Shown: piece after piece, positions 1 to 64,000 of the stretch
How positions within the stretch are numbered: the first letter of the stretch is position 1
Layout of the letters: each line of letters begins with the position of its first letter
Notes under the pieces: generated by a model
The model's input: only the letters and a program-made list of their open reading frames with translations
Databases searched by the model: none
What the model was told of the DNA's origin: nothing
Made by a program: the position numbers and the translations under genes
From: Scenedesmus sp. ARA3
Lineage: Eukaryota > Chlorophyta > Chlorophyceae > Sphaeropleales > Scenedesmaceae
Length of the DNA stretch: 64,000 nt
Assembly: GCA_004335835.1 (NCBI GenBank)
Contig: RWJK01001568.1
Location: 1-64,000, forward strand
Direction: 5' to 3'

Positions 1-54
<54 letters not shown>
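1..54. repeat. (CTG)n tract at the window edge
   Basis: About 18 CTG units run directly into a 3' splice site (AG at 61-62) of the prolyl 4-hydroxylase gene. On the sense strand the tract forms the distal end of an intron. The same arrangement recurs at other introns in the window. Confidence 0.95.
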
Positions 55-57
<3 letters not shown>

Positions 58-62
58 TGCAG

Positions 63-1271
63 GGTCTAGCAGTGAAACCCAAGAAGGGTGATGCCACCAT
101 CTTCTGGTCAATCAGGCCAGGTGGGCAAAAATTGTCATATTATACTTCACAACATGTTGTCACACAGAAATTCATGTGCTGTGCTGCTGCACACCGCACC
201 GCCAACCACCGTCGTGTCCACAAGTGCAATGTCATTTGATTCTTTGATTTGAATAGACATCGTAGTTTGCAAAAATATTTCTGCTGCTGCTGCTGCTGCT
301 GCTGCAGACGGCACCTTTGACCACAAGTCGCTGCATGGCAGCTGCCCCGTCATCAAAGGCGAGAAGTGGTCAGCCACAAAGTGGTGAGCGCTGGGCTGAC
401 TTTTTACTGCCTGCATTCGCCCTGTGGCAACCTGATGGGCCAGCGGTATTTGCGATGCAAAAACGTGCACAGTGCAACCACCTGGCAGCATCTGGCTGTA
501 GGTAGCACAGCTACTGGTACCCTGTGCAAGGCAGGAGTGATCAATGAAAACAAATAATGATATTTTCAGCCCTGCCTACAAGCCGCAGTCCCTATTTTTG
601 TAACTGCAGCGGCAGGCACAGCAGCGACGTCTTTGAAAGCAGGCGGTGCCATGCAGGTATCTCTGCCACCTGGGTAGTTGCCAGCAGCCTGCTACAGCAG
701 CAAGCCAGCCTCATCACAGCTCACATATCACCAATTTAAACATCTCCCCGGCAGTTTTTAATAGTTTGCAACACTGATATACCTGGGCCTCATCTGCCAA
801 TATGACTGCGCTGCCTGCAGGATCCATGTCGCGCACTTTGCCCTGGGGTCTGGCGAAGTGGCCAAGGAGGTGAAGCGCGTCATCTACGCGCCGCCGCCGC
901 CACCCATCCCTGCCTGGTGCAAGGACAAAAGCAAAGTAAGCAGCGCCTGGCCGCATCCTGCTCACACTCACCAGGTAGCACACGATGCTGCCGTAACACC
1001 AACACACCTCACCTTTCTTTGACGCCATGTGGTGCTTGCGCACCACCCCTTGTCACTCTCAAATCACAATGCCCATGCTGTGCGCGCTGTGTTTGCTGCG
1101 GCTGTGCAGGAGTGCCCTGTGTGGGCCGAGTCTGGCGAGTGTGTGGTGAACCCGAGCTTTATGGTGGGCAGCAAAGCCAGCCCGGGCAGCTGCCTGGCCA
1201 GCTGCGGGCGCTGCGACCTGTTGCCTGAGCCTGCGAAAGCTGCGGAGCCGAGCCGCAAGCTCAAGCAGTGA
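63..1271 (+). CDS. Prolyl 4-hydroxylase, C-terminal part, with ShKT domain (5' truncated)
   Basis: Exons are 63-120, 308-383, 821-935 and 1110-1271 (TGA), with consistent phase, giving the last 136 residues; upstream exons lie before the window. The family is the Fe(II)/2-oxoglutarate-dependent P4H that hydroxylates peptidyl proline in secreted, cell-wall-type proteins in the ER/Golgi. The first exons carry the end of the jelly-roll: an FWS motif, then the distal metal-binding His in SLHGSCPV, followed by a Lys at the usual 2-oxoglutarate-binding position in VIKGEKW. After a proline-rich linker (APPPPPIP) the last exon encodes a six-cysteine ShKT module (cysteines from AWCKDK to CGRCD), a common C-terminal addition in algal and animal P4Hs. 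The protein ends in a basic tail. Two of its introns end in CTG tracts. Family assignment is strong; substrate is not known. Confidence 0.88.
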
Positions 1272-2658
1272 GGTGCACAGGCTTCAGCTGTGGGTTTAGT
1301 CTAGTGAGGGATGCTGTGTGTTGTTGATCGCAGTAGGCTAGAGCTCTTGATCGCTTGATGCGGTGATGTGGACTGTGCACTTGAAATCACCTGGGTGGTA
1401 GTGCCTTGCAGTGGTGATTGCCTGTACTACATTTATGGCAGTGTCATTGGAAACCTGATGCCTGCCTTGAACAAGCGATGCTGCCTGTGCTAGCACGGGT
1501 AGCACTGCTGGCAGGGAGTTGCAAGTTGAAATCATTGCGTTCTTTCAGTCAGGGCTGCACATTGCAACAATGCAGTGAGTGCTTGGGCAACGTTGAAATC
1601 GCTGGTGGGAGTGGTTCCGACACTGTTGTTACACTGCTGGTCACACCACTACATGAAAGGCATGTGTGCACTGTGTCAGGGCCATCATGATCAGTGCGGA
1701 GTGTGCCCTGACAAGTGCTGACAGCCATCTAGTGCTGACAGCTGTGATGGCGATGTGGCCCCCCTGGCAGCCCTGTGCTCCACACAATCACTCTAATTGG
1801 ATCTGATGTTATTGATTGCTGTTCACATGCTTATTCCGACGCTGGTCTGGAGTGCTCATGTGCGGATACAGGCCGCCTGTTTGGCAAACAAACACGCCTT
1901 GTGCAGGTGCCACGCAAGTGATGGTGTGATCAAGCCCTCTGTTGCTGTCAAGCGCGCATTAATGCACTGCTGATTGCATCCTGTGTTTGCTCACAGAGGT
2001 GTGGTTGCAAGTGTGAGGGGAATAGCCTTGCTGGTTTAGTCATCCTTTGGTGACCAGGCTGGATTCGAGCCTGCTGACTCAGCTCAGCCGATATTGGCTG
2101 AGGCGGACTTTATCAAGTGTTCACCCTGATTGTAAAGCTATATTTCAGCCAATGCGTGTATTCTACAGGCACGATCGGCGCTAGTGAGCCCCTGCAGAGC
2201 GACCCCGCGCATGATGACCGGATGAGCCCTGATGGGAGTGTTGTAGGTTGGCTCCCCACAAGTAACGTGCACTGTGCTACGTACCACTGCTCCTTGCTTC
2301 CCTCGTTACCATTTTCTGTTAGCGCGTTGACCTTTAAGGAAGCACCAACAACAGCCCTAGCCTTTTTGACAGGGCCCACGAAACGCTGCAATTGCCGGCG
2401 CATTTGAGGATATCAACCTTCAATTCTATGTGTTGATATTATCGTGGGCTTACACTTCGCTGGGGTCCATCAGGGTTGATTCTGCCTTCATCAGCTGCAC
2501 TTGCCGCTGCTGACAGGTAAGAAGACGTCTGCATTGCTTGTTTCACTCATCTGTTTGTCTTCTGGACTGTTAACAGCTTTGATCTTGCGCCTTGCGGCCT
2601 GCAGGTTACCGCCTCGGGCAGTGCAGTGTGCACATCAACTTTCAACGCCGCTTGAACG
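1272..2658. other. Intergenic, P4H 3' flank and kinase 5' flank
   Basis: No exon with family similarity or consistent splice sites was found. Open frames of about 96 codons occur on both strands at 2113-2407, but they mirror each other and have no recognisable content. The last 150 bases are the presumed 5' UTR of the kinase gene. Confidence 0.5.
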
Positions 2659-5491
2659 ATGCAAGCGAAAGTTAGCGCTGCAGCGTCAGGGCAAAATGCC
2701 CGTGTCTCACGTGCTTGCGCAGCCCGCAGCCCTGTCAAGCAACTCAACAGCTCGTTTGTCAGAAGTCAGCAAGTAGCTACCAAAGTGGCATTCGCAGACA
2801 CTGCGGAGGCTGTGCGCGTGAAGAAAGAGCCTCAGAAGCGCTACATCCTGGGAGAGCTGCTGGGTTCAGGCACAGCTGCACACGTGCACGTGGGCACAGA
2901 CACAGCAACTGGCCTGCAGCACGCAGTCAAAATCCTGCCCAAGCGCAAGGGCACAAAAGACAAGACAAAGCTCATCAAGGCAGAGGTGAGAGAGGCGTGT
3001 AAGACTTTTTAAAGCGTTGTATGAGCTGCTGTTGGTGTGTTCTCTCTCTGGGATGGAAGTCAACACACGCTGCTGGTGGTTGACTGCCTGATTGGCAACC
3101 GCAACCAAGCAGCAGTGTCGAAAATAGCCTGCAACAGCAGCGAAGCTGATGATCTGCCCATTTATCGCACTACTCAGCACTCTGCAGCCTGCACAGCCAA
3201 CAGGACTTGTGCAGCGCACACGCCACTGAGAATGTTTGGTTAACCGCTGCTGTTTGTTGCAGTGGGGACCTCACCTTTCTGCTCTGTTCGACCATGTTTG
3301 CTGCTTGCAGATCCAGATCAGCAGCAAGCTGCGCTACTGCAGGCATGCGGTGCAGACAGTTGACACCTTTGAGGTGTGTTTGCAGCAGCTGAGCTCAGTC
3401 AAGCTGTGCAGCCGGTTGACGTTGCGCAATTGTGTTCAGCCAGTGTAAAGCCAGCAACAGGGTTTGTCTGGCGGATATCCAAGGCTGCTGTGCTGCATGC
3501 TGTTACGTTTTCAGCAATATGGCAGTGCTCGTCACGTGCTGCGGCATGTGTAACCGCTGTTTCAGCAACCATGCATTCGCGCGTACTGTGCCGCATATGC
3601 TGTGCTCTGTGATATCACCATCCCAAACACACGCCAGCCACACCCTGCACCTTCCTCTTAGCTTGTTGCACACGCTTCATACCTTCGTATTTGCTTCACA
3701 GGTCGCCGTGAAAGCTGTACACTGAAAGTGGCTGGGCTGTTTCTGCTTGCAGGATGAGCGCAACATCTACATGGTGCAGGAGCTGTGCTGCGGCGGCGAC
3801 CTGGCGGACCTCATGACGGTGGGTAGCACAGCACGCCATGTAGCTGTCCCTGCTGTCATTTGTAGCTGCATATTGTGGATTCTAAGCAGCTGACAGAACA
3901 CCCATCCAGCAGCAGCGGCGGGTGCCGGTGCTGGTGCTGCAGCCGGGCGTCTGAAGTTTGCTTGCGGCTCAAATGCAGCAGACCCGATGCCACAGCACAG
4001 CACAGCCCGGCCACCGCCCTCACTCTCAGTCACACCAACATCAAAGTACTGTACAAACAATACCTAAAATCCCTGTACAAACAACACATTTGTGTGTTGC
4101 TGCGTGTTCCTGCAGGCTCAGGAGGGCAAGCTGAGCCAGCAGGAGGCTGCCACCATCATGCGTTGCGTGCTGGAGTTCCTGCAGGACTGCCACGCGCGCA
4201 GCATCTGCTACGGCGACGTCAAGCCCAACAACTTTGTGCTGCGATGTGAGTAGCCCATTGAAACTGCAGTGAGGTAGCTGCAGCAGCAGGCACCATACAT
4301 TGCCGGGTGTCCGTGCTTGCACAACGAAACACAAGCATGGCGGCAAACATGTGCCCGCACTCTCGTGTCGCAAGCAGCAGCCAACATTTCCGCATCTGCC
4401 ACCCATAGTATTATCACCGCCAGCCGCTTGAGCAGCATGAAGCAGCCCAAGAAACATCTCATTAACAGCGCATCAATCCTCCCGCAGCGCTGTATCCCAG
4501 CATCACACACCTGCTGCACCCTCAACGGCAAATTCTTGGGTTGCCCTACTGACTATATCCCTGCCTTCCTTGCCTTCCTTGCCCTGCCTGCCTACCTGCT
4601 CCCCCTGCAGCACTCTACCCCAGCATCGCACACCTGCTATGCTCCTTGACAGCGAATTTTGAGGTTGTCTTGCTGACTGTATCTATGCCTCATTGTTGCC
4701 TTGCAGCGCTGTACCCCAGCATCGCACACCTGCTGGACCCCTCCAAGCCCCGCGGCGCACTTGAAGTGGTGGCGGTCGACTTTGGCTGCTGCCAGGAGCT
4801 GGGCGAGACGTGCCTGCAGGAGCCACACGTGACAGGCACGCCGCTGTACATGGCCCCGGAGGACCTGCGCGGCTGCCATGGCCTGGAGGTGGACATCTGG
4901 GCGGCAGGCGTCATGGTGAGTGAAAGTATACAGCAGACGCTTGCTGTGCAGGAGCTGCTTGTTTTGGTGTTATTAAAATGTGGTGCGCGCTAATGCGGAA
5001 GTGGACATGTGGGCAGTGTGCGTCATGGTCAGTCTAAATCAGCTGTTTAGTTGCGTTGGGATCAATGCTGCGCGTTCCAGCCGCGGCGTGCACGTGTTAC
5101 ATCAGCATTGTGCGTGTCAACAGCGTGATGGCTACATGCTCTATCGTTCTGCACTGACTGTCCGCTCGCTGCTCCCCGCCCGCCTCCCCTGCTTCCCTCC
5201 CTCTGTCTGCAGCTCTATCAGCTGCTCTCGGACCGCTTCCCTTTCTGGGACGTAGACCTGCACCAGATTGACTCCCTAGGAGGCATGGCCATCCGCGACG
5301 GCATCATGCACGGCCCTGTGCTGTTCCCCCTGCAGCCCTGGGCAACCGAGGTGCACCCCAGCGCACAAGACCTGATCATGCGCATGCTGCAGCGAGACCC
5401 GCAGAAGCGCATCAGCGCAGCAGACGCGCTGGCCCACCCCTTCTTTGCGCACGCGCTCGGCGCGGCGCCGGCTGCTGCTTCTGCTCGCTAG
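2659..5491 (+). CDS. Small Ser/Thr protein kinase (CDPK-like catalytic domain), 357 aa
   Basis: Exons are 2659-2985, 3311-3373, 3753-3818, 4116-4245, 4707-4915 and 5213-5491 (TAG); phases close exactly. The N-terminal 55 residues are rich in Ala/Ser/Arg/Val and could be a plastid transit peptide (inference). The kinase domain starts at RYILGELLGSG. It has the ATP-binding Lys91 in HAVKIL, a likely alpha-C Glu109, hinge VQELCCGGDL, DFG in VAVDFGCC, APE in MAPED, and subdomain IX in VDIWAAGVM. The catalytic loop reads CYGDVKPNN, so Tyr-Gly replaces the usual His-Arg before the catalytic Asp. No EF hands follow; the protein ends just after the kinase fold. It resembles CDPK/CaMK kinases. Intron 4 holds two decoy copies of the exon 5 start, and intron 5 holds one decoy copy of the exon 5 end. 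Confidence 0.87.
4498..4740 (+). repeat. Triplicated 3' splice-site/exon-edge array, kinase exon 5
   Basis: The first ~30 bases of exon 5 with their upstream CAG occur at 4498, 4611 and 4707. Only the last copy runs into the full exon. The spacer after each copy (about 65-80 bases, containing GCTGACTGTATC-like sequence) is also repeated, so the unit is about 96-113 bp. All three copies keep an AG acceptor. Confidence 0.9.
4894..5030 (+). repeat. Duplicated 5' splice-site/exon-edge, kinase exon 5
   Basis: The end of exon 5 (GAGGTGGACATCTGGGCGGC and following bases to 4915) is echoed at about 4992-5030 with several substitutions. The copied junction reads ATGGTCAGT in place of ATGGTGAGT, so a GT is still present. 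Confidence 0.75.
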
Positions 5492-8400
5492 GCGGGATGC
5501 AGCAGCGGCCTGGGGGCGCTGGCAGCATCAACACAGGGCAAGTGCAGCTGGACAGTGTTGGTGTGTGTGGGAAAAGAAGGCTGCGCATTGTGCTGTTGGT
5601 AGCTGGAAGATGTTTGCTGACGAGGTTTTTTTCCGAGGCAAAGCATCCAGGGGTGGCAGTCCACACAGCTGCACTGAGCGTGTCTGCTGACTGCTTGCCA
5701 GCTGATGGTGCTGTAGGGTAGTCAGTTCGTACTGCAGCGCTTGCAACTCGGCAAACCTTGCGTGTACATGCACAGCATTTTGAGGCCTCTCCTGACTGAA
5801 GCCTGCTGTTGCATGCCCACTGCGCAACGGCATACATCCTGTGTGCTGTTGATCTCTTTGTATTGGTTTGTTCGATGCAGTAGACATGCCAGCAGGCAGC
5901 GGGGTCCTTGTGTGGCCGTGTCTGGTTGTCTGTGGTGCTGCTGCTTCTGTTGCTACGGCTGGTTGTGTTGGTGGTGCGTGCTGCTGTGGTGGCAATGAAA
6001 AGCAGAAGACATGCTTACTGGACGCGTGGTAGCTGACTGAGCGTTGCTGGCGTGCAATTGCAGATGCGTCAGTGCATGGTGTGCTGCGGCTGTCTCAGAG
6101 CCCAACATCCGACCAAATGCAACTCCTTTTGTTCTGAACTGCGGGGCCACTTGACTGGCTGCAGCAGCGTTGCTGGGGTGTGTGCTTATCCTGCGCAGTC
6201 TGCTGCACTTGTGCGAGCGCTGTCAAATTTGATGCTCGTGCTGCTGCTGCATCGTGCTTGTGTGCGCTTTGGGCAAGTTGCATTTGCAGACCCGTGTGCG
6301 CATGTGGTGCAAGCAGCCAGCTTACGTGCAAGCATTGATTGCAGCTGGCTACTGCAAGCGGCACAGACGCCTCTGACAATCACCAGCTGTCCCCAGAATT
6401 TGGATGTACGCAGAGCAGCAGTGGGTGGGTTGTGCTGTGTGTCGTCTGCCTGTGCAGCTGGGCGACAGTACGCATCCAGCTCCTTGTTTTGTTGTTACAG
6501 GACGAGGCGCATTGTTACATTAGATGTCAGCTCAGACAGAGCGTGTATGCCATTGCTGCATGCGCAACAGGTGTTCTCGCAACATGCGAATGCATGGCCA
6601 AACTGTACTGTTAGTGGCTGCCGGCAGGTTTTGAATGCACGCGGCATTGCGTGCGACTGCTGCTGGCTGACCATGTTGTTTGTGGCCAGTATGTATGTGC
6701 ACCATCGCACATACAGCTGCTGTCACCTGACTGCTGCTATTCGTTTAGATGGATGGATGCATGTGAGAAGAAAAGGTGCCTTTGGTTCAGGGTGGGCGGG
6801 CGGGCTGCTAATCAGGGTGGGTTGTGTCTGTTCTTGCATTTGAGGGAGGAAAGGAGGGTGTGTCACAGAGCATGCGTGACAGTTTGCTGGTTTAGGTCTC
6901 GGTGAGGTGGGAGAGACAGGCTATGGCTGAGCAGTGTGGCATTGGCGCACGCATGTGTGCCGCCAATCGCATTGCATCTGTGGACAGCATCTGGCCGCAG
7001 GTGCACGTTGCATCCCCTTGCATCCCCAAGAAAGCGACAAACGTGGCATAGAGTGTGACTGCGCCAACGTGCGCAACTCCGCCTGCCGCTGCCCCGTCAG
7101 CTGCAGGCTGTTGTTGACAGAGTGGAAGCAAGTGTTGTGTACACTACCACATGCCAGCCTATCATCACCCAGCGTGCTCTGTTGTCAGCGTCCCATCTGA
7201 GCATCCCTGAGGGACTGGCCTTGCTGTGCTTTCAGCGGCCATGATTGTGGAAGTTGCTGTGGGCTGCTAGCTGCCTTGACCTGGCGGCATCTGAAGCGAA
7301 ATCCAACAAACTAGTGTGTGCTGCGTGCTGCCTGGCAGCACGCATGAGATGACTTTGCTCTGCGGTGCTGCGCTGTGGCCGATCCAGGCAGCTACTATTG
7401 ATATCACCTGCATCCTGCGTTCCAGCGTGTGCCGGCTGCATTTGCTCCCATGCATTGGTGTCTGCTTGTCGCTTCACTGCTAGGTTCTCCTCGGGAAGCC
7501 AGTGCATGCACCGGCCGGACTCTGAAGTTTGGTGCAAACCGAGTGCTGTTGTGGTGATTGCATCTAGGGGCAAAAGCAGCGGCTGCCAGTGAGCCGTGGC
7601 GCCAGTGCCGTTCTGTAGGAGTGCGCTTGTTGTGTTTGGTGTCAGGTAGTGTGTCGACTGGCGTAGCAGTGTGTCGACTGGCGAAGCAATGTGTCGACTG
7701 GCGAGGTAGTGTGTCGACTGTCAAACTTACGTGCAGCTGTCATCTCGCCTCCCAGGGTTCTGTATTGGCATCTGGCACCAGTGCTGCACAGCGGTCCGGG
7801 GTTTGGGTTCAGGGTGTTTGCACGTCGACACGCGCCGGATACTGTTATGTTATAACGGCGCAGGGCACTCTCGTGAGCCCGCATTGCTTGGTTTGGCACA
7901 GTCGACAGGTCTACTGTACTTACTCATCGCACACTGCAGCTGCAGGATTTGTTTCAGACTCCAGTAGCAGAAGAAGCACCCGGGCATTGCTGAACAGATG
8001 CAGCAATGCAGCCGCATGTGGCGGCAGTGCAGGCAGCCGCGGATTGTTGTGGCTTCAAGTGCAGTCACTGGCCACAGCACAAGGCATGCCAGCCTCGGCC
8101 CATGCTGAGGCATCAGCAGTTTGAATGGCAGCGGTCACAGAAAAGAAAACTGGTCAAGGGGCCCTCAGCAGGTTAATATGTATGCATTGCTGTCTGTGCA
8201 ACGGCACGTTATGTGTGTGCCTTACCACCTGAGCGTTCATGTGTGTGAGCGCAAGGACTGAGCAGGTGAACGGCCGCATAGCCTCTCCTGGACATTGCAT
8301 GGTTTGCGTGTGAGTGTCTGGCGTCGACTGTCAAACTCTGCACACACATACCTGAAGATGGTACCGTGGCGTGCTTGCGGTTTCAGACGCTTCGGGTGGC

Positions 8401-9031
8401 CAGGCCAGCTGTTATTGCAGTGCAGTTGTGTGAGTCGCACTTGTGCTTTGTGTGTGCGCTGGCATCATGTGCAGCGCACCCGGAGTCTTGCATGCATGCG
8501 CAGTGGATTTCAAAGCAATCCACCCTCGCGGGAGCCTGGTGCTTGCTCTTGCATGAGTGCAGATGTGGATGCATGCGCTGCCAGCAGGGCTGTGTTGTGC
8601 TGTTGAAGTGCACGGCTGGTGGACGGTTGTGGCACTTTCGCGTGAGAGTGCTGCCTGGTTGTTCTGCCAAACGTGCTTCTTGGCACTGCAGCAGAGGCTG
8701 CGAGCCATGTGGAGCAGCTTGTTTCTGATCAATTATCATCAGCATGTTTCTGGTGAGCTGTCTGCTTTGGCAGACTCTCCCCAGATGTAACACGCAAGCA
8801 TTTGATTCCAAGATTTTCAAAAGGAGTTGCACCCAAGCCTGTTTATAACGTGATACGGCAACGCAACCACCACGTCCTTGTACATGCTGTCCAAGGTCAA
8901 CACTGCAGCTGTCATGACAGCCTGTGACGGCCTGAGGCCACTGCTGCAGCTCGCTCTAGCTTGGTGTCGCGGCACAGCGTTGGCAAAAAGGCGCTTGTGC
9001 AGGCCTAGGGAACCGTTGATTCTGCTTCTGT
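5492..9031. other. Long gene-poor stretch
   Basis: No exon could be supported. A 263-codon plus-strand frame (6052-6843) has Cys/His/Leu-rich content with no family resemblance and is probably chance. The stretch contains the 20-bp tandem repeat at 7641-7720. The part next to the kinase stop may be a long 3' UTR. Confidence 0.5.
7641..7720. repeat. 20-bp tandem repeat, four copies
   Basis: Four consecutive 20-bp units end in GTGTCGACTG, each with a SalI-type GTCGAC core. The first 10 bases vary (gtcaggtagt, gcgtagcagt, gcgaagcaat, gcgaggtagt). A similar fragment reading gcgtcgactgtcaaactc recurs near 8320. Confidence 0.95.
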
Positions 9032-10182
9032 TTAACCGCTGATCTCCTCTAGAGGATCTTCATCCACTGGCGCAAGAAAAACATACTGAATTCATGTGTT
9101 CGAACATTGCACGTGGCATGTTACATGGGTGAACCCCCAGGTGGGGAGCTGAAGCCAGGCTGATCAAGCATTGTAATTTAGCAGTATCTCAAAACTGAGG
9201 TAGCGTACCAGTTGCAGTACCAATTCAAGCTATAGACAACGCCTGCTGCCAGTGCCATCATGCATGACGCAAACAGGTGATCACCAGCCTGAGGCGAGGA
9301 TGCCAGCAAGCTATGGGCAGCAGCTCACAGGCACAACAGACACTCAGGATGCATCTTGAGATGATCACCATGACACTGCCCAGCACTCCCAGTTCAATGA
9401 ATGTACCAAAACTCTGTTTGCCGAGACCAAATGTCCTGAGCAAAAAGACTGTAAATGCGTCGCTTGCAGTGTAGCTAGATGCATGCATGGCTGTCACACA
9501 TCGTGGCACTTGGTCCCTGCAAAGCAGTAAAAGCAGCTTGCCGCATAACACAGCACAAGCATACCGCCCACCCAAGCAGCGAACTTGCGACGCACTGCAT
9601 TCACTGTGACACTACTGCTGTATGTGTCTCAGCAAAACGTGCACATAGTCATATGATGCAGCAAACCAACGCGTCACATCTTGCTGCATGCCCCATGCAC
9701 AAGTGTTGGTCAGCAACGTCCAGCAGTAGAGCAATGCAGATGGTTAGGCCACACCCAGAACTCAATAGGGTAACACACTTTCACAAGCGAAAGACAAGTA
9801 CAGCTGATGACGCTTGCATGTGCAGGCAAACACAACGCCCCACACCAGCCAGATCCTCCACCTTTCACGTTCACTGGTGCACAACTGGGTAAGCACAGCT
9901 GCATGCAACGGTATGGCACTAACGATGCAGTGTAACATCTTGTTGCACCCAGCACCCAAGCTATATACAGCTGTGCTGGCTGCATGCACACACAGTGTCG
10001 CTGCTGCAGCACGCCAGGCGCATAGAGCGCATTGTTGCAAGCAGGAGAAAGTAGTAAGTATCAAAAACATGAAGGGGCAATCACTGCAACGCAGTGGCAA
10101 GCTATGGCAGCCGTTACTTACGCCAAAAGGTGCCCACCGTCAGACAACAGCTGCCTCAAAACATCTTCAGCATATATTGAAG
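9032..10182 (-). CDS. 3' end of an unrecognised membrane-protein gene
   Basis: Three exons with consistent phase can be read on the minus strand: 10122-10182, 9369-9516 and 9032-9085 (TAA). They encode a segment starting SIYAEDVLRQLLSDGG, a hydrophobic stretch around FGTFIELGVLGSVMYVFL, and an acidic end VDEDPLEEISG. The amino-acid composition is like the proven genes, unlike the Cys/His-rich chance frames nearby. Donors are GTAAGT and GTGATC; acceptors are TTTGCAG and TTCAG, but the acceptor at 10183 is weak. Upstream exons were not found. I do not recognise the family; one membrane segment is likely. The exon chain is my construction and needs transcript support. Confidence 0.35.
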
Positions 10183-11952
10183 CTCCCACAATGATTCAGA
10201 GACTCCAGCAGCTTTGCAAGTACACCAATAGCGTGCACCCACACACTCCAGGCGTACGACTGCCACCGACACCACGCATTGCATGCTGTTGCGACTGCAT
10301 GATCTTGTCACAGCAGTAACAAAGCCGCCATGCCGCTGAGAGTAACAGGCAGCCTTGATCAGCAGTCTGTGCCAGCATGCGTGCGTGTGCAGCTGTGGTG
10401 TGATGCAGCGTCTGTGTTTGCGGATCGCACCTCCAGGCCACCACCCACTAGGTCAAACCAGAGAAAACTTCACACTGAAACTTCAAACCGAGAAAACTTC
10501 ACACCAAGAATTAGCAGCCATCTCCATCATCCCCAGTCTGTAGCTGTACACCTGTAGCAGTAGAAATAAGGAGGTGCATGCCGCTCAAGTACCGAGGGCC
10601 TGCTGCGACTCGACTGCATGTACACACCAAGGAACTACCTGATACTACAATTTTGACCGACACACTAACAGAAGGAAGGCCAGATGCACTAAACCCACTT
10701 GCACAACATGCGAAAAACGAGCATGCATGCTCATATGAGCACAAAAGTGGCATGCTGCCTCGTGTTGCTGCCGGGTTGTACCACCATCCTGCTACCTATG
10801 TCATAGCTGCAGATGCGTACTCTCTCATCTGCAACTCCACTGCAGCCCTGCCGGATGCTATGGCCATCTACTAGCTACGCCACAGCTGCAAATGCACTCT
10901 CTCAGATGTACAGCTGCTCTTTAACACCACCACACCATGTAGTAATAGCAACACACCACGCCACATGCTGCGCCAATGCACACGAAGCATCCGCAGCCAG
11001 GGCTAGAACCCCAAAAGCCCCAGCCTCTGCCCTTGCTCAGCGCTCAGCGCACGCGCAACGGATGTATATACAAACAGTGCTGCAGGGTGACATCAGGGAG
11101 CTGCACACAAAGCACGCATGCTGCTGCCCCTGCAGAAGTACGCAGAAAAGCCAAGTGCTGCACTCGTAGAAGCAGTGTTAGCGCTGTCCATGTCTGCTGC
11201 AAGATGAACGTGCTCGAGAACACGGTTCAGCCAGCAGCTGCAGCAGCTTGATCAATCGCCGTCAGGTGCACAGCCGCAGCCTGACCAGTCGCTACTATGC
11301 ACGCTGCATGTCTTGCAGCACGGCACACAACCAGGACCTTCGCCAGCATGCCATTGCAGTACCTGCTGCCGGAACCACCCACTGTTGCGCAAACCAAATA
11401 CGTAACATGTACACATACATCAACACACATACCAATACCCCGCTGCCGTCCTGCTGCTGTTGCTGCTGCTGCTGAGCAAGAAGCTTGCTGAGCACACCCC
11501 ATTGTTCATGCAGGGATGGGCAGAATTGCGGCTCTCAAGCCGCCTGACAGTCATCATAGCAGCAGCTGCACGCTGCCGCAACATGCAAAGCCTAGCCCAG
11601 CAATGCAGTGCAGGAAATTCCTCAAGATGAGTTGCACGACACGTGGGATCACAGTGGCAAGCTGATCACCTTGTGGCCTGCAGTGTTCGCAAGTTGCGTG
11701 CACACACCCCACACAGTCTTGAGAGGTGCTGCTACTGTGCACCCAAGTGTGCAACCACGTGTCAAGCCACCCAATGGACAGCAGCGATAACGCCACTGCG
11801 CAACACCGCCATGCATATGCACAGGAGGCACCCCGCAGCTGTGTGCAGGTCGCCAACTGGGAACACTGCTGGGCCTGTCCTTGGCCGGCCTTGAGCGTCG
11901 CCGCACTTGGACTGTTATGCCTTCAGGCTCAGGTGTGAGTCAGCACAGCTGC
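10183..11952. other. No supported gene
   Basis: The missing 5' exons of the minus-strand membrane-protein gene may lie here, but none could be identified. There is a short near-direct repeat at about 10456-10508 (two copies of a gagaaaacttcacac core). Nothing else stands out. Confidence 0.4.
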
Positions 11953-12705
11953 CTAGTCTGAGCTCTGCTTGAGTGCAGCAGTGCTGCGCTGCACCGGCTG
12001 GTGCAGGCTCATCACCCGCACCAGCCCTCCATGTGTCATCTGCACGACGCTGCCAGCCCTGCTGTAGACCGCGCTGCACGTCTTGGCAATGAAGCTGGGA
12101 CTGTGGCAGGGAACAAAAAGCACCAGTGCAGCAGGGCTGTCCTCAATATACGAAGAAAAGTGAGATGGGCGTTGCATTGGGTAAGCCTTGGAGAGGGCCG
12201 ACAGCAGGCTGGGTCGTTCTAGTGTCCGAGGGGTGCTAGCTGCGCGATAAAAACATATGGACAAGCAGCTTCAATTTTCAGGCAGCTGGCAAGATGGCTT
12301 GCAGGGAGTTCCCAGATGTGCGTCACCCCAGCAAAGTTTAAGCTGGACAATTATTTGGGCTCATGCGTGCACAGGATGCTTCAGTAAGTCCACTAGACAG
12401 TATTGATGATCTAGATGCTATCGTCTACGACAGCAGCCCAGTGCACAGCTAATGGGCACCCACCTCTCCGGCAGAGCGTACTCGCACGGTTCCTCCTGCC
12501 CCAGCGGGCACTGGCCGCAGCGACAGCCTGCTCGTGTATATCCTCTAAACCAGCTCAGCATGCCGCGCTGTGGGTGCTTGCAGAACGCGAGGCCGTCGGA
12601 AGCAGGTTCATAGGCAACAGGTTCCATCGCATCGTGGACAGGGTGAGTATTTATGTCCTTTGATGAAACCTCCAGAAAGGGACTGTGATCAGAGGAGCCA
12701 GACAT
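11953..12705 (-). CDS. Unrecognised two-exon gene, about 174 aa
   Basis: Exon 1 is 12464-12705, starting ATG at 12705 and ending at GTGGGT. Exon 2 is 11953-12235, after acceptor GCTAG, ending TAG. The phase-2 junction closes exactly. Exon 1 encodes a Ser/Asp-rich start (MSGSSDHSPFLEV) and a Cys-rich patch (AGCRCGQCPLGQEEPC). Exon 2 contains AALVLFVPCHSPSFIAKTC and THGGLVRVMSLHQPV. Composition resembles real exons here, but I recognise no family. An upstream in-frame ATG at 12813 is possible. A later acceptor at about 12137 would also keep phase and shorten exon 2. It diverges from the SDR gene. Confidence 0.42.
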
Positions 12706-13059
12706 GTCGGGTTGGTTGCGGTGAGAGAAGTGAGTCGAATGAGCTCGGATTGCAAGATTGTTGGTAAATAAACGAAAGAAACTGCGCTCTTGAAAGATCG
12801 CGACTGACGACATATAAGCACCAAGGGCAGGTCACGCAGGTGCCAAGCAGGGTCAGGTCAGAGGCGCAGTGGCGTAGGGCGGTGAAGGTCAACCTTCGCA
12901 GCTGAGCTTCACTGTAACATGTAGCAGACGCTTGCAAGTAATACCTGAAGCTCAGTCTCAGCAAATTCGCTTTCTCACCGCACTGCTTGCCTACCGAGCA
13001 CCTGCTTGTGCTGCTGTACCCCTCTGTCCCCAGCAACACGCACAGCACTGCACAGCGCC
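12706..13059. promoter_or_regulatory. Candidate bidirectional promoter region
   Basis: These 354 bp separate two divergent start codons: the minus-strand ATG at 12705 and the SDR ATG at 13060. No TATA box or repeated element is obvious. The call rests on gene arrangement only. Confidence 0.3.
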
Positions 13060-13468
13060 ATGCAGCGTGCTCAACGGCTCGCGGACAAAATTGCGATTGT
13101 AACAGGCGCAGCCAAGGGCATCGGCCTGGCAGTTGCACAGGTGGGTGAAGGCTGACATGGCACACACCACCAGGTGCAACTGCTTCTCAACCACCTCTGT
13201 CTGCTGTGCTGAAACGTGAGTGCTGCATGCTGCGTGATACGTTCCTGCAGGCTTTGGGTAATGAAGGGGCTGCAGTAATGGTCAGTGATGTGGATGACAG
13301 TGCAGCACAGTCAGCAGTGAACAGCTTGAAGCAGCAGGGCATCCGGGCAGAGTACACACACTGCGATGTGTCCAAGAAGGATCAGGTGCAGCAGCTGATC
13401 CAGCAGACTGTACAGCAGCTGGGAGGCATAGATATCCTGGTTGCAAATGCAGGTGGGCTGCTGCTGCA

Positions 13469-13499
<31 letters not shown>

Positions 13500-15098
13500 T
13501 GCAATGCTGGCGAGGCACCAGATGTGCTACCATCCTCTAGCTGCAGTACTCAGACTGTGCTCTGCAGCGTAGCCTACATAACAGCAACAATAACAACAAC
13601 AAGATGCCAGAGGCTATAAGCACACGCTGCTGGCCCAAAGTCTCCTCCATGGAAGCAAGCACAGCAGCGTATCGTGTGGACAAACGGTGTCAAGCAAGCT
13701 CAGCCGTTCAGTGTCGCTGCATAGCCGATTTGCTTAAAACCCACTCAATCCATTTCACCAAACTGCCAGCTGCAACTGACCCCCGTCACCTGCGTTATAG
13801 CTGGTCTGTGTGTGGTGTTGCTGCTGGCTCACCTGATGCGCGCAAGTGCAAGTGTAAACTGCACATCTGAGCAGCACAACTAAGCAGCTACGCTCAGCTG
13901 TGCTGGCAGTCAAACGCGCGGCCACCACGTGAGGACCTCCTGAACAACTAGTCTGCATGCCGCAGCTTGCGCTCCCCAACCTATGCACAACACTTCATGT
14001 TCTTCTTCTCCTTTTGCATTGTCTCCTTGTTTTTTCCTCCTGCAGGCATCGTGAAGGCATCTCCTTTCCTGAAGATGTCTGAGCAGGACTTTGACGCGGT
14101 GCTGGCGGTCAAATTTTGCAAAATCTGCATGGCAATCCCCTGATCCCCAACTAGCGCACAACTTATCTGCTGTTTCTACTTCTTCTTCTTTGTCGTCTTC
14201 TTGTTCTGCTCCTCCTGCAGGCATCGTGAAGGCCTCTCCGTTCCTGGAGATGTCGGAGCAGGACTTTGATGCGGTGCTTGCTGTCAACTTTGCAAATTCT
14301 GCATGGCAATTTCCTGATCCCGGACCTGTGCACAACTCATCTGCTGTTTCTTCATCTTTTTCTTTGTCGTCTTCTTGTTCTGCTCCTCCTGCAGGCATTG
14401 TCAAAGCCTCTCCTTTCTTGGAGATGTCGGAGCAGGACTTTGACGCGGTGCTTGCTGTCAACCTGAAGGGCGTGTTCCTCACCTGCCAGGCGGCCGCGCA
14501 GCAGATGGTGACACAGGGCCGCGGCGGCGCCATCATCACCATGAGCAGCGTGAGTTGTTGTTGTGCAGCCGCTGGCCACATCATATGATTGGGTTGACAA
14601 AGTTGAGCAGCGTGAGTCGTGAGGCATCCTGGGCCAGGGCCCCTGAGCATGCGGCGGCGCCATTATCACCATGAGCAGCTTGAGTGGCATGTATAGTATC
14701 TTTGCTCTCTTAGTGCGTCAGTGCCATAACTTCCATCGTGAGATTTGGTGCATACAGCTGGTGGCCACATCAAATGATCAGGATGCCTGAGTTGGGCAGC
14801 GGGAGCCGTGAGGCATGGGTTGGGGCCCGTGGGGGGCGGAACGGCGCCATCATCACATGAGGAGCGTGAGTGAGACAGCTGGTGGCCGCTGCGTTGATCA
14901 CACGATCTGTACGACGAGATTGGGCAGCGTGAGCCGTGAGGCATCCTGGCCCTTACAGGCACTGCGGCGCCATCATCATCACCAAGAGCAGCATGTGTTG
15001 TTCAGCAGCTGGTGGTCGAATCAGGGCGAGTCAGGGGCCGTGGGGGCACTGCAGCGCATTCGTCGCCTTGAGTTGTGAGGTGCTCGTGCTGCTGCTGC

Positions 15099-15138
<40 letters not shown>

Positions 15139-16186
15139 AGGTCAACGGTGTGATGGCCATCCCCAGCATTGCGGGCTACAACGCGTCCAAGGGCGGCGTG
15201 GACAACCTCACGCGCTGCATGGCGCTGGCGCTGGCCCCACACAACATCCGCGTCAACTCCATCGGGCCCGGCAGGTGTGTGGGGTTGTACGGCTTGCGGG
15301 GCACCCTGCAGCTCAGCGGGAGAGTGTGTGTCAGACCTTTCAAAAGAATCAGTGCTGCTATGCACCTGCTGCGTCAACACAGATTTGCCGGCCTCGATGG
15401 CGTCCGATACGACAGAAATTGCCCACTGTGGTGCTGCTTGTGTGCTAAGCACTTGGTTATCAGTGCTTGCTGCTGCGCATTCTGCAGCATCAACCCAGAG
15501 GTGGCGGTGGCGGCTCCAGCATTGCTGCGCAGTGCACGTTTCACTGCCGTCTCCTGTGCTCGCAATGCTTGGCCGCTTTTGCGTGCATGTGTGTACAAAG
15601 TGCGTGCCTGCAGCATCAACACGGAGGTGCTGGCCTCGGTGGTGTCGGATCAAGCCGCCGTGCACTAGCTGCCGAGTCTTCTTGTGTGCTAAACATTTGA
15701 CGTGTTGTACTTGCTGCTGTACGCGCCGGCAGCATCAACACGGAGGTGCTGGCCTCAGGTGGTATCCGAGACAACAAACACTGCCCATGTCAATGCTGCT
15801 CATGTGCTAAGCACTTGCTGCGTTTGCTGTTGTGCTTGCTGCTGTGCGCGCTGCAGCATCAACACGGAGGTGCTGGCTTCGGTGGTGTCTGATCAAGCCG
15901 CGTGTCATTGCTGCTTGTGCTAAGCACTTGGTGTTTTGTACTTGCTGTTCCTCATGCCTGCAGCATCAACACGGAGGTGCTGGCCTCGGTGGTGTCTGAT
16001 CAAGCTGCCATGGCGCGCGTGCTGTCACGCACACCGCTGGGCCGCGTGGGCGAGCCGAGTGAGATCGGCAGCGTGGCGGCGTTCTTGGCGAGCCAGGACG
16101 CGTCATACATGACTGGGCAGATTGTGTACGTTGATGGCGGCCGCATGGCGCTCAACTACACAGTGCCTGTGCCGCAGCAGCAGTAG
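13060..16186 (+). CDS. Short-chain dehydrogenase/reductase (3-oxoacyl-ACP reductase-like), 264 aa
   Basis: Exons are 13060-13140, 13251-13452, 14395-14549, 15141-15274 and 15964-16186 (TAG); phases close exactly. This is a classical SDR with an NAD(P)-binding Rossmann fold: TGAAKGIG at residues 15-22, Asp40-type region VSDVDDS, NAG at about 93-95, and the catalytic set Asn117 (LAVN), Ser146 (TMSS), Tyr159 and Lys163 (YNASK). The C-terminal VYVDGGR motif is typical of the FabG/glucose-1-dehydrogenase branch. Length is normal for the family. No targeting peptide is evident. The substrate cannot be told; a ketoacyl or sugar/steroid alcohol substrate is equally possible. Three of its four introns carry exon-edge decoys, and the last exon is present twice. 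Confidence 0.92.
14046..14462 (+). repeat. Triplicated acceptor/exon-start array, SDR exon 3
   Basis: About 67 bases of exon 3 start, plus the pyrimidine-rich intron end before it, recur at 14046, 14221 and 14395 (period 175 and 174 bp). All three keep TCCTGCAG. The first copy diverges to AAATTTTGC after the exon part, the second to AACTTTGC. The third continues into the true exon. The 174-bp spacing between copies 2 and 3 keeps one reading frame open across the intron-like spacer. Confidence 0.95.
14521..14998 (+). repeat. Donor/exon-end array, SDR exon 3
   Basis: The exon 3 end (GCGGCGCCATCATCACCATG then AGCAGC|GTGAGT at 14549/14550) is echoed at about 14651-14685, 14835-14872 and 14962-14998. 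Spacer sequence containing GCTGGTGGCC and GTGAGCCGTGAGGCAT is repeated with it. Two echoes have lost the GT; the one near 14862 keeps GTGAGT, as does a partial copy near 14610. Confidence 0.85.
15488..16010 (+). repeat. Five-copy acceptor/exon-start array, SDR exon 5
   Basis: The exon 5 start (CATCAACACGGAGGTGCTGG and following bases) occurs after CAG at 15488, 15614, 15733, 15857 and 15964, spacing 126, 119, 124 and 107 bp. The last one is the functional exon. The spacer with GTGCTAAGCACTTG is repeated too. All five acceptors keep AG. Splicing to the second copy would add a short segment and then stop at a TAG. Confidence 0.96.
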
Positions 16187-16215
16187 GGCACACCGTGTGT
16201 TTGCAGCGGCAGTAG

Positions 16216-16431
<216 letters not shown>

Positions 16432-17842
16432 GGCGCATGCAGCGGTGCGGCAGCGAGCAGCAAGCTCGGAGTGGGTGATGCATTGCATCAGCATGACCCC
16501 GGCGATGCATCACAATAGCAGAGGGTGCGGCATGGTGTGCTGTCAGCCAAGCAGTTGTATCATAGCAGCATCATTGGCACTGCTAAAGCTAGTAGCGTTG
16601 CAAACAACTCAAGGATTGTGCAGCTGGGGGCTGCAGGCTCCTCAGGAGTCGTGTATCATACAGCTGGCGGCGTGAATGTAGACCATGCGGTTGTATGTTT
16701 GCAAGTTGAGCATGGGCAGGTCACCTGCCCAGATAGTATCTGGCCAGGCACAACACCACTGCAAGGCAGGCATCATGCATGTGTGGTGGCTGGTAGTTGC
16801 ATATGTACTATTGATTGAGTCGTAAATTGTTTTGATTTGGTGACCGGGTCACGACCTGAGCGTTGTGTCCATCACGCCCGACACAGTTGGCTTCGGTTGC
16901 CTGCTGTGCGTCGCTTGTGATCATGCAGCGTTGACATTGACTGACAGTTGTAGTGGTTTGTGCCGAGCATGCAAGCACTTCGCAGCAGCAGAAGATGCGA
17001 CCTCTGTATTGTTAACCAGCGCTGCTTGCAGAGCAGTGGTTTGTACTGTACAGTACGTGACATGTCACGGTGGACGTTCTGCTGGCTGTGCATGGTATGC
17101 ACTGCGCTGTAACTCAGCGTCCCGTGGCGTCCAAGTTTCCTTCTATACTGTTGAGGAGCTCCTAAGAAGACACAGCCGACAGCAAACTGCCCACTGGCAG
17201 CACCGGCTTCAAGCTAATAACGATTCAGGCTTGTGTGTGTTACACTTGAACAGTCACAACCCTGCGGCATATCGAACACGACAGCCCTCAACTAAGTCAG
17301 ACAAGCAGCTTGCCGCACCGAGTGCCACTCAGCAACACTTTGCAGTGCAGCACTGGGCGTTTGCTGTACACATGTGCGTAGTGCACGTGTGGCGTCATCA
17401 TGCTGATCACGCTACTCATGATGGCCAGCATTATGCAGTTGACTGCAGTCCCATCAACTGCCGTGCGGGTGGAGACATCACGCGTCTTGCGTGCCATGTG
17501 GCATCATGCAGGCAGTGCTCCACTCTGACACATCAACTGTTGCTGATAGTATTGCAAGGGACGCATGATCCCGTGTGCAGTGCTGCCCTCTGCAGTGCAT
17601 GCCCTCCGAAGCATAACTGAGTGTTGGCAGAGCCAGCTGCAGCCGTGCAGCAATTATGCCACTGTTAGCGAGTACGGCAAATGCACAACAACAAACAACT
17701 GCATTGCCATGCTGCGGGCTGTGCTGCCGAGCGGGCTCCCTGGTGACTGCGAGTCAATGCCGAGGTAACAATACGCTGGGATGCTGCGCCATCTGCAACT
17801 AGTAGCCGTGTATGGATGCTGCCGCCTCATGCAAAAGCTTCT

Positions 17843-17935
<93 letters not shown>

Positions 17936-18604
17936 GCGGCAGCGCAAAGGAAGCTTGGTTGCGAGTGCTGCTGGTGAATATGCTTCCATATGCATGTCAT
18001 GCAACCATGCATGCATCGCAACTGCAATCAAGGACAGCAGTGCAGCAAAGAGCGCACTAGGGGAGCTGCAACCGTGCAACACGCATGTGCATTGCAACGT
18101 CATTACAGCACATTCTGGACATCAACATCAACATATGCATGAGGTCTTATAGGTGCACCACAGGGATGGCTGCATCATTACCATGCATAGTTGCGCTGCC
18201 TGCCTAGCCGGCTACCTTGGTCATAGCTCGCCCTTCTGCTGTCAGCAGCGTCAACAACGCTGTCTCAATCAGCCTGCACCATAACACAGCAGGCAGTAAG
18301 CGGCAGCAGCATTTATGCCAGCAGATGGAGCATGCATATTTCTGATTGACACCGCAGGTTTAGTTGCGGTGTGCCTGTTGTGTCTGCATGTGGCCCGAGT
18401 GTGGTTCAGTCACAGCTTATTTCAGCAGCCATACACAACCTCAGGTTAACTGCGCTGCTGTGCGCACGATGTTGCCCCACAGTTGCTTGTGTGCAGAGCA
18501 CTTGATAAGCATTGTATGCATAACCATTGAACCTGCTCTTGGTGTGTGTGGGATCACGCTGCAGCGTAGTTCTTGCTCGCTGCTGTTCCAGCCAATGCTG
18601 TTGG
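16432..18604. other. No supported gene; contains long CAG tract
   Basis: A 251-codon frame (16865-17620, +) is Cys/His-rich with no family resemblance and is treated as chance. A possible extra cornichon 3' exon lies just below the CAG tract: on the minus strand, CTGCAG is followed by a frame reading KLLHEAAASIHGY and a TAG near 17801. That placement is speculative. Confidence 0.4.
17844..17933. repeat. (CAG)30 tract
   Basis: Thirty uninterrupted CAG units on the plus strand, followed by CGG CGG. On the minus strand it reads CTG and ends directly at a CAG acceptor-like site, as the tracts do in several introns of this window. Confidence 0.97.
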
Positions 18605-19554
18605 CTATTCTGGGGCCCTGGCTGTCTTGAAGACTGCGTGGCTGCTTGTCACCTGCCAGCCTCTGCTGCTCTGCCACTCATGCAGAATAACAATGAGCAA
18701 TCCTTGTGAAAGCATCTTTGTTTGGGTTGCGGAGAGTTGCACAGCGCACCTGTACACTACCAGCACAAACAGCAGCAGGTGCGCGCCCAGCAGGATGAAG
18801 CGCTGCTTCTTCTGCTGCGGCAGCTGCCTGAAGGCGTCAGTGGTGTCCACATGCAGCAGCCTGTGGGTGTGCAAGTGCAGCATGTAGGCCAGCACTGCTG
18901 CCAGGCAGGCTCCACAGAACCAGTTGCCCGATAGCAGCAGCAGTGCAGCCATTACTGCATGCGCTACAAGCTCGTGTGTCTGCGGGATAGGTGCGGTGGC
19001 GGCCGCAGGATGTTTAGTCACTAAATTTACCAAGTTTCCAGAGCAGGGCCACAGGCCCATCCACTAAGGAGCCAGACAAGGCTCATGGGGTCCAGAAGCG
19101 CTGGAGTCAGCAGTTTGTGAGGACGGTGATGTGGGTGATGTGGGTGAGGAGCATCAAGCATGCTGGGGGCGTTGAAGTGCAATCATGAAGTACGGCCAAC
19201 AGCTTGTGTGTGTGGTGTGCAGGGTGAGACTCAACGGCGTGGAGAGTGTGCAGCTGTAGCATGCTGATAGTCTTGCAGGTACTGTTGTGCATGTGCAGCG
19301 CGTTTCACTGCAGATGCGTGAATGGCATGCATAACATACATGAGAAGGGACACTTGCAGCTGCTGCACTGCTGGGTGGCTGCTCTTCTGGGCTTAAATGC
19401 TTACCACAAAACGGTTCATCTTTGATGACAGGTCAAAGGGGTTGATGAAGTCATTTTCTAGGTCTGTGAGGCACACTATCGCATACATGTTTCTGCCCAG
19501 CAGCGTTGACTGCAGGATCATTGCAGCCACCCACACAAGCAGCTGTGGGGACAT
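18605..19554 (-). CDS. Cornichon-family ER cargo receptor
   Basis: Exon 1 is 19405-19554 and exon 2 starts at 18979. Residues 1-50 contain the family signature LTDLENDFINPFDLSSKMN after a first hydrophobic segment (LLVWVAAMILQSTLL). Exon 2 continues with a second membrane segment around VMAALLLLSGNWF, HTHRLLHVDTTDAFRQLP, QQKKQRF, and a third segment up to FVLVVYR. Cornichons sit in ER/Golgi membranes and load cargo into COPII vesicles. Phase is 0 at the first junction. The 3' end is uncertain: the frame stays open to a stop at 18605, but a good donor (CAG|GTGCGC at 18750/18749), right after the conserved YR, suggests further small exons. The start was chosen at the ATG that gives the normal cornichon N-terminus. 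Confidence 0.85.
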
Positions 19555-20412
19555 GACTGCTGCTGCTTGCTGCTCTGCTATGAAGGTGCTGGCGCCAGGG
19601 CTGCAGCTGCAGGTGCACAACAACAGCAGCAGCTACAGCATAAACCACTGTCCCCTCGCTGGATCGTTTTGACAACAGCTTGTGAACACGTTCAGCTTGT
19701 CGGTCTCAAAAACAGGTAACGTTCGGGTCTGATCGTCGTGTAGCAGTTGCAACCGGGGCTGTACTGTTTCGACAGTGAACTGTGTACGACTGCGTGCATC
19801 AGGCCCGCTTACAGTGCAGCAGAGATTGAAGATCGATCTAAAGTGCGTCCACCGCCCATCAATCATCCCACTCAGCTTGAAATTGTTACAGAAGCTTAGG
19901 TTTTGCTATAACACACAGCAGTGACACACAGCCCACTGGGGAGCTGAGGTCCAGAGCTCAAGCAGTCTCATCACCATCAGCCCTCGTCTAAAGCACGACA
20001 GCACCGCTCAAAAACTCAGCAACACCCTTTCCCTGCTTTGTCCGTTGAGCAGGTGAGCACATGCCACGGTATGCGCAAGCCAGCCTGGCAGGCTGCCAGG
20101 CTGGCAGGACACGCAACCATTCATAAGCCTCTAAGAGGCCTCTAACATGGATTGAAGCGAACACTGTTGACCACTTGCTCACTCTGCAGCCTTGCACCAT
20201 GCATGTTGGCATCCTACTAGCGCTCAGGCTTTGATTCAGTGCCTTTGCAGGCGCTGCATGTTCCAGCAGCTCCCATGCTGTTCCTCTACTATGGACTCTG
20301 GCATGGGGACAATCACAACCCAATCAACAACCACGAGAATATCACACCGCAGCTTTGCTGCAGTGCAGGAGAAGAGCCAGACACAACAACAATTGCACTG
20401 CAGCCACCCCAC
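19555..20412. other. No supported gene; holds a near-perfect inverted repeat
   Basis: The stretch includes the presumed cornichon promoter and the inverted repeat at 20079-20105. A plus-strand frame from 20239 contains PMLFLYYGLWHGDNHNP, which reads like protein, but no splice chain supports it. Confidence 0.4.
20079..20105. repeat. Perfect inverted repeat, 13-bp arms
   Basis: GCCAGCCTGGCAG and its exact complement are separated by one base. Each arm is itself nearly palindromic around CCTGG/CCAGG. It could form a hairpin in RNA from either strand; no adjacent gene end explains it. Confidence 0.9.
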
Positions 20413-22020
20413 CTGTTACGAATACACAAAAACGTGAGCATCTCATCACCCATCTGCACCTATACACGGGCCAACAGCAATGTGCTGCAAACCGCACCCC
20501 ACCACCATTCACAGCAGAGTCGGCTGTTTGAATGGCAGCCATAGCTTGTGCGTGCGTGATTACTCACACATTGCCGATAGCAGCCAAGGCACAAACCTGC
20601 CCTTTGTTGTGCACACACAGCTCCCTGCATGCACACATCAGCTGGGCGGTTGCACCCTGGGGCCTTTCAATGCCTGCAAGGCAGCAATCCACAAACGCCA
20701 ATAGCAGACCCCACTGTTAACACATGTAACAGTGGCAGCTCGCATGCCACAGGCATGAAGTTGAGCAGTGCCTGCTGCTGCTGTCTGCTTCTGCTGTATG
20801 CCACGTGCAAGCACCATGATTACTGATGTCGTTTTGCTGCAAACCTGGCTGCTACACTGCGACCTACATCAGCACGCAAGCCTCTCAGACAAACAAAGTT
20901 ATGCTGCAATGCACACAAGCTGCTGCTGCTGCTGCTGCTGCTGTGTCCCCTGCACGCCATTGCTGCTGCAAACATGGCAAACTATTGCGATCGGGGGAGG
21001 TTAAGCAGAGCACAGCACTGGCCATGCTGCATTTCTGGCCTGGTGGAAGCTTACCTCAGGCAGAACGTGGTTTCCTGGCGGCAGCGCAAAAGCAGCTGCC
21101 AGCTGTTCTGCGCTGAACTGCGGGGCCTGCTGCACTGCTGGCCTAACACCTGCTGCTGCTATGGACTCCAGCGTCCATGCATCACTCCTGTGGAGCCATG
21201 TATAGCATAAGAGAGACAGCAGCACGTCAGCGAGCAACGCAGTGCTGGCTGCAGAGGGCGTGCCATAATCACCACCATGGAGGTATGGCAAAGGCTTGCA
21301 ATGCACTGCGATTATCAGCGCTAGCAACAGCACCTAGAATTGCTCTGTGTCCACAGAACTGGGCACAACACATGCATTTGCTATGCTGATCAGTCTTTTC
21401 ATCCATGCCGCATGGCGCCCTTCCCTCAAATGCTTTATGCCGTTGTGCCGAGGCAGCTGCGCTTGTTGCAGTGTGTGATGCAGTGCGTGTTGCAGTGCGT
21501 GAAAGCCCAACTGCTGCCTGCTGGATACGCTTTGGCGTGCCAGGCTGTGCTGCACATGTGCTTGCCTGCCAGCTGCAGGCAGTGCCAGCTGTGGGTGCAG
21601 CATTCTGGCTGCCAACACAGCTGCCTTGCTGCTGCTGTGCATGCTGTTCCCTGCGTCAACCAACACTTGGTACGCACTTGTAGAGGGTGGTGTCCCCAGG
21701 TGGCTTCACTTTCTTGTAGACATCTGAGGCTTGCAGGGTGAGGGCGGCATTGCGCAGGGTTGGTGTGATGCGAGCATGCGCCCATAGGTCTGATTGTGCT
21801 GTTACTGGGTCATTGCCTCCTGCAGTCCAGTACAAAAGAGGTTTCATGGCTTGACCAAGTGCTGATTGGTGCAGCTGACGCACACCAGCATCATCAGCAT
21901 CACAGGCAGCAGCAGCAGCAGCAAGCAAGCACTCACTTGGCTTCAATGTCTGCTCAAGCAACTGCTTCAGCTGTATGTTTGCGTCATCTTGACCCTCTTG
22001 CTGCATCCCAAGTGCCTGGA
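20413..22020 (-). CDS. Unrecognised multi-exon gene (partial model)
   Basis: Exons chain in phase on the minus strand: 21937-22020, 21678-21861, 21055-21142 and tentatively 20413-20453. Donors are GTGAGT, GTGCGT, GTAAGC and GTGGGG; acceptors are CTGCAG, ATCAG, GTTAG and GTGCAG. The protein contains QLKQLLEQTLKP, MKPLLYWTAGGNDPVTAQSD, SDVYKKVKPPGDTTLYK and SAEQLAAAFALPPGNHVLPE. The composition is like real genes. I do not recognise the family and have no start or stop codon. The first exon probably lies in 22021-22280. Confidence 0.4.
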
Positions 22021-22380
22021 CTGCAGGAACAGCTGCGATCTCACGCTTCGTGGTCTGCTGGGACCACAGGCGTGTAGTCAGATTACGCCATCAAGCGGCA
22101 TCCGAACTTGGTACTATGACACAATGTAGCAAAAGACAAGATAGGGGCAACTTAGAGGTAAAGTGCAAGGAATTGTTGAGGGCGCACCCAGTTGTTATTA
22201 GGACGGTTTTGAATTGGAGCTCTGGCAGCCGGAACATCTTACGGGGGCTGGTGATCCAGCATCCGTTGTTTGAATGAAGTTAGCTGCCCGCGGGCTAGCT
22301 GACGCGCTACTCGTTGTTGAGCTCACCCAGGAGTTTGCATTGTGCGCCAACCGCACTTGATCACAAGTCACCAAGCCGCA
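22021..22380. promoter_or_regulatory. Candidate divergent promoter region
   Basis: This lies between the unrecognised minus-strand gene and the intronless plus-strand gene starting at 22381. Short minus-strand starts (ATG at 22237, or one ending at a GTAAGA donor near 22242) could be the missing first exon, but neither matches the required phase. The call is from arrangement only. Confidence 0.25.
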
Positions 22381-23985
22381 ATGGTGACACTACGAGATGG
22401 AAAATCAACAGATGATGGGCGAGGGCCGGCAGCAACGCCGGAGAGGCCGAGAAGGAGCTCCAGGCGAGCTAGCACAGCAAGGCAGTCCGCTGGGCCATCG
22501 GACCTGTCTGTTGACGAGCCGTTGCTGACGGATTCGGAGCCCGCTACCCCACAGTCAGCTTTGAGGAGGAAGCGCGTGCGTGCAGCAGATGTGGCGCAGC
22601 ACCTACAGCCTCTTACAGAGGCAGAGGAGCAGCAGGATGACACAGCACGAGACCAGGCTGCCCTGCTGGCAGCAGCAGATATGGACTTGCCATCACCCAC
22701 CAGCACCCCCTCCCCACTGCAGAAGAAAGCCCGGCCAGGCACGCCACAGCCCAGCAAGGCGGCAAAGAAGCCGAAGCAGCAGCCTGCGCGCAGGGGCAGC
22801 ACAGGCCTGATGGCAGCAGCAGTGGTGCTGCTGCTTGCAGTGGCAGGCGCTGCGCTGTGGCCGCGCTACGGCGACAAAGTCAGCCAGTCAACCCAGCAAG
22901 CGCTGCAGCAGCTGGGCTTTGAGCAGCAGGCAGCAGCAGTGGCAGCATCCCTGGCATCCTCCACTGCTGCAGCACGCGCGCTGCTGCAGGCTCACGCAGC
23001 CGGCGCGCAGCAGCAGCTGCACACGGTGCTGCTGCAGCTGCATGTGCAGTATCCCACAATTGTGCCGGAGGGCGGCCTCGCGGGGCTCACCTGGGGCTGG
23101 GGCTCGCAGGAAAACCTGCAGAACCCCACTGCCTGGGCGCCTGAGGTGCTTGCAGGAATCCTGCCTGAGGGCCAGACCTGGGCCGAGCTTGCAGGAGACA
23201 TCTCGGAGCGGCTGCGCACACCAGCTGCAGCCCGCAGCCACAAGGCGACAGCGCTGATCCTCGCTTGTGGCAGCGCAGAGGATTGCGCGGAGGCCGCGGC
23301 AGCGCTGGCAGTGCTGCCTCCACGCGGAGAGGCGTGCAGCCTGGCGCTGAATGCATCCCGGCTCGCAGGAAGTGACCAGCCGGCTGCTGCCTTGCAGGCG
23401 TCCCTGGCGCCCTTTTTGAGGCGCTGCCCGGCTGGGCTTGTGCTGCTGCAGGATGCGCAGCAGCTGCCAGTGGCTGCAGTGCCAGCACTGCAGAATGGCT
23501 TGTCAGAGCTTGGCGGGTTCCAGCACGACGGATTTGTGGATGGCAGTAAGGCCGCGTACGCGCTGCTGCTGCAGCTGCCAGCACAGGACGTAATGGCGGC
23601 AACGTCTGCGGCTGATGCTGCAGCTGCCAGCGCCAGCATCAAGGAGACCTTCTTCTACCTGCAGCAGCAGCTCCTGGAGGAGCAGCAGCAGGAGGAGGAG
23701 CAGAGCCCCGAGCTTGAGCAGGCGCTGGGGGTGGCTAGCAGGGCCCTGAAGGCGCTGCACAGGCGCATTGACTTTGCTGCTCCAGTAAAGCTTGGCACTG
23801 CTACTGAGGAGGCCCTGGACCAGTACCTTGCTGCTCAGAAGTCATCAGCTGCTGCTGCTGCAGCAGCAGCAACTCAGGCAGAAGCTGCGGCGCGTGCAGC
23901 TGCAGAGGCTGGCTTTGAAACCGCTTCAGGAGGGGAGGACGATGAGGAGGGTTCTGCACCAGCAGTAGGGGGCCCAGCTGCATAA
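22381..23985 (+). CDS. Intronless single-pass membrane protein with AAA-like C-terminal domain, 534 aa
   Basis: This is one uninterrupted frame from ATG 22381 to TAA 23985. Residues 1-140 are charged and Ser/Pro-rich with basic clusters (PERPRRSSRRAST; KKPKQQPARRGS), like a nucleoplasmic or cytosolic tail. One hydrophobic helix follows at about 142-161 (LMAAAVVLLLAVAGAALW). The remaining ~370 residues contain an alpha/beta core: ATALILACGSAEDCAEAA where a P-loop would sit but without GKT, and GLVLLQDAQQLP at a Walker-B-like position. Then come a Gln/Glu helix and an acidic tail. This order (basic tail, one helix, nucleotide-free AAA-like domain) resembles torsin cofactors of the LAP1/LULL1 type, but similarity is by architecture only. 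It stands out as the only long gene here without introns. Confidence 0.7.
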   Translation: MVTLRDGKSTDDGRGPAATPERPRRSSRRASTARQSAGPSDLSVDEPLLTDSEPATPQSALRRKRVRAADVAQHLQPLTEAEEQQDDTARDQAALLAAADMDLPSPTSTPSPLQKKARPGTPQPSKAAKKPKQQPARRGSTGLMAAAVVLLLAVAGAALWPRYGDKVSQSTQQALQQLGFEQQAAAVAASLASSTAAARALLQAHAAGAQQQLHTVLLQLHVQYPTIVPEGGLAGLTWGWGSQENLQNPTAWAPEVLAGILPEGQTWAELAGDISERLRTPAAARSHKATALILACGSAEDCAEAAAALAVLPPRGEACSLALNASRLAGSDQPAAALQASLAPFLRRCPAGLVLLQDAQQLPVAAVPALQNGLSELGGFQHDGFVDGSKAAYALLLQLPAQDVMAATSAADAAAASASIKETFFYLQQQLLEEQQQEEEQSPELEQALGVASRALKALHRRIDFAAPVKLGTATEEALDQYLAAQKSSAAAAAAAATQAEAAARAAAEAGFETASGGEDDEEGSAPAVGGPAA

Positions 23986-25840
23986 ACGGCAGTAGATGAG
24001 GCGGATGCCTGTGCGCGTGGTGAGAGCCGCAGGCTGTGGCAGAGAGGGAGCGACAGGCATAAGGTGGAAGCAGCAGCAGCAGCTGTGATGCTTGTGAGGA
24101 TAAGCGGCTGTGCTTTTTGTGGGCTGCGGATGGTGAAGGGTGTTGGGTGTTGTTTGGCCTGTTGGGGCCTGCACAGGGGCTGACATGACACAGAGTGGAT
24201 GCAAGCGCATCAGTTGAAGGGGGCCCTGACAATGGACATTCAACCACGTGATATACACTTATATATACTTGGCAGTTGTTTATTTGATCCCGTACTGCGT
24301 CAGATGCTGTGGCTGTTAAGTGATACATCGGCACCACCCTTTTGTTGTTAGATACTTGGAGATTGTGGGTGCATGTGACAGGTGCACGTGACAGATTGAT
24401 GGCAGGCCTTGGCCAGACTACTAAAGGCTGCCTGTTGTTAGTGCTTGACACAGTGGCTGTGCTGGCCTGCGGGCAGCCAGAGTAGGCCAGTGCTTGGCTA
24501 GAGACGTCAAATGCATGATGGTTTTGTCCGGGGCGCATAATGTGCTACAAATGCACTGGTTGAGAACCACTAGCTGTCTTACAGGTTGGCATGTCAAAGC
24601 TGCCTTGGTGCATGCATATATACGCGATTTGCGCTCTGTTGGGCCTGTTGCTTGTGTCCGTCAAGTAGTGAAGCCTGCAGCAAAGAGCTTGGCATCGCGC
24701 GCTGACGTGTGCCTGCTTGGCTTACCTGCAGAAGTTTGTGCTTGAAGCGGGGCAGGATGCATGCTGATGCATGCAATGCAGTCTTCGTGCAACATTGCCT
24801 TTGGCAGTGTCACTCAGTGACCCACCAATGCCTGCCAGTGTAGCGCCTTAGAACGCTGTGCGGACCGCTTACATCTGTGCAGCGCCTGGCGTGGTGTGCC
24901 CCAGGCACCTGACAGGCAGCCTGCTAAGGCGTGTTCAGGCCATGGCGTTGCCGTGCTGGCAAGTTTGCGTACACAGCTACACAGCATGGTGATGTGTACA
25001 GCACCCTGCGATCATGGCTGGATGGTTGCTGGCCGGCTTGTTGCTGGTTGCTGCTGTCCTTGCCATGAGCAGAGGCCTACCTTTGCTGTGTTGAGCCCAG
25101 TTCAATCTGCAACTGCTAGTAGTGTGCTAGCCAGGTCATCTGTGATGAACAGATGGGCTGTGCTTTGTTAGCCAACGCCTTGCTGCAACAGCAGATGCTA
25201 GCATTGGTTATGTACAGATACGCAATGGCTAATGTCCTGAGGCTCCGAAGTGCAGCTGCCCCTGCAGGAGCCTTCTGCAGCAGCATGTTGCGGTTCAGCG
25301 CTGAGCAGCATGTAACGTACAATCTGCCTGCCTGCTGTTACTTTTATCGCACAACATGTTCAGCATGCTAGTTCTGAGCAGCACTGGCCGCATGTACCAC
25401 ATAGTGTGTGCAGTACTGGCAGTACATGTGCATGCAGGGCTTCTGCTTCCTGCCACTGCTGTCAGCTCAGCTGCAGTAAGGCCAGAGCGGTGCGCAGTCT
25501 GAAGACGCAGTGCTTAGAAAAGTTCCAGGAGGCCACGTGCCTTCATCAAAGCACTGGCATCGGAAGGGCACAACGTCTGTTGTCATCCGCCGTAACAGGT
25601 GTTACACTGACAGTGACTGTCAGCTCTAATAGCATGCAACTGCCGCAGGAACCTCTGCAATTGCTTAGCAGCACTCCGTGGTCCAGCTAGTAGCTTTGTT
25701 GACAGCGCTTCGCATTGACTGCGGTGATCTTGGATTCAAGGCCGTTGACAAAACACACCAGCAGCACCAGCACTTGCAGCCTGCTGCCCTAGCGCTGCGT
25801 TAAACTAGGGCTTGGGCTGGATAGACAAATAAGAGGAGAT
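23986..25840. other. No supported gene
   Basis: This covers the 3' flank of the membrane-protein gene and the 5' flank of eIF2B delta. A 245-codon minus-strand frame (23801-24538) overlaps the previous gene antisense and looks like a shadow. No exon chain was found. Confidence 0.5.
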
Positions 25841-28800
25841 ATGGATTCCCGAAGGTGGCAGGGGGATGGGCATAATGAGCCGCAGATGCAAGTTGTGGGC
25901 TTCCATGGTGAGCAAGCGTGGCACTACGTGTCTGCACCTGCTGTTCAACGCCAGCAACCTTGGGCGAGTTCAAACTGTAAATTATGACGATCGTTATGAA
26001 TTCTTCATGTTGCTGCAGTGGAGGGCCAGTCGCCGTCTCCCAGCCCGAACAGTATCCTGCAGGACTCGCTGCGCACCATCAGTGCAGGGAGTCCCACGCC
26101 TGTCATCATTCCGCCTCAGTTTCAGGTGGGATTAAGTTTAGAGACCAGCTGTAGGTCAGCTTGTCGACAGGGTTGCAATTAAAGCCCGTGCTGCTGCTGT
26201 GTGCTGCTGCAGAGTCAGGGTGGCACAGCCCGCGCAGAGTCTGGAGCAACTAGGAGCCTGGTGAGGCCTTCCGAATGCATGTAACAGTAAATACTTAATG
26301 AGGCTACAGTGGCAGCCTAGATCCTGTCGCACTGTATGTTGCTGACCTGCTTCTGCTGTTTCTCTGTTCTGCTGTGCAGGCACCAGAGTTTGCTGCAGGG
26401 TGAGTTACAGCGCTTCCTGCGAGATGCTGCATGTGCACAAGCGTTTCCGCGCTATTGCTGTAGCCACCTGAAGTATGTGGCAGCAGAGGCAGCGTGAGCA
26501 TTAGTGGAGCAAGCATACATATGTATCGTTTGCATGTGCCCTGCAGTTCTGGCAGCACGGGGCACTCTTGGAAGTTGTACTGCAGCAGTTGAAAGCAGTT
26601 CAAGCAAAGGGCAATCATCTGAAAACTATAAATTCTGCTCCCACTAGTGTTGCTGCTGGCACCGCCTGTTGATGGATGCGTCTCACCCGCAACTGCAGGC
26701 AGCAAGGCATTGCCAGGACAACATCTAACACTGACAGGAAGCAAGGTACGCATCATGCAGCTGCTGCAGTGGGTGAGCACGCTCGCATAACAACATGCAA
26801 CAATTTTACCATCACAGCTGCACAGACAGCAGCCTGCTTGTTAGTGCCTTCAGCAGCAACATCTTCATCAGCCAGTAAGGTGGCTGGGCAGTGCTGCAGA
26901 ATTCTGCAAAACATTTAGTTCCGGATCGGGTGACGTTAACCAGCAACTGGAGGATAGCGCATTGATTCTGCTGCTGCTGCTGCTGCTGCTGCTGTTGATT
27001 GCCTCGCAGGCGGCCAGCAAGGCACGGTGCTGCTGACAACGCCAGCGCCTGTGTCTCTCACACTACCGCCAACAGCTGCACACGCAGCAAAGCAGCAGCA
27101 GCAGCAGCCAGGCGCGGCTACGGCAAGCAGCAGCGATGCGGCAGCTGCCAGCAGTGCACCTCCAGCAGCTGCAGACAGCAGCAGCACTAGCAGCAGCAGC
27201 GGCAGCCAGGCCAAGCCGCCGGTGCCACCCCCGGCAGGCACAGCAGCAGGATCTGCAGCAGCAGGACCTGCAGCAGCAGCAGCAGATGCCGCAGGTAGCG
27301 CTGTCACCAGCAGCAGCAGCAGCCGGGAAGGTAAGAAGGCGGCTCCACCAGAGGGTCAGAAGCCTCCCCCAAAAGTGCCAAAACCAGCCTCAAAAGCAGA
27401 GCGGCGGGCGCTGCAGGAGGCGCAGCGAGCAGCAAAAGCAGCAGGCAAAGGCGGCACTGGTGCTGCTGCTGCTGCTGGCAGCAGTAAGGCCAGCAGTGCA
27501 GCTGGTGCGGACAGCGCGGCAGCAGCAGCAACGGCAGCAGCACCGGGTGCAGGGAAGCCTCCTAAGGCCCCGGGATCCTACAGTGCTGCCGGGCAGGGTT
27601 CAGCAGCAGCAGCAGCGGCTCAAGGCTTAGGCCGGTCAGCATCAGCCGGCGGCGGCTATACATCAGATGGCGCTGGCAGCGCGGCGGCTGGCAGCAGGGG
27701 CGGCAGCAGCAGCAGCGGCGCCGCCGCTGCCGGCCGGCCTGCTGCTGCTGCTGCTGCTGCTGCTGGCGGCGGCAGCCACAAGGCTCGGGGCCCTCTGAGT
27801 GCGCTCAACTCGGCCGAGCTGTTTGCGCACCTGCAGCAGTACCGGCCTGTGAGTGTTGAGCGAGTGCTGCGGAGTAAGGAGGGTGGCAGCGTGCACCCTG
27901 CTGTGCTGGCGCTGGGGCTGCGTTATGCTGACGGCACCATCAAGGGCAGCACTGCACGCTGCGTGGCTATGGTGAATGCGCTGTGCCAGGTGAGCAGGGG
28001 TGGCTGCAGCAATGGCAAGGGAGTGGTTCACGCACTGATGGCACAGTCAGTGCGTGCCATGCGTGTCACGGTGCTTGAAGGTGCGCAGAACAACGGCTGC
28101 ATACAACAGGGCTGTGCCAGGTGGGAAGGGATGGCTGCAGCAATTGTGGTGCCATGCGTGCCATGCGTGTAGCTGTGCTTGAAAGTGCGCAGAGCAACGG
28201 CTGTATATGACAGCGATGTGCCAGGTGACACAAGGATGTTGATGCACAGTGGCTGCAGAGGTGCAGTGCAAAGGGAGAAAGAGTGTTGCACCCATTTTGA
28301 GCGTGAGGGATGCGAGGTGTGAGGTGCTACGTCGTATGACAACACTCTCACGATTGTAAAGCGCTCATGCTGAAATCGCCAAGCGCTCTGCAGGAGCTGC
28401 ACTTGGGAATTGGGGTGCCAGAATCAACCTTGTAGTGCAGAGGCCGCCGCCAGGGCTTGCTGCCAGGTTGGCATCAGCCTGTTGTTTGCTCGCCTGTGCG
28501 GTAGCACAACAGTGCTTTTGTACTGCGTTCTGTCCTGTGCTGCCCTCGCCCCTCCAGGTAATTGCAACTACCGCACCCCACTGGGCAAGAGCCTCGTGCT
28601 CCACACCATGAGCTTGCTTCTGGGTTCGAACCTGCTGTTTGTCTTGTCGTGTGCTGCATGCCACTGCTGCAGGTGACTGCGGACTACCGCACCCCACCAG
28701 GCAAGAGCCTCATGCTCCACACCATGAACTTGCTTCTGGGCTCCAACTGCTGTATGTCTTGTCGTGTGCTGCCTGCCACTGCTGCAGGTGATTGCGGACT

Positions 28801-29792
28801 ACCGCACGCCACCGGGCAAGAGCCTCACGCGCGACCTCATGGGAGCCATCAACGCCAGCGTGGACTTCCTGGTCAGATGCAGGTGGGGCGGCTGGGTTTT
28901 AAACGTTTTATGGTTGATGATCTTGGGTTTTAGGGTTGCGACGCGGTGTTTGCTATGCCATCAACGCCAGTGTGACTTCCTGGTCAGATGCAGGTGGGGC
29001 GGCTTGGTTTTAAGGGTTTCAGGGTGTTATGGTTGATGATTTTGGGTTTTAGGGTTGGGACGGGGTGTTTGCTGCGCCATCAACGCCAGCGTTGACTCCT
29101 GGTCAGATGCAGGTGGGGCGGCTTGGGTTAAAGGGTTTATGGTTGATGATCCTGGGTTCTAGGGTTGGGGCGGGGTGTTTGCTATGCCATCAACGCCAGC
29201 GTGGACTTCCTGGTCAGTTGCAGGTGGGGCGGCTTGGTGACAAGGGTTTTTTTGTTGATGTCCTTGGGTTTTAGGGTTAGGACGGGGTGTTGGCGCCATC
29301 AACGCCAGCGTTGACTTTCTGGTCAGATGCAGGTGGGAAGAAAGCCTGGGGTCTGGAAGGGTTGTAGGTTGAGAAGCTTAGAGCTGGGGCACGTTGTTTG
29401 CTACGCCATCAACGCCAGCGTAAGCCGCCCTGGTCAGATGCACGTGGTCGTGAAGGGTTTTTAGGTTGAGAATCTTAGGGCTGGGGCAAGTTGTTTGCTA
29501 CGCCATCAACGCCAGCGTAAGCCGCCCTAGTCAGATGCACATGGGGTTTGGTGTTTGAGGGCTCAGGGTTCAGGGTGGAGGCAAAGAGGAGTCAGAGTGT
29601 GTGCAGAAGGTGAACGTGTGGTGCGTCACTCTGTGGACAAGCGCTGCATGTAAGCTCTGAGCATGTTGGCAGATGTACTGCGTGGCAAGGCGTGACTGTT
29701 TTGTCCTGCTTCTGGCGCGGCATGCTGCTTATGTGCTGCTCACATCGCATATGTGCACGTGTTGTTCTGGTCTCAAGTCCTAAGCCGGTTGT

Positions 29793-29823
<31 letters not shown>

Positions 29824-31130
29824 CCGCTGAGCGTTTCCATGGGCAACGCCATCAAGGCACTTAAGCTGTACCTCAGCAAGATTGACCTAGCAGGTGGGGG
29901 CTGCTACAGCAACGTAGAGCGTTGTTGGGCACGTTACCTCCTGACTTGTGCTCGCGGTGAACCTCCCTTGCTGTTGTGCCTCCCTTCACTGCAGCTTCCT
30001 GCGTTGTAACCCCCTGCATGGCATGTTTCTCGTTGTGCCCTCCCTCCGCTGCAACACTGTGCATTGCTGCATCACTCCCCGGCCCGAGACGGAGGAGGCT
30101 GCCAAAGGCGCACCTTGTGTGGCGGATAACACCAGCGCTACTATCATCATTGTTCTGCATATAACATGTATGACAATAACATGTCGCGTGGCAACTGCCT
30201 GCAGAGACGGAGGAGGCTGCCAAGGCGCACCTGGTGGGGCTGATGGTTGCACTTAACTTGCGCTTGCTGAAATGCCTGCATTGCTTTTCAACCATACATG
30301 CAGAGACCGAAGCAACCGCCAAGGCGCACCTGGTGGGGCTGATGGCTGAGTGGCTCAACTGCATATGTTGAGGTTGCCTGTGCCAAACATATGTCCACTG
30401 CGTGCGCCACTTGATTGCAGAGACGGAGGAGGCTGCCAAGGCGCACCTGGTGGGGCTGATGGCTGAGTGGCTGAATGAGAAGGTGGCGCTGGCAGACAGG
30501 GTGCTGGTGGAGCATGCAGTCAGCAAGGTCTACGACGGCGACGTCATCCTCACCTACGCCTACTCGCAGGTGTGTGTGTGTGTTGTGACAGTGTTATATC
30601 AACATTATAACATTGTTATGACAGTGTTATAACAGTCTGCGCGCTGTCCCCATTCGGCGACATCATCCTCTCCGCCTACTCGCAGGTGCATGCAAAACCT
30701 GCGTGTGCATGTGAAGTGGTACCTGCATGCAACACCTGCACTGCTGCTGCTGCCGCTGCTGCTGCTGCTGTGGTCCTCAGGTGGTGCTGGAGGTGCTGCT
30801 GTCAGCAGCGCGGCAGGGCAAGCGCTTCCGCGTGCTGGTTGTGGATGGACGGCCTGAGCTGGAGGGGCGGCAGATGATGCGGCGGCTGCTGCAGGTGGGA
30901 CGCGGCAGCAGCAGCAGCAGCAGCAGCGGCGGCGGCGGCACAGCAGACATGTGACTGTGGCTTGTTTGTCTGTTTGTTTTGAGCAGATGATACTGCTGCT
31001 GCCGCAGGTGGGCGGCTCGGATGTAGTAACGTTGCTCACATTCTGTGGAGGTGTAGGTCCATGGAACGAGCTGCAGCTGCACATTGCATTCCTTGACTCC
31101 CACTGGACTGGTCTGCCACATCCCTGCTGC

Positions 31131-31163
<33 letters not shown>

Positions 31164-32851
31164 TGCTGCCAGGCTGACATCCCCTGCAGCTATGCCTTCC
31201 TGAGCGGCATCAGCGCCACCATGCGCGAGGTGTCCAAGGTCATGCTGGGCGCAGCAGCAGTGCTCAGCAACGGCACGGTGCTGGGCCGAGTGGGCAGCGC
31301 TGCTGTGGCCATGTGCGCGGCAGCCAGCAGCAAGGTGAGAGTTCTTCTCATTTTCTTCTTCTCTATTTCTTCTTCTCTTTTTCTTCTTCTCTTTTTCTTC
31401 TTCTTTTTCTTCTCTTTTTTGCTCAATGAGCCTGCCCAAACGGGTGAGGTCACCCGTGTGAGATTGCGATGCGCTGTAGGATGTGTGCGTGTTTTGTTGG
31501 AAGGCAGGTTGCATTATGCATGTAAGCAATCGAGCAGTTGCGGCTGTTTTGGATGCACCTGACTCGATTGTAAGATGCAGATGTACAGTAGGGAGGCAGG
31601 GTGAGTGGGGATTGTAGTGTCCATGGCTGTGGCTGGCGGGTTGCGGCGATGCTCTGCATTGTATGGAATGCATCACTTTGCTTTGTGGATGATGTCATGC
31701 TGGATGTCATCTTTTGATGAAGCTGTTTTGTTGAAGCAGCAATGTGACAGACCACCAACGGCACGGGGCTGGGCCACGTGGGCAGCGCTGCTGTGGCCAT
31801 GTGCGCGGAAGCCAGCAGCAAGGTAAGGCCACAACCAGTTTAGGTCATCTGCTTACATGTATAACGAAAACTGATATATTCTTTTTTCCACATGTCTACA
31901 ACGTGGTGCAGGATGTGCGCGGATGTTGTGATGAAGCAGATCTGTCAGACAGTAGGGATTGTAGTTAGTGTGGCTGGCGGGCGTGTCTGCAATGCTCTGC
32001 ATTGCATCAAATGCGTCACTTTGCTTCGTAATGACAGTCGTGCTGCGTGGCATCGTTGATGAAGCTCTGCTGAAGCAGCTGTCGCAGTACAAGTAGCTGT
32101 GTGCGGTGCGTTGAAGCGCTTAACATGCTACGTCGCGGATGCTGCATGCGCCTGGTGCCTACCATGTCTGGGCCGTTGCTTCCACTTCCACATGCCTTGT
32201 CATCACCTGTGCTGTCACTAACATGTTACTAACATGTTACATGACGGTTACACTGCGCTGCAGCCTGTGCTGGTATGCTGTGAGGCGTTCAAGTTCCACG
32301 AGCGCGTGCAGCTGGACAGCATCACACACAATGAGCTAGGCGATCCGGATGCGCTGGCACATGTGCCTGCCTTCGCGCCGGCGGCAGCAGCAGCAGCAGC
32401 ACACGGCACGCCCGCAGGTGGGTGCTGGCGCTGCTCATGATCTGTGCTGCTCTGCATGAGCAAGTGCTGTATTCATGCATCGTTTGCGTGGGTTGTGTTG
32501 TAGCAGCAGCAGTAGCAACTGCAGCAGACACGCCAATGCAAGGTTGGCTTCAGCCGACGCGGTAGCCGTGCTAGCCGCCCCCACTTTGTGCCCAGCAGCG
32601 TGTGCGATCGCCTCGGCCCGCTGGCTCACTGGTGCTTTCCTGCAAACTTTCCTGCAGACCCCGAGCGCGGCGTGCTGTCCCAGAAGCTGGCGGGCTGGCG
32701 CGACAGCCCGCGGCTGGCTCTGCTCAACCTCAAGTACGATGCAATGCCTGCGGAGTATGTGACCATGGTTGTCACCGAGTTTGGCATGATTCCGCCCAGT
32801 AGCGTGCCGGTGATCCTGCGCGAGTTTTCTGAGAGCGCGCAGATGGAGTGA
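25841..32851 (+). CDS. Translation initiation factor eIF2B, delta subunit, 735 aa
   Basis: Thirteen exons with closing phase: 25841-25907, 26019-26125, 26213-26260, 26380-26399, 26699-26745, 27010-27989, 28788-28882, 29823-29893, 30421-30569, 30781-30894, 31173-31334, 32264-32417, 32658-32851 (TGA). eIF2B is the nucleotide exchange factor for eIF2; delta is one of its regulatory subunits. The first ~370 residues are low-complexity Ala/Gln/Ser/Gly, with a Lys-rich patch near [20 protein letters not shown], a form common in delta subunits. The conserved C-terminal half follows: [114 protein letters not shown]. All IF2B-fold landmarks are in order. Exon 4 is only 20 nt. Six introns contain exon-edge decoys. 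Confidence 0.95.
27975..28240 (+). repeat. Donor/exon-end echoes, eIF2B delta exon 6
   Basis: The exon 6 end (CTGTGCCAG|GTGAGC at 27989/27990) is echoed near 28113-28145 (CTGTGCCAGGTGGGAAGGGATGGCTGCAGCA) and 28213-28240 (ATGTGCCAGGTGACACAAGG). The spacer with CGTGCCATGCGTG and GTGCGCAGA.CAACGGCTG is duplicated as well. Both echoes keep CAG|GTG. Confidence 0.85.
28558..28835 (+). repeat. Triplicated acceptor/exon-start array, eIF2B delta exon 7
   Basis: The exon 7 start recurs at 28558, 28673 and 28788 with a 115-bp period. The spacer (CCACACCATGA.CTTGCTTCTGG, then TGTCTTGTCGTGTGCTG) repeats too. The first acceptor reads CTCCAG, the second and third CTGCAG; all are usable. The third leads into the true exon. 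Confidence 0.95.
28847..29545 (+). repeat. Seven-copy donor/exon-end array, eIF2B delta exon 7
   Basis: The exon 7 end (from CATCAACGCCAGCGTGGACT to GATGCAG|GTGGGG) occurs in full at 28848-28882 and is echoed at about 28959, 29078, 29188, 29297, 29407 and 29504, spacing 97-119 bp. The spacer holds GGTTTTAGGGTTGGGACGGG-like sequence. Copies 2-5 keep CAGGTGGG; copies 6 and 7 have CACGTGG and CACATGG. Confidence 0.97.
30086..30470 (+). repeat. Four-copy acceptor/exon-start array, eIF2B delta exon 9
   Basis: The exon 9 start (AGACGGAGGAGGCTGCCAAG and following bases) is found at 30086, 30205, 30304 and 30421. The last is the true exon. Copies 2-4 keep CAG; the first has CCCG and has lost its acceptor. 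The copied exon part grows from about 35 to 53 bases towards the true exon. Confidence 0.95.
30535..30690 (+). repeat. Duplicated donor/exon-end, eIF2B delta exon 9
   Basis: The exon 9 end (GGCGACGTCATCCTCACCTA to TCGCAG|GTGTGT) is echoed at 30656-30686 with a few substitutions and an intact CAG|GTGCAT. The intervening 80 bases contain TTATAACA repeats. Confidence 0.88.
31250..32095 (+). repeat. Long duplication spanning the eIF2B delta exon 11 donor and intron
   Basis: About 65 bases of exon 11 end are echoed at 31757-31821 (ending AGCAAG|GTAAGG against AGCAAG|GTGAGA). Intron sequence at about 31605-31745 (CTGGCGGGTTGCGGCGATGC) matches 31970-32090 (CTGGCGGGCGTGTCTGCAAT). The unit is roughly 350-490 bp, the largest exon-edge copy in the window. 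Confidence 0.85.
31346..31421 (+). repeat. Polypyrimidine (TTC/TTTC)n tract just after a donor
   Basis: A nearly pure TTCTTCTTCTC/TTTTTC run begins about 12 bases after the exon 11 donor. It is a simple repeat; its position at the 5' rather than the 3' end of the intron is unusual for a pyrimidine tract. Confidence 0.9.
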
Positions 32852-34060
32852 GCTGTTGGGATGTGCTATGGACGAGTGACCAAGTTCAAGTGTTGATGGA
32901 AGTGGTGGTTGCCCAATGAGCGTCCGCTGAATTGCAAACTGGCGATGTGTGTGTGGTGCAACATGTGGAACAGTGAACAGATGTAGTGAGCAGAGGCAGA
33001 GGCTTTGTGCAGTGTCGCACAGGCACAGGCTGCTGGCTGTGTACAGCACATCAGGGCATGGTGCTATGCGCTGCCAGGCAGTATGCCGCAGCTGTTATGC
33101 CTGGTGCCTTGAAAAGATGATAACATCATCTTGAATTGCTCTTTGAGATTGGTCTGCGGGTACCTTCCCTTTGTATGGGCTTTATGGTTCAGCAGCAGGA
33201 GCAGCAGGCTCACTAGGCTGATTACTCCCTTTGTCGTGCTATGCCACAAGCTGCTGCGATGGCAGCAACATACCAGTGTAACGTTTCCAGTAACTTGGTG
33301 AGTGTATGCTGTTATGACGGCCAAGGGTTGGATTTCGCAGGTCAGTGTCCCTGTATGCCGTGCAACACATTGTGATGCATGCACGCGATGTGCACGTTGG
33401 ATGTACTATAAGATCTTGTGGAACCTCAAAAATGTATCCATCGCGCTTGGGGTCTTGCAGAGCCATGTATCGCCCGAGGTAGCCATGACGAAAAGGACAT
33501 GACAAGTCTCAGCTCAATCGGCGACGGAATACGCACCATATCTACATCACCCTGCTCAGCATTTCTATGTTTAGCCGACATACTTCTCTTTGAACCTAAT
33601 CGTCGCTCGATTGTAAGGCATCTGCAGTGCAGTTCATTCACCCGCGTTCATCATAGGCTTCTTCTTGATAGCACCCACCCAGACGACCTGCACTACACGA
33701 CTAGTCCGCATCACAATGAATGCCGTTATACAAGGCACAAGCAGGCGATCGGCTGCGTCTTGATCGCTTGCACTTTGTTGGGCCAGGCGACGGTGGACCC
33801 GCATCACGCTCTGCCGTCCGGTAGACATGGGATGTAATCAGGCGATACCTAACACGGAGCACGAGGTATGCTGAGAAGCCCTGGGCTGAGTTTGACCCGG
33901 CACAGCAGTACTACGTGCCCTGATCACGGGGTTCGCAGGAAGCGCACAGCCTTTTGCAGCGGCTTTGCGAATATGTCATATACATATATTCTGTTGTTTT
34001 GTGTGGCACAGACCTCTTCGAACGTGCTGTCACTTGATCGGCCCTAACTGAGTGTTCCAG
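32852..34060. other. Intergenic with a compositionally different patch
   Basis: From about 33240 to 34050 the sequence is visibly more AT-rich and lacks the CAG/TGC texture of its surroundings. It holds protein-like fragments on both strands: minus 33390-33500 (HGYLGRYMALQDPKRDGYIF), minus 33636-33700 (VVQVVWVGAIKKKPMMNAGE) and plus 33832-33923 (RYAEKPWAEFDPAQQYYVP, then stop). None is assigned to a family. Confidence 0.45.
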
Positions 34061-37000
34061 CTGGAGCCTGCAGGCTCCCCAGCCACAGTGCCAGTGACAC
34101 TGATTTCTGCCCAAGACTGACATACTGCCGCTGATTCTGCCACGTGCTGCCAGGCTTCTGTGCATGCTCCGGAGGCGTGCTTATTTTTCGCACGCGCCCC
34201 ACAAAACGTCACAGAAGAAGAGCTGACGGCGCTGTTCTCTGAGCACGGCGCAGTTGAGGAAGTCAGCATCTACCGCAGCTGGTGCGTGCCAACCACCAAT
34301 CAGCCCAGGCGTTGCCAACAGCCTAATGACAATGTGCAGCATTATCCACACAAGCTGCGCCTGCGCTGCTTGCAAGTGCGGTGCGGGTGCTCTTCCCCCA
34401 TTGCCGTGCTGCCTGCTACCCACCTGCAGGCGCAATGCAGCCTCACTCAACACATGCGTGTCTCACTCTTCTGCTCCTCTTGCTCACTCTTCCTGCAGGC
34501 CCTCCGCCAAGACCTCCAAGGGCTGCGGCACAGTGCAGTTCAGGGACAAGGCGGCTGCCAGTGCTGCGCTGCAGGCCTTGAATGGCAGCAGCAACCTTCC
34601 CCGGCTGGAGGGTCCCCTGGTGGTGGAGCGCATGGACCCACGCAAGCAGAAGGCCACCCCGCCAGCTGCAGGTGTGTACTGCACATAGTATGGGTGCAAC
34701 CTTAGCACCAGCAGCAGTTGTGGTACCTCAACATCAGCAGCAACCTCAAAAACCTCAGCAGCAGCAGCAGCAGCAGCAGTTGTGGGACCATTGCAGCTGA
34801 GCAGCACTGTGCATGCTGAGCCGTCTTGCTTGCATTTGGCCAGTTGATGCAAGGTTACGCGCACTGTGACATGGTCTCAGCGCAGTCCCGGGAGTACAGG
34901 GCATAAGAGCAGAGCAAAAAACTCACAACAGATAGGCAAACTACTGCTGTCCTGCGGCTTGTTCACACCCACCTTCCCATCGCTGCTGCTGTGTTTTTGC
35001 AGGTACAAAGAAGTCGTCAAGGAGGAGGCTGGGTGCCCGGGACACCCAACCAGCCACAGACCAGGCGCCAACCTGCACGCAAGACCCCAGAAGCACATTT
35101 GCTGCTGCCGCTGCTGCAGGGATGCCAGCAGCATACATGCTGGCTGGGAACAGCGGCGCGTGGGGCTCGCATGCAGAGATGATTAGCCCCGCTGCTAGCG
35201 ATGACGCTGCCATGATGGCAATGATGTCTATGGAGGTGAATCTAATAATCTGAGCTGGCAGACGATTGAAGCTCACACAATCAAGCAAACATGTGTGCTT
35301 TTAGAGAGGGTAGTTACATGTGGGTCCTGGCACCATCTTAGATGGCAGTATGAGCCACAACAGGGGTGAATACATGGTCCGAGACCAGAAAAGTGCTTTG
35401 GATGCACTGTGCATTTCCAGTGCACACTGCAGGGCCATGCACAGCACGGGATCTGACGCTGCTGCCACAGCACACCAGTTAGCTGAGGGCCACATGATCC
35501 ATCAGCAGTCTCCTATAGCCAGGTGTCGAAGCAGCACTGCATTCAGGTGACGCATTTCTGTGGCTCTTTTGTGTATGCCTGTTGCTCAAACAAACCTGCT
35601 GCTGCCTGCCTATCGCCACTGCTGGCTCACCTGCAGATGCAAGCGATGGGCTTGATGAGCCGTGCCGATGCTGCAGCTATCCGCAGCGCCAGCTTCAGCA
35701 GCAGCACAGACAGCATCATCCAGCGCAGCATCTGCGCCGGCAATGCAACGCTGACGCATCACATGCGCCACACGTGGGGCGGAACTGCCGACCCAGCTGC
35801 AGCGAGCATGTTCAGCACAGCTGATGCATCTGCCGGCTGGGCCCCAGGGCCGCCAATGCACGCAGCTTGGCAGCAGCAGCAGCAGCAGCAGTGGGGCCCG
35901 CGGGCAGCCAGGCAGGCGGGCGCCTGCCCCCGCAACCGCCGCAGCAGCGCCCCCAGCTGTGCTGCAGGAACAGGCGGATCCTTCTCAGCATGGCTGGGCG
36001 ACGGCCCGGCAGCCGGCACTGCTCAGGCATGGTCCATGGATGCTGCGGCGGCTGCTGCTGCTGCTGGCGGCGCTGCACGGCAGCTCAGGCGGCCTGCATC
36101 TATGCAGGGCTGCAGCAGCTTCAGCAGCTGGGGAGGCTTTGCTAGCCCGCTGCTGCTGCAGCACCAGGGGTTGCAAACACAGCGCTTTGGCACGCCGCCG
36201 GCTGCTGCTGCTGCTTCTGCGCAGGCAGTGTACCGCAGCCTGGATGCGCGGCTGACTCAGCATAGTGCCGGCAGCGTGGTAGGCTATGGTAGCAGCAGCA
36301 GCAGCATTGGCGGCACTTCGCCTCCTAATGCGCCGCTGCTTGCGGCTTCGCAGCATGACATGGCACTGCTAGGCAACGCTATGGTGAGCCAGCCGATGCT
36401 GATGTCCCCTGGGCCATTTGATGTCATGGCAGCGGCACCAGCAGCATTCCCTTTTGCAAGCGCTGGCAGCAACTCGTTCAGTGTCAGCAGCGACATGCAG
36501 GTGGCGGGCCTTGATATGACAGGCCAGCTGTACAGCGATGGTGTCTGCATTGGCAGTACTTTGCAGGCCACAAATGGCGGCCACCAGGCGCTCGGCTACT
36601 TGGACCAGGGCGATCCATCAGACGTGTCTCTCATGGACTGGCTAGCGCTGCAGCAGCAGCTGCAGCAGCAAGAGGCGGCAGGGATGGCTGCTGCTGCTGC
36701 TGCTGCTGCGGGGTCGCCTCCAGATCAGAGCTGGATGGCTGGGGTGGGCATTGCAGCAGCACCTAGCAGCGCTGGCGGCAGCGCAGAGCAGCTGCCGGCG
36801 CTGCTGCTTGGCGGCAATGCACCATCACCAGGCCTCGGCTCGCCAGTGCTGGGCCTGGCTGCTGCAGCAGCAGCAGCAGTTCCTGTAGCGCTACCGCCGC
36901 CCGCGCCACCACCAGTGGCAGTGCGCGCAGCGGCTGTCGCTGCCGCTGCTGTCCGCCCAGATCCCGTGATGCTTGGCATGCAGCAGCACTTGCCGCTGCC

Positions 37001-37262
37001 TCCAACACAGCAGCAGCAGCAGCAGTCAATGAGGGTTGAGTTGGAGCCCCAAGCTTGGGAGTCTATTGCTCAAAAAGGCGGCTGGCAAGATGTTGTGCGC
37101 CTGTCAGGCGCGCAGATTGAGGTGCAGGTCCAGGAGAGCAGCCGCCTGCTGGCCCTGCCATTGTCTGGCACAGCTGCGCAGGTGGACATGGTTGGGAAGC
37201 TGATGTGTCTGCTGCTGCAGCAGCCGGCAATGCCTGCGAGGGCAGCTGGTGTGCGTGCTTGA
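34061..37262 (+). CDS. RNA-binding protein: one RRM, long low-complexity middle, KH-like end
   Basis: Exons are 34061-34093 (tentative), 34154-34281, 34499-34671, 35003-35235 and 35637-37262 (TGA), in consistent phase; the start codon is not found, so the 5' end is open. The RRM has RNP2 in CLFFARAP, the helix VTEEELTALFSEHG, and RNP1 in KGCGTVQF. A ~500-residue region follows that is rich in Ala, Gln, Ser and Met (MMAMMSMEMQAMG), typical of disordered RNP-granule proteins. Near the end, WESIAQKGGWQDVVRLSGAQ followed by IEVQVQES and LPLSGTAAQVDMV has the layout of a degenerate KH domain (GKGG-like loop as QKGG, then SGA). The plan recalls algal/plant CUG-BP or FLK-type regulators. The last exon could instead splice at 37253 to a short exon at 37306. 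Confidence 0.78.
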
Positions 37263-40200
37263 TGCGTGGGGCTGAGCTATCACTGTGTCTGTTTCGTTTT
37301 GCAGGTCTGTTGCTGAGCGTTTTGCTGGCTGTATGGCCCAGCAGAACCGGTTGCTGGTAAGGATTGTTTCCTGTTGGGGCGGCGTCTGCATGCCGCATTC
37401 TCTGCAGCTTTAAATAAGGATTCTCACCGCGAGCATCTGTGCCTCTTGTTGAGTTGCATCCGTGGTTGCTGTGTGTGTGAGTGTGTTTGGGCATCCGTGA
37501 AGGAAGCAGTTTCCAGCAGCAGGGCCAGCCAGGCGTTCACGCCTGTTGCTTGCTCAGCTGCTGCTGCTGATGGCGTCTAGCAACACAATACGATTGTGCT
37601 ATTGTACATGGCTACATCCTTGGCCGTATGTACCGCACAATCCTCTATTTGTTTAGTATCCTGTCTGACGCTTCAAAGTTTCTGACTTTGCTGGTGTGAA
37701 TGCATAAGCCCCTGGGTCGACTGCTCATCATGTGCAGGCATCGACAGTTCCTGTCTTGCGGTTACGTTCAGGTGCAGAACTCCATTTTCTGTTTCAATTG
37801 TGCGTTGCGCGTGCACCTGGTCAGGTCATTTTTGCCGTGTGCTGTTGCACGGACAGCCTCATGGATGCTGTCCGTGGAAACCTCGGCGCCTTTCTGAATT
37901 TGCGCACATTTGTCTGACAGTTTGAGGTGTTTGCTCTGTTGGGTAAGGCCAGTTTGATGCTGCTTGCCTTGTGCTGCAGATTACACGGCTGGCAGTTGCA
38001 GCTTTCATACACATTGTTGGCTCTGCAAACGCATGCTGCTACTGCCAGAGTTGTTTGTATCAAAATCATGGCGCGCTTGTTGGTGTCAGCAGGACCCGCC
38101 AATGCAGCAGCAACACACGGATGCTTGACGTCTGCTAAAAGTGGGTTCTGTTGTACGGGTGGTTTAGGTTTGAAGGTAGGGCATCGAGCTTGTGCGCGCA
38201 ACGGTGCGATCGTGACATGGCCGAGTGTCGTCCTGGTGTTATTGTTTCGTCTGCTGTTACTCCATCTGGTGCGGCGCTGCCAGGCGCCTCCTTTGCATGA
38301 GAAAGCATTGAGTCGTTGCTCTCAAAAGAGCGTGCTGCTTGTGGCTTTGTTTGATATACACGTGTGAGCTGCTTTTACTAACTGCTGGGCATCTGGGCAT
38401 CTCGGGGCACTCAAGGCATGGGCATCAACAGTGATGTGTCACCCCGGAGCTTTGCAATACTGACCACTATTAACCCAACCTGATTCTGCCTTACCTGAAG
38501 TAGTCTGCACGCCGCAGAGGTGTGTGCAGTTTTGAGTTGCAGAGCATTCCATTGCTTTGGGCATGCTGCATGGCTTGCATACTAATGCAGCCGCGTTGAG
38601 CATGGCACGTGCATTGCATTTGTCACTGGGAAGCTGTCAGAAGCTCAGCGCCTTCTGCCTTGTGCTGCCATTGGTTCCGACTGTCATCCCATTGGTTCTG
38701 ACTGTCATTCAGTAGTATGGTGGGCATCTGTGCTAGAAGGCACTCCACGACATTGACACTGACAACGTAGCGGCTTTCGCCGCCGTCTTTGAGCATCAAG
38801 GCTGATTGCAGCCAGTCTTACTATGGCAGTTGGGTTGCGTCGCGCTTGCGCTGCAGTGTGAGGCTCGGACCCTTGAGCTTGCATGTAGCTTGGTGTTATT
38901 CTTACACTGAAGAGTGTGCAGGGCCTCCATCTGTGGTTTTGAAAACCCTGGCGCAGCGTGGGTGTTCTGCCTGTGTTTCCTGCAAGTGCACGAGCCCGGC
39001 GATTGCATCATCAGCCCCTTTTGACAAGAACATTGGCATCTTGTTGAACGCGTAGCATCACACACCTGCAAAAACCGCCCTGCGGCCGTCATTCCACGGT
39101 AGGCGGTGGCAAGTCCTGCACCGTGTGACGCCATGCAGTGATGCAGCGAAGTTTCCTCAACAAAACTTTGCAGTTGCCGCCTGTACAGCCATACTGCGCC
39201 GCAAAGCGCGTGTGGCTATGAGCCGATGTACAGCAGTAGGTGGCCGTGGAACCAGTTGTCTTTGTGACAAATGTTGCAGCTTGCTCTCTTGAGCAATTGT
39301 GCGTGTCTTGTCTCGCATGAGACAGGTTGCACTGCCTGAGACAACTGCAGACAGTACAACTTGCACAGCACTGTTTGCAGCTGCGGATGACCTGAATCCT
39401 GTGAAGGGCAGAAACGCACACACAGCAGCTGACCCTGAGCTAGCCACCTGCTGCAGCAGAAGCAGCAGCAGCAGCAGGAGCAGGATCTTTAGTTTGCGGT
39501 GTTGTGGCAGGGCAGGATTGCTTTTGGATGGCTTTGGCCGAAGCCTGAACCGGCACAGGCGGCAGCAATGGTTGCAGAGTGATGCTCTGTTTGTGCGTGC
39601 TGGGACGTTGTGTCTGGCAAGTTGGCTGGCAGATGAAGCTGCATTTAGGAAGGGCTGCATTACAAGCGTTCTTGCGGAGGAGTGCAGCACATGCTTTGCA
39701 ACGCCCTGGTTCTGTTTTACTACAGAGGTTTTGTGCGCTGGCCTGACGTGATGGTTCTGGCTTTGTATCCGCACTGAACGCCGCTTTGCAAGTGCGTGCT
39801 GCTGCCCGCGGATTTTGCAGGATCAGGCGAGTTGAGGTTGTTGCGATCAGCCTGGCAGGGCATCCTACTACTGCCTGCCTCAAAGGCTGCCGGGTGTTTG
39901 TTTGTGTTTTCAAGGTCACCTTTAAGGACCTTAAGCGGTAAAGCGGGACACCGTGCGTCCAGCAGTGTATGACACACATGCAGCAGCAGGCTTGAATTGC
40001 CCAGATCAGCTGTGCTTGGACACGGTTATTCTGCCATGCCGTGGGGGGGCCCAGCTGTGAGCTGTAGGGTCTCATAAACTGCATAGGCAGAGCAGTGCCA
40101 CGCGCATCAGTTCTGGCACTTGTGTATTGAAAGTGCCGCGCGTCGCTTGCACCTGGCAACGCACACGTGCCTGCGTGACTGCGTTTACTGTCTATTGCTG

Positions 40201-41578
40201 TGTAGGTCGTCTGTGTGTTGCTGGCCTTGACTAAGCCAGCAGCAGGCAACTGGTGCAATGAAACTTGCATACAGCAGGCTCCCTTTCCCAGCCGTATGTA
40301 TGTTGCGCCTTTGATGTGGCCAGCTGTCACGCATGCCACATACGGTTGATGCCAGGCTGCTTGCCTGGCCACAAACCAATTGTGCGCCAGGGACTCGCAT
40401 GTGCAACTTCGCGTGCGCCCAAACCTGAGGCATGGCTGTGTCAGCTGCTGGCGGCTGGTTACGCGCATCGTGCAGAACCAGTGGATTGCCGCTGGGGGCT
40501 TGTCAGGCTTCGTCATGATAGCTGTGCTGGCAGGTGGCGTTCCATGCGCTGCTCTGCAGTGTGAAACTCTGCGAGCTGACTCTACAAAAGATTGCCGTGA
40601 CCTTCAGGTGTCGAGCTTGATCTCGCTCAAGCTGGATTTCATCCTGTTGGTATGCATGGTTCTTTGATGTCAGATAGTCAACATAGTATATATCAGGTTG
40701 CAGGCGACTGCTCTTGTGCCTGAGGGCACATGCTGTGCTGTCTTGTGAAGCTGGCATGATCTGGCATCATTTGGCTGGCTCGCTGGCTGGCTGGCTGGCA
40801 GCTGTCTTTGTCAGCGTGCGACCTGCTGCGGTGTGCCTCAAAGGAACCTCTCCAACCCAGCAAACGGCAAAGCACCTGCAGCAGGGCTTCAAGGGAACAA
40901 TGCTACCGCAGGCTGTTGTGTGTGCACATGCAAGCCACCAGCTGACAGGGTGCGGCACTGGGCATGCCAGCCTGGCTGAGCCTACTGCACAATGCCACTT
41001 TGTGCAGCCTGTCAGGTGCGATGGCTTGTCAGGTGCAGTCTGTGCGTGCCCTATTACAATGGTACGGCATGCGGTGATGCCCTGTAGCACCGTCTATGGT
41101 GGTGCATTGTACCTGCTGTCATGGCACCGTACCTGCCAGGCACCTGGCAGAGCCATGATGGTGCGCCACTTGATGGAACGGGATCGCATGGACCTACACT
41201 GTACTACTGCCCACCTTTGAAGCATGACACACAGCCGATGTGATGCACTCTTGTAACAAAGTTGTCCAATTGCCATGCCCGTCATGTGACAGATCCCTGA
41301 ACCCTGGTAGACATTGGAGATAACACAGCACTTTCTGGGAGTCCCAGGATCAGCCGATACGTTTGTACAAGCATTCAAATCGGTTTGAAAGGGGGTCAAA
41401 CGTGTTGGTAGAGAGTAGTGGTGCTTGTGCCCGTTGAAGCCATCCCTGCTGTAGCTTTTTCACCGACGGTGTACTGTCCACTGCATCTACAAGCACGCAC
41501 CAGCTAGGGAACAAGGATCGTATGTCGTGTTTGGGACGTCACTGTTGAGCACATCAAAGCAAGGTTTGAGCGACAGTG
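37263..41578. other. Large gene-poor stretch
   Basis: No exon chain was found in 4.3 kb. The longest open frame in the window outside recognised genes lies here on the minus strand (39440-40516, 358 codons). Its protein is Cys/Arg/Thr-rich, ends in an Ala run from a CAG tract, and has no domain I recognise. It is listed as a finding rather than a gene. Confidence 0.4.
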
Positions 41579-44500
41579 ATGAACGGTACCTCAGGAGCAG
41601 GAGAGGTCATCGCCTCGGCTAGCGAGCAGGTGATGCGTGATCACTTATGAAGCACTAGGATGAACCTCCACAAGTGTTATTATACCCATGGGGTTGCTGC
41701 TGTGTTCATGCACGCACAGCAGGAAGAGCAGTGCTGTTGCCTGGCACCTGCTGCTGCAACTGTGCAATAGCCTCACCAGATTAGTTCACACCTGTTGCCG
41801 TGAAAAGGGTGCCGTTTACTTGAAGCTACAAGATTCCCTGTACATTCTTTTTGGCAGTTGAACATGCCAGCTGCACTGCCCAAGCACGCACCTGTGTTGC
41901 TTGCCACTGCCAGTTTCCACTGCTCGCATCCAGCGGCCGTGCATGCATGCGATGCCACTCTGCATCATGCCTGCCTGACATAATCAACACGTCACAAAAA
42001 TCGTTGCCACGTTGACCTACTGCGCTGCTGTATGTGTGCAGGTGCTCAAGCGCATCAATGAGCTGTATGGTGCAGGGCTGTCTGCAGGAGCCCCAGGGGC
42101 CATCGGCCTCAAGGGAATTGCTGATGCACTGGGGCTGGCCAAGCAGATTAGAAAGCCACGCAAGAAGATCAGGTTCGTCCTGTTGCTTGCAGGAATGGCA
42201 TGCTGTGCAGCAGCGTGTCGTGCGAAGGCTGTTGACTTACATACAGCAGGAGGCAGCGCAGCGCAGAGCATATGTCGAAGGCAGCAGGCTGGCCTCTCGT
42301 CATGAGTCTGCAGCAGCTGATGCTGGACTTTAAATGTGTCTGCGCGCTGTGCTGCTGCCCGCTGTTGTGTCTGCTGCAGTGTCATGATTGTGGGCAACCA
42401 CAGCGCAGGTGCGTGGCACTGTGGGCAGGCAGAGCTGGCAGGCAGGCAGAACAGGCAGGCACAACAGACAGCAGCGCAGCATTTGCTGGCGGCAGGCTGC
42501 TGCTTGCAGGAAGCTGCGCAGCACCAGCGCCAGCTGACACAGTAATGACAGCTCAGCATATGCGTCAAATGATGGCCTTGCTTTACCCACGATGGCGGCG
42601 GCAGTGACTAGGCAACATCAGCTCTCAGCTTGACTTGGTGCTGCTGTGATGCCTGAGCAAGGAGGCGGTAGCTTGCAGCTGTGTTGGCTGGCCTCAGCAC
42701 ACCGCCGCCACTTTGACTGATAACACAAACAGTGGCACACAGCCTGCAGCGTGTCGAGCAGTAGTGATGGTTGTTTCTGCTGACGCCAAGGAGGATGTGC
42801 AGTAGGATGATGCAGAAGCAGGGCTCAACAAGCTGACGCAGGCTGATGAGTTGTGTGCTTGCCATGTTTTGCAGGCAAGTCATCGTTCATCAACTGGTAC
42901 ATTGGCGAGCGTGTTTGCAAGACAGGCGTGGCAAGTGAGTCAGGCGGTACAATTTGTACCTACAGGTGTCGGGGTGGAGCAGCAGTAGCAGGCTGGTTGG
43001 TTTGGTGCACCACTTCCTTTTTGGAACGATGAGCACGTCAGCAGTACAGGTGCTCAGCCAGGCATCAGCAAGCAGCAGCTGCAAGCAGCAGCTGCAGGCA
43101 GCATGAGTGACACATGTTGCTTGCAGACAACGCTGAATCCTAGCCACAACAGCTTACTGTGTAGCTGATGCTCCTGCTGCTGCCGTGCTGATGCTGATGG
43201 TGTGCAGTCGAGACCCGCGGCTTCATACTGTGCACAAGCGGCAGGTGCGCCTGCTGTCTACCTGTTTCTGCAACCTTAGTAAAATGCCATTACATAATCT
43301 GTGTTTACACATCAAGCAGCAGTGCCACTGCCAGACACGGGCAGCTTGCACCTGATGCTTGGTTATTGCGTCTTGTGCTAGGCTTGTATGTATGCTGACT
43401 CATCACCATGCTGTCACGTGCAGCCTCTTACACGCATAGGGAATGCCATGCATGGCTGCCACCTCCGGCGCTGCCAGCATCCTTGAGGCATTTGCTATGT
43501 CATCTGCTTGCAGGAAGCTTGCAGTCAACGTTTCTTCCTCTCCTGTCATTTTCAGCCTTTTGCCTCTCACTCAAAACTGCAACTCCCCTCCCCTACCCTA
43601 TGACCTGCTTGCAGGAAGCGTGAGACGTTGACCGGTGACGCCACCATCCGTTATTTTGACTACCTTGAGGACCTGGGGGGCTTCCAGGGGCTGCTGCCCA
43701 ACCTGTTCACGGAAATAACAACCAGCACGGAGCGCTCTTTTGCCTGCGTGGACTTTGTGGACACACCTGGGCTGGTGGACGGCGACATGAAGGTGTGTGC
43801 GGCAGTTTGGTTGAGCATCGCTGCTGTGGCAAGCGTTGGCGCTGGGTGCTGCTGTGTCTGTGGCTGCATGGACTTTATAAACGTCTGGGCTGGTGGACGG
43901 CAAATGAAGGTGCGTGCAGCAGCTTGGGAGTTCCGCTCCATGGGTTACTCACGGTGTATGGCATTTGTCTCGTTGCGCACATACTGCTCGGCCTGTGTTT
44001 CAGCATTGCGGCTGGCGGGTTGCGCGTGTGAGTATCTGCGCCCACCTGCACACTACGGGTGCACTGCCGCCCTTTCTATTATCGGCCACTTCCCGTGTGC
44101 TGATTGTTGCTTGCTGCGCCCTGCAGTACCCCTTCCCTGTGAAGGACAGCATCATGTGGATGGCTGACCACGTGGACCTCATCCTGGTCTTCTTTGACCC
44201 GGTGAGCGGCCAGCAGCAGCAGCAGCAGCAGCAGCACGGCACCACCAACAGCATACGAGCATGCAGAGGCGTCATCGCCTGCTGGTCCCATGCCTGCATA
44301 AAATGTCGTGACACTGCATATGGGGTTGTATCGGCCTTCTGTTGCTGTCAGCGAGCAGTTGTGGTGCAACTGACGAAATGGGAATGCCAGCATTGGTCAG
44401 GGGTGCTACGACAAACACCAATGCAGTGTTAGATGGAGTGATCGCATACACGCCAAGCTAGCTGGACCCTGTTGCATAGGCTTGCGCTGACAGCAATGCT

Positions 44501-44874
44501 GTGCTGCCTCTTATTTGTGCAGATTGGTGAGTGAGTCGTTGCTGCGCATCCAGCAGGCACACGAAGCGCCGGCACACCATTTGCTGGATTGCTGCAGCGT
44601 CGTACAGGGCAGCAGCAGCAGCAGCAGCAGCGCAGCCCAATGCAAGCAATCTGGGTCCATGATGTTGCTTCTTGCTGCCAAAAGTATCGGGATAGCAAGG
44701 CCTAGGCTGGAGCTTGCAGGCTTGCAGCAGCTGGCCCGGCTACCAAACCACAAGTGGCAGCCTTGCTGTGCTGCTTACATTGCGCTGCACCTGGCTGTGG
44801 CATCAACGCTGCAGCTGTTGGCCCGAGTGCCTGTGCTGCGTCACTGCACACAACACAACACAAGTTTACATGAC

Positions 44875-44915
<41 letters not shown>

Positions 44916-46311
44916 AGGCCAGGCCACCTGCAAGCGCACCATGGAGGTGGTGGAGCAGCTCAACAACACACACCACCTGGAGAAGATCCACTACTTCATG
45001 TGAGCAGCAGCAGCAGCTTGCGGCGGCAGCATCCAGCTGCCAGCAACGCTGCGGTGGCTGGACGGCAGCCGGGTGCCCGAGCCTTGAAATCAAAAAGCAC
45101 ATCTTGTGCTCTTGGTGCTGCTGCTTGTGCCGCGCATACGATCTGCTCACTGCTGCTGCCGGTGCTGCTGCTGCAGGTCAAAGGCGGACGAGGTGACTGA
45201 CGAGCGCGACCGGCAGCGCGTGCTCATCCAGATCACGCAGAACCTGGCCACGCGCATCCGCAACAGCCACGCGTTCAACCTGCCCACCTTCTACCTGCCG
45301 CACGGGGATGATGGCGGGCTGCCGTGCGGCATCCCCAACGCCATCGAGGACGTGTGCGGCGAGATAGACAAGGTGCGGGGGCGTGAAAGTAGTGGGAAGA
45401 GTGTGCGTACATGATGTTGTATTCGGTGTGCCGTGTGGGAACGCATCCTGGACGTGTGCAACAGAGATTGTTATGCAAGGTGCGGGTGGTGGAGGAGAGG
45501 CGTGAGGATGGTGCTGTTGGTGTGCTGTCAATGCAGTGGCGAGTGGGAGAGTAGTTGAGCTGCTGTGGTATGAGTGCCAATGGCTGCCATAGCTTGCCGG
45601 CGCACTGCGCATGAGTAGTGAGTGGCGCCTTGTTGTGCAACGTGACTTTTAAGATACATCTTTTCACGGTGAGATGCGTAGCGCGACTCCACCTCAGACT
45701 ATTGCACGACCTGCCTCATGCACTTGTCCTTGGGATTGGTTGTCACGTTGGGTGCCCTGCTGCTGCCCGGGTGCTGCCATCGCATATGCATCATGCAGGC
45801 CATCAACCAGACTGTGCAGAAGACGCTGCGGCAGCTGAAGGCAGACTGCGCCACCATCCAGGCCGCCATAGAGCAGCGGCGGCAGCAGGACGCAGCAAAC
45901 CGGGAAACCAACGCAGCCCGCACCGCGCGCGGCGCGCTGCTAGCCGCCGGCAGCTTGCTGGCGCTGCTGCTGCTGGCAGGAGCGCTTGGCGCGCGCGCTG
46001 CAGGCGCAGTGTGTGGTGCGGCAAGCGGCGCTGCTGCAAGCAGCGTGTGCAGCAGCGGTTTGGCTCAAGCGCTGCGCAGCTGGGATGCGCGGCTGGACGA
46101 GCTGCTGCCGTTTATCGCCGGTGCGCTGATGTGTGTTGTGCTAGCGCTGGGCGGCGCGGCCAAGGTGGTGTGGCGGCATGAGCCGGTGCTGGACAGGCGG
46201 CAGCAGAAGCGGCTGGAGGAGTACAGTGCAGTGGTGGCGCGCGTGGCGCAGCAGGCTGAGCTGCTGTACGAGCAGTACTTCCTCACACTGGCAAATGTGG
46301 AGGAGCGGTGA
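41579..46311 (+). CDS. Membrane-anchored dynamin-superfamily GTPase (EHD-like), 451 aa
   Basis: Eleven exons: 41579-41629, 42042-42172, 42380-42408, 42875-42934, 43208-43244, 43615-43792, 44127-44201, 44523-44526, 44918-44999, 45177-45372, 45799-46311 (TGA). Total is 1,356 nt with every junction in phase. The GTPase landmarks are G1 GNHSAGKSS (residues 66-74), G2-region Thr in ETRGF, G3 DTPGL (152-156) and G4 SKAD (217-220). The C-terminal exon adds a coiled-coil-like charged helix (about 285-323), then two hydrophobic segments at about 326-349 (ALLAAGSLLALLLLAGAL) and 383-404 (LLPFIAGALMCVVLALGG), and a charged tail. Such proteins remodel or fuse membranes using GTP; which organelle is unknown. 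Exon 8 is a 4-nt microexon. Decoy exon ends follow exons 6 and 10. Confidence 0.88.
43871..43912 (+). repeat. Decoy copy of GTPase exon 6 end
   Basis: The last ~42 bases of exon 6 (true donor at 43792/43793) recur here: GACTTTATAAACGTCTGGGC then TGGTGGACGGCAAATGAAG|GTGCGTG. The G3 motif is destroyed in the copy, but the AAG|GT donor is kept. The bases after it (GTGCG.GCAGC.TGG) also match the intron start. Confidence 0.9.
44523..44526 (+). other. Four-nucleotide microexon (ATTG)
   Basis: The flanking exons end in phase 0 (FFDP) and resume in phase 1 (GQATCKRTM), so exactly one extra base modulo 3 is needed between them. In the 716-bp interval the sequence TTTGTGCAG|ATTG|GTGAGTGAG supplies it, adding Ile and restoring DPIGQA, a natural continuation of the family sequence. 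Both splice sites are textbook quality. Confidence 0.72.
45425..45490 (+). repeat. Decoy copy of GTPase exon 10 end
   Basis: About 60 bases matching the exon 10 end (TGCCGTGCGGCATCCCCAAC to GACAAG|GTGCGG at 45372/45373) reappear as TGCCGTGTGGGAACGCATCC to ATGCAAG|GTGCGG. They are degenerate, with the donor and following GGGGCG/GGTGG retained. Confidence 0.75.
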
Positions 46312-47111
46312 TATGCACAGCCAGCTGTGACTGTGACTGAGCAGTTGGACTACTGCGGCAGGGCCTCCTGCCAGTGTAACACGCAAGATATGCCTGCTTC
46401 CACAAGCATCATGTGGTTGGAAGCAGCAGCGGTGACAGTAGAAATCAACGCCGTGTGAGAGCTTCAAAGCCTTTACAGTCCCAAACGCTGGTGGCACCAG
46501 CAACATCGGCATTATAGTGAGTTACACAAAGGCCCGGTTCTGCTGCTCAAACTTGTTATTGTGTCACCAGGGGAAGCAGAATTGATACTGGCTCGCTACA
46601 CACAACACTTTTGAGCGAACCCAATTGTCGGGAGCTGCTCACACTTGCTGCAGCTGTGCACACTGCTGCCATTACACATGGCACACTGCAAGCTGCGCAG
46701 CCGCCACCAGAGCACTTGCTGCCGCAACGCCTACTAGGCGCCTGAGGCGTTGGCAGGCCAGCACAACTGGGCAATGGTCAGGAATGCGACCATCCGCACC
46801 TCACAGCACAAATGAAGCTACAGTTATTTATCTGGTTCATTGAGGATGCTGAGTTGGAAATCTACAGTTCATGTGCAGCCTGCAGGCGGCCTGCCTACCG
46901 CCGGCGTCATCATGTCCACCAGTAGGCGACACAACATCAGCAACTGCACTGCCAAACCGCCACATGCAGCAGCTCCTGAAAGCAGCCATACAATGTGCTG
47001 CACCGCCTGATAGATTCTACGACGTGCACACGGCTGCTAGCCGACGTACAGTAACGCCACAACCTCATCCAAGCAGCGCCACATACCCCAGCCAGTTATT
47101 CGGCTACCGCA
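46312..47111. other. Convergent intergenic region
   Basis: This lies between two gene ends facing each other (GTPase on plus, MaoC-like on minus). A TGTAA at 46374-46378, about 65 bases after the GTPase stop, matches the usual green-algal polyadenylation signal. Nothing else is seen. Confidence 0.5.
46374..46378 (+). terminator. Candidate TGTAA polyadenylation signal of the GTPase gene
   Basis: TGTAA is the predominant poly(A) signal in chlorophyte nuclear genes. It lies ~65 bases past the stop codon. A five-base match is weak evidence by itself. Confidence 0.35.
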
Positions 47112-49607
47112 TTACTTGCTGTACAGTCGGCCCAGGATCACATCCTTCTCCGCATGGCCTGTCAGCACCGCGCACTGCAGCGCCGGCTGCGCTGCGGGGC
47201 TGACCACCGCCTGCAGCTTGGCTGGCAGCGGCGTGGGGCGCTTGAACTCGGTTTCAAACACCGCGGGATAGGCCTTGGCAGTGTAGCCTGCAGCAGCAAC
47301 AGCAGCAGCAGATGCAGCAGCAGATGCAGCAGCAGATGCAGCAGTTGGCAGCTGCTGCAGCACCATGTGCTTGCCTGGCACCTGAGACCCAACCATGATG
47401 TTTGCCACCTGCGTTGGCTAACGCTGGCTCCACCCGTGCCACCAGGTACGTCCCAGCACTTGTTGCAGCAGCGGCTGCAGCACCCCTCCATGCATTTGCC
47501 TTTGCAGATGCCCGTTCAAAACCCAACAAATATTGAGGGATACGCCACTAGCCCACCTGCGGTGGCCAGCGCTGCTTCCAGGCGTGCCACCAAGCACATC
47601 GCGTGCACAATGGGCCGCTTGAAGCTGAAACAGGGGGCAGGCACTTCTTATGGAAACTTAGAACCTCGCTCACCTGCATTGGCCAGCTCTGCTTCGAGGC
47701 ATGCCACCAGGTACATCGCGTGTGCAATGGGCCGCTTGAAGCCAAACAGCCGGCTGGTCAGCGAGCTGAGGTGGATGGGGTTGCGGTCGCCACTCAGTGC
47801 GCCGTACGCGCGGCCGGCGTTGCCGGGGACAGACAGGTTTGCCAGCAGCTGCCAGGTTGGGGGCGCCTGCAAGTTGGAAGTGTGTTTGGTATGGCCGGCA
47901 GCATTATTTGATGTGTTTTGCGAGGAAAGGCAAGGGGTCTGGTTGTTGGCGCGGCCAGCGTTGCCCAGGACAGATATGTTGGCCAGCAGCTGCCAGGCCG
48001 GGGCGCCGCAGGTGATTTGTGTCCAATGCGTGAGGCTTAGGCGGAGCAGGCGTGTATGGAAAGGGCGGTTTATGCCATGCCTACGAGATCATCTGAATGT
48101 TTGTTGCACTTGGCGAGAATCAGCATGCCTCACTGACACCTACAGCCGCTAGGCAACAGCTCTCAGTCCGATAAATCAGCTGCTCACCTCGCCCGTCTTG
48201 CTCCCTCCCCCGCCCCGCTTGGCTTTTGGGTTGATGACAATCACTGTCAGCGAGTTTACCCACACCTGGTCACCTGCAGACACACAGCATCCAAGCACCA
48301 TCAGGCGTTGCGGCCTTGTTTCACAAAAAAAATGACACAATGACACATGGTACATTGGCCCACACGTGGTCACCCGCGGACACAGAGCACCAAGACAGCG
48401 CCACCAAAACTGGCACAATCACTGTTTGCAGACGCAACAACATGCAATTTGGCAGGATAACAAACTTGAAACATGGCTGATTCTGCGCTAATGGCATGTT
48501 TTGCTGCATCCACCTTTGCTGTCTGTGCCTGTGCACACGATGTGGATCTCAATGTGGCCCTTCTCATTGCGCACATAGTTTGGGTCCACGCTGGCACTGC
48601 AACCAGGCAGCAGCAAGCATAGCACGGCAATCATATGCAGCACAAGCAGCGGCAAGCGCAGGCGCCAAAGTCATCGCAACACAGCACAGCGTCCTGTGTG
48701 CACTGTGTGGACTCAGCACCAACAGCATAGGAACGGCTGTGCGGTGGTGAGGCAATACAGAGCACGTGTACCCTACACAAGCAGGGCTACACCATGCAAG
48801 CAGCACTGGCAACAAATAAGCAGAGGTACTGGTAACAGCCAAAACAATGTGCTGGCGCTAGCATATGCAAAAAGACAGGCTGGCACTGGCAACAGTCTTC
48901 TGGCTAATCTCAAGTGACTGAGGACCACTTATGCTGATCCAGCACTGGGCATTAAAGCATGCATTCATGAATTGTGCATGAGTTGTGCATGGCGTTGTGC
49001 CGGCTCACGTGTAGGTGAGCGCCTCATCAGATCTGATGGGCCTGCTCATGCTGCTGCTGTTGCGCGCCAGCACAGCACCCAGCACGTTGAAGGGGAAGTC
49101 CCTACGGAGCAGGCAAAAGTTGCAAGGAGTGCAGAGTCATTCACAAGAAAAGAAACCAGGTGTAAGCATCAGAAAAGAGATCCCTGCAGGTGCCATGGGA
49201 GGCCATGGCATGACATGCACAAAGCTGTATGTTGTTATGCGTTGGTATGCAATGCTAGGTGACAAGGAAACAAAACGTGTGTGACACATGACAAGGCATT
49301 TTAATTTTGAAGTGCCAGCATCCGCATCCTGGTCATAAAGACAGTGGAGATGCCAGGGAACTTTGATGAGCGCGGCGTCATGTGCATCCGTACTGCAGCT
49401 GCAGGATACGCTTGCTGGGCTGCTACTGGTAGAAAGCCTCGGCAGGCAAGTGCAACATGATGTTGCCCTGGTCCCCTGTGTGCTGCACTGTGAGTGTGCA
49501 TGCTGCTGCTGCTGCTGCTGCATGTGCACGTGCCTCTCACCTGTGGCTCATGGCCAGCATGGACAGCCTGAAGGACTCCACAAAGGGGTAGCTGAAGGGC
49601 ACCTGAC

Positions 49608-49666
<59 letters not shown>

Positions 49667-51020
49667 TAAGCGCATGGCAACACGCATCAGCACCAGCAGC
49701 GCTGCTTCATAGACGAGCACATTTCCAAGCAGCCCTCCATGAGGTTGCCATATGCCAGCTGTCACAAGGATTGCAGCCCATTGATCAGACCAGTGTCCTA
49801 GTACGTACATGGGCGCTGCTGTGTGCACTGGCGCTTGCACTTCCGCATGTACAATGCAGCAGTGCTGCTGCACTTGGCAGATAAGGTCAGTGCCTTTCCA
49901 GCAGCGCAATTGCAATGAGCATCAACTGGCGCGACAGGCTGCAAGTTCAGCTTCTACCGCCCAGCTGCTGGGTGCAGTGGTTGTGCTGCTTTTGCTATGC
50001 TGGGTCAGCTGCACCCATGATGCTGCTGCTGCTGCTGCTGCTGCTGCTGTGCTGACATGTACAGGCTGATGCACCCGGCCGTCCTGCTGCTGATGTCAGG
50101 CTGTGGCCGCAGCATGCCGCACCTGCTGTGGCACAGCCTTGTAGCCTGTACGTATGGCACTGATACACAGCCGTGTCCTGCTGCTGACACACTACTTTGT
50201 GATGTGACAATATGGCAGCAGGCATGCCGCACCTGTTGTGGCACAGCCTTGTAGCCAACAAGCTTGAGGAAGGCTGCATAGCGGCTGGTGCTGAAGGCTG
50301 CAGGCGCTGTCAGCTTCACCTGCAGCAGCACAGTTGTGTGCACAGTGACACAGACAGTGCAAGAGTGGGGCCGGTAAAGTGATGCGCGTTGGCTGCGCTG
50401 TCGCAGTAAGGGTGGGTGGGTCAGGACATTGCGATGCGCTGCCACAGCTGCTGCTGCAGCAGCACTTCCAGGAATATGTCCCAGAGGTTTCTATTTATGC
50501 GTTAATGTGCCAATGGTGACAAGCAATCAGGGGGAAAAGCAACAATGTAAGCAGTACTGCAGGTGTGCAACTGCTGTTGGAAGACTGCCCGAGTGCACTG
50601 CAGTACTCAGCACCTGGTTGCTTGCGCTAGCACGTGCATGCCGTTAATGCTGCTGGTTCTTGCCCGACTGTGTCTAGTTGTGGGCAACACTAGAACACCA
50701 GGGGTGCAAGCAAATCCCACACAGCCCACTGCTGTGGGACCCAAACAACCTTCAAGGCCAACTGCCATAACATTTGCTCAGCGACGCTCATCTCGAGATG
50801 TACCTAATGCAATTGTTGTAAGTATCACCTGGATAGGCTTTCCCTTGAGATCTGCGGGTGCTTTCTTCCGCGACAGCGCACTACGAAGCAGCTGCAGATA
50901 CAGGAAGCCTAGAGAGGGCCAGCCCGGGAGCTCCGCAGGGACATCTGGCGGGCAACGAAGCGTTATAACTAGTCCGAGCACTAATACTGCGCCTGCAACC
51001 CCGATCAACAAAGGCAGCAT
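47112..51020 (-). CDS. MaoC-like double-hotdog hydratase/dehydratase, 352 aa
   Basis: Eight exons on the minus strand: 50829-51020, 50233-50319, 49541-49602, 49009-49101, 48514-48596, 48188-48273, 47674-47866, 47112-47374 (TAA). Total is 1,059 nt with all phases closing. The N-terminus has one membrane or signal segment (LLIGVAGAVLVLGLVIT). The first hotdog spans RYAAFLKLVGYKAVPQQ, YPFVESFRLSMLAM and DFPFNVLGAVLARN. The second has the hydratase-2 motif in YGALSGDRNPIHLSS, with Asp228 and His233 at the catalytic Asp-x4-His spacing, then LFGFKRPIAHAM and EFKRPTPLP. MaoC enzymes hydrate trans-2-enoyl-CoA or dehydrate 3-hydroxyacyl thioesters in lipid metabolism. The terminal exon encodes an Ala/Ser run from a CTG repeat. 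Several introns hold decoy exon edges. Confidence 0.87.
47407..47745 (-). repeat. Three-copy donor/exon-end array, MaoC-like exon 7
   Basis: Sense-strand exon 7 end (ACCTGGTGGCATGCCTCGAA to AATGCAG|GTGAGC, true donor at 47674/47673) is echoed at 47554-47624 and 47407-47460, spacing 117 and 147 bp. Each echo keeps GCAG|GTGG and would read VARLEAALATAG or VARVEPALANAG, close to the true VACLEAELANAG. Confidence 0.92.
47945..48012 (-). repeat. Decoy copy of MaoC-like exon 7 start
   Basis: About 60 sense-strand bases (GCGCCCCGGCCTGGCAGCTG then CTGGCCAAC) repeat the exon 7 start (true start 47866). The upstream acceptor reads CTGCGG instead of TTGCAG, so it is probably dead. Confidence 0.88.
48335..48382 (-). 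repeat. Decoy copy of MaoC-like exon 6 start
   Basis: The sense strand reads GGTGACCACGTGTGGGCCAA, matching the exon 6 start GGTGACCAGGTGTGGGTAAA (true start 48273). The site before it is CCGCG rather than CTGCAG. The copied intron end (GTGTCCGCG against GTGTCTGCA) is also recognisable. Confidence 0.85.
49609..49665. repeat. (CAG)19 tract
   Basis: Read on the sense strand of the MaoC-like gene it is (CTG)19, ending at the CTGCTGCGTCAG acceptor of exon 3. Confidence 0.95.
50104..50145 (-). repeat. Decoy copy of MaoC-like exon 2 end
   Basis: The sense strand carries GGCTACAAGGCTGTGCCACA then GCAG|GTGCGGCATGC, nearly identical to the true exon 2 end at 50233. The donor is intact. The copy lies about 120 bp into the intron. 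Confidence 0.92.
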
Positions 51021-51996
51021 GCTGCTGTTGTCTCTACAGTGTGCAGTGCTGGAGACAGCAGACTGGCACTGGATCGTCCGCAACGTGCAAATAGTGCTCC
51101 CGTGAAAGCTTGTGAACCGCAGCGAGAGACTTGCTGCTTTTGACCGGCCTCATCACTTGTCTCACCAGCCCACTGCCAGCCTGGCAGGGTACAGCCAGCC
51201 TAAAACAGGCAGGACAAGCCTCGTCAGCAGTCTTGCCGCGGGACAACAACAGAACAGGCCAAAAAGAACCTGCGTTCACCCAACGTGAACACTGCTATAT
51301 GGTAGTGTACCGAACAAACGCCACAGAGCACAAGTACCAATGCAGAACCTGCACCCAGTGGAGCCTCCAAGCAAGCGGCTTGCGTGAATAAGCTTGCGCC
51401 AGCCAAACTGCCAGCAAGCACTGAACAAGCTTGGTTTGTACAAGGATTGGCGAATATCGGAGTAAGTATCGTTTGCTGTGATGGTGCTTTTGTGCCATGC
51501 ACCCTGTTCTCAATGCAGCTGCAGTCACCTCAGTGAGGCCCAGTTACTAACCCAGTAGTACTGGGCCATTGCTGAGTCACATACATGCTGCATGCTGTCA
51601 CCAGCAGCACAAGCGGCCACTTGTACTGCCAAACCCATATGAACTCAGCCACCAGTCAACACTTGAGGCACAGCAAACGAGTGCACGCCTGCCTGCAACA
51701 TGCAGATATGTGCTGCACCGCTGGCAACAATGGTGGCACGTGTAGCGACTCATTGGACAAGAAGACATCATAGTTTGGAACATCAGCTGGCAGCACCAGG
51801 TGTACACCTCGTGCGCTGCCTCAATGCATCCTGCAAGGTTCCTATTGCTGTTTCGAATGTTTTGAAAGCCAAGCCTGATGCATAGCGTCGCCGAGCACAG
51901 ACGCAACAATGTCACTGGTAAAGTCAACATGTAAGATACACCACAAAACCCCTGAGCTGATAAAGCTGAGCCATAAAGCTGAGCTCACTGAGGCAC
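51021..51996. other. No supported gene
   Basis: This is the upstream flank of the MaoC-like gene and the 3' flank of the first AOC/dirigent-like gene. No exon chain or strong repeat is visible. Confidence 0.5.
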
Positions 51997-52282
51997 TTAA
52001 AAGCGCTTGAACTTGGGCACAGCCATTTCCCCAATGTACAAGTTGTCTGGCTTGGTGGCTTGCGTGCCAAAGTGTGCCACGTCACCCTTTGCTCCCTTGT
52101 ACCGCCCCGTGCCGCCAGCAATGGCCAAGTCAAAGTCAACCACCCTCGCGATGAGGTTTTCGCCGTCCAGCGCGCTGTTTGTAAACAGCGTGTCATCACC
52201 ACTTGGGCCCATCTCAATAGCCATGGTGGTGAGGTATTGCTGGGTGGGTGGACATGGCGGACAGCCGTCAACGGCGTCAGAT

Positions 52283-52342
<60 letters not shown>

Positions 52343-52392
52343 NNNNNNNNNNNNNNNNNNNNNNNNNNNNNNNNNNNNNNNNNNNNNNNNNN

Positions 52393-52447
<55 letters not shown>

Positions 52448-53925
52448 CAGTAGCAAAATCCGCAGTCATTGCAGCGCGGCCGTCTTTGTTCCTAATGCAG
52501 CTGCAGTGTGCTGCACGCATTGTACGGCTGCTTGGCACGCTGTGCAGTTGTTAACATGGAGTTGTGTGTAACACGGCATGTAGAAGCTGCATGCAGGCCT
52601 GTTTGTGCATGCTCCATTTACTGATCAGGCATGCAACACAGCACTGTGACATGTCACAGCACAGTGCTGCTCCCACAAACACTGATATTGTCTTCTCTGC
52701 AGTCAGCAGCTGCTGCATGGTGCAAAGTCGCTTGAATGTGTTCAAATCTGTTCAACTGTGTTGCAAACACTGCCACGCACCAGCTTCAGGTTGGCATCAA
52801 CCACCGTGCTAATAGCTTGGGAGTCGAATTGCCCGATCTGCAGGGCGGCACAGGCAACCAGGTGATTCATGCGGCAAATGCAGCATAAGCTTAATGCAAC
52901 TGAACGTTTGCAAGCTGAACAAGCGGCGCTGCGCAGGGGCATACTGCGGTTCACATCACTTGCACAATTGGCTTGTAAGCCAGTCACTGGCTGTGCGGTG
53001 GCAGCGGTTCAAACTGTGTCCGTTGCCAGGCGCTGGCTCTGACAATTGTTTAGTGGAGCATCATTGCAGTATGATGGACACACTTGCTCGACAATGCAGG
53101 CAGGCAGGGTGGTATTGATGCAGTAGTAAGAGCACGCACCTTCCATGCCATGCAATGCAGCTGCCAGCATTGCAGTGCAATGAGCCGAAGCTGCTCACTA
53201 CTGTCAAAGACATCAGAAGCAGACGTGCAGCGTACCATGCTGCTGCATGGTACAAAACTGAATTCACAGCACACTGCTGGCAGCCACATTGGCATATGCT
53301 CACTGCAGCCAGCTGTAGGAGACTCGTTTTGCTAGGCATTGCTGCATTGCTTCACGCACTCAGGGCATCGCCCACCTTGACGCGCGTGCTGTTGTCAAAG
53401 ACGTCTCCTGAGATGACTGTTTGGATCAGTGTGGGTTGGCCGAGGTCAGGCACGAAGGCATCAGTGAATGTCTCATTCAAGTAGATGCAGATGCGGTAGT
53501 ACCAGTAGCGGCTGTCTGATGTCACCTGTGCGCATGTAAGTGAACAAAAGGACGACGGAGATGATGTGAGGCTGAGAGGAGCGACAGCTGTCACTGTGAA
53601 CATATTGCAGAGCAGCATGTTCACTGTGCTGTTGCAGGAGCAGCACCAGCAGCAGCACCAGGCAACAGCACCGGGCAGCAGCACTAGCGCCCGTCCACTT
53701 TCTGAGTACAGCACAAACCAAGGGTCCTTAGCGTTTGTAAGTGGTTTGTGGGTTCTTCTATTCACTCACGGGCTCGTAGGTCTTCGTTCTTTCGTTGTAC
53801 TTGCTCAGGGTGCCTAGAGGAGGGTCGCGTGGCCTGTGATGGTTGGTGTCCTGTGCAGACGCCTCCAATACCACAAATGCGAGGCAGAAGATGCATGGAA
53901 GCAGCATGAGCATGCGCGGTGCCAT
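51997..53925 (-). CDS. Secreted AOC/dirigent-like beta-barrel protein, copy 1, 201 aa
   Basis: Exons on the minus strand are 53770-53925, 53376-53525, 52781-52837 and 51997-52239 (TAA), all junctions in phase 0. It starts with a signal peptide (MLMLLPCIFCLAFVVLEASA) and then QDTNHHRPRDPP. The barrel part has SRYWYYRICIYLNETFTD, SGDVFDNSTRVKVG-like strands, STVVDANLKL and FDLAIAGGTGRYKGAKGDV. The GGTGRYKGAKG turn and strand pattern are those of the allene oxide cyclase/dirigent barrel superfamily.  The protein is probably secreted; ligand or reaction unknown. Intron 3 contains the CAG tract with the assembly gap. Copy 2 lies 1.1 kb upstream on the same strand with identical intron positions. 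Confidence 0.8.
52286..52444. repeat. Long CAG tract interrupted by an assembly gap
   Basis: CAG repeats run from 52286 to 52342 and from 52393 to 52444, joined by exactly 50 N. The true length is unknown. On the sense strand of the surrounding gene it is CTG, about 45 bases upstream of the exon 4 acceptor. Confidence 0.97.
52343..52392. other. Assembly gap (50 N)
   Basis: Fifty consecutive N inside a CAG tract; the round number suggests a placeholder rather than a measured size. Confidence 1.
52644..52659. repeat. 16-bp perfect palindrome
   Basis: CTGTGACATGTCACAG is self-complementary. It lies in intron 3 of the first barrel gene; no function is evident. Confidence 0.85.
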
Positions 53926-55020
53926 GCTTTCTAAGTTCACGATCTGCAGCCGGTGACTGCCTGGTGACACTGAACTCAGGACGGCAGAAGTTTTCAGCAT
54001 CAGCCGATGTTTGAATAGAGTACAGCCATATTCACGGCCACGTACATCATGCAGACACCTGGCGCTGTTGGGTGCTAGGGTTGAGAGGGGTGCGACAGGC
54101 GGGCGTGCAGACGCTCGCACGCGTATGCAGCGCTTGGCTGCTATGTTTTTGTACATAGAATACAAAGCACGCTTCTAAAGCAGCAACGTGCATCCAGCTG
54201 GTCATTGAATGTGTGGAGTCCTGCGCTGCATGCAGCTGCGCAGCTGCCAGCAGTGCTGGCATGCTGTTGATGATAATAATAATAGTGATAATAATAGTCT
54301 TCTTGCTGTTGATGCTGTTGATGATGCAGGACTGCTGTGTCTGCAGCTGCGCACGCACCCAAAAAATGGTTGTGACCGTGTGAAGAGACCGCACAATTAC
54401 CATCCCGCTGGCAATTGAGGGTGCGTAGAACTCAGCGCAACAAGTGTTATCTTCATCATTGCACTGGAATCTAGCCACCAGAATCTCTAGATATGGTCAC
54501 TCGCCTGCTTGCAAGCCGCTTATTTGTTGAACAAAATGCAGTTACTCTTTGAACAGCATGTGCACGTCATGGCTGGATTCACAGGTACCAGTTTCAAAGT
54601 TCATTAACCAACATCAATCAGTCAACAACAGAATGCAAGGTGCCTCTATCAACAATGCACCATGCGGGACAACAGCAGTACTGCTGTATCGATCATCGCC
54701 AAACGAATCATGCACGGATGCAAACTATAAACATCTTCCAGCAGTGAAACCAGCCTGGTCAGGGACAACAGACTGAGCCCAATATAACTTCGAATTCACA
54801 CAGTGTGACAAACATAGGATGCATGTTGCATATTGCAACCCTGTGCATGCAAGTTTGCAACAGCTTAAACAACAACCGTGAGTTCAACTCTGATCCCGCT
54901 TCAGAAGCGCTTGGTGGGCCAACGTGACAAACGTAGAACGCATGTTGCGGAAATGCAAGTCAAAGCATGCATGGTTGCAACAGCTTGAACGACAGCCAAT
55001 CATCCAATGTTGATCCCGCC
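53926..55020. other. Spacer between the two barrel genes
   Basis: It contains the promoter side of copy 1 and the 3' flank of copy 2. A tandem repeat at its upper end (about 54800-55032) carries a second version of the copy 2 gene end. A short TTATTATTA-type run lies at about 54269-54300. Confidence 0.55.
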
Positions 55021-55035
55021 TCAAAAGCGCTTGAA
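54800..55035 (-). repeat. Duplicated 3' end of barrel gene copy 2
   Basis: The region around the stop codon (plus strand GATCCCGCCTCAAAAGCGCT) recurs ~116 bp away as GATCCCGCTTCAGAAGCGCT. It is flanked on both sides by similar spacer (GTGACAAACRTAGRAYGCAT). In the copy the stop triplet (sense TGA) is preserved but the upstream coding sequence is not. Confidence 0.85.
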
Positions 55036-56519
55036 CCTCGGCACTGCCATCTCAAGCACATACAAATTGTCAGGCTTGGTGACCTGCGTGCCAGTGTACC
55101 TCACATCGCCTGTGGCCCCTTTGTACTGCCCCGTGCCCCCAAGAATGGCCAAGTCCAGATCAGCCACTTTTTCAGCAAAGTTGGCGCCGTCCAGCGCAAC
55201 TTGCGTGAAGATTGCGTCATCGCCGTTCGGGCCGAGCTCGATGCCGGTGGTCGCGAGGTATTGCTGCACAGCAGAGGTATCCAGGGGTATGATGCAAGCC
55301 AGCAGCAGTAGAAGCAGTTGTTGAGTGGGTAATAGGAAGGCAACTCATGTCAGCACGAGCATGCGCAGCCCAGCAGCTGATGCAGGGCATGCAGCCTCCT
55401 TATCCTGCATGCCTTCTTGTCAAGCTGTTAGTACGAGTTGACAAACGCATGTTAAGCTTCTGGCACAGACACATCTCAAAAGCACGGCGGCTGGGCGCAT
55501 TAGCGCCACACGACAGTGCACTGTGTGCATGCAGATTGGGCCAGCAGCTGCAGGCTAGCAGAGCACGCAGCAGGCTGCAGCTGGCCACAGCTGTTATGGG
55601 TGACGTACTAGCGTCGTGTCACGCAGACAGCAACAACAGCAACTGGCTACAGACATATGTTGCTAGCTGCAGCTAGCCTTCCTTGCTGGTTGAGCTTACA
55701 AGTGACAAGTCCTACGCATCAGAAGCAGGGAATCCTGCTTGAGCCTATGCTCTGCTGTGCGTAAAGTAGTCCTGGGTGGCTCACCAGCGTCAAGTCAGCC
55801 CTCAGCACTGTGCTGACGCCAGCCGACTGGAATGTGCCGACCTGCAGTGTCGCAGCAGCACAGAAATGGACGCCTCAGCTGACAGCGGCAGCAGCTGCCT
55901 TCACAGCCGGCCACCGCAGTGGTGGCCGACATCTACACAAAGCACATCTTCTTGTGCTGCAGTCGATCACTTATCACCACTCATCATCAGGCTATCACAC
56001 ACGCGTAAGCAGCAGCGTGCTTTGCGTCAGAACTGGCTGCGCGCGACAGCTGCCAGCAGCCGCGGCGTTGCATTTCCCACCTTGATGCCGGTGCTGTTGT
56101 CAAACACGTCTCCCACAAAGACAGTGCTGACTAGGCTCGCCTTTCCCGGGCTGGGTGCAAAGCTGTCAGTGAAGGTGTCATACATGTTGACGCTGATGCG
56201 GTAGTACCAGTAGCTGCTGTCCAACGTCACCTGCAGGAAAAATGCCAGATAAGGGTTTGCAGGAAACATTGTGGTGCCAGTGGGAAGGCAGCGGGGACGT
56301 CTTCAGCCTGCAAGCTGTTGACGAGGCTGCAAGGCGCCACAGATTGCTGCAGGTAAGTCAGCAGCATGCACCTTCACGGCTTGCCTGCCGCAGCCATGGG
56401 GGTGCGCCGCACTAGTGGATGGGCGTTGGTATGGCAGCTGGCACCAGATGGTGCTTATCAGCTACAGCACAGCCAGCCCCACCAGCACAGCGGCAGAGAA
56501 ACTGCACTTCGAATAATAT

Positions 56520-56566
<47 letters not shown>

Positions 56567-56840
56567 TGCTGCTGCTGCTGTCGCAGCTGGCACTGCACCC
56601 TGAGTACAGCCAATGCTGACGCCGGAACTGGTAAAAACAACTAAGCTCCCATCTGTTTATAGCACTCACAGGCTGATACATCTTTGTGTCCTTGTTGTAC
56701 AAGCTGAGTGACCCCAGTGGAGGGTCGCGTGGCTTGCGGTGGTTCGTATCCTGTGCGGACACCGTTGGTGTTGCAACCATCACAAGTATCATACACACAA
56801 GCAGCAGACAGCTGCGTGGCATCGTGCTCGTGAAGTTCAT
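55021..56840 (-). CDS. Secreted AOC/dirigent-like beta-barrel protein, copy 2, 206 aa
   Basis: Exons are 56670-56840, 56081-56230, 55785-55841 and 55021-55263 (TGA), phase 0 throughout. The three downstream exons have exactly the lengths of copy 1 (150, 57, 243 nt). Signal peptide SCLLLVCMILVMVATPTVSA is followed by QDTNHRKPRDPPLGSLS. Barrel strands include SSYWYYRISVNMYDTFTDSF, GDVFDNSTGIK, STVLRADLTL and DLAILGGTGQYKGATGDV, ending MAVPRFKRF as in copy 1 (MAVPKFKRF). This is a clear tandem paralogue. An alternative start at 56822 aligns better with copy 1. Intron 1 holds (CAG)16 followed directly by a short CTG run. Confidence 0.8.
56521..56580. repeat. (CAG)16-(CTG)4 hairpin-prone repeat
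   Basis: Sixteen CAG units pass directly into CTG units, so the strand can fold back on itself. It lies in intron 1 of barrel gene copy 2. Confidence 0.92.
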
Positions 56841-59134
56841 GCCCGACCTCCGCGAGTGGTGGTGACGCCGACCGCAAGACTGTAACGCGTTGATGTTAAA
56901 TACAGCTGTTCTTTTTTACATGAACACCTTCTGCTCAAGCCGCATTGTATAGCCTAGCAGCGCGGCTTAAGGTTGTGAAGATCTTGGTTGGCCTGCACAG
57001 CAGAACAGTAGCTGTGCCTGACCTTCATGACAAGATAACCGCTATTGCAACAGTTCAGGGCCACACCAGGCTGTAGCACCTGTCACTGGATCAGACCGGG
57101 CCTGGCAGCTGCAGCACTCCGGGTTGAGTCAACTTGGGCTGCCGCAGTGCGGCACCTGCTGCTGGCTCTGCTTTCCTGAGGCAGCTGCATTGCCATTGAA
57201 ACTTGCAGCTCACATCCTTGCTGAAGCTGCTGCTGCAGGCCACAGCGCCCGCCTGTTCCAATTGTACCTGGCTTCCGCAGCCAGATAGGCTATCTGCCAG
57301 CAGCTGGATGCCTGGCAACCTAAGGCCCCAAGCTTGGCAGATTAAAGCAGAAACACATGCAGGACTGAACAACAAGCAGCAACGCTCACAGCACGGCAGC
57401 GTGAATGTCGCACAATCGCCACAATAGCGGCGGCTGCAGCTGCCAGTAGCAACAGCGGAGTGCGTCATGCTGCCAGGCTGCTGGCTGAGGTGCAGCAGCC
57501 AAGAAGCAGCAGTGGCGCATTGGTGTTGTTTGAGCTGTGCAAGAGGTCAGAGCCGCATAAAATGGCGCGTTTGCTGTATATAAACGTATTTAAACATCCA
57601 CCGAGTCCTCACGGACCGCAGTGGATGCGAAACTGTGCATTCAAGCATTGCTGTTCTTCGGGCAGGGAGGCTTCTGGACCAGCATTGCTTGCAGGTGAAC
57701 GGTTGTGCACTCACCATGCCTAAAACTGTCATATTACATTGCTGTCCTGCACAGTGGCTTACAGGGAGTGGCTGCAGGTGCAGAGCCTGGCGGCGCTGGC
57801 AGGACCAGCACGCATGGCAGGGCAGCGGCACAGGGACTGACCTGTAGGCGGAAGTGGCTGCAACTTGCAAGTGGTGCCAATGAACCTTGTAGCTGCACAG
57901 CAGTACTACTGCTGTTACAGTACTGCCGTGGCCCAGTCACTGTGCTGTCGGCCCTGTGGCATGTGCATGTAATTCAAGCGATGGCTTCACCCTACAGCCC
58001 TTGCAGTTGTGTTGCTATCATGACACACGGCAACATGTTTCCAGTTTTGGCACTAATACAGTGTTTCAGTGAGGCCTAGGTAAAGTACCTGAGCAAGTGA
58101 GAGCGGCCTGCAGTCCAGAGTTTCTCAAAACTTGGCAAGCGCGCACTGCAGCTGCAGGTTGCTGACCAGCCAGGGACTCAGAAAACAACGTTTTGCCTTG
58201 ATTTGTTACTCTGTGAACCGGGTTAACGCAGAACTGTCAGCAGAACCAATGCGGACTGTGCCTACAGGCAAAACCCGTCGGCACAGACAACAGGTGTGTG
58301 AGGTACCAAAGCGTACAGAGTAGTGAGTTCTATATCTTACATTCTATCTAGGCTGTAGTTTGTCGGCAGTAGGCCATGCCGCAAATGCACGCGAGGCAGC
58401 CAGCCTGAGCTTGCGACGTATTTCTGTATTACACGCGCTCTGAGCTTCTGTGCACTCAAAATTTGAACAAAATTCCTTAGGTGGCGTGCAAATGTGGTTG
58501 CTCTAGGCTTGTCAAGTTTACACTACCCTACGCAGCAGCAGCTGGATAAGAGTGTCGCCACCTGCTTCCGGCTCGGCCCTCCCAGCGCCTCGTAGTCGCT
58601 TGATGTCTGATAAATTATTGCTTCACCTGTTACCGAGGTAATTCAAGCACTCAATGTGGCCGATACATGCGTAAACTGCGAAGTCCTTGACAATGTGCCT
58701 AGGGAGCTTCGCAGCAGCAACGCAGCAGCAGAACACTGGAATACCAGTCAAGTGGCTTTTATTCTTGCAGGTTTTCTTATTTGTAGAGGACTTGCACCTG
58801 TTTGCCGGCCACGTGCTCTGGCGCGCCCAGCACAGTGCAGGCGCAATAGCTGGCCCCAGGTGCGTAGAGAGCAGAGCTTTCCCAGTTCAATATCATATGT
58901 TGTATGTACGGTGTACATGCAGAGCTTTCTAGCAGCTGCATTGACAGCATGCCCACACTGCTGCCAGGAGTTAGTGCACAGGGTCTGTGCTGCAGCTGCT
59001 GGCATGCTGTGCTCTGCCCGAGACGGACTGCACATGCTGACTTGAGGGAGATCTGGCTGTAGTACTGCGTTGACCCGGCAATAGCGCCCAAGACGGACTG
59101 CGTACAACAGACTGCTCATCCTTGACCAGGCGTC
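56841..59134. other. No supported gene
   Basis: This is the upstream flank of barrel copy 2 and the 5' flank of the helicase. Long antisense frames (such as minus 58748-59665) have no recognisable content. A short direct repeat around GAGACGGACTGC / AAGACGGACTGC sits just before the helicase start. Confidence 0.45.
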
Positions 59135-59149
59135 ATGTGTGTATGTGGC

Positions 59150-59426
59150 GCCCTGCACCATGGCGTTGTGCAGATGCGTGAGGTCATCCAGTTGAGCGGC
59201 ACTGCCGCAAGCATGCAGCCTGGAGAGCTGCCCGTCCTGCCAGACTTGCGCCCTGCACAGGAGGACGCGCTGGAAGCCATAGAAGCATTCATGGCAGGTC
59301 CAGAGCATCATGGCATCGTGCAGATGTTCTGCGGCACTGGCAAGAGCCGCGTCATGCTGGAGCTCGTTGAACGAGATTTTGCAAAGTCCTGCAGCACTGC
59401 CACAAGCAGCATGGTGCTGGATCTCG
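59150..59426 (+). repeat. P-loop echoes inside helicase exon 1
   Basis: Around the true Walker A segment (59302-59366) are two degenerate copies. One lies upstream (CACCATGGCGTTGTGCAGAT and TTGAGCGGCACTGCCGCAAG, 59159-59215). One lies 60 nt downstream (59387-59426), reading SCSTATSSMVLDL against FCGTGKSRVMLEL. The 60-nt spacing keeps frame. Confidence 0.75.
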
Positions 59427-62400
59427 CAACAACCACCCCGGGCAGCACCTGCGCAATTGTGGTGCCCAGCATTGCGCTGATCACACAATTTGCGCGCGAC
59501 TACGTGCTCAAGTATGGTGTCACCGAGCGCTGCGACGTGATGTGCATCTGCAGCGAGAATGAGCTGCCCAGGCATGACCCAAACCATGCAGACATTGCAT
59601 ACACCACCAGCAAGGAGCGCATCTGCCACTTCCTGCAGCAGCAGCAGGAGCGGCAGGTACGCCACGACCCCGCAGCGGCTTTTTGTCAGCCGCAGCCGCT
59701 GCCGCCGCCGCCGCAGCAGCAGCAGCGCCAGGCACCACGCAGCTGCTGCTGGTGACGTATCAGAGCTTCCCCACCTTCCGTGCAGCTGTTGTGCAGCAGC
59801 AGGCCCAGCTGGACCTTGTCATGTTTGATGAGGCACACCACATCACAGCAGCACAGGTGAGCAGCAGGCGACTTCCCGCCCTTCCAGCAGTTGACCCGCT
59901 CACATGGAGTTTCCTGCATGCCAGGCATCCCCATCAGTGTCATCCAAGCTCTTTTTGAGGCCTACCTGGGCACTTGCAAGACAGCCCTTCTAGCCTAGGG
60001 CCTTCTAAATGCAGTGATGATAGAGAAGTTGCATATTTTGACGCCACCAAAGCATGCAAGCAGTGCTTTCTGGCTAAGCGCTTTATGAACGCTTCAAACA
60101 AACAACTGCCATCAATGGTATACCAGCCATTTTCACCCTGGCCGGCACACTGTGTGATCATGCTTGCCACAGGTGTCCAAGCTGATGTTTGCTGCAGAGT
60201 TCAAGCAGCACGTGCGCAAGTGCCTCTACTTCACAGCCACCCCGCGCAATGCCAACGGCATCCGCATGCTGCCGCACAAAGATGGCACGCCAGGCGACTG
60301 CGGCCCCATCCTGTTCAGCTACTCGCTGTACCAGGCTGTGCAGGACGGTGCCTGCAAGGACTTCAAGGTGCTGGTCATGTTCACTGACAGGTGCGTCATG
60401 AGAATGGGCAGCGCGTCAATGCTGGAATCCAGCTGTAGCTCTTCTGATGGACTAATGTGGAGCCGTGCAGTTCTTGGATGACGTACTTGCCAGAGTATGC
60501 CTTTCTGCATGTTCTTGCAAGGTCAAAGCCGTGCGCAGCAGCAGCACAGTGCTGCAAACTACAGGTGTGTGTGTCTCCAGCTCTGTTGTGACTCTGATAT
60601 GATGCTTGTGCCTTGTTGCTTCTTGCCCTGCTGTGCTGCTGGCAGTGACGGGGGCGACATTGCAGGGGATGAGGCTCAGGCAGCAGCTGCAGGGGACCAG
60701 GCAGCCGCAAGCAGCTGGCGCCGCAGCAACAGCAGCCGCAGCAGCAGAGAGGTTCTAGCTGCCAGCTTTGCGGCAGCAGCCACAGTTGAGGTGGATGCTG
60801 CTTCGCCAGCCAGCAATGCGTCTGCTGCCACTGCTGCTGCTGCTGCTGGTGGTGGCAGCAGTGCTGGTGACAGGTTCAGATCAACAGCGCTGGCAGCAGG
60901 CAGGCCATCACTCAAGCGCAGCAGTGCTGCTCTAGCAGCAGCAGCAGCAGCAGCAGCAGCGCCAAGCAGCATGCAGCATGTCAAGCGGCGCAGGCAACCT
61001 CTGTCAGCATCTGCTGCCGCAAGTGCATCAGCACACAGCAACAACAGCAGCACTGACGCAGGTTCCGCCAGCGAGGATGGCAGCGCTGCCGACTCTGCAG
61101 CTGCTGCAGGGCCGTTGAGCCTCGCTGACGTCAGCCATTATGATGCTGCTACTGATGATGACATGCCAGATATGGATGCAGCCAGCGACGACGGCAGTGA
61201 CATGGACACAGCCTGCAGCGACGATGATTGGGGCAGCCTCTCAGCAGACATGGACGATGAGCAAGAGCAGGAAGAGGGCAATGCCGATGGCAGCGGCAAC
61301 AGCAACAACGCAGATGCAGTACCTGACTACGCTAAGCTGCGAGTGTTGGCGCGCAGCATTGCCCGCACTGGAGCAAACCGTGTGCTGTCCTTTCACAGCC
61401 GTCCAAGGTGGGAGATGGTTGTGTGCGGGCCTTTGCCACACCTGAGAACCAGCAGCTGCTGGCCCAGCTGCTGCAGGAGTTTGGCGCGGGCTACAAGAGA
61501 GTACGGCTGGAGGGGCTGACAGCTGAAGACAGCAGCCGGCAGCACCTGCTGCAAGAGTTTGATGCAACACCTGATGATGAGGTGTTTGTGCTGGCCTCGT
61601 GCCGCACGATTGGCGAGGGCGTGGACACCAAGAATGCCAACATGGTCTTCTTTGCTGACCCGAAAGGATCCTACGCTGCAACCATCCAGGTGAACTGGCT
61701 GCTGTGAGCCTTGCATGCAACCTCAGAATCTCTACAGCATAGACTATGTTGTATTTAAAGTGACATGGATGCACGCTCTACTCACAGCTGACAGTGCTGC
61801 GCTGCGTGAATTGATGTGGCTGTTGTTTGAATTGCATTTGCTAGTCGTCCGTGACACCTGCGGTAAAGCTGAGAGGGGTACCATGCATGTGTGGACTGGC
61901 CTTAAGATGCAATGCACAGTAGACCCTGCGTTTCCACTCAGGGCTGTTGATTCAGAGTAGCAAAGGCAGCTTTTCGGCTGACATATTCACTGACCTTCAT
62001 GCTGAATGTGTGTGTGCTGCTGCTGCTCTGCTGCCATCACTTCTTTCACTAATACTCAGGCGGTGGGCCGTGCCACCCGGCGCAACCCTCACGACGGCCC
62101 AGATGCCACCGGCACGGTGGTGCTGATGGTGCACATCAACATGGCCAAGTACAGGGCGTGCGCCACAGACGCGGAGCGGGACACACTGCTGCGTGATGAC
62201 CTCAGGGGCGCGGCAGGTGGCAGCTTTGAGGCAGTCACCAACTTCCTGCTGGCTCTGAAGGAGGAGGACGGCGAGTTCCTGCAGTATGGCAGCCGGGCTC
62301 TCAAGCACAGCAGGAACCGGCAGCCAGCAGAGCAACAGCAGCATCCGCAACCAGCAGAGCAGCCTGAGCAGCCGCAGACCGCTGAGGAGCCGGCAGCTGC

Positions 62401-62655
62401 GGATGAGCAGCTGCCAGACCCACCTGCACAGCAGCAGCGCAGCAGGCGCAGAACCAAACAGGCTGCAGCTGGCAGCCGCAGCTCACACAACACAGGCAGC
62501 AGCGCGCCGCGCAGCAGCATTACAGCAGGCCTGCTGCGCCGTTTTCAGTTTGACTTCTCTCTGGCCCCAGGCTTTGAGCAGATCTTCCGGCTTGCTGACG
62601 CACAGGCTGATGAAGCAGGGGCTGCGGAGGGCAGCGCCTTCCTGGAGGCGCTGCT

Positions 62656-62690
62656 GCTGGGCACGCCTAGGTGCTGGGCACGCCTAGGCC
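62656..62690 (+). repeat. 17-bp direct repeat at the helicase exon 6 donor
   Basis: GGGCACGCCTAGG occurs twice, separated by TGCT. The first copy is the chosen donor CCTAG|GTGCTG; the second reads CCTAGGCCAGG. It is a very short version of the exon-edge duplication seen in other genes. Confidence 0.7.
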
Positions 62691-64000
62691 AGGCCTGGCC
62701 TGCGCCATGTGAGGATCTGCTGTGCAATGAGCACGAGGCAGCCTAGTACTGGCTTGATTGTGTGACCCCAAAAAACCCTGGTTGCCCTGCAATATCCTGA
62801 CTTCAGCCAGAGCATAATGATCATTCTGCCCCCCTGGTGACACCATGCCGTGAGCCAGCCACTGGTGCATTGTTGCACTGCTGTCTGTTACCTTTGTGCC
62901 TGTGTGAAGTTGAGCAGCAGCTTACACGCTTCTCCATAGGTTGTAGGTGTTCATTTGCATGTTCGTGTATTGTGCCCGCATCTAGAGGTACCAGATCTGC
63001 AGCTGGGCTAGCCCAGCTGGGCATGACTATGTGTGTGCTGGCCATGCATGGTATGTGCTGTCTGCAACTGCCTGTAGGCAACCAGCAGCACTGCTGCTAG
63101 ACAGCCCGGCTAAACGAGTGCGCCGCGAACCTTTGCTGACAAGGTGCAGCAGCTGCAGCAGTATGTGAGTGACAACAGCGGTCAGTTTCCCAGCCACAAG
63201 GGTGCATCAGGCTCTAACGAGCGCCACCTGTACCAGTGGTGCAAAAAAATGTGCAGCAGGCGCAGGCACCAGAACCTGAGTGTGGATGAGCAGCATGCGC
63301 TGGAAGCAATCAAATAATGGAACTGGGGCAGGGAGGCATTCGGCAAGCGGCTCGATTTTGATAAACAGCTGCAGCTGCTGAAGCAGTTCCTGCTGCAAGA
63401 AGGTGGTCGGCTGCCACGCACTAGAGAGCGGTATGAGGAGCAGGACTTGGGCAGGTGGTGCAACTACTTGCGCCGGCAGCAGCGCGACGGGAAGCTAAAG
63501 CCTGCCTGGTTTGAGGAGCTGGGTCAGCTTACTGCCATTGGGTGGACTTGGCTAGAGGTGGGTGCCACCCTGTGCTCTGGCGGCTGCCATGTCAGTGCTG
63601 TGATGCTTCACATGCATCAATGCTGCCAGTGGCTGGCAGCACACACTGTGCATGCGGTCCGCACGCATTCAGCCTGGTGCGTGACAATGCTCACAAAGGG
63701 CACTGGCAGCGCTGCAGCAAGAATAGGCTCTGAAAGGTTGCAAGCTCAATGTGCGTTTGTATGAGTATGCAGGACTTCCTGATGCACTGCATGTTAGTGC
63801 CCACTGCTGCCACACCCGCACTGCGCCAGTGGCACATCGTGAAGCACTTGTGGTATTGGTCACTTCAGGTGCTGTGTCATCGGCATGTGCAAAGTTCTGT
63901 GCTGCGTGTTTGTGGCTGCAGGGCAAGCCCGGGCGGGTGCCCAAGAAGTGAGGCAGCTCGCAGCCAACGTGCTGCTACTACGGCAGCAGCCGCCAGGCAC

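Follow-up and report, generated by a model that had tools for sequence, protein, structure and literature searches.

Intron growth is usually ascribed to mobile elements. In the 64-kb window (the whole analyzed stretch of 64,000 nucleotides from Scenedesmus sp. ARA3), pieces of exon edge recur inside the adjoining introns together with a splice site. This raises the question of how such copies, here termed echoes, arise and how they are tolerated by splicing.

The comparison of the window with itself using blastn resulted in 40 repeat pairs, all in direct orientation (40/40), and a local-distance scan revealed 15 repeat clusters, including one 20-bp minisatellite. The echoes of the kinase, SDR, eIF2B-delta, GTPase and MaoC-like regions were inspected directly in the sequence. 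In a gapped scan of marked junctions, 30 echoes with scores of 16 to 36 of 36 were found at 14 of the 16 tested junctions, whereas the maxima of the shuffled controls (20 single-base shuffles per intron, coarser step) ranged between 10 and 15. Chance similarity as the source was rejected by these shuffles and by the controls elsewhere in the genome. AG or GT was retained in 24 of the 30 echoes, in line with the earlier statement, made from the sequence alone, that most decoys keep it. The gapped 36-mer scan detected no echo at the eIF2B-delta exon A donor and at the MaoC-like acceptor 48273 (2/16 junctions). For the former, blastn aligned 27980-28013 with 28111-28144 (91%), the exon share being about 10 bases. 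At the latter, an echo was discerned by eye only.

The following arrays were located in the window. The names GTPase, MaoC-like and barrel gene are those of the sequence-only reading.

4477..4740, + strand: kinase exon 5 acceptor array; real start 4707, echoes at 4611 and 4488, both AG
4890..5040, + strand: kinase exon 5 donor echo; real end 4915, echo boundary 5027, GT kept
13952..14462, + strand: SDR exon 3 acceptor array; real start 14395, echoes at 14221 and 14046, period about 174
14516..15023, + strand: SDR exon 3 donor array; real end 14549, echoes at 14679 (TT), 14865 (GT) and 14992 (AT)
15353..16012, + strand: SDR exon 5 acceptor array; real start 15964, echoes at 15857, 15733, 15614 (AG) and 15372 (TG)
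16049..16437, + strand: SDR last exon; 144 bp including the stop codon duplicated, 91%, spacing 245; CDS edge
27980..28227, + strand: eIF2B-delta exon A donor (27989); echoes end at 28120 and 28224, exon part about 10 bp
28531..28882, + strand: eIF2B-delta exon B (28788-28882) acceptor array; echoes at 28673 and 28558
28845..29569, + strand: eIF2B-delta exon B donor array; echo ends 28993, 29112, 29223, 29332, 29443 (GT) and 29540 (AT)
30086..30475, + strand: eIF2B-delta exon C (30421-30569) acceptor array; echoes at 30304, 30205 (AG) and 30087 (CG)
30540..30700, + strand: eIF2B-delta exon C donor; real end 30569, echo end 30685 (GT)
31265..32079, + strand: eIF2B-delta exon E donor; real end 31334, echo end 31822; large unit (488)
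43741..43927, + strand: GTPase donor; real end 43792, echo end 43909 (GT)
50091..50256, − strand: MaoC-like donor; real end 50233, echo end 50123 (GT)
47808..48006, − strand: MaoC-like acceptor; real start 47866, echo at 48006, AG lost
47405..47757, − strand: MaoC-like donor; real end 47674, echoes at 47557 and 47409, GT kept
54805..55033, − strand: barrel gene; stop codon and 3′ flank duplicated, 75%, spacing 119

The adh_short Pfam matches of the three SDR exons tested abut in profile positions. The eIF2B-delta exon E intron contains further homology (31604-31737 versus 31951-32079), and the exon part of the GTPase donor echo ending at 43909 carries a 1-bp deletion. By eye, a pyrimidine-rich CAG also precedes the nearer echo of the MaoC-like donor 47674.

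Arrays were found on both strands, and the real acceptor comes last and the real donor first, both as described before. From the earlier count of at least 17 affected junctions, 15 splice junctions and two stop-codon edges were supported, with the helicase left out. The barrel gene array (54805-55033) and the SDR array at 16049-16437 had both been taken for junction echoes, but cover the stop codon and 3′ flank instead. Since stop-codon edges are also affected, the process is not strictly about splice junctions.

For the analysis outside the window, 20 loci (199 kb) picked around kinase genes were used. Direct-repeat arrays with a spacing of at least 85 bp were counted, and an array was considered anchored if it overlaps one end of an exon called by the exon predictor. 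This program found 44 of 45 held-out kinase exons, and it marked 9% of intron bases as coding. Anchoring at exon edges was found for 39 of the 47 arrays, compared to 9.8 expected from random placement with purifying filtering (16 and 24 with a 2-fold and 4-fold detection boost, respectively), resulting in P values from 1.5e-19 to 6e-6 across the null models. Exon-edge anchoring is thus far beyond chance placement, and echoes occur beyond the window without being equally frequent away from exon edges in the sampled loci, a frequency that would have spoken against the sequence-only reading. One of the 8 unanchored arrays (L018, 5559) was a donor echo in the analysis of introns defined by Pfam matches. 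In this independent set, repeats were present in 11 of 101 introns compared to 2 of 505 shuffles, with anchored families at 8 acceptor and 4 donor sites. Four introns contained interior pairs, two of them weak and one being the inner pair of an anchored array. Among the edges of strictly modelled Pfam introns, few carried an echo (5 of 154 scoring at least 26/36). At the threshold used for direct repeats, no inverted local repeats were detected in 263 kb.

The window is not exceptional, with 15 clusters in 64 kb compared to 56 in 199 kb near kinase genes elsewhere, where the number of arrays per 10-kb locus ranges from 0 to 7. The spacing was 92–148 bp in 26 of 44 arrays (maximum 488), AG/GT was retained in 39 of 44, and the copied exon part had a median length of 45.5 bp. 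One array holds 7 copies with a spacing near 120 bp. Clusters with a shorter period (spacing below 85 bp) were unanchored in 8 of 9 cases. The real junctions of the array set were placed by the predictor and the splice score. Its 44 anchors include the SDR stop-codon array, one array (47808) with a junction misplaced by about 18 bp and one (L023:986) in which the copy taken as real may be an echo; of 52 anchor rows, 8 were dropped for having under 21/30 exon matches. Gapped echoes are under-counted since the copy finder was ungapped.

Regarding splice signals, acceptor echoes reached 8.6 and 10.6 bits, compared to 9.6 for real acceptors and −0.55 for random AG. The values for the donor consensus were 5.7 and 5.6 bits compared to 7.2 (real) and −0.1 (random GT). 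The pyrimidine tract value was 0.70 for the outermost acceptor echoes, 0.71 for real acceptors and 0.53 for the intron interior. These intact tracts and the full acceptor strength fit poorly to old, decayed intron halves.

The splicing outcome could be examined for eIF2B-delta. The last 363 amino acids of the model spliced at the exon-side sites are exactly those of the deposited Tetradesmus obliquus protein, which avoids every echo of its gene, consistent with the earlier claim that the real exon is the outermost copy. By this match, the genome belongs to T. obliquus or to a very close relative. Each array is confined to one intron of this model. For 13 eIF2B-delta echoes, 16 alternative splice positions were modelled, and 15 of these led to a premature stop. 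Recursive splicing through AG^GT was dropped, as by eye few echo exons begin with GT.

The two halves of the echoes are preserved very differently. Within 30 bp of the junction, the identity of the exon part is 88–99%, and it falls to 58% by intron position 6–8; for the 17 best echoes, it drops from 0.97–1.0 to 0.5. This step lies at the splice junction, and the copied part is no less identical directly beside the junction than in its middle. An ungapped test revealed no detectable similarity of the outermost intron flank in 29 of 35 cases, and these flanks were mostly dissimilar even where the exon part was 95–100% identical. Intron-side similarity was absent in 45 of 63 echo pairs, five of which are identical on the exon side (36/36), and present in 18. 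A residual intron-side homology of 7.87 ± 1.86 was nevertheless found over shifted windows (28/35 positive), compared to 1.49 ± 1.27 past the exon-side end of the copy. Against other arrays, the latter region was weakly positive (mean z 0.50, SE 0.17), which makes the exon-side breakpoint less sharp than it looks in the shifted windows. The breakpoint and the residual homology fit duplications crossing the junction, as proposed earlier. Given the unevenly kept unit and the mostly dissimilar outer flanks, the earlier proposal is not supported in its original form.

Mismatches amounted to 13.8% in 20 alignable neighboring spacer pairs and 10.2% in 70 echo exon parts; a first spacer comparison by global identity was unusable due to its null near 71%. 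Among the longest pairs listed for 71 clusters, only a short-unit minisatellite reached 95% identity over about the spacing length; among these pairs there was thus no example of a recent duplication of the whole unit. By reasoning, if plain tandem duplication were followed by neutral decay, exon part and spacer would differ by no more than a factor of two. Plain tandem duplication accounts for only part of the observations, and it leaves the identity step at the junction unexplained.

Concerning the reading frame, 16 of 18 gaps in the exon parts shift it, which argues against translation of the echoes. For 14 arrays, the differences not limited to one copy were all at codon position 3 (13/13), as would be expected of snapshots of a selected exon. 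Between real exons and echoes, pS was 0.22 and pN 0.05. The raw ratio of non-synonymous to synonymous rates was 0.24 (64 echoes), which resembled coding constraint. After correction for the mutation spectrum it was 0.29 overall, 0.17 for inner echoes, which are non-independent since they share one real exon, and 0.43 for outermost echoes. With one echo per array (37 arrays, the stop-codon array and arrays lacking an ungapped 27/36 copy being left out), the relative omega was 0.33 (bootstrap 0.23–0.45), which lies below the 0.5 expected for unconstrained snapshots. The frames used for these estimates come from the exon predictor.

The explanation to which we give an even chance is that junction-spanning tandem duplications are tolerated through use of the exon-side site, the exon half perhaps being kept by conversion. 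Short tandem duplications straddling exon edges, seen in the window and in the sampled loci, would recur, each adding a copy of exon edge and splice site to the adjoining intron. The echoes would be tolerated because splicing uses the last acceptor and the first donor, as exon definition would; the array geometry suggests such exon-side use and the deposited protein agrees in one gene. Further duplications of spacer plus edge may let the arrays grow, as indicated by the similar spacers within arrays. The echoes would last because their exon half stays close to the real exon as the intron half erodes, the likeliest cause being that local gene conversion, or renewed copying, now and then restores it from the real exon, which is under selection. 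The net result would be neutral intron growth leaving snapshots of the past exon sequence. Conversion that needs flanking homology would not favor high identity beside the junction.

Several other explanations were considered. It is rather doubtful that the arrays are neutral noise, i.e., random duplications anywhere that show up mainly at exon edges, since selection keeps one copy there and noncoding duplicates soon decay past recognition, with neither conversion nor targeting. By our own arithmetic, the AG/GT retention (39/44) is what an identity of about 94% predicts, but noncoding duplicates would have to vanish about 10 times faster than exon-anchored ones. The frameshifting gaps, the near-neutral omega of the outermost echoes and the duplicated stop-codon edges are in agreement with noise, and one tolerated junction-crossing duplication is described for potato RdRp (PMC4974935). 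The drop of the 17 best echoes, however, exceeds a two-fold gap, and the pyrimidine tracts of the outermost echoes are not eroded. Functional decoys, whose sites the spliceosome would read and which selection on splice signals and exon-edge enhancers rather than on coding would maintain, appear unlikely. The conserved parts would be those read by the spliceosome (exon edge, AG/GT, donor and acceptor signals), with the spacer free to vary, but echo use would truncate eIF2B-delta at 15 of the 16 positions tried, the array number varies from 0 to 7 per locus, and the barrel paralogue near 51996-52242 lacks a comparable stop-codon array in the local-distance scan.

A process that recognizes the exon boundary, being RNA-templated or tied to splicing, and that repeatedly writes about 45 bp of exon edge, ending at the splice junction, into the intron and refreshes old copies is hardly likely. 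If it existed, the alga would assemble its introns step by step from copies of the bordering exon edges, working splice signals included, and earlier exon sequence would stay on record in the echoes. A strictly exon-specific form, RNA/cDNA-templated or linked to splicing, in which the spacer was never a copy, is very unlikely. Although the step at the junction, the pairs without intron-side similarity (45/63, five with 36/36) and the direct orientation of all copies are in its favor, 18 of 63 pairs are similar on the intron side, with a weak residual signal across the whole set, and stop-codon edges come with their 3′ flank. Exon-only templated insertion is weakened by this homology and by the strong pyrimidine tracts of the acceptor echoes, which it would not bring. 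Mixed haplotypes, in which recombination or assembly would have placed the edges of a functional but diverged allele or homeologue next to the real ones, would explain the synonymous-rich differences and intact splice signals, but are highly improbable given the 7-copy array with its regular spacing. Moreover, donor echoes precede acceptor echoes within an intron (L019), unlike in concatenated haplotypes, and 59 chaperonin exon matches on 11 contigs were read as about 11 single-copy genes. The flank-plus-edge sequences of two echoes matched only local copies in the 87-Mb assembly; a homeologue elsewhere was rejected on these searches (2/2 negative). Assembly error by read duplication is also unlikely, as copies and spacers differ among themselves.

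Junction-spanning duplication with a better kept exon half was compared to known systems. Introners multiply intron sequence across a genome and are similar at many unrelated loci, whereas the repeated part here is the local exon edge; introner-like spread was not seen with the two flank-plus-edge queries. Intronic minisatellites or VNTRs form head-to-tail arrays with variable copy number, as the algal repeats may also do, but the algal arrays are anchored at exon edges (39/47 versus about 10 expected) with the real exon outermost. In mutually exclusive exons, exon sequence is duplicated beside itself. In the alga, part of the exon is copied and the breakpoint lies inside it; whole-exon copying was not found, as there is no clear homology past the copied part despite the cross-array z. 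No description of junction echoes was found among the literature matches listed, which mostly do not cover subscription journals.

In the potato RdRp case, the duplication crosses an intron-exon boundary and inherits the branch site, pyrimidine tract and 3′ splice site (PMC4974935). The algal arrays are similar in being direct tandem duplications carrying splice signals. They differ in lengthening existing introns without gain of a new one (checked in one gene, eIF2B-delta), in the count of up to 7 copies at one junction, in affecting donor as well as acceptor edges, in their presence at many of the sampled loci and in the much better preservation of the exon half. In Daphnia, intron gains with direct repeats from the repair of staggered breaks are described (PMC3443670). 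These direct repeats around unrelated filler resemble the edge-spacer-edge order, but are short and flank new introns, whereas the algal repeats comprise about 45 bp of exon edge and the spacer has a working-looking splice signal.

The full-strength decoys beside real sites provide a natural test of exon-side site choice and of exon definition in algae. In many genes, introns seem to have grown longer by a local duplication process centered on exon edges, and the echo-laden introns point to an unusual mode of intron growth. The mean intron length tabulated in PMC5966456 is 462 bp for T. obliquus and 230–302 bp for the four other green algae listed there. In the strictly modelled Pfam introns, the median intron length was 387 with an echo (n = 4) versus 260 without (n = 73).

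The exon-edge arrays of the window (contig C1180:1-64000 of a eukaryote genome assembly of 87.3 Mb in 1567 contigs) proved to be real by direct sequence reading and self-comparison. In a gapped scan against shuffled controls, 14 of the 16 marked junctions were positive, with 30 echoes, i.e. extra copies of an exon edge and its splice site inside the adjoining intron. These scored 16-36 of 36, compared to shuffled maxima of 10-15, and 24 of them retained AG or GT, as had been stated for most decoys. A fifteenth junction, the donor of eIF2B exon A, was identified by self-comparison; its echo includes about 10 bases of the exon. The sequence-only reading had counted at least 17 affected junctions. 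Echoes were found at 15 splice junctions, whereas two arrays cross a stop codon instead, among them the barrel-gene array previously assigned to a splice junction.

Arrays of the window that cross a stop codon, not a splice junction
SDR gene, last exon: array, 91% over 144 bp
Barrel gene: array

Two neighbouring barrel-type paralogues (window 51924-56915, minus strand) are 71-74% alike over three stretches. Since only one of them has the stop-codon duplication, this either postdates the gene pair or has been lost from one copy. The names GTPase, MaoC-like and barrel were assigned by the sequence-only reading; a Pfam scan of the GTPase exon found no family.

The spliced eIF2B-delta protein of the window matches the solved eIF2B-delta (E=8.5e-91), and its last 363 aa are identical to the deposited 450-aa T. 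obliquus protein OEZ85_004019, the N-terminus of which is coded farther upstream and is unlike the first exon of the window model. This identity assigns the DNA to Tetradesmus obliquus or a very close relative. Exon B of this gene is the clearest case: the upstream copies consist of the first exon half with the acceptor, the downstream copies of the second half with the donor. Thirteen echoes of eIF2B-delta were tried as 16 alternative splice positions, 15 of which lead to a premature stop; donor echo 28993, used as a splice site, adds 111 open nucleotides. The deposited protein uses the exon-side sites only. Site pairing across the exon would select the last acceptor and the first donor in this way, which may be why the echoes are tolerated. 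In the MaoC-like gene, a donor echo (window 47557-47625, minus strand) is preceded by a pyrimidine-rich CAG, as judged by eye, and thus has the appearance of a complete cassette exon.

The genome sample comprised 20 kinase-gene loci of about 10 kb each, 18 short kinase regions and 20 kinesin genes, and is therefore gene-rich and non-random. Repeats at E≤1e-3 were found in 11 of 101 Pfam-defined introns, compared to 2 of 505 shuffled introns. Families anchored at (overlapping) an exon edge were located at 8 acceptors and 4 donors of these 101 introns, and interior pairs in 4 introns. In a stricter test of 77 exactly modelled introns, 5 of 154 edges were echoed at a score of at least 26/36 (controls: reverse complements 0/154, other genes' introns 0/154, inner exon pieces 1/154, intron pieces 2/225). 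The proposed genome-wide recurrence thus holds insofar as arrays occur at many sampled loci, but on average a few per cent of the junctions are affected, fewer than in the window.

An annotation-blind scan of the 20 loci yielded 56 repeat clusters. Of these, 40 were anchored at an exon edge as called by a coding predictor, which had found 44 of 45 held-out exons (permutation mean 18.1, maximum 32; 2000 permutations). For a spacing of at least 85 bp the number was 39 of 47, whereas 9.8 are predicted for duplications arising anywhere and surviving unless coding is disrupted, so that echoes in the sampled loci are not equally frequent away from exon edges. A detection advantage for exon-edge duplicates would predict 16 (2-fold) or 24 (4-fold). 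Exons arrayed at both edges numbered 5 (1.9 expected), and no inverted copies were found in the repeat scan. Direct duplications straddling exon edges are present at many loci. Outside all counts, a 3.3-kb kinase locus (L007, G000:C1086:29516-32815) contains 14 local repeat pairs and matches kinase HMM positions 172-198 twice. A chaperonin gene (G000:C1492:3212-3642 and 9663-9993) has overlapping HMM ranges (45-72 then 45-100; 325-376 then 341-376), which would be the signature of one acceptor echo and one donor echo.

The anatomy of the echoes was determined from 44 good anchors, including those of the window. Median lengths were 45.5 bp for the exon part of the copy and 7 bp for the matched intron part, the median spacing was 140.5 bp (minimum 92), and AG or GT was retained in 39. 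Over the best echoes of 37 arrays, mean identity was 0.88-0.99 in the 30 bp of exon next to the junction and 0.58 at intron positions 6-8, where unrelated arrays gave 0.29. At 30-50 bp into the intron it was 0.32-0.34, above the 0.26 of unrelated arrays. In the 17 best echoes, identity was 0.93-1.00 in the exon part, falling to 0.50 at intron positions 6-8. Residual intron-side homology was positive in 28 of 35 cases (z 1.61; 29/37 in an earlier form of the test). Past the exon-side end of the copy, a shifted-window test found no homology (1.49±1.27), while comparison with other arrays was weakly positive (z 0.50, SE 0.17). Intron-side similarity was obvious in 18 of 63 real-echo pairs by an ungapped test and lacking in 29/35 outermost and 16/28 inner echoes. 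In the 20 pairs of neighbouring spacers that were alignable, mismatches amounted to 13.8% and gaps to 4.6 per 100. Together with the mostly dissimilar outermost flanks, this gives the arrays the appearance of edge-(spacer-edge)n, the outer flank being not, or no longer, similar.

The splice signals of the echoes are largely intact. The pyrimidine tract of acceptor echoes was 0.70 (outermost) and 0.71 (inner), compared to 0.71 in real acceptors, 0.65 in ordinary ones and 0.53 in the intron interior. Site strength was 8.6 and 10.6 bits (real 9.6, ordinary 10.0, random AG -0.55), and 2 of 32 lacked AG. Donor echoes, with 5.7 and 5.6 bits, were somewhat below real donors (7.2; random -0.1), and 4 of 34 lacked GT. 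Where the exon parts of echoes differ from the real exon, synonymous changes abound (162 versus 125 non-synonymous). The spectrum-corrected relative omega, with one echo per array, was 0.33 (0.23-0.45), between full constraint and the 0.5 expected of unconstrained snapshots of a selected exon. Gaps in the echo exon parts shifted the frame in 16 of 18 cases. In 14 arrays with at least 2 echoes, changes private to one echo were 44 synonymous and 50 non-synonymous (unconstrained expectation 26.5 and 67.5), and all 13 patterns shared beyond one copy were at codon position 3. Taken together, the echoes are read as untranslated and as preserving a record of the exon's past states.

Tandem duplication with preservation of the exon half has, in our judgement, about an even chance of being correct; the arrays would lengthen later, unit by unit. 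Simple decay does not explain the identity step at the junction combined with intact splice signals on unalignable flanks. If the real exon served as template for local conversion or re-copying, the exon half would be accounted for but not the intact pyrimidine tracts. The splice signals would be explained by selection acting on the echoes, for which, however, no use is known. Mixed haplotypes would account for both features, but not for the 7-copy array, and other genomic copies were absent for the 2 echoes searched.

The closest published case found is a potato gene, in which a single junction-crossing duplication produced a new intron (PMC4974935). It belongs to the tandem-duplication route of intron gain (PMC3443670). 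Serial junction echoes were not reported among the listed matches in the open-access literature. According to one published table, introns average 462 bp in T. obliquus, whereas the means for R. subcapitata, M. neglectum, C. zofingiensis and C. reinhardtii are 230-302 bp (PMC5966456); this difference would fit intron growth without proving it.

At the modelled introns of the sampled loci, an AG^GT context was found in 21 of 66 and a downstream exon starting with GT in 25 of 66, which would fit a past gain of introns at AGGT sites. CTG/GCA trinucleotide runs are frequent in the window (e.g. 15087-15138, 17843-17943, 49608-49665), and 50 N lie inside a long GCA repeat (52343-52392). On visual inspection, the trinucleotide runs adjoin the acceptor upstream in several window introns, where they apparently act as its pyrimidine-rich tract.
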